From assembly GCA_017459075.1 (NCBI GenBank), contig JAFUDQ010000027.1, forward strand, positions 1 through 35,796: 35,796 bases of DNA. The letters run 5' to 3'. Positions 1-35,796 of this stretch are shown here, one piece after another (position 1 is the first letter of the stretch; every line of letters starts with the position of its first letter). The notes below the pieces were generated by a model that ran no database searches, was not told the origin of the DNA, and was given only the letters and a program-made list of their open reading frames with translations. Source of the DNA: Bacteroidales bacterium. GTDB lineage: Bacteria > Bacteroidota > Bacteroidia > Bacteroidales > UBA932. Both the position numbers and the translations under genes were made by a program.

Positions 1-492
1 GATGAGCCGACGGAGGTGATGAGTACGCATCTTCAATACCTCTTTCTGGAACTGCCGAACTGCACGAAGGCGCTCACGGACAAGGCCAGTAAGATTGACA
101 ACATCTGCTATGCGATTCGAAACATCGAGTATATGGATGAAAAACCGGCGGAATTGGACGATGAATTCTTTGAACTCTTGTTTGATTCGGCGGAATTGCA
201 TAACTTTACGGTCGTAGAATTAGCAGCATACGAATTGGACATGACAACAGAAAGGGACATACGGAATTTCATCACCGAGGCTAAGGCCGAAGGACGGCAG
301 GAAGGTCTTGAAAAAGGCCGGCAGGCAGGCCTGGAAGAAGGAAGACAGGAAGGCGAAGCCATTGGCCTGGAAAAAGGCCGGCAGGAAGCCGCGGAGGAAT
401 TTGCAAAAAAGCTTTTGGCAGACAAGGTGGAGGTAGCCACTATTGTTAACTACACCGGACTAACAGAGGAACAGATTAAAGCTCTTTTGTAG
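1..492 (+). CDS. Rpn family PD-(D/E)XK nuclease / putative transposase, 3' part
   Basis: The reading frame is open to the left edge, so only the C-terminal part of the gene is present; the GTG/ATG at 16-21 is internal. The visible protein has the features of the C-terminal half of Rpn (recombination-promoting nuclease) proteins: the stretch DEPTEVMSTHLQYLFLELPN, then a charged repetitive helix with GRQEGLEKGRQAGLEEGRQE repeats (about residues 95-125), and an ending of the type ATIVNYTGLTEEQIKALL. The catalytic PD-(D/E)XK core would lie upstream of the window. Members of this family are common, multi-copy and variable in Bacteroidales; some promote RecA-independent recombination. The gene is convergent with the island on its right and is followed by a strong hairpin. 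Family assignment rests on the tail only. Confidence 0.8.
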   Translation, partial: DEPTEVMSTHLQYLFLELPNCTKALTDKASKIDNICYAIRNIEYMDEKPAELDDEFFELLFDSAELHNFTVVELAAYELDMTTERDIRNFITEAKAEGRQEGLEKGRQAGLEEGRQEGEAIGLEKGRQEAAEEFAKKLLADKVEVATIVNYTGLTEEQIKALL

Positions 493-774
493 ACTGGAGA
501 TTCATTACAGTTTTTGAGTCTAAACAGACTCCCAGAGGAGCTCATAAGAGTACTCCTTCTGCTTTATTCCTTTTGGAAAAGGTATCTCAGTGTTGGCTGG
601 GATACCTTTTAATGTTAAGTAACGATTATGCCATCAACTCCAAAACAAATGTGGCGAAACGCCGTTATTTGTGGTGAAACAGAAAAAGTTTTTACGAATT
701 CTATGATTCGTAACAAATAGCCACTATCGTTAAAACCTAAAGCCACTATTTAAACTATATGATAAGGAGAAGGA
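493..774. other. Intergenic region between convergent genes, with a possible Rpn-tail scar
   Basis: Besides the hairpin at 577-610 no gene is visible. At 715-736 the bases tagccactatcgttaaaacc resemble the end of the Rpn gene at 433-448 (tagccactattgttaac), where they encode ATIV. GCCACTAT then occurs again at 742-749. This may be a scar of a deleted second Rpn copy. Confidence 0.35.
577..610 (+). terminator. Rho-independent-type terminator of the Rpn gene, probably bidirectional
   Basis: AAAAGGTATC (577-586) pairs with GATACCTTTT (601-610). The stem extends inward through 587-590 with 597-600 (one G-U pair), leaving a six-base loop. The T-run follows on the plus strand and the A-run on the 5' side gives a T-run for the minus strand. 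It sits between convergent genes. Confidence 0.75.
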
Positions 775-1392
775 CTATGACAAGATTTTCTTTTCTGAAG
801 GTAAGCCGGGCACGATTGGTATCTCGTTTGTGGATTCCTCATTCTTTTGCTTTGAATCCATATCATCGTAAACCTCTTTCAAATAGCCACAGGCTTTCTC
901 AATCAAGTCAATGTATCTGGTGAGACTATCATTGAAATGGCCATACTTGTTTTCTATCGCAGTAATCTGAAAGACAAGGCTCTCATCTTCTTCTCCATAG
1001 AATAAAACTTTCACAAGAATTAGTTCGTCAGAGACCTGGTGTGCCGCTTTATGCATAAGATCCATATCCCATTCTTGAGGGTCAATGTTGTATTGCTTCA
1101 ACATCACAAGGACGGGAAACCGCTCTGCATCAATAATATATAGTTCACCCTGACACCTGAATTTAATCAAACTGTCCTCTACCCATGGAACAAAACCATT
1201 GAAACGGATTGCTTCCTTGGCGGTTCCCTTATCAAGAGGGCGCGCCTCTGATTCCTTTTCGGGTAATCTTCCTTGCTGTTCCCTTAACCAATTATTATCT
1301 TTTTGCAGCAACTTGCAATCATGACGTAAATCCCAATAAAGGCAAAAAAACAGAATTGCAAGGACCGATGTCACAGAAATAGCTATTGTCAT
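775..1392 (-). CDS. Membrane-anchored hypothetical protein, paralogue B (205 aa)
   Basis: I do not recognise a named family. Residues 1-18 form one hydrophobic segment, followed by a short charged stretch (WDLRHDCKLLQK) and a soluble domain. The domain contains RCQGELYIIDAERFPVLVML followed by KQ, which aligns with YQGKEYTINASKLPILVVIK plus Q in the protein at 3736-4260. The rest also aligns, including a helix with a conserved AIE and a C-terminal YIDLIE/YLDIIE. The two are clearly paralogues, each with an N-terminal anchor. This copy has a longer acidic/lysine-rich tail (about 30 residues). It is the last gene of the island, 76 bases after the TPR/aspartyl protease gene. The fold vaguely recalls small alpha/beta chaperone-like domains (YbjN type), but I cannot support that further. 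Confidence 0.7.
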   Translation of the reverse strand: MTIAISVTSVLAILFFCLYWDLRHDCKLLQKDNNWLREQQGRLPEKESEARPLDKGTAKEAIRFNGFVPWVEDSLIKFRCQGELYIIDAERFPVLVMLKQYNIDPQEWDMDLMHKAAHQVSDELILVKVLFYGEEDESLVFQITAIENKYGHFNDSLTRYIDLIEKACGYLKEVYDDMDSKQKNEESTNEIPIVPGLPSEKKILS

Positions 1393-1468
1393 ACTAATTC
1401 ACTTATTTTAAAACGGCAGGCCCGCCAACCACCTTTCACGCATCATAGAAGACGGGCCGATGCTGCCG

Positions 1469-3526
1469 TTAATGTTTGATAATGAGTTTATTGTTCTGAT
1501 TGTCGATGATGATGGCTCCGAAGCGTTCCATGGCGCTTTGACCAAGCAGCAGGGGCGCTTTCTGGCTCTTTACCACGGAAGCATCGACGTTGTGCAAGAC
1601 GGCATCGCCAATTTTTACCTCACGCAGAGTGATGGTTGTGCCTTCGCTGATTTGGCCGCTGGCGGTGCGGTAGTACTTCTTTCCTTTAATGTCTTTGTCC
1701 GATAGATAGCCATTCTTTAGCATGAAATTGGCCTCTACAGAGGAAATCGTCACGTCCGATGCTCCGGTATCAAAAATCATTTGAAGCGCCAGGCCGTTGA
1801 TGTTGCAGGGAATCTCAAATGTGCCGCCCTGATTCCGCTTTACCGTAATCTCCGTGATGATCTCCTCTGCCTCTGGAACTGCAAGTTCGAACTCTTTAAG
1901 ATATGCGGATTGTTTAGCCTCGTATTCTTCTATAAGTGTCTTAAATCCAGGCAGATCGCGGACAGGGTCCAAATCGTCGTCTAACCGAATGTGAGAGAAA
2001 CTTCTGTAACCCTTTTCAAAGGATGTGCGCAGCGCGGCTATAGACACTTCCAAGCGCCCCATCCGTGCATACAGGCAAGCCTTGTCGTAATAGAATCCGG
2101 CATCATCGGGGTCTGAAGCAATGACTTTGTCCATCCATTCTTCGGCTTCTTTATCACGGCCCAGGAAGTGCAGGGCATATTGGCGGCAACTGCCACCATC
2201 GGCAATAGTATCCTTTTGGATGACCATCTGGAAGTCAGCATCGGCATCGGCCTTGTTCCCTTCCTGCAGGCGCAACTCTCCGCGCATCAGGTAGAGATAC
2301 GGGTAGTCCTCAAACATTTCTATTCCAATGTTATAGTCCTCAAGCGCTTTCTTGAAGTCTTTCTTTAACTCATAGCACCATCCACGCTTATAGTAAGCAT
2401 AATAGAAGTTAGGACTATCTTCTATTGCCGATGTGAAATCTTCTATTGCCTTGTCCAAATTTCCGGAAAGCCGATAGTAATCCGCCCTGGAACAAAGTGT
2501 CTCCGATGAAGCTTCCTTTTCAATCACTTTTGAGATATCGGCAATGGCATTGTCATACAATCCCAACTCACTGTAGCAATCGCTTCGGCGGATGTTAATC
2601 AAATCGTAGTGGCCGTAGTTCGCCTCCAGATTGTCGTAAGTTTTGATAGCCTCGGCGTATTTATGCTGCTTCTCGTAAAAGTAGCACAGGAATGCCTCCC
2701 ACTGAAAAGGCGAGCCGCTTTTTTTCGTGCGGGCTTTAATGCTTGCCTCTGCAAAGTTGGGCCGTTTGACCATGACCTTAAGGATTGAACTATAATCAGA
2801 ATCGTCACTTTTGTCAAACCAGTCTAGGCCGGCCTCTATCGCCTTGGAAACATCTCCAAGCTTATCGTAAACCTGCATCTTGAATCGGTAGATTTCCGGA
2901 TAATCGTCATCCAGCATCTGACATTTATCCAAGATGCCGATGACTTCTTGATATTGCCCCCGGTCATACATATTGCGGGCAAGGCCAACCATCGCCCCCT
3001 GGTCCGCCTCATTCCAGGTTAGCATAGTCCGATAGATCCTGTCCGATTCATCCAGATTATCCTGGTAATACAGCATTTGCGCGTAGTCAAAGGCGATGCT
3101 TTGCTGATTCTCATTATTGTCTTTCTGGGCAAGCTCGTAAGCCTTTTTCATGGAGGCCACTGCGTTGTCCATGTCTAAGATGTCCTGATAGACGTATGCC
3201 TTCCACCAATAAATGGTTGAGTTTTTAATGTTTGTTTTCTTGGGCTTGTTCACCTTCAGGGCGTGGTTGATGTCCTGGAGTGCCTGGCCGAACTGTCCCT
3301 GGCGGCGCAGAAGTCTCATGCGAAAGATAAGTGCCTCGACATTGTCCGGAGTCTCCTGAAGTTGCTTGTTTAACAACTCAAGGCCCTTGGCTATATCATT
3401 TTCCTCATTCATGACCTCGTAGGCCTTCTTGAGGTTGTAATCATTTTCAGTCTTCGTTTTCTGGGCGTACACGTTGCCGCTCAGGATGGTCAGAATAAGC
3501 GCCGAAAATAATAATGTTTTTCTCAT
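1469..3526 (-). CDS. Secreted TPR protein with C-terminal retropepsin-like aspartyl protease domain
   Basis: The 685-residue protein has a Sec signal peptide (MRKTLLFSALILTILSGNVYA, cleavage expected after VYA). About residues 25-520 consist of TPR-type helical repeats, with typical pieces such as YAYYKRGWCYELKKDFKKAL. The last ~125 residues form a single-lobe aspartyl protease domain: FDTGASD puts the catalytic Asp near residue 586, and the second hydrophobic-hydrophobic-Gly signature is LLLGQSAMERFG near 660. One-lobe proteases of this clan work as dimers. The signal peptide places it in the periplasm or exterior, unlike the cytosolic enzymes upstream, so it may be a separate module of the island. 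It lies 20 bases after a 50-codon gene and is flanked by two paralogous membrane proteins. TPRs suggest protein binding; the substrate is unknown. Confidence 0.85.
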   Translation of the reverse strand: MRKTLLFSALILTILSGNVYAQKTKTENDYNLKKAYEVMNEENDIAKGLELLNKQLQETPDNVEALIFRMRLLRRQGQFGQALQDINHALKVNKPKKTNIKNSTIYWWKAYVYQDILDMDNAVASMKKAYELAQKDNNENQQSIAFDYAQMLYYQDNLDESDRIYRTMLTWNEADQGAMVGLARNMYDRGQYQEVIGILDKCQMLDDDYPEIYRFKMQVYDKLGDVSKAIEAGLDWFDKSDDSDYSSILKVMVKRPNFAEASIKARTKKSGSPFQWEAFLCYFYEKQHKYAEAIKTYDNLEANYGHYDLINIRRSDCYSELGLYDNAIADISKVIEKEASSETLCSRADYYRLSGNLDKAIEDFTSAIEDSPNFYYAYYKRGWCYELKKDFKKALEDYNIGIEMFEDYPYLYLMRGELRLQEGNKADADADFQMVIQKDTIADGGSCRQYALHFLGRDKEAEEWMDKVIASDPDDAGFYYDKACLYARMGRLEVSIAALRTSFEKGYRSFSHIRLDDDLDPVRDLPGFKTLIEEYEAKQSAYLKEFELAVPEAEEIITEITVKRNQGGTFEIPCNINGLALQMIFDTGASDVTISSVEANFMLKNGYLSDKDIKGKKYYRTASGQISEGTTITLREVKIGDAVLHNVDASVVKSQKAPLLLGQSAMERFGAIIIDNQNNKLIIKH

Positions 3527-3546
3527 TTGTAAATCACTTAGTTATT

Positions 3547-3699
3547 TTAGTCTATGTTCCAATAAGCATCTAGCTGCCCACCAAAAGCCTCATTGTAAGG
3601 GTCATCATCAATCCAGTCTTCTCCGAAAACCTCTTTAAGGCATTGTTCAACATAAAGTTCATCTTCTCTTTCTCTGTCTAATTCACTGTAGTAACTCAT
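3547..3699 (-). CDS. Small acidic hypothetical protein (50 aa)
   Basis: A short frame starts MSYYSELDREREDELYVEQC and ends GGQLDAYWNID, then TAA. It is strongly acidic with several aromatic residues and no hydrophobic segment. It lies in the operon direction, 36 bases after the gene at 3736-4260 and 20 bases before the TPR/protease gene, filling a gap that would otherwise be the largest in this part of the island. Amino-acid composition looks protein-like (no low-complexity artefact). I do not recognise a family; no diGly end is present. Position and composition are the only support. Confidence 0.55.
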   Translation of the reverse strand: MSYYSELDREREDELYVEQCLKEVFGEDWIDDDPYNEAFGGQLDAYWNID

Positions 3700-3735
3700 T
3701 TCTATTTTAATTAAAGATTCATCCTTTTATGCCGA

Positions 3736-4260
3736 TTATTGGCATAGGTAACCGGTCAATTGTTGATTTTTTTTTCGCCTTATCTCATCAAAGAAGCGTG
3801 TCTCGGTTTCTTCAATGATATCCAGATAAATGTTAAGCCTCTGAGCAAAAGACCCCAAACACGTTTCAATTGCATTCAACTGAATAATGGCTCTATTTGC
3901 CGGATTACCATCAATATGGATTATGGCCATCGCCGTGTCAAGAGAAACGGACTGTGCCACCTCCTGAAGGTCGGTTGTATTATGCTGATGTTCCTTCAAG
4001 GAGGTTTGCTTAATAACAACAAGGATAGGCAGTTTGGACGCATTAATGGTATACTCCTTACCCTGGTAATCAAAAACGATCCATGGCCCCACTACAGAAG
4101 ATAACAACCCGTTCCTCTGGAGCAGAGCTACTATCGACTTTGAATTCAATGGCGCCTGATAGTTGGCCACGGCTTTCCTATATCTATGATTGAATACGAT
4201 CACAGCTATGATGACAACTGCGGAGAGCAACAGCGTATTAAGTACAGTGGCTTCTATCAT
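3736..4260 (-). CDS. Membrane-anchored hypothetical protein, paralogue A (174 aa)
   Basis: An N-terminal hydrophobic segment (about residues 5-23, LNTLLLSAVVIIAVIVF) is followed by basic residues (NHRYRKAV), which predicts the soluble domain in the cytoplasm by the positive-inside rule. The domain is homologous to that of the protein at 775-1392: both share G-x-x-Y-x-I-x-A-x-x-x-P-x-L-V-x-x-K-Q and the downstream helices. Its ATG overlaps the stop of the preceding 56-codon gene by one base (TAATG), implying translational coupling. It follows the ClpB-like gene and small basic protein gene, so it belongs to the same transcript. No family name is known to me. Confidence 0.7.
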   Translation of the reverse strand: MIEATVLNTLLLSAVVIIAVIVFNHRYRKAVANYQAPLNSKSIVALLQRNGLLSSVVGPWIVFDYQGKEYTINASKLPILVVIKQTSLKEHQHNTTDLQEVAQSVSLDTAMAIIHIDGNPANRAIIQLNAIETCLGSFAQRLNIYLDIIEETETRFFDEIRRKKNQQLTGYLCQ

Positions 4261-4430
4261 TATTCAATAACCTTCTTAATCCCTTTGACAATTGTTCTAC
4301 CTATTTTCTTTTCCAGACCTTGTTTGGTTGTAGGTATCCCTGTCGCCTTGGCGATTTTGCGCTTAAGGACATCAATACCTATCGCCCTGCTGGGTGAGAA
4401 AGAAGTTCCGGGTAATCCTAATATCTTCAT
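4260..4430 (-). CDS. Small basic hypothetical protein (56 aa)
   Basis: The frame starts MKILGLPGTSFSPSRAIGID and continues with a Lys/Arg-rich helix including KRKIAKATGIPTTKQG and ends KKVIE. It begins 5 bases after the stop of the ClpB-like gene and its stop overlaps the next start (TAATG), so its place in the operon is exact. The motif G-T-S-F-S-x-S-R-A-x-G-I followed by KIAKATGIPTTKxG looks like a conserved small-protein signature rather than random coding, but I cannot name a family. The strong positive charge is compatible with nucleic-acid binding or with being a short partner of the unfoldase; both are guesses. Confidence 0.65.
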   Translation of the reverse strand: MKILGLPGTSFSPSRAIGIDVLKRKIAKATGIPTTKQGLEKKIGRTIVKGIKKVIE

Positions 4431-4435
4431 CTTTG

Positions 4436-7018
4436 CTATATGTTTTTGAAAACCAATGCGTGCCCGTTTGACGTCACTTGAATCTTCTGATCTCTGTCCA
4501 GTTCCTTGTTAAGTACCTTAAGAGTCAACTCGTTGACGAATAGGTTATTGATGGCCCTTTTGACCGGCCGCGCTCCATATTCCGGAACATAGCCTCTCTC
4601 GGCCAGGAAATCAATCGCCCTGTCATCGAACTCGATGTTAAGTCCGTTCTTCCTAAGTTTAATGCACATCCTGGCCACTTGTAACCGGACGATCTTTTCA
4701 ATCTCTTCTTTTCCAAGAGGCAAAAACATAACTATTTCATCAATGCGATTGATGAATTCAGGAGCCACCTTCTCTCTCATCATTTGGAGGACACGGTTCT
4801 TCGCATTAACAACGTCATTCTCTGTGTGTCCACCTTCAATCAATGTTTGGGTTATAGCGCTGGCCCCCATATTTGATGTCATGATGATGATGGTGTTCTT
4901 GAAATCAACAACACGCCCCTGACCATCGGTCATACGCCCATCGTCCAAGACCTGCAAAAGGGTCTCAAACACCTTCGGGTGTGCTTTCTCAATCTCGTCC
5001 AGCAGGATGACACTGTATGGCTTCCGGCGTACAGCCTCGGTCAACTGCCCGCCCTGGTCGTATCCAACGTATCCGGGAGGCGCACCGAACAGTCTGCTTA
5101 CACTGAACTCCTGTTGATATTCACTCATATCAATCCTCACGAGCATGTCACGACTGTTGAAGAGGTAGTCCGCAAGGACTTTCGCGAGTTCGGTCTTGCC
5201 GACACCAGTGGTGCCAAGGAAGAGGAATGAACCAATAGGCTTCCCCTCTTCTCCAAAGCCCATCCTGTTGCGTCGTACCACTCGTGATACCGAAGCAATT
5301 GCAGCATTTTGCCCGATTACGGCCTGCTTGAGAATTCCTTCAAGATGCAAAAGTTTCTCGGACTCGTCCTCACTGAGCTTGTTGACAGGAATTCCAGTCC
5401 ACGCCTGGATTACTTCCCTCACGTCATCTTCATTCAGGGAAGACTTTAAGAGGGCAGACTCGGAATGGTTGATCTCGTCAAGAATCGCATCTATCTCGCC
5501 ATTCAGAGAGTCAATCTCTCCGCGCAGGGAGACTGCTGCTTCATACTGGCCAGACCTTTCAGCTTGTTCGAAATTGGTCTTAGTTCTTTCGAGGGCATTT
5601 CTCTTCGATTGAAGGTCCTCAAACCGCCTTCTCTCATTCTGCCACTTGGCGTTGAGATCGTTTTCCTTTTCTCGCAAATTGGCAATTTCCGCATCCAATT
5701 CACTCAGGTCATGAGGCTCCTCGTCCTGGCGCAGTGATTCACGTTCCATCTCTTTTGAACGGATTTGAGCGGATAACTCATCCAGTTCGACAGGGACAGA
5801 AGAACGCTCGATGCGCATCTTTGCCGCCGCTTCATCAATCAGGTCGATAGCTTTATCAGGCAGGTATCTGTCTGAGATATAACGCTGTGAAAGTTTTACC
5901 GCAGATACAATAGCTTCATCCAGAATCTTTATCCGGTGGAAGGCTTCGAAACGCGACTTGATCCCGCGCATGATAGTTATGGCGTCTTCCGTGTCAGGTT
6001 CTTCGACGTATATCCTTTGAAAACGCCGCTCGAAGGCCTTATCACTCTCTACGAATTTGGTGCACTCCTCGATCGTAGTGGCTCCAATAACTTTAATCTC
6101 GCCCCGGGCGAGTTCCGGTTTCAGAATATTTGCAGCATTCAAAGAGCCACCGGCTCCGATAAGCAAATGCATTTCGTCAACGAAAAGGACAATGTTCGGG
6201 TCGCTTTTCACATCCCGGATTACCTTCTTCAGGCGTTCTTCGAACTCGCCGTGTTGGCTTGTCCCGGCAATAAGGGCAGAGATATCAAGTGAGTATAGTT
6301 TGAGTCCGGCCAATTCTTGCGGGACATCGCCTCTGACAAGGCGATGCGCCAGCCCTTCAACAATCGCAGTCTTTCCAGTTCCGGGAGCGCCAACCAGCAT
6401 CGGATTGTTTTTTGTCTTCCGCGAAAGGATCTGCAGGATTCTGCGAACTTCGTCATCGCGCCCAATAGCAGGCTCGATTTTACCCTCCTCGGCAAGGATA
6501 ATCATGTTCTGAGCATACTTGTTCAACGCTCGCAGACTTGACCGCTCCCTTTCCTGGTGTTGTTCTTCATGGGTGATATTGCCGTTTCTGAAGGCAACGA
6601 CAGCCTCCTGGGTTCGCGTCCTTGTGATTCCAAAAGACGCCATAATGTCTCTAACCGCCCCTGAGGTCTCGACAAAGCCCCAAAAGATATGCTCCAGCGC
6701 TACGACAGAAGAACCGTTCTCAGAAGCAATGGATAAAGAGTTCATCAAGATTCTCTTAACATTGTCCGAGAAATCCGGGTGCTCATTCGATGAGTGATGT
6801 AATGACCTCATCGAGTCACTGATCGCCTGGCAGAATGCGGTTTTGTCCACTCCCATCTCCTGAAGAAGGAAAAACACCATGTCTTTACCTTCCTGGATCA
6901 ATGAGACCATCATTACCTGGTCTTCCACCTGGGAGTAATGACAGGAGACTGTCAGTTGATACGCACCGCTGATAGTGGTACGTGCTTTCTCTGTGAATCT
7001 GGAATAATCTATCTGCAT
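4436..7018 (-). CDS. ClpB-like double AAA+ unfoldase/disaggregase
   Basis: I place the start at 7018 (MQIDYSRFTEKARTTISGAY, 860 aa), 4 bases after the stop of the upstream gene; a start 14 codons earlier would overlap that gene. Domains: a divergent Clp N domain (1-140); NBD1 with Walker A GAPGTGKT (210-217), Walker B LFVDE (278-282) and an arginine-finger region FERRFQ (329-334); a coiled-coil middle domain (about 405-525) of ClpB type; NBD2 with Walker A GTTGVGKT (602-609), Walker B ILLDEIEKAH (671-680) and pore loop GYVGYDQGG (649-657). No ClpP-binding IGF/IGL loop is seen, which favours a ClpB-type over a ClpA/C-type role. The NBD1 pore loop reads GTSQHGEFEERLK where housekeeping ClpB has a tyrosine (KYRGEFEERLK). 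ClpB threads proteins through its ring; here it is in an operon with E1, E2 and JAB homologues, so it may act on tagged proteins (inference). Confidence 0.93.
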   Translation of the reverse strand: MQIDYSRFTEKARTTISGAYQLTVSCHYSQVEDQVMMVSLIQEGKDMVFFLLQEMGVDKTAFCQAISDSMRSLHHSSNEHPDFSDNVKRILMNSLSIASENGSSVVALEHIFWGFVETSGAVRDIMASFGITRTRTQEAVVAFRNGNITHEEQHQERERSSLRALNKYAQNMIILAEEGKIEPAIGRDDEVRRILQILSRKTKNNPMLVGAPGTGKTAIVEGLAHRLVRGDVPQELAGLKLYSLDISALIAGTSQHGEFEERLKKVIRDVKSDPNIVLFVDEMHLLIGAGGSLNAANILKPELARGEIKVIGATTIEECTKFVESDKAFERRFQRIYVEEPDTEDAITIMRGIKSRFEAFHRIKILDEAIVSAVKLSQRYISDRYLPDKAIDLIDEAAAKMRIERSSVPVELDELSAQIRSKEMERESLRQDEEPHDLSELDAEIANLREKENDLNAKWQNERRRFEDLQSKRNALERTKTNFEQAERSGQYEAAVSLRGEIDSLNGEIDAILDEINHSESALLKSSLNEDDVREVIQAWTGIPVNKLSEDESEKLLHLEGILKQAVIGQNAAIASVSRVVRRNRMGFGEEGKPIGSFLFLGTTGVGKTELAKVLADYLFNSRDMLVRIDMSEYQQEFSVSRLFGAPPGYVGYDQGGQLTEAVRRKPYSVILLDEIEKAHPKVFETLLQVLDDGRMTDGQGRVVDFKNTIIIMTSNMGASAITQTLIEGGHTENDVVNAKNRVLQMMREKVAPEFINRIDEIVMFLPLGKEEIEKIVRLQVARMCIKLRKNGLNIEFDDRAIDFLAERGYVPEYGARPVKRAINNLFVNELTLKVLNKELDRDQKIQVTSNGHALVFKNI

Positions 7019-7022
7019 TTTG

Positions 7023-7259
7023 TCAATTGAATAAAGAACATATAGCTGCCAAGCCTCCAAGGATTGCCCAGTAGAGCAGGAGTTTTCCCACCAATTTCAG
7101 GCATCCGCCAGCAACGCTTTCTGTTGTATTGGCTGTATTTGTAGTTGTACGTGTAGTTTGAGGGTATGTGGTGCGTCCGTAAATCTCCTTCTGGGGCTCT
7201 TTTTTAGATTCCGGGGAGCCAATGAACTCCCCGGTCTTTTCATCGTACCTGTAGGCCAT
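7023..7259 (-). CDS. Small C-terminally membrane-anchored protein (78 aa)
   Basis: The protein begins MAYRYDEKTGEFIGSPESKK, has a Thr/Asn-rich linker (TTRTTTNTANTTES) and ends in one hydrophobic segment (about residues 60-76, LLLYWAILGGLAAICSLF). It looks like a tail-anchored or single-span protein with a short cytosolic N-terminus. It lies 3 bases after the E1-like gene and 4 bases before the ClpB-like gene, so it is translated in step with them. The N-terminal YDxxTGEFxxxP motif recurs near residue 29 of the E1-like protein (YDSASGEFRTVP). It could tether the system to the membrane or be a conjugation target; it has no C-terminal Gly-Gly. No family recognised. Confidence 0.65.
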   Translation of the reverse strand: MAYRYDEKTGEFIGSPESKKEPQKEIYGRTTYPQTTRTTTNTANTTESVAGGCLKLVGKLLLYWAILGGLAAICSLFN

Positions 7260-7262
7260 AGT

Positions 7263-8711
7263 CTACAAGTCAAGGTTGACGTTTGCTCCTAATTCTCGGA
7301 GTTCGTCCAGAGAATCATCAAGAGCCAAGTTGCCTGAGCAAATTGGGCAGTGCTCATCCTTGTTTACCTTGACCCCGTACCATCGGAGAATGGAAGGAAG
7401 CGGTCCTGCTGCCGGGAAAGGCTTCCAGTTGGCATAGTGACGATCCCTCCGGTTTGCCCAGAGATAGCAATCGTAGGTTAGTTCCTCTTCAAGTGAAGAG
7501 ATTCCAGACTCTTTTCCTCTTGAAAGCTCGACCAAAGCGAGTTTTACCATCAGATTGCAGATGGGCTCAATATCAGAAGACAAACCGACTTGGACCATCG
7601 CTTCTGCATCTTCGGCAGATACATACGCCGCAATTCTCCCATCACGCCTGGCGGATGCAACATCAGATATCTCCTCCTCCTGAAGGTTACCGGCTCCGAC
7701 AATGCAGCAGTAACAAGGGCCGCCTGGGCGGTAGCGGAATACATCGCCACCTTCCGCACGGGTTATGGCTCTTCCGAAAATGCCGACCTTGCCTTTTTCG
7801 ACCAACGCACCGGAAATGTTGAAGCGACTGGTGTTGTTGTCCGTCGCGCAGATGACGAGGTCCGCTTTCTCAACCTCCTCATAAAGAAGAGGAAGGTCCT
7901 CATTGATGTTGACCGGGAACTTATCCACCTTTGCATAAGGATTCTTTCCGAGAATTGCCTCTTCAATGACATTGGTCTTGAGACGGCCCAAATCGTGAAT
8001 CGTGGCCGTGTGACGCGACAGGTTGTGCAGTTCGACGCGGTCGAAATCCATCAATGCGAAATGTCCGACACCGGCCTTGGCCAACTCGATTGAGATCTGG
8101 GAGCCGAAACTGCCAAGTCCGATGACAAGCACCCTCTTATCGCGAAGGATATCGACCTCAAGGATTCCTTTGGAACGAGAGAAAAGATTCTCTTCTGAAG
8201 GGACAATGAACGCCTCTGCTTTTTTCCATTGCCGGGCCGGCAACTGATGCAGTCGATACCAGACCTCTGGCCCCTCTTCTGTCAGAAGGATACAGAAGCG
8301 CATGTTCGTGTGATTCTGATCGTTGATAGCACTGCTGTCACGTGTGTAGAATCCGGGGAGACGGAGTTCATTCGGTAGTTTTTTGATTTCAGGGTGAAGA
8401 TGAATGTGAAACACCTCATCCGAGTCAATTTCTTCCACATAGGCAGGGACTTCTTCCGCAGAGCCGAGAGCTTCTTCTGCGCTCTTCAGTTCATCCTCCC
8501 TGAGGTAGACCATCACACGGCCGCTTTCTGAAGCGAAGCCGCCCTCCGTGAACTTCGTAACGGTTTCTCCATTGGACGGACTGTATCCTCTGGGGACTGT
8601 ACGGAACTCGCCTGAGGCGGAGTCGTACACCAAGTCCGTACCCGATGTCGCAGGGTTATAACCTTCTTCCCGGATGTTTTCTGCTAGATTGTTAAGTTGA
8701 TTCTCGTTCAT
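7263..8711 (-). CDS. E1/ThiF-like adenylyltransferase with extra N-terminal domain
   Basis: The 482-residue protein has a ThiF/MoeB/E1 Rossmann domain from about residue 185: nucleotide loop GLGSFG (198-203), DFDRVELHNLSRH (222-234) with the Asp and Arg expected to contact ATP, K245, and ATDNNTSR with D291. A zinc site is formed by CYCC (333-336) and CPIC (455-458), as in MoeB. Family members adenylate the C-terminus of a ubiquitin-like protein. The first ~185 residues are not a known catalytic unit to me; they contain YDSASGEFRTVP (29-40) and HIHLHP (102-107). The catalytic cysteine of true E1s is not obvious. It lies 33 bases after the E2-like gene, in line with E1-E2-JAB clusters known in bacteria (CBASS type II, Bil, Bub and related clusters), but the neighbours here differ. 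Confidence 0.92.
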   Translation of the reverse strand: MNENQLNNLAENIREEGYNPATSGTDLVYDSASGEFRTVPRGYSPSNGETVTKFTEGGFASESGRVMVYLREDELKSAEEALGSAEEVPAYVEEIDSDEVFHIHLHPEIKKLPNELRLPGFYTRDSSAINDQNHTNMRFCILLTEEGPEVWYRLHQLPARQWKKAEAFIVPSEENLFSRSKGILEVDILRDKRVLVIGLGSFGSQISIELAKAGVGHFALMDFDRVELHNLSRHTATIHDLGRLKTNVIEEAILGKNPYAKVDKFPVNINEDLPLLYEEVEKADLVICATDNNTSRFNISGALVEKGKVGIFGRAITRAEGGDVFRYRPGGPCYCCIVGAGNLQEEEISDVASARRDGRIAAYVSAEDAEAMVQVGLSSDIEPICNLMVKLALVELSRGKESGISSLEEELTYDCYLWANRRDRHYANWKPFPAAGPLPSILRWYGVKVNKDEHCPICSGNLALDDSLDELRELGANVNLDL

Positions 8712-8744
8712 TTGGCTTAAAGTATTTGATATTGTATTGAATTA

Positions 8745-9170
8745 TTATGCCTGGTGATTTAAATAGTATTGTATTTCTTTCCCAGTACGAAGGTGTGCTT
8801 CGTACATCTCCAACCAAAGGCGGCATTTGATGAACACCTTGTAAAGGGAGACATTCGGCGTCCATGAACTGTAACCATAGTGGCAGATTCTTGTCCAGCC
8901 GTGCTCGCTGTCCAGGGTATGCATAGATGCGCTGCACCCTCTCATCTCAAGCCCGCTCTTTGTCTTCAGCATCCGAGTGACAAACACCTTGGGTATTGAC
9001 ATCGGGAACTGGGACAGGTCAAAGTGCAGTGTATACAGGTTCCCGCTGTTTGTGCGGGCAGCCATCTTGAGGCTGGGCGAAGAAGTGCCAATCCCCTCAA
9101 AACAGTACCAGGAATTAGGGAGTTTCCTTCTGAGAACACCAAGTTCTGCCTGATATCGTGCGTTGTCCAT
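8745..9170 (-). CDS. E2-like (UBC-fold) ubiquitin-conjugating enzyme homologue
   Basis: I use the ATG at 9170 (141 aa, MDNARYQAELGVLRR...), five bases after the JAB gene stop; the longer frame from 9233 would run back into JAB. The sequence follows the UBC pattern: the strand region YTLHFDLSQFPMSIPKVFVT (46-65), H84 where eukaryotic E2s have the HPN His, then RICHYGYSSWTPNVSLYKVF (94-113), matching G-x-I-C-x(6-8)-W-x-P-x-x-x-L of E2 enzymes. C96 is therefore the candidate thioester cysteine. The helix after it (FIKCRLWLEMYEAH) fits the E2 C-terminal helix. It probably receives a modifier from the E1-like protein encoded next. Overall similarity is weak, so the call rests on motif order and on the neighbours. 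Confidence 0.82.
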   Translation of the reverse strand: MDNARYQAELGVLRRKLPNSWYCFEGIGTSSPSLKMAARTNSGNLYTLHFDLSQFPMSIPKVFVTRMLKTKSGLEMRGCSASMHTLDSEHGWTRICHYGYSSWTPNVSLYKVFIKCRLWLEMYEAHLRTGKEIQYYLNHQA

Positions 9171-9175
9171 AATTG

Positions 9176-10189
9176 CTAAAGGTTTGAATAGTAACGAACA
9201 AATGATTTCAGAATATCTCCGGAGTAGATCCACTCTACGGGATTCATCAAGACTACCTCTTCATCGAGCCACCTGCTCACGACAGGTCTTCTCTCCGGGA
9301 AACCCATCGGGAAAAGAATGTCTTCCGACCAAGCTTTTCCACGTCGGTTGACGCCATGGCTATAGATATGTACCCTGGATTCCGGGTCAAGTTTGATATC
9401 CGTCTCAATGTCGGCTCCATTTCGTCCTTGAAGGTATGTAAGGATGTCTTTCAAAGCCCGATTATTTGCTTTTTCTTCCAGCCAATAGCCTGTCTTATAC
9501 GCAGGCTTTGATGGACTTACGTTATTCAGGTTCGAATCACGATGACTGGCGGCCAGCGTTCTGGGCATAACGAGATCCTCCGCCATCAGTCTGTCAGCAG
9601 GACGCCTGACTGGACTGTCAGCAAAGATTACATCCCAATGGCCAGCGATATAGCCGCGGTTGTTGCAAGGGAAAGGATTTAGTGTAGTGCTCCTGCCGTC
9701 GCAGTTTCCAATACAAAGCAGAAAGCGGCCAAGACCTTTCTCGCGGATAGTATTAATCATGGTAGAGGCATCATGACCACTGGGGCGAGCAAGTCCCAGC
9801 TGATGATGGGAATGCCACTCCCCAATATGATGGAGCCCGAAGTAATCCTTCAGTTTTGCCCCGATTTTGGTGAGGTACTCGATATCCTGGTTAAAAAATG
9901 CAACCTGGTGATTAGCATTTCTACCCGGGCCGATTGCATACAGTACTACCGGAGTACCGGATTCTGTGTAGAAGCCAAATAGCTGTCCACCGGTCTCTAT
10001 AGAAGGATAATCAAGAATACACTTGGATATGAAATCAATCTCGCTCTTGAAGATGATTGCCTTTCCATTACCCGTGTGCTCTTCGCAGGCGGGGACGGTG
10101 TATCTGGGCTGGGCAGATGCCCCGGCCATGATGGATTGGAATCTCTTTGTGTACTGGAGGTGTTTCCTCCTGAATCTGTTCTTTGCCAT
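9176..10189 (-). CDS. JAB/JAMM (Mov34/MPN-like) metalloprotease, putative deconjugase
   Basis: I choose the ATG at 10189 (MAKNRFRRKHLQYTKRF, 337 aa); an ATG at 10129 (MAGASAQPRY) is possible, and the frame also runs up to 10240. The JAMM zinc-protease motif is clear: the acidic residue in ETGGQLFGF (E65) and EWHSHHQLGLARPSGHD with H126, H128, S137 and D140. Spacing is HxHx(11)D, one residue more than the usual HxHx(10)D. JAMM enzymes cleave isopeptide bonds or process ubiquitin-like precursors. About 140 residues after the domain are unexplained; they include ILFPMGFPERRPVV, faintly like a UBC beta-hairpin. Upstream its 5' end overlaps a frameshifted coiled-coil frame; downstream the E2-like gene starts five bases after its stop. 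Confidence 0.9.
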   Translation of the reverse strand: MAKNRFRRKHLQYTKRFQSIMAGASAQPRYTVPACEEHTGNGKAIIFKSEIDFISKCILDYPSIETGGQLFGFYTESGTPVVLYAIGPGRNANHQVAFFNQDIEYLTKIGAKLKDYFGLHHIGEWHSHHQLGLARPSGHDASTMINTIREKGLGRFLLCIGNCDGRSTTLNPFPCNNRGYIAGHWDVIFADSPVRRPADRLMAEDLVMPRTLAASHRDSNLNNVSPSKPAYKTGYWLEEKANNRALKDILTYLQGRNGADIETDIKLDPESRVHIYSHGVNRRGKAWSEDILFPMGFPERRPVVSRWLDEEVVLMNPVEWIYSGDILKSFVRYYSNL

Positions 10190-10477
10190 TGTGGCTTGAC
10201 TCAGACAACTGAGCGAACAACTGATTAGCTTTAGCCTCAAGCGAAGCTGTTAAGCCAGAAGCTTCTTCTCCTAACGATGCCCGCTGGCTCTGGAGATCCG
10301 AAATTATAGCTTGAATGCCTCCTTTAATAGAATCTAGAGACTGGGTGTAGTCATTAATCTGTTTTGCAGTATGTCGTATGCATCTACAGTCTGTTTGACT
10401 TGATTCTTTGCTGACTCAATCTCTTTGAGGCTAGTTTCAAGCTTTGCCAATGAGGTTAAAAGTTCACTTGCTTCCAT
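10068..10477 (-). pseudogene. Coiled-coil protein gene with an apparent one-base frameshift
   Basis: From the ATG at 10477, 15 bases after the helicase stop, one frame reads MEASELLTSLAKLETSLKEI and on through VDAYDILQ, then leaves into a stop near 10340. A different frame carries on with QINDYTQSLDSIKGGIQAII, SDLQSQRASLGEEASGLTAS and LEAKANQLFAQLSES. Adding one base at the T4 run at 10362-10365 (A4 on the coding strand) joins them into a continuous heptad-like coiled coil of 136 aa ending at TAA 10068. The final ~35 residues overlap the JAB start and look like off-frame translation, so the true end may differ. The same composition on both sides of the break argues that the intact gene existed. 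It could be a real mutation, an assembly indel, or (less likely) a programmed shift; no canonical slippery heptamer is present. Confidence 0.6.
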
Positions 10478-10492
10478 ATCTATTTTGCTTTA

Positions 10493-13400
10493 TTATTTCG
10501 TTAAGTACTTGTCTTTGAAATTATTCAACCATGCGGAATGAATACCAAGTTCGCATTGCATGTCCCAAATGCGCATTTGTTCTATTTCTTCATCGGTAGC
10601 TGCGTTTCTATTATTAATGATGAAGGCCTGTTTGAATTCTTCCATCTTCTGATAGAACTCTTCTTTTTTTGCTGTTTGTTTGTAGAACTCCATATAACCC
10701 CTCAGGTAGCTATTTCGCAGTTCTTCCTGAAGATTCTTGTTTTGGCCGACTTTGAGGTATGTAAGACAGAAGACATTTAACAAATCCAAAGATGGATTCG
10801 GATCGGCTAAGGCCCTCCTAATCAAACGTACAGCACCTTGCAAATGTTTGATGTTATCTTTAGGTGAGCTCGTTCCCACCACATCATCATCTATAACCCT
10901 CATATACTTGAAAAGGATGTCAAACGATGAAACTTTACCTTCATCAGTATCGTCAGTGAGGGAAAAATCCAGACCACTCTCCGTCTGGTATTCCTTGCGA
11001 GCGAATTTGGAGTTGAAATAGTAGTAGATGAAATCCTTGAGGGCCTCATTGGCCTCTTTCCAGTTATCTCCATAGTTCACGCCTTCCATACAGAAGGTAC
11101 GTATGTCATCAATAGCTTGTTTCCGCTTGACGGCGATCTTTTCGTAGATAAACTCGGTTAGATAACCAAGGCATTTTTGGACCTCATTATCACCTTTATA
11201 ACCAGGGACTTTAGCTATCTCTTGCGCAGCCCTTTCTTTGGTGTAATACCGTTCCAGGAATGTCTGTAACGCCCGATAATAAGCTCCGTCCTTTTTTCTC
11301 TTCGCTACTACTCGATACACACGATTTCCATAATCTTCAGTAAAATCATCAATTAGGCCGATGCAACACATCCTATAGATAGCCTTGGCGATGTCACTCT
11401 TGTCCCTTAGTATCTCTAACCTATCTTTATTGGTATTGTAAGTTATACCCGTCTCTATATTCCGGATATGCATGATATCGCCTTCCTTTCCTGTTACATA
11501 AACTCTTTCTCTCCTTCCACCATTATCGTAAAGCCATATTGGAATTGATGAAATAAGAGCGACAACTTCAGTTCCTTCCTCAGAATCAAGAACTTTTTGT
11601 AAGAAATCAGAAACTTGAACGGTGTCTTTTAACTCAGCGTCATCACCATAGAAAATCTGAGTCTTGGAACGGCTAAGCAGCTCAAACATGGTCCGCTTCT
11701 CAATCAGAGTACCCTTAAAATTATTGTTGTAGAAATACATTACTGTCTCATAATCTACATTTTGGTACTCAAAAGCCCTTGCCGGAATGGTTAAATTATT
11801 CTGCCGAAGCAGTTCGTCCATATCCTTTTTATAGACAAAGCCACAACCAACATCCGGGATCATCCTCAAGTGGCACCTGTTGTATTCTGAGCAAGGACCA
11901 ACGCATGGGCCTTTATTGCATTTCTGGCAGTCTTTATCGCATAGGCGAAAAGCAAAGCGGGTATTGCATACATCACAGTGGAGTTTGACCATGTCCTTCT
12001 CGGGTGTGCAATAGTCAAAATATTGCTCATCTATATTAAGTCCATAGTGGTCAAGTATCATCTGCAAATCACCGTCATAGAACCATTTGTCCCGAATAAT
12101 GAACATGGGGAAATCACTGACAGGGCATTTGCGATTGATGCGAACAAGTTTATAATCAGCCAGAAGAATGCAAGAAAGGGCCATTTTTCTGTCACGGCCC
12201 GCACGACCGGCTTCCTGGACAAAGCTTTCCAATGAACTGGAATAGTTCATGTTAACGGTAAACCGAACATTAGGCTTGTCAATGCCCATACCAAATGCTT
12301 TGGTTGCCACCATCAAAGGAAGCTTATTATCCCTAAACAGATCAAGATTCTTGAAAGACTCCTCATCTATGGCATCGGCATCATCACCGTCACCACTCCC
12401 CATGAAGGTGCCCAGTTTATGAATGGTGTGCCCAAGAGAGTCTTTATTTCCGTTTACCGATATTCCGGTGCTGTTTTTATGAGGACAAAAAACAATTCCG
12501 GACTGTGCATATTCATCGGAATCCTCAAAGAACTTTTCTGGTAGTTCTACAGACAAGTCTATTTCAATACTCCCTTCAAGATTCTGCCGTTCGTTGAATC
12601 TTTCCTTTATGTGCTTGATTGAATCAGGTGTCTGCAATTCCTCAATATAACCAGGAATTCTTTCAAGATACTCTGTCAAGAAATCTTGTTTTGAAGGATA
12701 TACACTCCATTTATCCGTCATCTTCACAGCCTTTGGCAATCCTTCATCCAAGACATGGTTCTTGTCAAAGTATTTGTCTTCTTCACATTGAACAGGAACC
12801 CTCTCTATTTTATACTGTAATTCGAGACGGTTCGTGTTCTCTTCACGGATAATGGTGTCAGAATCAAGTTCAAAAGCTCCATCGCCAGAAAGTTCGCGCT
12901 CGACGTCTGCCAGCACGTCAAAAGAAGCTGTTGCTGTCAGGCCGAAAAGTGTCAAGCGCTTATCTTCTCCTTTTTGTTTTGGCAGTACATACTGGTATAG
13001 ATTACGTCCAAGATGCAGGTAAGTAAAGCGGAAATCATGTCCCCATTCAGAAACGCAGTGTACTTCGTCAATGACGCCATAGCTGAAGTACACGCCGACA
13101 TTATGCATATTCCTCAACTTTTCACGGAAACTATAGGTACAGAGCCTCTCAGGAGAAAGGAATACAAACTGAACCATAGAAGTTTCCATCATCTTTGCCC
13201 GCTTATCTTTTTCGTGGGCATCAACTGTTGAGTTTATGTATGTACAGGCATCAATACCGGACTTAACCAAGCCATCATACTGATCCGCCATGAGAGATCT
13301 GAGCGGGTCAACCACTAGGGTGACACCAGGTTGAAGCATGGCCGCTAACTGGTAAGTAAGGGACTTACCTCCGCCGGTCGGAAGCAGGCCGATAACGCTC

Positions 13401-15643
13401 TTGTTTTGAAGGGCTCGGCTCAAAATAGGAAGCTGGCCTGGTCTGAAGTCTACTTTGCGGAAAAGTAACTGAAGGAAATATTGTAATTCTTCTTTCCTCG
13501 CATTGATAGGAATATAGTTACCTTGAGGATCTCTGTTTACTAACGGCTGATAGGTAATGCTGTCGGAGGTATAAATATGTCTCTCAGAATTGATATAGTT
13601 GGCGGAGCGAATGAAGAAATAACACTTTTCGCCGCATTTGAAACTGCTGAAAGACCGGTCTTCCAATCCGGAGCGGCGCATGACAGCTATATCAAAAACG
13701 ACATCGTATTGCTTGGCGTGGTTCGCCTTTTCGATACCGTTGATGACGTTAACCTGGATAGACTCATCATTACTGCCAGCCATATGGAGAGGAGAATCCA
13801 CGAAGGCTGGAGAGCTGATGACATCGAGTTGTATTTTTGGGAAATAAATGTCTTTGTATCCTTCGCTTAATGAAGCAAGCCTGTTGAATGAATAGGTGAA
13901 ATCTCTCAAGGCAAGAGCCACACATGGGACATCACGTTCCAGGGCGAGAATTCTCAGGGTATCTTTCTTATAATCCACCCGACCGGTAATCAGCGCCTCA
14001 ATAAGAGTTTTTTGAATACGGGCTATCCCAATAGGAGACAGTGTGAGTTGTAATGCCTTGGTCCAGGATGCATCATACTTCTTTTCCCATGCCTCCTTGA
14101 CCTTTGCGAAGAACTCATTGTTCAGGGGATCTGAATCCGGGGCAAAGCCATTGATGTCCCTTATTCGAAGACAATCCCAGCCTTTACCCTTCAGGGCAGA
14201 GGCCCGGAAATCGTCTGATGTCCTTGTCCTGTTATCGCTGTGATAATTCGGCCCATCTATCTCTATGACAAGACCGTGCTTTTCGCTTCCATCCCGGCCG
14301 ATTAGCGGATAAGGGTATTCGCAGGCAAAATCGACGCGCTGGGAGTGATGCGCGCGCTGGCCTGTAATAGACATCAAGCTCCTTTGCGGCATGAGAACCT
14401 GACGGAGTTCTACAGGTGCTGAACTGAATATGAACTGCTTCTCAAAGTCGCTTTCAAGAGTTTTCGAGCAGTAGGTTTTTTCATCCAGTGTAAGACGTCC
14501 ATCGATTGCATATAAGGCCAACAAGACGTCATTAAGATTCAATCCTTCGGCATCATAGTTCAAACTACCAAGGCTATCTGATAGCTTCTGGTTTCCCAAC
14601 GGCCTGAAAGCATCCTCAATGGTGGGGCTAGTTCTGGTTGGAAGACCCCTTGTTACAATATTATTAAGTACGGCAAGAATCGGGTCTACATCATCGTAGA
14701 TGCTGGCGCCAATATCAAAGGGAGCCGCAACATCGAATCCAGATAGTCTCTGAAAGAGAGCAGCTATCTTCTTTTTGGCATCATCATCTGCCTTCTGTAT
14801 CAGATTCCTGACAGCATCTAACTGATATGCTGCAAAGAACTGGGCATCAGGATAGTAATCGACGGCAATGAGGTTGATCTGATTGTTCTCGAGCTTGAAT
14901 ACTTTGATGTTGTAGGAGCAGGGCTTGGAGTCCTCTGAATAGCGATACTCAGAGACAGTTTCATTAATGAAGGTCTCCGGAGCATTGAAATACTCATAGA
15001 AACGGTCAATTCTTCTGTTGCCACTGTTCATTGGACTTATACAGAAGAAGTAGTGTTGGCCCAGAACATTTGAGCCGACCTTTTCTGCCAAGGACTTCAG
15101 ATCAATTGAGCCAATGTCGAGAATGTTTGAAAAGAAGTGGATGGTGACAGGGCTGTCGCCAGAGATGTCTCCCGGTTTTACTTCGTCCAGATACTTTCCT
15201 ATACAGGATACCGTTACGTTGGAGCCTACGTATGCACCAACATGTACCGCAGCTCGCTCCCGAGCGGCATCAGAGGGCTCAATTAAAGTAATCTTGTGAA
15301 CTCTGTTCGTGATACGGCGGTCCCGGAGGTAGTCAAAAAAGCAGACTGTGGCCAGACCTTGGCCGCACCCCCAGTCAACTATATCAAAGCCTCCAGAAGC
15401 ATATGTAGAAGGATTGATGCAAGAAAGCGCCCGATAAACTTTTGCTTGGTGCATCCTGCCAAATGAGAACAGGTAGCACTTCATTTGAGCGTCGGAGTTC
15501 AATAAGTCAACTCCGTGATTCAAGGACTCATATAACTCATTCCTTTCCTCATCGGAAAGGGTCATTATATAGTTCTTGGCAATGCCTCTGATACTATTGA
15601 AAGAGACTTCGCGCAGCGCAGATATTTCGTCTTTGTATGCCAT
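10493..15643 (-). CDS. Methyltransferase-like / DUF559-Vsr-like nuclease / RecQ-type helicase fusion (1716 aa)
   Basis: Domains in order: (a) residues ~55-260, a class I SAM-binding-like fold with FDIVDWGCGQGLA (86-98) as motif I and LIEP (120-123) as the acidic motif II end; (b) ~395-500, a restriction-endonuclease-like domain of DUF559/Vsr type with E401, VDFA (D438), VIEIDGPNYH (E461, D463) and a final GWDCLRIRD; (c) ~725-1175, a RecQ-type SF2 helicase with Walker A LLPTGGGKS (754-762), box DEVH (860-863), TATAS (904-908), a long insert, then ATKAFGMGIDKPNVRF (1114-1129) and QEAGRAGRDR (1144-1153); (d) a cysteine cluster (1224-1258) as in RecQ zinc domains; (e) a helical ~450-residue tail. 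Such helicase-nuclease fusions are typical of phage-defence and DNA-restriction loci. It starts one base after the DUF1848 gene stop and precedes the coiled-coil/JAB/E2/E1 genes. Confidence 0.92.
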   Translation of the reverse strand: MAYKDEISALREVSFNSIRGIAKNYIMTLSDEERNELYESLNHGVDLLNSDAQMKCYLFSFGRMHQAKVYRALSCINPSTYASGGFDIVDWGCGQGLATVCFFDYLRDRRITNRVHKITLIEPSDAARERAAVHVGAYVGSNVTVSCIGKYLDEVKPGDISGDSPVTIHFFSNILDIGSIDLKSLAEKVGSNVLGQHYFFCISPMNSGNRRIDRFYEYFNAPETFINETVSEYRYSEDSKPCSYNIKVFKLENNQINLIAVDYYPDAQFFAAYQLDAVRNLIQKADDDAKKKIAALFQRLSGFDVAAPFDIGASIYDDVDPILAVLNNIVTRGLPTRTSPTIEDAFRPLGNQKLSDSLGSLNYDAEGLNLNDVLLALYAIDGRLTLDEKTYCSKTLESDFEKQFIFSSAPVELRQVLMPQRSLMSITGQRAHHSQRVDFACEYPYPLIGRDGSEKHGLVIEIDGPNYHSDNRTRTSDDFRASALKGKGWDCLRIRDINGFAPDSDPLNNEFFAKVKEAWEKKYDASWTKALQLTLSPIGIARIQKTLIEALITGRVDYKKDTLRILALERDVPCVALALRDFTYSFNRLASLSEGYKDIYFPKIQLDVISSPAFVDSPLHMAGSNDESIQVNVINGIEKANHAKQYDVVFDIAVMRRSGLEDRSFSSFKCGEKCYFFIRSANYINSERHIYTSDSITYQPLVNRDPQGNYIPINARKEELQYFLQLLFRKVDFRPGQLPILSRALQNKSVIGLLPTGGGKSLTYQLAAMLQPGVTLVVDPLRSLMADQYDGLVKSGIDACTYINSTVDAHEKDKRAKMMETSMVQFVFLSPERLCTYSFREKLRNMHNVGVYFSYGVIDEVHCVSEWGHDFRFTYLHLGRNLYQYVLPKQKGEDKRLTLFGLTATASFDVLADVERELSGDGAFELDSDTIIREENTNRLELQYKIERVPVQCEEDKYFDKNHVLDEGLPKAVKMTDKWSVYPSKQDFLTEYLERIPGYIEELQTPDSIKHIKERFNERQNLEGSIEIDLSVELPEKFFEDSDEYAQSGIVFCPHKNSTGISVNGNKDSLGHTIHKLGTFMGSGDGDDADAIDEESFKNLDLFRDNKLPLMVATKAFGMGIDKPNVRFTVNMNYSSSLESFVQEAGRAGRDRKMALSCILLADYKLVRINRKCPVSDFPMFIIRDKWFYDGDLQMILDHYGLNIDEQYFDYCTPEKDMVKLHCDVCNTRFAFRLCDKDCQKCNKGPCVGPCSEYNRCHLRMIPDVGCGFVYKKDMDELLRQNNLTIPARAFEYQNVDYETVMYFYNNNFKGTLIEKRTMFELLSRSKTQIFYGDDAELKDTVQVSDFLQKVLDSEEGTEVVALISSIPIWLYDNGGRRERVYVTGKEGDIMHIRNIETGITYNTNKDRLEILRDKSDIAKAIYRMCCIGLIDDFTEDYGNRVYRVVAKRKKDGAYYRALQTFLERYYTKERAAQEIAKVPGYKGDNEVQKCLGYLTEFIYEKIAVKRKQAIDDIRTFCMEGVNYGDNWKEANEALKDFIYYYFNSKFARKEYQTESGLDFSLTDDTDEGKVSSFDILFKYMRVIDDDVVGTSSPKDNIKHLQGAVRLIRRALADPNPSLDLLNVFCLTYLKVGQNKNLQEELRNSYLRGYMEFYKQTAKKEEFYQKMEEFKQAFIINNRNAATDEEIEQMRIWDMQCELGIHSAWLNNFKDKYLTK

Positions 15644-15644
15644 T

Positions 15645-16706
15645 CTATTTCCCCGTAATAGTATCTGAATCAGGATTGTTCTTGTGCATCTGCCAGTTCC
15701 TTATAGCGGCTTCCTTGGAGCTATTGGCATAGCAATATTCGCAGAGGTGGGGACAGGTGTTGTATTCGCCAATGTCTTTGCTGATGATGCATCCGCAGAA
15801 CTGGCGCTGTCCTTTGTCCTTGTTGTTTTTCTTTTTAACGGCATAGTGACCTTCATCTATGACGATAGCATCTTCCGGTATGGAATCTTCTCCGAACAGA
15901 CCGTATTCTTTTTCGTGAATCTCCACACCGAGGAATTTCATTAGGACGGGGTCATTCCATGCGATTCGAATCATTAAGTCATCATCTACGCAACGATTAT
16001 GGGCTATGCCGTATTTGTCAAGGTCTATCTTCTCCCCGCAAGTGGCAATGGTGAAACCCCATTTCTTGTTGAGATGACTAAGGCGAGCAGCGAACTCGTC
16101 CATTTCTGGGATGGACCACTCTCGGTAGTTTATGTGTGAGGCTTCCAGATTTGCTTTGACTTTCTTGTAGGCAAGGATGTCGGCGAAACTGAAAACCAGT
16201 TTCTCCGTGTAGCCAACGAGCTGATCAGCGATGCCTTCAATCTTTTTCAGTAGAAGTTCTATATCGATGGTGTCCGTAAGGAGCAGCGGATCGAAACGCC
16301 AGATGACGTGCCCTTTGCCCAACTTATCCACCAGCGCCTTGAATGTCTGTATACGTTCAGAAATCTTCGGAACGCCCTTCTCCAGATGCTCATCGTCATA
16401 GTCGTTCAGCGTATACTGAATATAGCAGTTTATACCTCGTTCTTTTAGGTAGTCCAGATGAGGAATAAGCTTTTCGGGATTCTTGGACCAGAATACAATG
16501 AAGCGTGTCTTTCCATAAGAGACATAGCTTTTAACGCCGTTGAACGGATTTGTCCATGCGGAATAGCCCTTCTTGAGTCTGGCGAAGAACCAGTCGGCGT
16601 AGAAGGAAGGAATGTCGGTGCTGCGGCTGGCGGAGATAATTTCCGGAGCCTGTGCGTCAGCGTACATTCCGTTGTCAAGTTGTATTCTGTCTTTTCCCCA
16701 AGCCAT
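15645..16706 (-). CDS. DUF1848 family protein (cysteine-cluster, radical-SAM-like)
   Basis: The 353-residue protein starts MAWGKDRIQLDNGMYADAQA and has the DUF1848 hallmark ISASRSTDIPSFYADWFFAR near residue 24, FIVFWSKNPEKLIPHLDYLK near 68, and a C-terminal cysteine cluster: CGC (304-306), then CPHLCEYCYAN (C318, C322, C325). The pattern suggests an iron-sulfur cluster; the family's reaction is not established to my knowledge. DUF1848 proteins occur both alone and in accessory regions. It sits one base before the helicase fusion start and 5 bases after the UvrD-like gene, so it is cotranscribed with the conjugation genes. Possible roles (nucleic-acid or peptide modification) cannot be decided from sequence. 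Confidence 0.88.
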   Translation of the reverse strand: MAWGKDRIQLDNGMYADAQAPEIISASRSTDIPSFYADWFFARLKKGYSAWTNPFNGVKSYVSYGKTRFIVFWSKNPEKLIPHLDYLKERGINCYIQYTLNDYDDEHLEKGVPKISERIQTFKALVDKLGKGHVIWRFDPLLLTDTIDIELLLKKIEGIADQLVGYTEKLVFSFADILAYKKVKANLEASHINYREWSIPEMDEFAARLSHLNKKWGFTIATCGEKIDLDKYGIAHNRCVDDDLMIRIAWNDPVLMKFLGVEIHEKEYGLFGEDSIPEDAIVIDEGHYAVKKKNNKDKGQRQFCGCIISKDIGEYNTCPHLCEYCYANSSKEAAIRNWQMHKNNPDSDTITGK

Positions 16707-16711
16707 AGGTA

Positions 16712-18049
16712 TCAGTGTTCTTTGTTTAAGACATTCTTTTCATAGTATTCCCGCGTCATGAAGCCGTCGCAGCCGGTTTTGTCGGCTTTGAAGTTGGTGC
16801 AGCCGAGGAAGGGTTCCACTTTGCCTTCCTTCACAATCAGGTAGCCGTCTTGGCATTTGTCGCACTTGAGGATGGACATGTTGCCGCCACGGAGGTCGTT
16901 GGTCATGAAGTCGCAGATTTCGGGCTCGTTGGAGCAGATCCAGAGCTTGAGGCCGATGTGGGGCTTGTAGCGGAGCTGCAGAGGGTAGCCGCAGACCGGG
17001 CAGCGCTTGATGTTATTCAGGTTGTCAGCGGACTGGTCATTGAGCTGACCGTCCATGGTGACTAAAGGATAGTCACGGAGAAGTTCGGTGACGAACTGAG
17101 AGGGGTGCTGCTCGGGGGTGATAATGTACACGCGGTTCTTGGTGCGCGTGAGTGCAACGTAAAAGAGGCGGCGCTCTTCGGCGTAGTCAATCTTGTTGAG
17201 ATACAAGAAGTTTGCAATCTTTACTTCCTGCGCTGAGCGAAGCGCCTCGTGGGCAATAGAAATGCGGTTGCCGGTGCGCTTGTTGATGATTTCCTCCGTG
17301 TATTCGCTCATATTCCCCTTGAGCGTGGTGAGGTCCGCCTTGGAGATATAGTTGAAGAAAGAATTGAGGTCATCGCCCTCGTATGGCGCGTCAAAGTAGC
17401 TGCCGAAGAAGAGGATCAGTTTGTCCACCAATTCTGGTTGCTCCAGAATATTGCTCTTGAGATAGTTATTGACGATGTTGAAGAGGAAGCCTCCGTCCCT
17501 GATATTCTTCCCGGCCGGATCTTGCTTCCGGAGGATAGCATAGCCAGTACTGTGGAAGGTGGTGACCTGGCACTTTATCTTGAGAGCCTTGTTAATCTTG
17601 TCCCTCAGCTCGCCAACCGCTTTGTTGGTGAACGAAATCACCAGAATCTTCTCCGACTCTAGATGCCGCTGAATGAATGTTTGATTATGCTGTCGAATAC
17701 AGTTCGCGCCAGAAGCAAGATTGGCTATATCAGTATAGTTCCGCAGAAATGCCTCTACTTCAGCCCCAGGCACACCATTGGCCGAGCAATAGTAGCCTAG
17801 TGTCTTCGCTGTCTTCTGATTCTGGAAGAAGTTGTTTAGTTCAGCATAATCCTCCACCAGCCGCCTGTAATCACTCCTGGCCAGGAACTTGTCTGACATC
17901 AGAAGGCTGTTTAGGGTTTGGGTAAATTGCTTCAACTTGGCATATTCTTGAGTAGGAGTAATAGGCGCGGCATTCACGGGCTCTTTCGGTTCAGGAGTCT
18001 GATGTGATTTGCTACGCTTATTGAAGAATATGCGGTTTAAGAAGGACAT
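16712..18049 (-). CDS. UvrD/Rep-like (helicase IV type) protein lacking Walker A and B, with zinc-ribbon tail
   Basis: The frame is intact (445 aa) but the helicase core is not. Residues ~1-133 match the N-terminal part of UvrD-type helicases found in Bacteroidetes. HLESEK (129-134) is then joined directly to ILVISFTNKAVGELRDKI (motif Ia, 135-152), so the Q motif and the Walker A GxGKT expected between them are absent. TTFHSTGYAIL (163-173) is present. At residue ~289, IDY is joined to AEERRLFYVALTRTKNRVYI (motif VI), so Walker B, motif III (GD..Q) and motifs IV-V are missing. The C-terminus has topoisomerase-type zinc ribbons: CPVC/CSNEPEIC and CDKC/CTNFKADKTGC. An active ATPase is ruled out. 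Either this is a decaying helicase with in-frame losses or a repurposed DNA-binding scaffold; a collapsed assembly is also possible. Confidence 0.85.
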   Translation of the reverse strand: MSFLNRIFFNKRSKSHQTPEPKEPVNAAPITPTQEYAKLKQFTQTLNSLLMSDKFLARSDYRRLVEDYAELNNFFQNQKTAKTLGYYCSANGVPGAEVEAFLRNYTDIANLASGANCIRQHNQTFIQRHLESEKILVISFTNKAVGELRDKINKALKIKCQVTTFHSTGYAILRKQDPAGKNIRDGGFLFNIVNNYLKSNILEQPELVDKLILFFGSYFDAPYEGDDLNSFFNYISKADLTTLKGNMSEYTEEIINKRTGNRISIAHEALRSAQEVKIANFLYLNKIDYAEERRLFYVALTRTKNRVYIITPEQHPSQFVTELLRDYPLVTMDGQLNDQSADNLNNIKRCPVCGYPLQLRYKPHIGLKLWICSNEPEICDFMTNDLRGGNMSILKCDKCQDGYLIVKEGKVEPFLGCTNFKADKTGCDGFMTREYYEKNVLNKEH

Positions 18050-18050
18050 G

Positions 18051-18262
18051 CTATATTATGCCAATTTCACCAATCTCTTTCATGATGCGATTCGTCTGCT
18101 CCATGGCGTAGATGATGTTGTTGTGATGCTTAATTCTGCGAATTCCAGCTTCTGCCCCTTTTGGCCTTTAAACCATTTCTGAGCATGGCAGTTTGCATGT
18201 AGGCGCGCAACACCTGTCTGGTGCTGCTGGTTGATTGAAAAGAAGCTTTCTTTCAAATCCAT
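18051..18262 (-). pseudogene. Small gene at the head of the island operon, with an apparent one-base frameshift
   Basis: From ATG 18262 the frame reads MDLKESFFSINQQHQTGVAR, LHANCHAQKWFKGQKGQKLE and then drifts to a stop at 18080. Restoring one base around 18147-18152 (TTCGC to TTCCGC on the coding strand) gives KLEFRRIKHHNNIIYAMEQT, then NRIMKEIGEIGII and a TAG at 18051-18053, one base before the next gene start. The restored 70-aa protein ends exactly where the tight operon spacing predicts. A stop codon nine codons upstream shows that this ATG is a real start or the first available one. The sequence vaguely resembles C-terminal tails of large DNA methyltransferases, which I cannot verify. 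Confidence 0.55.
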
Positions 18263-18294
18263 ATCTTGTAGGGGTCTTTGCTTAGTTTAATTGG

Positions 18295-18302
18295 CAAATT
18301 TA
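18295..18302 (-). promoter_or_regulatory. Candidate Bacteroidetes -7 box for the island operon
   Basis: On the minus strand TAAATTTG matches TAnnTTTG, about 33 bases upstream of the first ATG (18262). No good TTTG is found 19-21 bases further upstream, so the promoter is weak or regulated. Confidence 0.45.
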
Positions 18303-18356
18303 ACGATTTTTCTTTAAAGAATAGATAGTAAAGTGTAAGAGAGTGAATGCAGGTAC

Positions 18357-18383
18357 AAAAAATGCCTGGACGCTGCCAGGCAT
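18357..18383 (-). terminator. Minus-strand terminator upstream of the island operon
   Basis: ATGCCTGG (18362-18369) pairs with CCAGGCAT (18376-18383) around a six-base loop; on the minus strand it is followed by TTTTTT. It would stop transcripts coming from the tadA side and insulates the island. Confidence 0.65.
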
Positions 18384-18929
18384 AGTAGTAAGGAACGTAA
18401 ATCTACGAATAAAATACTTGCTTTATCTTCTCGATAAAAGCCTACATCTGTTAATGGCACATAGGCTTACTCCTTCGGCTTGAACGTTCTTGTAGAATGG
18501 GGTAATGCTGCGACAGGTAAAATTTTCTCATACAAAATTCTCAAAAGTTCTTTATATATTTCTCGATTTTGTGTGTCGCTATCTCAGTTGTAGAGAAGCC
18601 GCTATTGATTACCAATTAGTTACGTGTTTTAACTTGGAAAAATATGCCAAGTTGAAAAGCGTAAATGCCTGATAATCAATAAAGGTTTGTTCCGGGACTA
18701 GAAAGGGACTTTTTCTTAAGGCCTTCCTTTATTCGCGTCACATTTTGAAGGGAATGTGGGCAGAATTCTCTTCATTGTTATTCCCGGCCCCGGGATTCTT
18801 CTTTCTCTGGTGCTTATAGAGGTGTTGGGGCTGGTGCAGGTATGAGCATAAATGGCGGTTTTTGCTTATAGGGGTGCATGCATTTGTACCGTTATGCGCG
18901 TGGAGGGTAAGTCTCTCTTTGCGCGGGCT
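18384..18929. other. Gene-free junction between island and core, rich in short inverted repeats
   Basis: No credible ORF. Visible structures: AAGCCTA/TAGGCTT (18438-18444/18462-18468); a nested pair TATTGATTA/TAATCAATA (18603-18611/18673-18681) enclosing AACTTGG/CCAAGTT (18631-18637/18647-18653); and CACATT/AATGTG around 18740-18760. GGGACT occurs twice within 20 bases near 18694-18711. This could be an unannotated structured RNA, an integration scar or an attachment site; I cannot decide. Confidence 0.35.
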
Positions 18930-19361
18930 TTACCGCTTGTTTTTGAAGAAGTCTTTCATGAGGGCGGTGCAGGCGTCCTGGAGGATGCCGGCGGTGATTT
19001 CTGTCTTGGGGTGGAAGAGGGAAGGGGAGAAGAGGGTGCTGCCGCGCTTGGGGTCAGGGGCTCCGTAGACGATGCGGCTGATTTGGGACCAGTTCAGGGC
19101 GCCGGCGCACATGGGGCAGGGCTCTACTGTTACATATAATGTGCAGTCTGTAAGGTATTTACCGCCGATGGCTTCTGTTGCGGCGGTGATGGCTATCATT
19201 TCTGCGTGGGCGGTGGGGTCCGTCAGCCTTTCGGTCATGTTGTGTCCGCGGCCGATGATGCGGCCTTTGCATACGACTACAGCGCCGATGGGGATTTCTC
19301 CTTCTTCAAGGGCGAGCTTGGCTTCTGCCAAAGCTTCCTTCATGTAATCCTGGTCTGTCAT
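18930..19361 (-). CDS. tadA: tRNA-specific adenosine deaminase TadA
   Basis: I take the start at 19361 (MTDQDYMKEALAEAKLALEE, 143 aa), the usual length; the frame runs 38 codons further up through tandem repeats that are not coding. The CMP/dCMP deaminase zinc motif is complete: HAE (H52, E54 as proton shuttle) and PCPMC (C82, C85). IPIGAVVV and DPTAHAEM are characteristic of TadA, which converts A34 to inosine in tRNA-Arg(ACG). A free guanine or cytosine deaminase is less likely given the length and motifs. It is downstream of rpmH on the same strand, after the rpmH terminator and a repeat cluster. It marks the right-hand core boundary of the accessory island. Confidence 0.9.
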   Translation of the reverse strand: MTDQDYMKEALAEAKLALEEGEIPIGAVVVCKGRIIGRGHNMTERLTDPTAHAEMIAITAATEAIGGKYLTDCTLYVTVEPCPMCAGALNWSQISRIVYGAPDPKRGSTLFSPSLFHPKTEITAGILQDACTALMKDFFKNKR

Positions 19362-19388
19362 GGTAATAGGAATTAGATTTCTCGACTT

Positions 19389-19463
19389 GCTGTCGCTCGC
19401 TCGAAATGACAAAGCTGTCGCTCGCTCGAAATGACAAAGCTGTCGCTCGCTCGAAATGACAAA
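19389..19463. repeat. Three tandem copies of a 25-base repeat
   Basis: The unit gctgtcgctcgctcgaaatg plus acaaa occurs three times without change at 19389, 19414 and 19439. On the minus strand the core reads TTTGTCATTTCGAGCGAGCG. It lies between tadA and rpmH. There are no spacers, so it is not a CRISPR. Its core TGTCATT-y-y-GA is shared with the repeat at 28721. Confidence 0.9.
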
Positions 19464-19487
19464 AAAGAGACTCATGCGAGTGAAAGG

Positions 19488-19502
19488 ATAGGGCCGGAGG
19501 CC
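19488..19502. terminator. Short GC-rich hairpin between rpmH and tadA
   Basis: AGGGCC-GGA-GGCCCT is a perfect six-base stem with a three-base loop, without a clear T-run. It may back up the rpmH terminator or be part of the repeat cluster. Confidence 0.3.
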
Positions 19503-19546
19503 CTGGGGGGTTGGGGGAGCTTGGTCACCCAGTATAAGATTATTCT

Positions 19547-19576
19547 AAAAAAGAGACTCAATCGAGTCTCTTTTTT
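19547..19576 (-). terminator. Strong terminator of rpmH, overlapping its stop codon
   Basis: AAAAAAGAGACTC (19547-19559) and GAGTCTCTTTTTT (19564-19576) form a perfect 13-base stem with a four-base loop. The rpmH stop codon (19575-19577) lies in the first bases of the stem on the coding strand. Confidence 0.88.
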
Positions 19577-19727
19577 AGAATCTGTCCTCTGATGAAACAG
19601 TAAGTTTCTTGCGGCCATGACGACGGCGAGCTGCAAGAACCCTGCGTCCGTTAGGAGTGGACATACGCTCGCGGAAACCATGCTTGTTTACGCGTTTGCG
19701 TCTTGAAGGTTGGAATGTTCTTTTCAT
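19575..19727 (-). CDS. rpmH: 50S ribosomal protein L34
   Basis: A 50-residue frame starts [20 protein letters not shown], followed by [20 protein letters not shown] and [10 protein letters not shown]. This is the complete L34 sequence, an Arg/Lys-rich protein buried in 23S rRNA of the large subunit. L34 is near-universal in bacteria. It has its own consensus promoter and a perfect terminator, so it is a single-gene unit here rather than being coupled to rnpA. No dnaA/rnpA neighbours are visible in this window, as is usual outside the gammaproteobacterial and firmicute arrangement. Confidence 0.97.
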
Positions 19728-19794
19728 CTGTATCTATTTTTATTATTATTCTAAAATTACACCCCAAAATCCGCTTTAATCGGAAATTGGACTG

Positions 19795-19825
19795 CAAAGG
19801 TAGTTATTTTGATTGGAAATACAAA
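19795..19825 (-). promoter_or_regulatory. rpmH promoter, Bacteroidetes type
   Basis: On the minus strand TTTG (19825-19822), a spacer of 19 bases, then TACCTTTG (19802-19795). This is a full match to the TTTG/TAnnTTTG consensus, and gives a leader of about 60 bases to the rpmH ATG. Confidence 0.85.
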
Positions 19826-19865
19826 TTTTTCTTTAGATGCAGTTATAATTATTTTACTTATATAC

Positions 19866-21497
19866 CTAAAAACACATTCCTATAGTTAAATCGCAGGAAT
19901 ACCTTTGTTTGCCGTCAAGCCATTCTGAATCGGAAACACTTCTGAAACCAAAGCCAAGCTTTGCAAATGGCTTTATGTCATATTCTTTCAGGTAAGTTGA
20001 AAACCCCATTGATACAAATCCGCCAATTTGTGTTTTGGTAAGAAATTCATAATTTCTGTATAAATAGGTAATCATTTCTCCTGGCTTACGTTGTTTGTCG
20101 GACGGGGTTGTGTAAGTACCATCGGAACATACCTTACCGCTGCCGGTTCGTAAATTTATTCCACCGCTAAGTGTTATGATGTCACGGGTACGAATGATGT
20201 TTTTGGTTGCAGAGCACTCAAAATCATGCGTCACAAGATTCTGCTTCCTGAAATACGGGTATTCTATTGCAACTAAATCTCTGTTTGACAGTTTATAACT
20301 GAAGCCGGCAGAAAAGGCCGGAATATGCCCCGTTATCCCTAAGTCAGCATTATACGTAGCCCCTGCCTCAATCCATGTTTTTGAGGCGATTTTCTCCGGT
20401 GTATAGTATTGGTAGTACGTGGCATTGTTATCTTTTCGCAGCTCGTAATAGCTGTTGCTGTAGTCTGTCAGATCCTCCAATTCAAACGACACGGTCAAAC
20501 GGTGGCGTACAGTTGGCTTGTCCCGATATTCCAGTATGCTTCGGACGTCAATAACATGTCCTTTGTTCTGGTTATGGGAAATTGTATACGGAGATTTTTT
20601 TCCGAAATAACCTTTTCTGCTTAGCACCGAACCTTCAATGTACCATTTGAAGTCTTTAAGCCCAGTCCATTCAAACTGAATTTGAGGGCCGACGTATTCA
20701 TCAAACAGGGGAGTCTCTGTATTTTTGTCGGTGTATCCCCTTTCCCCAAAAGTCTCCGTGAGGCCCATGAATGCGGCATAGCTGATAAGGGACTTGTACA
20801 CTTTGTCTGAATTGCCATAGGTTGCAAATACCAGACTTTCGCTCCTGCGATGGTAAAAGATGTTCAGTCCGGCCTCTATACCAGTGCCAATCGGCATGGA
20901 AAGACCAACTGTAGCCGTCAGGTCCATAAGCGAGTTCTTATGACGCAGGTCCTTGTACTTTGCATAATCAGCAGTCTTATAATCCAACTTGGCTCCAAGA
21001 GACAGCTCACGATATATTTTTTTACCTAAGGCTCCTGTCAGGTTAAACTTGTTCAGCCTTTTGCGCCCAAGATTGCTAATGTCGTTTTCAACTATGTCGA
21101 ATGCTTCATGACGCGGCTCAATGAAGCTGGAGCCTGCCATTTTGCTGCCGGTAAAGTAATCATATTCCACCTTCCCATAGAATACCATATCGTCTCCAAG
21201 CCGATAGAAGGATTCCGCACCGCCTCCGGCATTGACAGCCTTGCGTCCCTCATAATAATCGGCAAGTCCGCCATCTTCGTATTTCGCGCTTAGCCGTGCT
21301 TCCGTAAAACGGCCACCATTATAATGGAGGATACCTGCGGCATTGTCACTCGTAAGCCAGGGCGAAGCATTCTTAACATATGAGAAATCAGAATACAGGT
21401 TGATGGAGTCCGGCTTAGCAATTTGTGCAACAAGCCTGGATGGAACCAACAGGGCTCCACCCAGGATACATGTTGCATATAATAGAATCTTTCTCAA
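19866..21497 (-). CDS. DUF6850-type outer-membrane beta-barrel protein
   Basis: The 543-residue protein has a signal peptide (MRKILLYATCILGGALLVPS, cleavage near LVAQ) and is otherwise made of alternating amphipathic strands, ending in the aromatic-terminal strand CDLTIGMCF expected of an outer-membrane barrel. Features such as SPWLTSDNAAGILHY near residue 47 and the overall length fit the DUF6850 family of Bacteroidetes. It is the last gene of an operon with a TonB-dependent receptor and a DUF4876-type lipoprotein, 14 bases after the latter. Its role is probably in the same uptake or surface complex; the substrate is unknown. No lipobox, no TonB box or plug domain. Confidence 0.8.
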   Translation of the reverse strand: MRKILLYATCILGGALLVPSRLVAQIAKPDSINLYSDFSYVKNASPWLTSDNAAGILHYNGGRFTEARLSAKYEDGGLADYYEGRKAVNAGGGAESFYRLGDDMVFYGKVEYDYFTGSKMAGSSFIEPRHEAFDIVENDISNLGRKRLNKFNLTGALGKKIYRELSLGAKLDYKTADYAKYKDLRHKNSLMDLTATVGLSMPIGTGIEAGLNIFYHRRSESLVFATYGNSDKVYKSLISYAAFMGLTETFGERGYTDKNTETPLFDEYVGPQIQFEWTGLKDFKWYIEGSVLSRKGYFGKKSPYTISHNQNKGHVIDVRSILEYRDKPTVRHRLTVSFELEDLTDYSNSYYELRKDNNATYYQYYTPEKIASKTWIEAGATYNADLGITGHIPAFSAGFSYKLSNRDLVAIEYPYFRKQNLVTHDFECSATKNIIRTRDIITLSGGINLRTGSGKVCSDGTYTTPSDKQRKPGEMITYLYRNYEFLTKTQIGGFVSMGFSTYLKEYDIKPFAKLGFGFRSVSDSEWLDGKQRYSCDLTIGMCF

Positions 21498-21511
21498 ATT
21501 ATGTCAGCTTC

Positions 21512-22891
21512 TTATTCTCCGCGAAGAGAGCATTTCTGACGCTCGTGGAAGTCGTTTGTAGAGTTGTTGGTATCCACGAAGATGATGTGAGCTCCATTCT
21601 TTATGGAAGCTTCAGCGTCTATTCCGCTGGGGTCTGTAGAAGCATCCACACCAAGAGAATAATTGTAAACGAGGAGTCCGTTGTTTTCGGGAAGAGCTTC
21701 GGTAGCAGCCTTGTCTACATTGCGGTATAAAGCGTGACCAAGCTGGTTTGTAAGATTTACATGTCCGGCATCGATGTCGGCAGGGAGACGTTTATAACTT
21801 CCGTCAAGTTTTGCGCTATTCCAAACTTCAACTCCGTCTACAATCCATGAGCGGAGTACTTTGGTGCCCTTGTATATTGCAGTTGTAGCGTAACCTGTGT
21901 GATACCAGTCATTGTCTGCATTTTCTGCTGCTGCCTTAGGTGTGGTTCCTTCTGTCTGATAAATGAACACGGCCGGGGATGTTACGCTGAAAGGCCATGC
22001 ATTGCCCTGTCCAAGTTTAACGGTCTTAAGATAATGTGAGGTAGGTATGACATCGGCAGGAGCGGGATAATAGCTTGTGTTATTGTAAAATTTGTTGCTT
22101 GCCTGGGTACCGCCGCCTTCGTACTCAGGGTCATACATGCAGTAGTAGTCTGCGTTTGCGTAGTTGACGGAATTGGTAACGGTCTGGGTGTTGTCAATGG
22201 CGCCGCAGATGTTCACTACTATCTGGCTGAAGGCCGGAATTACAAGGTCATTCTGGAAATACCATATTCCATTGTATCCTGGCAGATAGTCACTATTGTC
22301 ATACTCAAGAACACCGTTTACAAATAGCTTTGAGTTGCTTGCTGCTTCTGCATTGTATCCGGGAGCCATTGAAATCGCAAGGTTCTGAGCGGTATAATCT
22401 TTTGAGCTGTTGTTGTAAAGGATGACGCACTTGTCAAACTGGAAATTCTTTGAGTTGTCGTCAAGCATTACTCCTCCGTTGTATATTTCCTTGATAATAA
22501 TAGGATTGCGGTTTGTGATTTTTGCCGTCTTAACTTCTATGGAGTAGGTGCGGATTTCTTTTCCGTCAACGATGATGCCGCCGATGACACCGTTGCATAT
22601 ATAATAATAGTCGCCTTCTACATGGGTGTCGGATGTGGTTGCCTCATATACACCTGCGGGAACCTGGAAGAATGCTGTTCCGTCTGCGGTTGTCTGGGAT
22701 TCATATACTCCGGTTCCGTTGGTCTCGCGGAGTTCGACGGTTGCTCCTGAATAAGGGCTGAGAGTGCCTTCTGAGGGGTAGGACAGCCTGATTGTTAAAT
22801 CATACAATTTAATACTTTCGTCCTTGTTGCAGGAAGATAGTAAAGCTGCTGAAACAAGCAAGAGTGCTGTAAGAAATTTTGTAATTTTCAT
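21512..22891 (-). CDS. DUF4876-type lipoprotein
   Basis: The 459-residue protein has a lipoprotein signal with lipobox LLSSC (C21), giving an acylated Cys followed by NKDESIK. Residues ~28-110 form a carboxypeptidase-regulatory/Ig-like beta sandwich (YSGATVELRETNG ... QTTADGTAFFQVPAGVYEAT), then a long beta-rich region beginning IIIKEIYNGG, the pattern of DUF4876 proteins. It probably sits on the outer membrane and pairs with the TonB receptor encoded 39 bases upstream. DUF4876 and DUF6850 proteins next to TonB receptors are a recurrent arrangement in Bacteroidales. I would not name a substrate from sequence. Confidence 0.82.
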   Translation of the reverse strand: MKITKFLTALLLVSAALLSSCNKDESIKLYDLTIRLSYPSEGTLSPYSGATVELRETNGTGVYESQTTADGTAFFQVPAGVYEATTSDTHVEGDYYYICNGVIGGIIVDGKEIRTYSIEVKTAKITNRNPIIIKEIYNGGVMLDDNSKNFQFDKCVILYNNSSKDYTAQNLAISMAPGYNAEAASNSKLFVNGVLEYDNSDYLPGYNGIWYFQNDLVIPAFSQIVVNICGAIDNTQTVTNSVNYANADYYCMYDPEYEGGGTQASNKFYNNTSYYPAPADVIPTSHYLKTVKLGQGNAWPFSVTSPAVFIYQTEGTTPKAAAENADNDWYHTGYATTAIYKGTKVLRSWIVDGVEVWNSAKLDGSYKRLPADIDAGHVNLTNQLGHALYRNVDKAATEALPENNGLLVYNYSLGVDASTDPSGIDAEASIKNGAHIIFVDTNNSTNDFHERQKCSLRGE

Positions 22892-22930
22892 GATATCTGA
22901 ATTTTTAAATTTTATATAGTTCTTTTTACT

Positions 22931-25897
22931 TTATATTTTTATTCTAATAGACATTCCGTAGTAGAATTTGGGGATGTAACTACTTCCGAACAGGCTTTGG
23001 GTCAATCCTGTCTGGGAGTTTTTCACTTTACCCATGTTGTTGAAAAAATTGTTTGCATAAAATGAAAGACTTACATGATTCCCGATTTCTTTGGTAACGC
23101 TGAAGTTGGCCGAAAAATACTCGGAAATCCGGCTTGGATTGAACGTATAGGCATAATTGCTCTTGACTATGAGTCTTGCAAGATTATTATACAAATCTCT
23201 GTCATTCTCTTTTGCCCATTCAAATTTTTCTTTGAAGGGGATTAGTACCCCCGGATTGTCCCATGTGCTGTAATATTCTGGATATACGGCAATAATCCTG
23301 TCTCTCATTGACTTGTCATATTCTTCTCCGAAATAATCGGTTATGTCTTTCAGCACTATGCCCCTCTTTCCTCCGGAATACTCGCTCAGAGTTCTTTTAT
23401 AATTGTAAAGAGTGCTTTCTACTTTCAGGGTTACAATCAGCCTCAGGCTTGGAATATGCGTGGTTACGGTAGCATTTACACCAAGACGTCTTGACTCACT
23501 TCCGTTAGATGTCGATGCAGACGCAGAAATATCAGCGGATGTGCTGGATGAGCCGCGGTAGTATGCCAGGAGAGGGTAGGCGGGATCGGACATATTGCCG
23601 ATGGAGCCCGTTAGCGTAGGAAACAGAGTCTCGTCTATCCCCTTGTAATAATAGTAGTTACCGTCAATCCTTACCGATGTCCTTATTGCCTTGATTTGAG
23701 CGAAATCCACTATCCATTCAACTCCGTATCTTGAAATATTGTTGCCATTCGTATACATTCTGGTAGAATTATATGTGTGGTGTTCCTGGGCTGACAAAAC
23801 TACTGGTGCAACAGTTCCGGTGCGGTCGTAGAGCGTTACCAGTCCTGTGGTCTTGTCAACAGAGAATCTTCTGTCCGCAGAAGGAATTGCAGTTCCTTCT
23901 ATTGCTGACTGGCCGGTCCGTAGGTATTTGAAAGGTGTATAGTTGTTGACTGCCATGTATGGATTGGCGGTCTTGTGATTGAAAACTGATACTGATATTC
24001 TGGTGCCTTTTATGTCAGCTTCGAATCCAAAGTCGGTCTGGTCTGTATATTGCCATTTGAGTGCAGGATTGTATCTGGCTGCAGAAGGGAAAGTGTAGTA
24101 TGCATAATATGCCCTGTTGTCTATTGTGCTTCCCGGAGTGAATGTGAGTATGTCTGAATATGAAGGAGAAGGATAGAGTACCTGAAAAGAGGGGAGCTTG
24201 AATGACCTGCCCCAGCCAGCATGAACGGAAAGACTGCGGAGCGTTTTCTCGCTGTTCCTGACAAGATATACGTTAAGATTGGTGCGGGGGGAAAGGCTTG
24301 ATACTGTGCCATAATCCGAACCGCTTATCATTGTAATGTCATCGCGTATACCGGCCGTAAGAATAGCTTCTTTACTGCCCGCAAAAGGAACGGTCAGCCT
24401 GTCTTCAGCATAGATGGCAAGGTTTCCAAGTGCAGGCAGTTTATCATACCTGTATTCCCTCCATGTTGGGGCAAGTCTCATGTCCTCGTAATATGTACCA
24501 CGTCCGTTATTGAAACTGGTCTGGAAGTCAGCTCCGGCGATTATATTGTTTCTTACAGACCCGAACTGACGGTTGAGTTCTGCTTTAAGTTTCAGATTGA
24601 AATTTACCGGTTTCTGGTCGGAATAGCCTCTGACATACCAGTATCCCGTGGGCCCGAGGATTATAGCAGCACTCGGATTCAAGCTATAGTCTTCTGCGAT
24701 GAAATAACCTTCCTCCGTAGTATGGATGTATGGTTGGGACGAAGCACTGGAGGCATTGTAATACTCCTCGGCCTTTTTGTCCCGGAATGAAAAATTGCCC
24801 TTGAGGGAAAGGTTGGTCAACCATTTTTTTCCGAGCAGCCATTTCAGGCTGAAGTTGCCGCTCAGCAGGTTGTCTTTAATCTTTGTATATGATTCAAGGG
24901 TCTCGTCGGGGTCCTTGCCGGAGTTGTATCCTCCCATATTGCCGGTTAAGCCTACTTCAATTGTCAGGGGTGTCCCGGTTTTCATCAGTGTGTTCAAATA
25001 CTTGAGGGATAGAATATTGCGTTGATAAGCGGTATATGGCGATGCAATATTTGAGAATGACTTTCCCCTTTCTGCCGAAATATTAAGTATCCCACTCCTG
25101 ATGCCGATGCCTTTATTGACGGAGTAAATACGGGTGTGCGGGTTTACGGACGTCTCAATTATCAAGGGAGATTTACCCTTGCGCACATTTACCTTGACAA
25201 CGCCGTTTGACAGGTCTCCATACTCTACAGAGGGAATGCCGGCAATGATTTCTACGGACTCAATGTTGCTTGAGCTGATGTTTCTTGTACTTGCGCCGGA
25301 TGTCTCGTTGATTATAGCGTTGTTGTCAATGCGCACTCCATCCACTTCAATGGCCGTTCCAAAGGATGCATTCCCTTTTTCTCCAGAGCCGCTGCGAAGT
25401 GTCAGACGGCTGTCGTCCATAAGGGTGCTGTTCAGAGTCCTGCCACCAGGAAGAAGCGAAGTTATGTCAATCAGGTTGAGGGTTTGCTGGTGTTCGATGG
25501 CCGTCCTGTCTATTTTATAGGAGGTGGTTGAGTTGTCCTCGCCGCGTTTTGCTACAACTTCCACAACATCAAGCATAAGGTTATCCTCCGCAAGCGGAAT
25601 GTCAAGCGTCACCGGTGTGGCTCCTATCTTTACAGATAAATGTGCGCTTGCGTATCCCATACACTGAACTTCAGCCGTGTATGTGCCTTGAGGCACGTTT
25701 TTTATCGTATAAATGCCTTTGTCAGAGGTGATGGCCCAAAGACCGTTTTCTTTAAGCAGTACGGATGCGAATTCAATTGCTTTTCCTGTCTTGCTGTCGC
25801 TAACTTTTCCGGATAGAATACTATTCTGGCCAAATAGCGCTGATTTTGAGGAAACCAGCCCTATAAGTGTTAGTATTATCAAAAAAGTCTTTCTCAT
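22931..25897 (-). CDS. TonB-dependent outer-membrane receptor
   Basis: I place the start at 25897 (MRKTFLIILTLIGLVSSKSA, 988 aa), because the longer frame begins inside the promoter at 25916-25946. After the signal peptide comes a carboxypeptidase-D-like regulatory domain (GKVSDSKTGKAIEFASVLLK, ending TAEVQCMGYAS), then a plug domain (LNSTLMDDSRLTLRSGSGEK ... IEVDGVRIDNNAI ... IESVEIIAGIPSVEYGDLSN) and a ~700-residue barrel ending YGMSIRIKI. It imports a large ligand using TonB/ExbBD energy. It lacks an adjacent SusD homologue, so it is not a standard glycan SusC pair; the partners are the DUF4876 and DUF6850 proteins. Ligand unknown; iron-type ligands are possible but unsupported here. Confidence 0.92.
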   Translation of the reverse strand: MRKTFLIILTLIGLVSSKSALFGQNSILSGKVSDSKTGKAIEFASVLLKENGLWAITSDKGIYTIKNVPQGTYTAEVQCMGYASAHLSVKIGATPVTLDIPLAEDNLMLDVVEVVAKRGEDNSTTSYKIDRTAIEHQQTLNLIDITSLLPGGRTLNSTLMDDSRLTLRSGSGEKGNASFGTAIEVDGVRIDNNAIINETSGASTRNISSSNIESVEIIAGIPSVEYGDLSNGVVKVNVRKGKSPLIIETSVNPHTRIYSVNKGIGIRSGILNISAERGKSFSNIASPYTAYQRNILSLKYLNTLMKTGTPLTIEVGLTGNMGGYNSGKDPDETLESYTKIKDNLLSGNFSLKWLLGKKWLTNLSLKGNFSFRDKKAEEYYNASSASSQPYIHTTEEGYFIAEDYSLNPSAAIILGPTGYWYVRGYSDQKPVNFNLKLKAELNRQFGSVRNNIIAGADFQTSFNNGRGTYYEDMRLAPTWREYRYDKLPALGNLAIYAEDRLTVPFAGSKEAILTAGIRDDITMISGSDYGTVSSLSPRTNLNVYLVRNSEKTLRSLSVHAGWGRSFKLPSFQVLYPSPSYSDILTFTPGSTIDNRAYYAYYTFPSAARYNPALKWQYTDQTDFGFEADIKGTRISVSVFNHKTANPYMAVNNYTPFKYLRTGQSAIEGTAIPSADRRFSVDKTTGLVTLYDRTGTVAPVVLSAQEHHTYNSTRMYTNGNNISRYGVEWIVDFAQIKAIRTSVRIDGNYYYYKGIDETLFPTLTGSIGNMSDPAYPLLAYYRGSSSTSADISASASTSNGSESRRLGVNATVTTHIPSLRLIVTLKVESTLYNYKRTLSEYSGGKRGIVLKDITDYFGEEYDKSMRDRIIAVYPEYYSTWDNPGVLIPFKEKFEWAKENDRDLYNNLARLIVKSNYAYTFNPSRISEYFSANFSVTKEIGNHVSLSFYANNFFNNMGKVKNSQTGLTQSLFGSSYIPKFYYGMSIRIKI

Positions 25898-25915
25898 AAA
25901 TATATTTAGCAGGCG

Positions 25916-25946
25916 CAAAGCTACTGCCATATTTACTGATGGGCAA
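25916..25946 (-). promoter_or_regulatory. Promoter of the TonB receptor operon
   Basis: On the minus strand ATTG (around 25946), 20 bases, then TAGCTTTG (25923-25916). The -7 box is a full match and the -33 box is one base off. The TSS would lie a few bases before the chosen ATG at 25897. Confidence 0.65.
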
Positions 25947-26021
25947 TGCCTAAAAATGTGTATTGAACGGCGGAATAATCCTTAATATTTGTTATTGATG
26001 GTAATGTTTTCAAGCATCATC

Positions 26022-26052
26022 TTGTTTTTTCAACTGATTATTACTAAATTTG
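26022..26052 (+). promoter_or_regulatory. Promoter of the aminopeptidase C gene
   Basis: TTG (26022-26024), 20 bases, TAAATTTG (26045-26052), about 46 bases before the ATG at 26099. Confidence 0.65.
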
Positions 26053-26098
26053 TATGATTAGTGAAGATAAGCAATAATCATAGTTAATAACTTTCAGT

Positions 26099-27520
26099 AT
26101 GAAGAAAATCATTATCATTGCCGCTATGTTTCTTGGCATCACGGCATTCGCCCAGAACCAGACAGCTGGCGGCGGAATCTCGGGAGACATCCTGAAGGAA
26201 ATTTCCAAAGGTTATGAGGGCTCTGCTGCCGACAAGGCTCTTCACAATGCCTTGAATGCAGAGCAAATCAATGTCCTGGCCATGCAACCGGACAACATCG
26301 TCAAGATTGACCGTCACTTCTCAAATGAAGTGGCCACCAAGGGCCGTACAAACCAGAAATCTTCCGGCCGCTGCTGGCTCTTCACCGGTCTTAACGTGCT
26401 TCGCTCAAAGATGATTGCAGAGCATAATCTTGGTGCTTTCACTTTCTCCCAGAATTACCTCTTTTTCTATGATCAGCTGGAGAAGGCAAATCTCTTCCTC
26501 CAGGGCATCATCGACACAAAGGAACTCTCAGATGATGACCGTCAGGTAGACTGGTTCTTTGCACATCCTATCAGCGACGGCGGCCAGTTCACCGGCGTTT
26601 CAAATCTTGTGACCAAATATGGCGTAGTTCCTTCAGAGGTTATGCCTGAGACGCTTTCTGCCAACAGTACCGCCCAGATGCGCACTCAGCTCAGCAACCT
26701 TCTCCGTGAGGATGGCCTTCGTCTTCGTCAGGCATGGGCAAACGCTTCTGCAAAAGACCGCAAGAACGGTAAGGCTGCAAAGGAGCTTCAGGATATGAAG
26801 GTTGAAATGCTGAAAGGTGTTTACCATATCCTCGGCCTCTGCCTTGGTGTTCCTCCCACAGAGTTTACATGGGCACGTTACGATGCTTCCGGCAAATTCG
26901 TCAGTGAGAAGACCTATACTCCCAAGGCTTTCTATCAGGAGTTCATTGGCAAAGACCTTGAGAACAACTACGTGATGGTTATGAACGACCCTTGCCGCGA
27001 TTATTACAAGGTATATGAGATTCAGTACGACCGTCATGTTTACGACGGCCACAACTGGGTTTACATCAACCTGCCTATTGAGAAAATCAAGGAGATGGCT
27101 ATCGCTTCAATCAAGGACAATACTGCAATGTATTTCTCTTGCGACGTAGGTAAATTCCTCAGCCGCAAAGATGGTATTGCAGACATGAACAACTTTGATT
27201 ATGAGTCACTTATGGGTGTCAAGTTCGGCATGAACAAGAAAGAGCGCATCCAGACTCATGCCAGCGGTTCCACCCATGCCATGACGCTTATTGCCGTCGA
27301 CCTTAAGAATGACAAGCCTGTCAAGTGGATGGTAGAGAACAGCTGGGGTGCAGATACAGGTTACAAGGGCAACATCATCATGACCGATGACTGGTTCAAT
27401 GAGTATATGTTCCGCCTTGTTCTTGAGAAGAAATATGTTCCCGAAGATGTTCTTAAACTCTTGAATGAGAAGCCGGTACAGCTTCCTTCCTGGGACCCTA
27501 TGTTCCTTCCTGAAGAGTAG
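26099..27520 (+). CDS. pepC: Secreted C1B aminopeptidase (aminopeptidase C / bleomycin hydrolase type)
   Basis: The 473-residue protein has a Sec signal peptide (MKKIIIIAAMFLGITAFA/QN). The papain-type triad is visible: the oxyanion Gln and nucleophile in NQKSSGRCWLF (Q86, C92), H393 in STHAMTLI and N414 in VENSWG. The length and the segment MVMNDPC belong to peptidase family C1B (PepC, bleomycin hydrolase), which removes N-terminal residues from peptides; most homologues outside Bacteroidetes are cytosolic, whereas the signal peptide places this one in the periplasm. It is a monocistronic gene divergent from the TonB operon and its 3' end overlaps the convergent ABC permease gene by 23 bases. 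Confidence 0.95.
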   Translation: MKKIIIIAAMFLGITAFAQNQTAGGGISGDILKEISKGYEGSAADKALHNALNAEQINVLAMQPDNIVKIDRHFSNEVATKGRTNQKSSGRCWLFTGLNVLRSKMIAEHNLGAFTFSQNYLFFYDQLEKANLFLQGIIDTKELSDDDRQVDWFFAHPISDGGQFTGVSNLVTKYGVVPSEVMPETLSANSTAQMRTQLSNLLREDGLRLRQAWANASAKDRKNGKAAKELQDMKVEMLKGVYHILGLCLGVPPTEFTWARYDASGKFVSEKTYTPKAFYQEFIGKDLENNYVMVMNDPCRDYYKVYEIQYDRHVYDGHNWVYINLPIEKIKEMAIASIKDNTAMYFSCDVGKFLSRKDGIADMNNFDYESLMGVKFGMNKKERIQTHASGSTHAMTLIAVDLKNDKPVKWMVENSWGADTGYKGNIIMTDDWFNEYMFRLVLEKKYVPEDVLKLLNEKPVQLPSWDPMFLPEE

Positions 27521-28718
27521 ATTTCCTTCCCGGAACCAGAGCTATAACGTAACCGATCACCGCCACGCTTATGGCGGTGATTGTTATATCTGTCCATTTG
27601 ATGATGACGGGGTAATCAGTCATTGAGAAGTCCCCGGGCATTTTGACGAAGCCGAACTGCTGCTGGGCTGCAACTACGAGCAGGCCAATGACAAGGCCGG
27701 CAGCCATGCCTAGCAGGGTTATGAGCCAGCCTTCCAGGACGAAAGTCCGGCGTATCATGTTGTCCCTTGCTCCCAGGCTCCGGAGGGTGGCGATATCTTC
27801 CTGCTTTTCAATTATTAGCATCGTCAGGCTGCCGAAGATATTGAAGGCGATAATTATGACAACGAAGATGAGTATGAGGTAGACGGCGGCCTTTTCGGAA
27901 CGCATCATCTTATAGAGAGTCTCATTCTGCTCATAGCGGTCCTTGACCGTGAAACCTGTGCCCAGATGCTCCTGAATGAGGTTTTTAACCTTTTTTGCAG
28001 CCTTGTCATCGACGCCTTCCCTGAATCTTATTTCCAGGGCCGATACTTCTTTGTCATAGCCCAGGAGCTTTCGCATCGTGCCGAGCTGCAAAAGCATCAG
28101 TGAGTTGTCTGTATCTGTGGTGATGCTGAAAAGGCCTGCCGGCCAGGCTTTTACGCTGCGGAGCGATGCTGATGGGTTGGTGAGGGAAATCTTCTTGTTC
28201 CTGTCCGGGAAATAAAAGTTGGCCGCCTGCATGAAGCGGTGGTTTATGCCCATTTTATAGGCGAACCCAACTCCGACGACGGTCTGTGGAATGTCACCCC
28301 TGGACAGGGCGAAGTCTCCGTCTACCATGTGCTCCCGGACGGGGGAGAGGGCTTCGTACAGGCTGTCGACTCCTTTTGCCAGGGCTACTCCGTTATTGTT
28401 GTCATAGGTTATGAAGACGTTTTCCTGAAGCACCTCGCATACGCTTCCGGTTTCCGGAAGGCTGCGGAGCCACTGAAGGTCATTTTCCTGGGGAACGAAT
28501 ACTTTTCCTGCCGATGGCTCAATTAGGATATCGGCCTCAATGCTTGACAGTGAGCTGCTTACAAGGGAACTGAATCCGTTGTATACGGAAAGAATTACAA
28601 CAAGGGCCGCCGTGCCAATAGCCATTCCGGTGGCACTGATCGCTGAGATAATGTTGATTACATTATGGGATTTCTTTGCGAACAGGTACCGGAATGCTAT
28701 TTTCAGCGGCAGATTCAT
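27498..28718 (-). CDS. FtsX/LolC-E family ABC transporter permease
   Basis: The 406-residue protein begins MNLPLKIAFRYLFAKKSHNV, typical of lipoprotein-releasing permeases, and has one N-terminal membrane segment (about 22-48), a ~220-residue periplasmic MacB/LolC-like domain and three C-terminal segments (about 278-302, 322-352, 378-396), the FtsX topology. It would work with an ABC ATPase (LolD type) not encoded in the window to extract lipoproteins from the inner membrane. It is the third gene after tyrS and rbfA, separated from rbfA by 78 bases of tandem repeats. Its last 23 bases overlap the convergent pepC gene, and no terminator is visible between them. LolC versus LolE cannot be separated in Bacteroidetes. 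Confidence 0.88.
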   Translation of the reverse strand: MNLPLKIAFRYLFAKKSHNVINIISAISATGMAIGTAALVVILSVYNGFSSLVSSSLSSIEADILIEPSAGKVFVPQENDLQWLRSLPETGSVCEVLQENVFITYDNNNGVALAKGVDSLYEALSPVREHMVDGDFALSRGDIPQTVVGVGFAYKMGINHRFMQAANFYFPDRNKKISLTNPSASLRSVKAWPAGLFSITTDTDNSLMLLQLGTMRKLLGYDKEVSALEIRFREGVDDKAAKKVKNLIQEHLGTGFTVKDRYEQNETLYKMMRSEKAAVYLILIFVVIIIAFNIFGSLTMLIIEKQEDIATLRSLGARDNMIRRTFVLEGWLITLLGMAAGLVIGLLVVAAQQQFGFVKMPGDFSMTDYPVIIKWTDITITAISVAVIGYVIALVPGRKSTLQEGT

Positions 28719-28720
28719 AT

Positions 28721-28784
28721 TGTCATTCTGAGGCCTTTTAAACTGTCATTCTGAGGCCTTTTAAACTGTCATTCTGAGGCCTTT
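28721..28784. repeat. Tandem repeat of a 23-base unit (2 full copies plus a partial third)
   Basis: The unit tgtcattctgaggcctttta plus aac starts at 28721 and 28744; a third, shortened copy (tgtcattctgaggccttt) starts at 28767 and is followed by aagccgaagaatct. It fills the spacer between rbfA and the permease gene. TGTCATTCTGA is related to TGTCATTTCGA in the repeat at 19389. Confidence 0.88.
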
Positions 28785-28796
28785 AAGCCGAAGAAT

Positions 28797-29144
28797 CTAC
28801 TTCTTAAGTAAATCGTCTATATGCTCTGCATAATCCAGCGAAGAATCCAGCAGGAAAACCAGTTCCGGAACAATCCTGAACTGCTTGGCCACCAGGCGGC
28901 CAAGTTCGCCGCGATAAACCTTCACGTTGGAATGCAGAATCTCCATAACGGCGTCGGCCTTGGAAGAAGGGAAAATGCTCACAAAGACTTTTGCCAGGCT
29001 CAAATCCGGGCTAACGCGAACCTCGCTCACCGTCACCATGGCTCCGGCCGTATGTGCCATGCCCTTGCTGCGGATAATCTCCGCCATGTCTTTCTGTATT
29101 TCCCGGGCTACCTTGAGCTGGCGGGTTGATGCTGGAGCGTCCAT
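28797..29144 (-). CDS. rbfA: Ribosome-binding factor A
   Basis: The 115-residue protein matches RbfA: the N-terminal REIQKDMAEIIRSKG, the central VTVSEVRVSPDLSLAKVFVS with the KH-fold strand-helix pattern, and the end FRIVPELVFLLDSSLDYAEH. RbfA binds the 30S subunit near helix 1 of 16S rRNA and helps late maturation and cold adaptation. Start MDAPASTRQLK lies 3 bases after the tyrS stop, so the two are cotranscribed. Length and motifs are normal. Confidence 0.95.
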   Translation of the reverse strand: MDAPASTRQLKVAREIQKDMAEIIRSKGMAHTAGAMVTVSEVRVSPDLSLAKVFVSIFPSSKADAVMEILHSNVKVYRGELGRLVAKQFRIVPELVFLLDSSLDYAEHIDDLLKK

Positions 29145-29147
29145 GAC

Positions 29148-30440
29148 TTATGCCTCTATGTGAATAAGATAGTAGTTCTTCTTACCTTTCTGTGCAAGAA
29201 TGTATTTTCCGTCGATGATGTCGGCTTCCGTGATGTCACGGGCGATATCGGCAACCTTGTCCTTGTTGATGCTTACTCCGCCACCCTGAACCATTTTGCG
29301 GGCTTCGCCCTTGGAAGGGAAGAGGTTGGTTTTCACTGCAAGGAGGTCAAGGATGTTGCAGGGGAGGTCTTCCTTCTTGAGGGTACCGCTGGGAACACCG
29401 CTGAAAACGGCAAGGAAGGTGCGCTCGTCAAGGCTGCGGAGGGCGTCTGAGGTGGAGTTTCCAAAGAGCATCTGTGATGCTGCGATAGCCTTGTCATACT
29501 CCTCCTGTCCGTGGCACATGATGGTGACTTCCTTTGCAAGTACCTTCTGGAGCTTGCGCTGGCCGGGATCCTGGCGGTGCTCTTCAATGAGGCCTTCTAT
29601 GGTCTCGCGGTCAAGCATCGTGAAAATCTTGATATAGCGCTCTGCGTCCTCGTCGGCTACGTTAAGCCAGAACTGGTAGAACTCGTAAGGGCTGGTACGC
29701 TCCGGGTCAAGCCAGATGTTGCCTTTCTCCGTCTTTCCGAACTTGGTGCCATCGGCCTTGCGGATAAGAGGGCAGGTGAGTGCGAAGGCCTCGCCGCCGT
29801 CCATACGGCGGATGAGCTCGGTACCCGTGGTGATGTTGCCCCACTGGTCGCTGCCGCCAAGCTGTAGCATGCAGCCTTTGTTCTTCCAGAGCCAGTAGAA
29901 ATCGTAGCCCTGCATGAGCTGGTAGCTGAATTCGGTGAAAGACATACCCTCGCTGGAGTCCCTCTGAAGGCGTTTTTTCACTGAATCCTTGGCCATCATG
30001 TAGTTGACGGTGATATGTTTGCCGATGTCGCGGATGAAGTTGATGAAGCTGTAGTCCTTCATCCAGTCGTAGTTGTTTACAAGCTCTGCCTTGTTGGCTG
30101 CGTCGGAGTCAAAGTCTAGGAATTTTGCAAGCTGGGCCTTGATGCAGGCTACGTTGTGGTTAAGAGTCTCCTCGTCCAGAAGGTTACGCTCAGCGCTCTT
30201 CATGGAGGGGTCTCCTACCATGCCAGTTGCTCCGCCAACCAGGGCGAACGGCTTGTGGCCGCAGTTCTGGAAGTGCTTAAGTATCATTACGCTTACCAGG
30301 TGGCCGATGTGCAGTGAATCTGCAGTAGGGTCGATGCCAACGTAAGCCGCCTTGGGACCTTCCATAAGTTTTTCCTCTGTCCCAGGCATAATATCCTGAA
30401 TCATGCCCCTCCACCGGAGCTCCTCAACGAAATTTTTCAT
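29148..30440 (-). CDS. tyrS: Tyrosyl-tRNA synthetase
   Basis: I place the start at 30440 ([20 protein letters not shown], 430 aa). The frame extends to 30464, but that ATG lies inside the -7 promoter box, so it cannot be used. Class I signatures are HIGH (HIGHL, 44-48) and KFGKT (233-237) for the KMSKS loop. [16 protein letters not shown] and GGSDQWGNI are typical of bacterial TyrRS; the C-terminal ~70 residues form an S4 RNA-binding domain ([20 protein letters not shown]). It charges tRNA-Tyr. It heads the tyrS-rbfA-permease operon. Confidence 0.97.
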
Positions 30441-30461
30441 ATCAATCTTCATTTTATCTTG

Positions 30462-30469
30462 CAAAGATA
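30462..30469 (-). promoter_or_regulatory. tyrS promoter -7 box
   Basis: On the minus strand TATCTTTG matches TAnnTTTG. No TTTG at the expected 19-21 base distance. It fixes the tyrS start to the ATG at 30440 or 30452. Confidence 0.6.
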
Positions 30470-30499
30470 ATGATTTTCTGTAAAATGCATTATAATATC

Positions 30500-30540
30500 A
30501 AATCGCCGGGGCCTCAATTGCTTGAAATCTCCGGCGATTT
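30500..30540 (-). terminator. Inverted repeat between the RyR operon and tyrS
   Basis: AAATCGCCGG (30500-30509) pairs with CCGGCGATTT (30531-30540) around a 21-base loop; only TTT follows on the minus strand. It probably terminates the upstream operon, or is an operator just upstream of the tyrS promoter. Confidence 0.5.
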
Positions 30541-30616
30541 AACGTGTACTAAAACCTAAACCTATAACATAGATGCAGGTTAGTAATAAAACGTTGCAAA
30601 ATTTTTCAAAAATTTT

Positions 30617-31375
30617 TCACTTTTTTATTTTTTTGGAAATCTTGTAGCCAAGTTTGGCGATTAGTTTGATGGCGTTTATGGCTGTGGCGCGGTCATACTC
30701 CTTCTCGCCGTCAGAAAGAGCGGCGTAGGGGAGGAGGTCAGGATGCTTTTTATTGGCATCGTCACGGCAGGGGCCGTATGTCCAGCCCTCCCTCATTCTT
30801 CCCTTGGACCAGACTTCGTGGGTGTTCTCTGCCAGGGCCTCCGTCAGTTCATCAAAGTCATCCATAAGTTCAACGTCTTCCAAATCAAGAGGTGCAGGAG
30901 TATATGTCGCTGCCACCTTATCAAAGGTGTTCACCGTCACCATATAGAACTTGGAATCACGCCAAGCGTCAATAAAACGCTCACGGGGGATGTTCACGGC
31001 ACCATCGGCCTTATTGGGATTATAAACAACGATGTCTTTGTCAAGGGAAAGAATAACCACGGAATGGTCAGGGATTTCGCCTACAAAACGGTCTTCCAGA
31101 AGCTCCACAACCTCGTTGTCATCAATCTCTCCGTAATCAAGGGCGACAATTACCGATGACCCCGTATCCAGGGCGTTCTTTATATCATTAAGGGTTGCAT
31201 AGTATTTCCTGGACACGCAAAGTCCTTTGCCGGCACAAAGGGCGCCTATGCGTGACAGAATGATGCTGCCGTCGGCCTTTTTCTCTGCGACATTGGACGC
31301 CCCCGCCAGATCTTCTTCTGATACTGGGATTCCGAATTTCTGAAGGATATACTCTTCACAACTCAAATTTTTCAT
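30617..31375 (-). CDS. C39-like peptidase fold plus RyR domain protein
   Basis: The 252-residue cytosolic-looking protein has two parts. Residues ~1-150 resemble peptidase C39-like folds: C6 in LSCEEYILQKFG, IPDHSVVILSLDKDIVVYNP with H104 and N119, and a closing WRDSKFYMVTV; whether the triad is active is uncertain. Residues ~176-245 form a ryanodine-receptor (RyR) domain: NTHEVWSKGRMREGWTYGPC, RDDANKKHPDLLPYAAL and EKEYDRATAINAIKLI. RyR domains also occur in bacteria as small-molecule or protein-binding modules. It is 16 bases after a SecD-P1-like lipoprotein gene. A second RyR-like domain ends the protein of the divergent gene at 32414. Confidence 0.8.
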   Translation of the reverse strand: MKNLSCEEYILQKFGIPVSEEDLAGASNVAEKKADGSIILSRIGALCAGKGLCVSRKYYATLNDIKNALDTGSSVIVALDYGEIDDNEVVELLEDRFVGEIPDHSVVILSLDKDIVVYNPNKADGAVNIPRERFIDAWRDSKFYMVTVNTFDKVAATYTPAPLDLEDVELMDDFDELTEALAENTHEVWSKGRMREGWTYGPCRDDANKKHPDLLPYAALSDGEKEYDRATAINAIKLIAKLGYKISKKIKK

Positions 31376-31391
31376 AAACTATTTGATTAAA

Positions 31392-32288
31392 TTATTGGAC
31401 GGATTTTGGTTTGGCCGGGACGTATTCCGCGCCTACTATCTGCACTGGAATCGGGAAATTACCGGTCTTAATTATTTGCGCCAGGTTTTTCGCTTCTTCC
31501 AAGGAAAAATCTCCTGATATTACACAATTGCCGGTGCGAATCTCATCGTGAACATTAGGATAGCTGTACACCTTGCCGCCAACAGTCAGGGCAATCTGCC
31601 TGCCTATGTTTGCCTTTGTGATATATGCCCACCGTCCTTTCCCTTCTTCACTCATTGTTAACCCGACGACAGCTCCGTAGTTTTCTTTCTTTGCATACGA
31701 ATCGGTAATGCATGACTGGTCCAGAGCAGGTCCGTCGCCACGGAGTGCCATCAATTCATACAAACCGTTATAAACAGGTTTGGCTGTCCACATCGCATGG
31801 AAATCCTCAGGCAGCAGGCTTTTTACTTCTTCCAATGCAAAGAAACTGTTTATGCGAGCTGTATCGATATCTTTGGCATATCCCAGCAGCGCGCTGTAAT
31901 CATTGTTTTCCCAAAGGAATGCGCCTTTAAGAATATCGTAAGACTTCATAATTAAATCAGGTGAAACCGCATCTGATTTATTGTAAGTCTCCCAGATTTC
32001 CAGCACTGGCCGTTTGATGAAATATTTGGTAATCAGCTCCTTATCTTTTACGCCTGCAACTTTTACTTGAACAGCTCCATCATCCATGGTGGAAACATTG
32101 AAGTCTTTAAAACCAGCCCCGGACAGGCGCTCACTGATAAGAGGAATCCCTTCCGGCTGTACTTTCACGACAAGCATAACTCCGCCTTTTTCTTCAAAGG
32201 CGTTGGCATTACCCCTGCTGTTGCAGGACACAAGGCCGGCAAGAATTATTAGGGCTCCGATAACGGAAAAACTGGTAAAAGTTTTCAT
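31392..32288 (-). CDS. Lipoprotein with SecD/SecDF periplasmic P1-like domain
   Basis: The 298-residue protein has a lipobox (LAGLVSC, C22). VMLVVKVQPEGIPLISERL and the following region resemble the SecD P1 base. The segment from GAVVGLTMSEEGKGRWAYIT to VISGDFSLEEAKNLAQIIKT, then GNFPIPVQIV, matches the SecDF P1 head, including the I-S-G-x-F-x-x-x-E-A pattern. There are no membrane segments after the signal, so it is a free, membrane-tethered P1 domain and not a SecD. SecD P1 binds emerging preproteins during translocation, so a periplasmic chaperone-like role can be proposed. It is the first gene of a two-gene operon with the RyR protein and has its own promoter. Confidence 0.82.
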   Translation of the reverse strand: MKTFTSFSVIGALIILAGLVSCNSRGNANAFEEKGGVMLVVKVQPEGIPLISERLSGAGFKDFNVSTMDDGAVQVKVAGVKDKELITKYFIKRPVLEIWETYNKSDAVSPDLIMKSYDILKGAFLWENNDYSALLGYAKDIDTARINSFFALEEVKSLLPEDFHAMWTAKPVYNGLYELMALRGDGPALDQSCITDSYAKKENYGAVVGLTMSEEGKGRWAYITKANIGRQIALTVGGKVYSYPNVHDEIRTGNCVISGDFSLEEAKNLAQIIKTGNFPIPVQIVGAEYVPAKPKSVQ

Positions 32289-32314
32289 GGCGATTCAGTA
32301 TTTTGGTAATTGTT

Positions 32315-32346
32315 CAAATTTACAAACAATTCATTTATTTCGCAAA
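32315..32346 (-). promoter_or_regulatory. Promoter of the SecD-P1-like/RyR operon
   Basis: On the minus strand TTTG (32346-32343), 20 bases, TAAATTTG (32322-32315). Full consensus; about 27 bases before the ATG at 32288. Confidence 0.8.
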
Positions 32347-32382
32347 TATTTGGTTTTGATTGCTTTTCTCATCTTAATCCGT

Positions 32383-32390
32383 TATTTTTG
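32383..32390 (+). promoter_or_regulatory. -7 box for the membrane Rossmann/RyR gene
   Basis: TATTTTTG, 24 bases before the ATG at 32414. The nearest TTTG (32355-32358) is 24 bases upstream, longer than usual. Confidence 0.5.
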
Positions 32391-32413
32391 TAAGAAGCCA
32401 TATTCGATTACAA

Positions 32414-34474
32414 ATGAGTCCCAATTTTGCAAGCTGCACAGCGATGATTCTGTTTGCGCTGTATGCACTGTTTCTGGTTTATGTGAGCCGGAAAGACAGA
32501 CAATTTAAAACAGTTATTATTATCTCTGCCTCGATAGTTTTCATTCTTGGATGGGCCCTTGACGGTTTTATCCTGTACAGGCAGATGAGTGAGAATTTCT
32601 TCACAGCCCTTAGTCTTGGCGCCATTCATTCCATGGAAGCCTTCCTGTTCCGGACTCATCTCTTTGACAACAGGTATTCAGAGTTTTTCAATAGCGACAA
32701 CAGCCAGTTGTACCTCTCAGTCTTTACATTCCTGTACCTGGCAGCATCGGCAATTTCCGTAACCTTGATTATAAGAGGAGTAGTAAGGTTTACAGAGAAC
32801 AAGCACTGGCTTTCAAGATGGAGGGAGACGGACAACGTCCATATATTCTTTGGTATGAGCAAGGCTGCCATGACGCTGGCGGAAGACATCCACAACACCA
32901 GGCCGGGTGAAATAATCATTACCGTCCTGGACCCTGATGTGGACATCGACCTTCTGGATATGTCATTATGGGACAGGATTAGGAGAGTTTTCGGTTCCGA
33001 TGACTCCTTGCCGCAGAGGGCGGATTCCACAACGTTCAAGCGCGTAATGGCCAGAAAAGCCATCAAAAACGTCACAGGACCGAACTTCCTTGACGAGATG
33101 GGCTTGCAGAATCTTCATAAATTCCTGAACAACCCCAAAAACAAGGTTTATATTCTGTCCGATTCAGAGGAAGATAATATTTACTGCGCCGATATCATTG
33201 TCAGATGCGGCTGCAAGGCCGATATTTACTGCCGTGCAAGCAGGAATGAATCCAACCGCCTTTTCATGGACGCAATGCGCAATGTTGCCGATGTTTCCTT
33301 TAATCTGGTTGATTCCGCCTTCCTTGCTGTCCGCGGTTTCAAAGAGTCCGGAATTCATCTTCCTGTCAGCTTCGTGAACATCCACAAGGACAAGGAGGGG
33401 CGTTCGGAAGGATGGGTTGAATCTCCGTTCACTGCCATGATTCTCGGCTTTGGAGAAACCGGCCAGGAAGTGCTTCCTTTCCTTTATGAATACGGCAGTT
33501 TCTGCGGCAGGGACGGCAGCAGGGCAGGATTCAGCTGCACGGTTATCGACAGCCGGATTTCCGACATTATCGGCAGCCAGAAAATCAAACATCCGGGCCT
33601 TATAGGCAAGGCGGGCATCAAATTCATGGAATGTAAGGTTGGCTCACCGCAGTTCTGGGACGAAGTTCGCTCTAAGTTGAACAGCCTTAACTACGTAGTG
33701 GTCTGCATGGGAAATGACACCCTTAATCTGAGACTGGCAACGGAGATAATGGAGTTCGCTTACAAAGAGGGCAAGGACCTTTCCAAGAACTTCGTCATCC
33801 ATGTATTGCAGGAGGCGAATACGGATATCGGACGCAATGTGGTAGACCTTTATAATAGTATAGAGGAGTTTAAATCTGCCAATAAGGAAGCTACTATCCT
33901 GAACCGCTTCGGCATGTATGAGAATGTCTGGACATACAATAATGTTACTGACAGCAATATAAAAAACCAGGCTTTCTCATATTATAAAGCATACAATGAG
34001 GCCACTAAGATTGATGACAAAAAATTTGACCCTGAAAAAGAATGGAATGATAGGGAAGAAGCCATCAGGCATGTCAAGTCCATTAAATCGCGGGAGCGTT
34101 ATCTTCGTGAACGTTATCAGGACTTTGAGAACTGCCTGTACCGCAACACCATGGAAATTCTTCTTGGCGATGATGTTTGTTCCCGTGCAAAAGAGGTCTC
34201 AGACGCAATTCCTGTCATTTACGACGACCAGACAGGCCATTATACCATTGATGACCCGTACACAGAGCTTGTGCTCAGAAATGCTTCCGCTACGGAGCAT
34301 TTAAGGTGGATGGCGTCACTTGAAGGCCTGGGATACACATATGGAGAGACCAAGGATGATTTGCTTAAAACACACCACTTTATGAAGGAGTTTCCCGAGC
34401 TTAAGGAGTGTACCAGACACAATGACTACCTGGTGGTCAAAACAACCCTTCTGCTTCATGCCGGACAGGAATAG
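32414..34474 (+). CDS. Membrane protein with two TrkA-N-like Rossmann domains and a C-terminal RyR-like domain
   Basis: The 686-residue protein has three hydrophobic segments (about 8-24, 33-51, 95-117), then a soluble region with a first Rossmann-like unit (NVHIFFGMSKAAMTLAEDI near 142) and a second with TAMILGFGETGQEVLPFL near 338 (G-x-G-x-x-G). The last 60 residues, EHLRWMASLEGLGYTYGETK then DDLLKTHHFMKEFPEL, align with RyR domains (H-x-x-W, G-[WY]-x-Y-G, K-x-H). The layout resembles bacterial TrkA-N/RyR proteins and RCK-regulated ion channels of the CASTOR/POLLUX kind, though no selectivity filter is evident. It could sense a nucleotide or regulate ion flow; this is inference. It is divergent from the SecD-P1-like/RyR operon. 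Confidence 0.78.
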   Translation: MSPNFASCTAMILFALYALFLVYVSRKDRQFKTVIIISASIVFILGWALDGFILYRQMSENFFTALSLGAIHSMEAFLFRTHLFDNRYSEFFNSDNSQLYLSVFTFLYLAASAISVTLIIRGVVRFTENKHWLSRWRETDNVHIFFGMSKAAMTLAEDIHNTRPGEIIITVLDPDVDIDLLDMSLWDRIRRVFGSDDSLPQRADSTTFKRVMARKAIKNVTGPNFLDEMGLQNLHKFLNNPKNKVYILSDSEEDNIYCADIIVRCGCKADIYCRASRNESNRLFMDAMRNVADVSFNLVDSAFLAVRGFKESGIHLPVSFVNIHKDKEGRSEGWVESPFTAMILGFGETGQEVLPFLYEYGSFCGRDGSRAGFSCTVIDSRISDIIGSQKIKHPGLIGKAGIKFMECKVGSPQFWDEVRSKLNSLNYVVVCMGNDTLNLRLATEIMEFAYKEGKDLSKNFVIHVLQEANTDIGRNVVDLYNSIEEFKSANKEATILNRFGMYENVWTYNNVTDSNIKNQAFSYYKAYNEATKIDDKKFDPEKEWNDREEAIRHVKSIKSRERYLRERYQDFENCLYRNTMEILLGDDVCSRAKEVSDAIPVIYDDQTGHYTIDDPYTELVLRNASATEHLRWMASLEGLGYTYGETKDDLLKTHHFMKEFPELKECTRHNDYLVVKTTLLLHAGQE

Positions 34475-34481
34475 CAATCCA

Positions 34482-34513
34482 TTTGTCTATATTACTTTTT
34501 TTAAGTATTTTTG
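34482..34513 (+). promoter_or_regulatory. tpiA promoter, Bacteroidetes type
   Basis: TTTG (34482-34485), 20 bases, TATTTTTG (34506-34513), about 40 bases before the ATG at 34553. Confidence 0.85.
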
Positions 34514-34552
34514 CACGCCAATTTGAAATATAACAATAAAAAACATAGAATC

Positions 34553-35308
34553 ATGAGAAAGAAAATCGTAGCAGGAAACTGGAAAATGAACACCACAGTT
34601 CCTGAGGGCGTAGAGCTCGCAAAGGCAGTTGCCGCAAAGGCTAATGAGATTCCCGCAGGCGTAGAGCTTGTAGTTGCTCCTCCTTTCACTCATCTTGCAC
34701 TTGTTGCAGACGCTCTTAAGGGCAGCCCTGTAAAGCTTTCCGCACAGAACTGCGCAGACAAAGAGAAAGGCGCATTTACCGGTGAGGTATCTGTAGCAAT
34801 GCTTTGCTCCGTTGGTTGCGACTATACAATCCTTGGTCACTCAGAGCGCCGTCAGTATTACGGAGAGACCGATGCCAAGCTTGTAGAGAAGACAAAACTC
34901 GCCCTTGCAGCTGGTCTTAAGGTTATCCTTTGCGTAGGTGAGAATCTTCAGGAGCGTGAGGCTGGCAAACACTTCGAGCTTGTTTCTGACCAGACCAAGG
35001 CTGTTCTTTACAACTTCACCGCAGAAGACATGAAGAACATCGTCATTGCTTACGAGCCTGTATGGGCCATTGGTACCGGCAAGACCGCTACCGCAGAGCA
35101 GGCAGAGGAAATCCACGCTTGCATCCGCAAGGTGCTTGCAGACAAGTTCGGTGCACAGGTAGCAGACGACACCACCATCCTTTACGGTGGCAGCTGCAAG
35201 CCTTCAAACGCCAAGGAGCTCTTCGCTCAGCCTGATATCGACGGCGGCCTCATCGGTGGCGCAGCCCTCAAGGCAGACGACTTCATCGGCATTGCTGTTT
35301 CCTTCTAA
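34553..35308 (+). CDS. tpiA: Triosephosphate isomerase
   Basis: The start is at 34553 ([13 protein letters not shown], 251 aa); the longer frame from 34511 starts inside the promoter box. Catalytic residues are all present: N9 and K11 in GNWKMN, H96 in LGHSERR, E168 in [11 protein letters not shown], and the phosphate-binding ends YGGSCKPSN and [17 protein letters not shown] interconverts dihydroxyacetone phosphate and glyceraldehyde 3-phosphate in glycolysis. Codon use is strikingly biased (GCA, CTT, AAG), as expected of a highly expressed gene. Monocistronic, with consensus promoter and a hairpin after the stop. Confidence 0.98.
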
Positions 35309-35332
35309 GAAACACCAGTCTTTTTCAAATGA

Positions 35333-35377
35333 TTTGCGGTGCAAAACAGCCTGTTTTGCACCGCAAACCTTGTTTTT
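35333..35377 (+). terminator. Perfect 16-base hairpin after tpiA
   Basis: TTTGCGGTGCAAAACA (35333-35348) pairs with TGTTTTGCACCGCAAA (35352-35367) around a three-base loop; GTTTTTG follows at 35372-35378. Likely the tpiA terminator. A second hairpin with the same GGTGCA arm follows at 35389-35413. Confidence 0.7.
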
Positions 35378-35388
35378 GATGGCCTCGG

Positions 35389-35413
35389 GGTGCAAAAGGG
35401 GTCTTTCTGCACC
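35389..35413. repeat. Second GGTGCA/TGCACC hairpin
   Basis: GGTGCA (35389-35394) and TGCACC (35408-35413), with AAAG/CTTT pairing inside. It repeats the arm sequence ggtgcaaaa of the preceding hairpin, like a small REP-type pair. Confidence 0.5.
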
Positions 35414-35426
35414 TCGCTGGGTTATG

Positions 35427-35466
35427 GAAAAAATAAAGGTACCCGTGTATGAACGGATACCTTTAT
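35427..35466 (-). terminator. Terminator of the Hc1-like gene
   Basis: ATAAAGGTA (35433-35441) pairs with TACCTTTAT (35458-35466), extended inward by CCGT/ACGG after one mismatch; on the minus strand a T-run follows (35432-35427). It resembles the hairpin at 577-610 (AAAGGTA/TACCTTT). Confidence 0.75.
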
Positions 35467-35483
35467 TATTCTCTGATTAAGAC

Positions 35484-35657
35484 TTATTTGCCAGCCTCTA
35501 CAGATGCTTTTCTGAATTCTTTGAAGTCCTTCATGAGTTCAAGAGCGGCCTTGCGTGCACGTGCACCAGCGGCTTTGTTACCCTTAACTACCTGAGCGTC
35601 AGCGTTAACAACGAAGAGTTCGTACTCAGCTTTAATTTTCTCTACAAGAGCTTTCAT
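35484..35657 (-). CDS. Histone H1-like (Hc1-type) small DNA-binding protein
   Basis: A 57-residue frame starts MKALVEKIKAEYELFVVNAD, continues AQVVKGNKAAGARARKAALE and ends in FKEFRKASVEAGK. It matches the short Hc1-like proteins of Bacteroidetes (similar in name to chlamydial Hc1): an N-terminal helix, GNKAAGARARKA, then a basic helix. These proteins are thought to bind DNA. High Lys/Ala content and a biased codon choice suggest strong expression. It is convergent with tpiA, with its own terminator, and has a hairpin in its leader. Confidence 0.88.
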   Translation of the reverse strand: MKALVEKIKAEYELFVVNADAQVVKGNKAAGARARKAALELMKDFKEFRKASVEAGK

Positions 35658-35679
35658 CAATACTTCGGTAAATTTTAAT

Positions 35680-35709
35680 GTTTAGGAGCCGCAAGGCGGC
35701 AGGCTAAAC
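35680..35709 (-). promoter_or_regulatory. Inverted repeat in the leader of the Hc1-like gene
   Basis: GTTTAG (35680-35685) pairs with CTAAAC (35704-35709), with an inner GCCGC/GCGGC stem. It lies about 22 bases upstream of the ATG, in the expected 5' leader, without a T-run, so a leader structure or operator is more likely than a terminator. Confidence 0.45.
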
Positions 35710-35796
35710 GAAAACATACAGTTTAACAACAAAAGTTCATTGAAAACACTGTCAATAACGACCGCTCAGAAGGCTGCTGAGAGTGGGTGCAAATGC

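What the first reader, a model, noticed from the sequence alone, without database searches (positions are those of the whole stretch)
4258..18262. Apparent operon joining E1, E2 and JAB homologues to a helicase-nuclease fusion and a ClpB-like unfoldase
Seen: about 14 kb of minus-strand genes with gaps of 1-33 bases. The order is DUF1848, methyltransferase/nuclease/RecQ fusion, coiled-coil, JAB, E2-like, E1-like, membrane-anchored small protein, ClpB-like, small basic protein, membrane protein. Known: bacterial E1-E2-JAB clusters exist (CBASS type II, Bil, Bub and related), several of them antiviral. I do not know of one that carries a RecQ-type nuclease fusion plus a ClpB-type AAA+ protein. 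Inference: DNA sensing/processing by the helicase may be coupled to protein tagging and unfolding, giving a composite defence system.
Basis: partly seen in the sequence, partly recalled or inferred. Interest (0 to 1): 0.92.

Follow-up and report, generated by a model that had tools for sequence, protein, structure and literature searches.

The report
Ubiquitin-like pathway with tiny tag
A gut-type bacterium carries a set of genes that looks like a miniature ubiquitin system: it seems to use a very small, non-ubiquitin protein as its tag and comes with its own specialised protein-unfolding machine, while the DNA helicase next to it is an unrelated neighbour.

Summary
The JAB, E2, E1 and ClpB-like genes are real and form a recurrent cassette. 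The RecQ fusion does not belong to it: homology to the nearest relative (L020) begins at window base 10191, the JAB start, with no RecQ block in the 8.5 kb held upstream there, and the fusion's own relatives have no E1/E2.

It is seen in 21 of 22 close relatives (the other contig starts inside E1) and in both loci found later by E2 alone. In the window it is fused to E1. It has a helix, a hairpin and a probably flexible tail ending G-[FYW]-A in 15 of 21 aligned copies, and is as constrained as E2 in the one pair compared.

I read it as the conjugated tag: JAB trims it, E1 activates it, E2 attaches it. A private ClpB branch, which has lost the D1 pore-loop Tyr/Phe in 11 of 11 copies, probably handles tagged proteins. 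Conjugation is inferred, not shown. Defence is plausible (a distant relative lies in a CBASS-like locus) but unproven.

The parts
9176..10189 (-). JAB/JAMM metalloprotease, 337 aa from the ATG at 10189; predicted to trim the tag precursor and remove tag conjugates
   Evidence: PADLOC JAB 3.6e-14; E64, H125-x-H127, S136-x-x-D139 invariant in 21 aligned JABs, numbered without the start Met; homology to L020 starts here
8745..9170 (-). E2-like conjugating enzyme, 141 aa; C96 and H84 invariant
   Evidence: A7, 21 rows; AF2 pLDDT 95.5; Foldseek first 16 places E2 entries, FANCL or Fanconi core complex; PADLOC E2 models, window 0.0027, best member 4.9e-7
8526..8711 (-). tag: E1 residues 1-62, homologous to a free-standing small protein in most relatives; N-terminal helix, beta-hairpin, flexible tail with TEGGFA
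   Evidence: dN/dS 0.016 against L020; AF2: helix 3-15, hairpin 25-30/35-40 at pLDDT about 60, residues 41-62 below 50
7263..8525 (-). E1-like adenylating enzyme (ThiF family), continuous with the tag; the only invariant cysteines are C333, C336, C455, C458
   Evidence: PF00899 1.3e-30; 25-row alignment; Foldseek best 2.3e-15
7023..7259 (-). 78-aa protein: tag-like hairpin YDEKTGEF at the N terminus, hydrophobic C-terminal stretch (by eye)
4436..7018 (-). operon-specific ClpB paralogue, 860 aa; D1 pore-loop Tyr/Phe absent, D2 pore loop kept, no IGF-type ClpP loop in the window copy
   Evidence: TIGR03346 2.5e-301, 1002.1 bits against a cut-off of 1232.1; alignments; tree
4260..4430 (-). 56-aa basic protein; similar ORFs in L020 and L027; accessory
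   Evidence: no Pfam match
3736..4260 (-). 174-aa membrane protein; two similar ORFs in L020; probably accessory
   Evidence: no Pfam match
10191..10477 (-). frameshifted remnant of the coiled-coil gene that follows the RecQ fusion in two relatives; NOT part of the cassette
   Evidence: break in homology to L020 at 10191
10493..15643 (-). 1716-aa methyltransferase-like (by eye)/REase-like/RecQ-type fusion; separate neighbouring cassette
15645..16706 (-). DUF1848 protein, partner of the RecQ fusion
   Evidence: PF08902 3.7e-93; same pairing in L063, not in L064
16712..18049 (-). UvrD-like helicase fragment with zinc ribbons, apparently incomplete; not part of the cassette
   Evidence: Pfam matches to parts of UvrD models only

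Best explanation
JAB-E2-[tag]-E1-[hairpin membrane protein]-ClpB is a bacterial protein-conjugation pathway whose modifier is a roughly 60-residue protein that does not look like ubiquitin. Proposed steps: (1) JAB cuts after the conserved G-[FYW]-[AFY] end, freeing the tag from E1 (fused here), from a second tag (L071) or from a short tail; (2) E1 adenylates the new C terminus; (3) with no other invariant cysteine in E1, the tag goes directly to C96 of E2; (4) E2 attaches it to target proteins, with the membrane protein, whose N terminus imitates the tag hairpin, possibly holding the machine or targets at the membrane; (5) the dedicated ClpB, pulling mainly with its D2 ring and, in the window and most relatives, lacking a ClpP-docking loop, remodels tagged proteins rather than feeding them to ClpP; (6) JAB removes the tag. 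Shown from sequence or models: the enzyme families, gene linkage, tag conservation and fusions, loss of the D1 Tyr/Phe. Inferred: every reaction step, the cut site, ClpB acting on tagged proteins, and the purpose.
For: Tag gene next to or fused to E1 in 21 of 22 close relatives; L070 and L071, fetched by the E2 profile and not in the tag model, both carry it (7.2e-18 and 1.4e-28, L071 as two tandem copies). None of 20 more distant E1 loci (L010, L042-L060) has one below E = 1. It is fused to E1 in two lineages, window/L020 and Spirulina L037. Window-L020 dN/dS: tag 0.016, E2 0.014, rest of E1 0.075 (one pair). C-terminal motif G-[FYW]-A in 15 of 21 rows, the aromatic in all 21. CBASS E1/E2 conjugates a protein without the ubiquitin fold through a C-terminal Gly or Ala, and its JAB cuts at the end of the first copy in a tandem fusion (PMC10097602 passages). 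Catalytic residues invariant in E2 and JAB. ClpB within 4 kb of E1 in 10 of 22 close relatives and another AAA-type gene in 3 (one Pfam-tested). The 11 operon ClpBs form one split against 14 other ClpB/ClpC rows at 100/100; D1 Tyr/Phe absent in 11 of 11 and present in 14 of 14. In a hairpin model built from tags only, the nine best non-tag ORFs of 6,434 were all cassette genes.
Against: No conjugation has been observed. Six of 21 tags lack the G-[FYW]-A end (GFF, PFF, PYY, DYY), and I read of no precedent for a C-terminal F or Y. In the window the tag C terminus is joined to E1, so the model needs a cut that is only assumed. The Bradyrhizobium E1 has a faint tag-like N terminus without the GFA end (E = 0.86), which fits an E1 subunit as well. 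ClpB was not found in 12 of 22 close relatives; 3 of these have another AAA-type gene, 2 contigs end within 1.3 kb of E1, and the rest were not all Pfam-scanned. One operon ClpB (L027) does carry an IGF-containing insertion where ClpC has its ClpP loop, so that copy may work with ClpP. The tag part of the model is low-confidence (only 3 of 25 rows cover it). The hairpin hits outside tags are individually weak (best E = 0.034). The E2 model's match to the bacterial E1-E2-Ubl complex structure is weak (rank 19, E 0.6).
Confidence: 0.5

Rival explanations
1. The small protein is a detachable subunit of E1 (a clamp or scaffold), not the modifier; what is conjugated is something else, such as the membrane protein.
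For: Fused to E1 in two lineages; faint tag-like N terminus without GFA on the Bradyrhizobium E1; the same hairpin heads many of the membrane proteins, which could compete for one site.
Against: Tandem double tag in L071, two tag genes in L028, a C-terminal aromatic motif kept in all 21 aligned copies, and stronger constraint than on the rest of E1 in the one pair compared.
Confidence: 0.2
2. Same machinery, but its purpose is protein quality control or membrane-protein turnover rather than phage defence (concerns purpose, so it overlaps with the best explanation).
For: Four mapped Barnesiella-type loci (L007, L008 = L030, L029, L032) keep it in the same place between genes that look like housekeeping genes by eye (L031 not mapped); L024 adds a Clp_N plus DnaJ-zinc-finger protein; ClpB and a membrane protein are common partners.
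Against: Sporadic presence (5 of 393 genomes in the order; no match in the two other genomes of the genus searched there); neighbours in some relatives are defence-like: CBASS-type genes in L085, an AAA_15 ATPase in L070, a YhcG nuclease in L027, dynamin-like GTPases in L025.
Confidence: 0.35
3. A degenerate or unusual member of a known system (type II CBASS, Bil, Bub or PRTRC) whose usual modifier is lost or lies elsewhere.
For: Nearest plasmid relative is in a CBASS-like locus; E1 and JAB hit PADLOC's E1-E2 and JAB models and, under the cut-off, an NCBIfam anti-phage cap2_3 model; one of 21 E2s hits a BilB model (0.0043); E1 fold matches Cap2 and Bub E1.
Against: SMODS-family CD-NTase in 1 of 24 searched genomes, there on another contig; E2 and E1 are separate genes; E2 keeps its cysteine; no Pfam ubiquitin-fold hit among the ten window proteins scanned; PRTRC_ThiF 21.1 bits against a cut-off of 144.75; tag linkage in 21 of 22.
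Confidence: 0.1
4. One reading: DNA processing by the RecQ fusion coupled to tagging and unfolding in one defence system.
For: Same strand, very short gaps in this one genome.
Against: Fusion not found in the DNA held for any of the 22 close relatives, L020 included; its relatives L063 and L064 have no E1/E2 in the 12-19 kb read; the coiled-coil gene between the two blocks is frameshifted and truncated.
Confidence: 0.04

Closest known systems
Type II CBASS Cap2/Cap3
   Same: E1, E2 and JAB proteins; Foldseek matches Cap2; a protein without the ubiquitin fold is conjugated through C-terminal Gly/Ala (PMC10097602 passages); a distant plasmid relative sits with SMODS (partial), Cap4/SAVED and TIR genes
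   Different: No SMODS CD-NTase beside it; separate E2 and E1 genes; a dedicated small tag; ClpB or AAA partner in many; membrane protein with hairpin
Bil (BilABCD)
   Same: Four roles: modifier, E2, JAB, E1 (PMC11354881 passages)
   Different: BilA has two ubiquitin-like domains and BilD a Cys domain; here a short tag without detected ubiquitin fold and no extra invariant E1 cysteine; the window E2 lacks the C-E-H-H spacing given for BilB
Bub
   Same: E1 match to Citrobacter BubCD
   Different: Recalled: Bub works through oxyesters with a serine protease; here E2 C96 is invariant in 21 of 21 rows and the protease is a JAB
Predicted operon types 6a-6e of Iyer et al. 2006
   Same: Clusters of E1, E2 and JAB (PMC1779556, section 14 read, other passages seen)
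   Different: No ClpB or other AAA+ unfoldase in the five types as described in that section and the table passages (a ClpS in type 4d); modifiers named there are beta-grasp proteins
Pup and ClpB (recalled)
   Same: Small, partly disordered modifier (Pup) and an AAA+ partner; ClpB domain architecture
   Different: Pup uses a different ligase; this ClpB branch has lost the D1 pore-loop Tyr/Phe

Membership tests
E1/E2/JAB conjugation pathways (broad kind) | ThiF-type adenylation domain | tested here: met
   PF00899 1.3e-30; G198, G200, G203, D222, D224, R233, K245, D291 invariant in 25 rows; Foldseek 2.3e-15
E1/E2/JAB conjugation pathways (broad kind) | E2/UBC fold with catalytic cysteine | tested here: met
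   C96 invariant in 21 of 21 rows; fold matches, though none at E 0.001 or below
E1/E2/JAB conjugation pathways (broad kind) | JAMM metal site | tested here: met
   E64, H125, H127, S136, D139 invariant in 21 rows; fold not predicted
E1/E2/JAB conjugation pathways (broad kind) | covalent conjugation activity | not testable with these tools
   needs biochemistry
Type II CBASS | CD-NTase in the operon | tested here: not met
   SMODS family in 1 of 24 genomes, on another contig; L038 not searched, other CD-NTase families not tested
Type II CBASS | Cap2 as one E2-E1 fusion protein | tested here: not met
   separate E2 and E1 genes in the window and in the relatives where both are seen
Bil | BilA modifier with ubiquitin-like domains | tested here: inconclusive
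   no Pfam ubiquitin-like hit among ten window proteins; tag model low-confidence
Bil | E1 with a Cys domain and catalytic cysteine | tested here: not met
   only C333, C336, C455, C458 invariant among 25 rows
Bub | cysteine-free oxyester chemistry (recalled) | tested here: not met
   E2 C96 invariant in 21 of 21; chemistry itself not tested
PRTRC / type 6d | PRTRC ThiF model above cut-off | tested here: not met
   21.1 bits against 144.75
PRTRC / type 6d | E2 without the upstream histidine | tested here: not met
   H84 invariant in 21 rows; its equivalence to the classical histidine is my alignment by eye
Housekeeping ClpB | NCBIfam ClpB equivalog cut-off | tested here: not met
   1002.1 bits against 1232.1
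Housekeeping ClpB | aromatic (Tyr/Phe) in the D1 pore loop | tested here: not met
   Q, Q, M, H, M in five operon copies and a shortened loop in six; Tyr in 9 of 9 other ClpB and Tyr/Phe in 5 of 5 ClpC-like rows; truncated L080 left out
One composite RecQ-E1-ClpB operon | genes co-occur in other genomes | tested here: not met

The most novel reading that the evidence does not exclude
Ubiquitin-type E1, E2 and JAMM enzymes here serve a modifier that is not a ubiquitin fold at all: a helix-hairpin-tail peptide of about 60 residues, made free, in tandem or fused to its own E1, that marks proteins for a private ClpB branch whose single working pore ring makes it resemble the eukaryotic Cdc48/p97 segregase (resemblance recalled). 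That would be ubiquitin signalling without ubiquitin, coupled to its own unfoldase.
Probability: 0.35. Interest if true: 0.9.

Novelty: new variant of a known kind. Interest (0 to 1): 0.7.

Why it matters
Bacterial E1-E2-JAB pathways are thought to resemble the ancestors of ubiquitin signalling. If this cassette conjugates a short non-ubiquitin tag, then the enzymes are separable from the ubiquitin fold, and tagging joined to a dedicated unfoldase arose in bacteria as well. The tag's small size and its free, tandem and fused versions make the idea easy to test. It also shows how a gene run with tiny gaps can hide a boundary between two unrelated systems.

Tried and rejected
Composite RecQ operon: rejected. 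E1 relatives in IMG/VR: 88 pattern matches, none confirmed. PDB-sequence profiles of E2 and JAB gave nothing significant (best 0.12 and 0.13 for E2, both with RWD or UBC-type chains near the top; 0.011 for JAB). The tag profile's best PDB hits (4e-5, 9.3e-4, 0.0018) were three SAKe entries over about 20 residues with no stretch passing alone; I took them as chance. A possible UEV-like C-terminal domain in JAB was not supported (hhalign E 0.039, probability 0.7). The own genome shows no second tag (E up to 5). In one search the row for the basic protein was out of frame and is discarded. The hairpin pattern (15 of 20 chosen genes against 28 of 770) was tuned after seeing the sequences, and the 770 include most of the chosen genes, so it is illustration only; the ranking is the evidence. 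E1 tree: ClpB-bearing E1s cluster (0 of 500 shuffles as low) but are one split in only 6% of bootstrap trees. Rows left out: L022 and L040 from the E2 alignment, L036 and L040 from the JAB alignment (contig or start incomplete or unclear).

Papers: PMC1779556 (passages, section 14 read), PMC10097602 and PMC11354881 (passages); PMC2732565 and 10.1038/s41586-024-07730-4 were not held. Searches, of which I saw listings with starts of abstracts, showed no title or abstract about E1-E2-JAB with ClpB or this tag; that is silence of an open-licence library without bioRxiv, not proof of novelty.
Full report
What is there. The window holds a minus-strand run from a UvrD-like fragment (16712-18049) to a membrane protein (3736-4260). 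Pfam, PADLOC and NCBIfam support DUF1848, a RecQ-type helicase with a nuclease-like region (under its Pfam cut-off), JAB, ThiF/E1 and ClpB. The window E2 has no Pfam match; among the four E2s scanned, RWD and UBC models each match two, weakly (best 0.0058). H84, C96 and W103 are invariant in 21 rows, an arrangement that fits canonical E2 enzymes as I recall them, and the predicted model (pLDDT 95.5) gives 16 first Foldseek places that are all E2-containing entries, FANCL or the Fanconi core complex (a bacterial E1-E2-Ubl complex follows weakly at rank 19). The E1 model (pLDDT 72.4) finds UBA5, ThiF, Cap2, MccB, MoeB and Bub E1.

Two systems, not one. Window and L020 (E1 92% identical) are homologous from 10191, the JAB start, down to 1410 (80.9% DNA identity), with nothing upstream in the 8.5 kb held. 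The RecQ fusion was not found in the DNA held for the 22 close E1 relatives (L026 has an ordinary RecQ about 4.9 kb away). Two of 392 other genomes of the order hold a RecQ-fusion relative at 1e-150: L063 with DUF1848, coiled coil and genes that look like HsdM/HsdS (recalled, not searched), L064 with the coiled coil only; neither stretch has E1/E2. In the window the coiled-coil gene is frameshifted and stops at the junction. The RecQ block is a neighbour.

The real cassette. Five of 393 genomes of the order, the own one and one distant relative included, have an E1 match at 1e-20. A scan of genomes of 84,980 species gave 41 loci; 22 (L020-L041) are close (E 2e-80 or better), mostly Bacteroidales, with a Fibrobacter, a Flavobacteriia bacterium and two cyanobacteria. 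JAB and E2 accompany E1 in all but L036 (partial E2) and L040, whose contigs start too late. Between E2 and E1 lies a reading frame of 56-96 aa (162 aa in L023, which holds extra sequence); it is fused to E1 in the window, L020 and Spirulina. I call it the tag. The window copy has no Pfam match and the two free copies scanned have no NCBIfam match. Searching 395 genomes of the phylum with E2 gave two genomes besides the own one; both loci carry the tag, L071 as a tandem pair in 160 aa. Twenty distant E1 loci do not, at E below 1.

Tag features. Helix, a hairpin around [YF][DN]xxTGEF, and a tail ending G-[FYW]-A in 15 of 21 rows, GFF in 2, PFF in 1, PYY in 2, DYY in 1. Three end exactly there (L022, L034, L027); the others have tails, or run into E1 or a second tag. 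In the E1 model the tag shows helix 3-15 and hairpin 25-30/35-40 at pLDDT about 60 and an unstructured tail (3 of 25 rows cover it). Against L020 its dN/dS is 0.016, like E2 (0.014) and below the rest of E1 (0.075), JAB (0.092) and the membrane protein (0.22); ClpB has 0.034.

Partners. ClpB lies within 4 kb downstream of E1 in 10 of 22 relatives plus the window, usually next or next but one, in L024 after several genes. In L035, L036 and L038 a 552-553 aa gene follows instead; the L035 copy is an AAA ATPase (1.4e-21), the other two were matched by length and ends only. The 11 operon ClpBs form one split (100/100) against 14 other ClpB/ClpC rows from nine genomes. In all 11 the D1 pore-loop Tyr/Phe is gone (Q, Q, M, H, M, or a shortened loop in six) while the 14 keep it; all 11 keep the D2 loop; 10 of 11 have no IGF-type ClpP loop, L027 has IGF in an insertion there (loop meanings recalled). 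A similar D1/D2 asymmetry is recalled for p97. Many of the membrane proteins begin with a hairpin like the tag's: in a model built from tags, the nine best non-tag ORFs of 6,434 were all from these cassettes, each weak alone (best E 0.034).

Mechanism. E1 has no invariant cysteine beyond two CxxC pairs, which by recalled ThiF structure bind zinc; so I infer direct transfer to E2 C96. CBASS gives the precedent for a non-ubiquitin protein conjugated through Gly or Ala and for JAB cutting tandem fusions (PMC10097602 passages). The nearest plasmid relative, on a conjugative Bradyrhizobium plasmid (E1 40.7% identical over 60%), lies with SMODS (partial), Cap4/SAVED and TIR genes; its E1 has only a faint tag-like N terminus (E 0.86). 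One idea is that the CD-NTase end and the small tag are alternative conjugated ends for one enzyme set. No SMODS gene adjoins the tag-bearing loci searched.

Purpose. Sporadic spread and defence-like neighbours in some relatives favour defence; stable placement in the four mapped Barnesiella-type loci and the DnaJ-finger protein in L024 favour quality control. I cannot decide.

Verdict. A new variant of a known kind, with a bold reading that simple biochemistry can test.

Noticed in passing
window 10493-18049: A separate cassette: UvrD-like fragment, DUF1848, a 1716-aa nuclease-like/RecQ fusion and a decayed coiled-coil gene; relatives L063 (beside genes that look like type I restriction) and L064. 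PADLOC links DUF1848 and the UvrD piece to models named for reverse-transcriptase defence.
   Followed up: partly
window 775-4260: A 685-aa protein with a retropepsin-like DTG motif (recalled) lies between similar-looking membrane proteins of 205 and 174 aa; L020 has a like arrangement with an extra 343-aa gene.
   Followed up: no
L071, reverse complement 9406-10782: Two E2 genes in a row followed by a 160-aa tandem double tag with near-identical repeats.
   Followed up: partly
L085 5981-12351: Bradyrhizobium conjugative plasmid: JAB, E2, E1, partial SMODS CD-NTase ending FGA, Cap4/SAVED nuclease, TIR; E2 and E1 as separate genes in a CBASS-like locus.
   Followed up: partly
L024 11602-14468: Clp_N fused to a DnaJ zinc-finger domain, and a second Clp_N protein with a tag-like C terminus (E 0.019), inside the cassette.
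   Followed up: no
L027 11260-13929: The ClpB copy of L027 has an insertion with IGF where ClpC carries its ClpP loop, unlike the other ten operon ClpBs.
   Followed up: no
L025 11848-17541: Large genes follow E1 in the Fibrobacter locus; of two scanned, one is a dynamin-family GTPase (2.5e-19) and one hits Dynamin_N under the cut-off.
   Followed up: no
L070 406-2479: An AAA_15 ATPase (1.3e-22) and a 230-aa protein without Pfam match follow E1, recalling PtuAB (Septu); not tested further.
   Followed up: no
L086 584-1732: An E1-like gene (35.6% over 46% of the query) on a 10-kb unverified phage scaffold from human faeces, without a detected tag.
   Followed up: no
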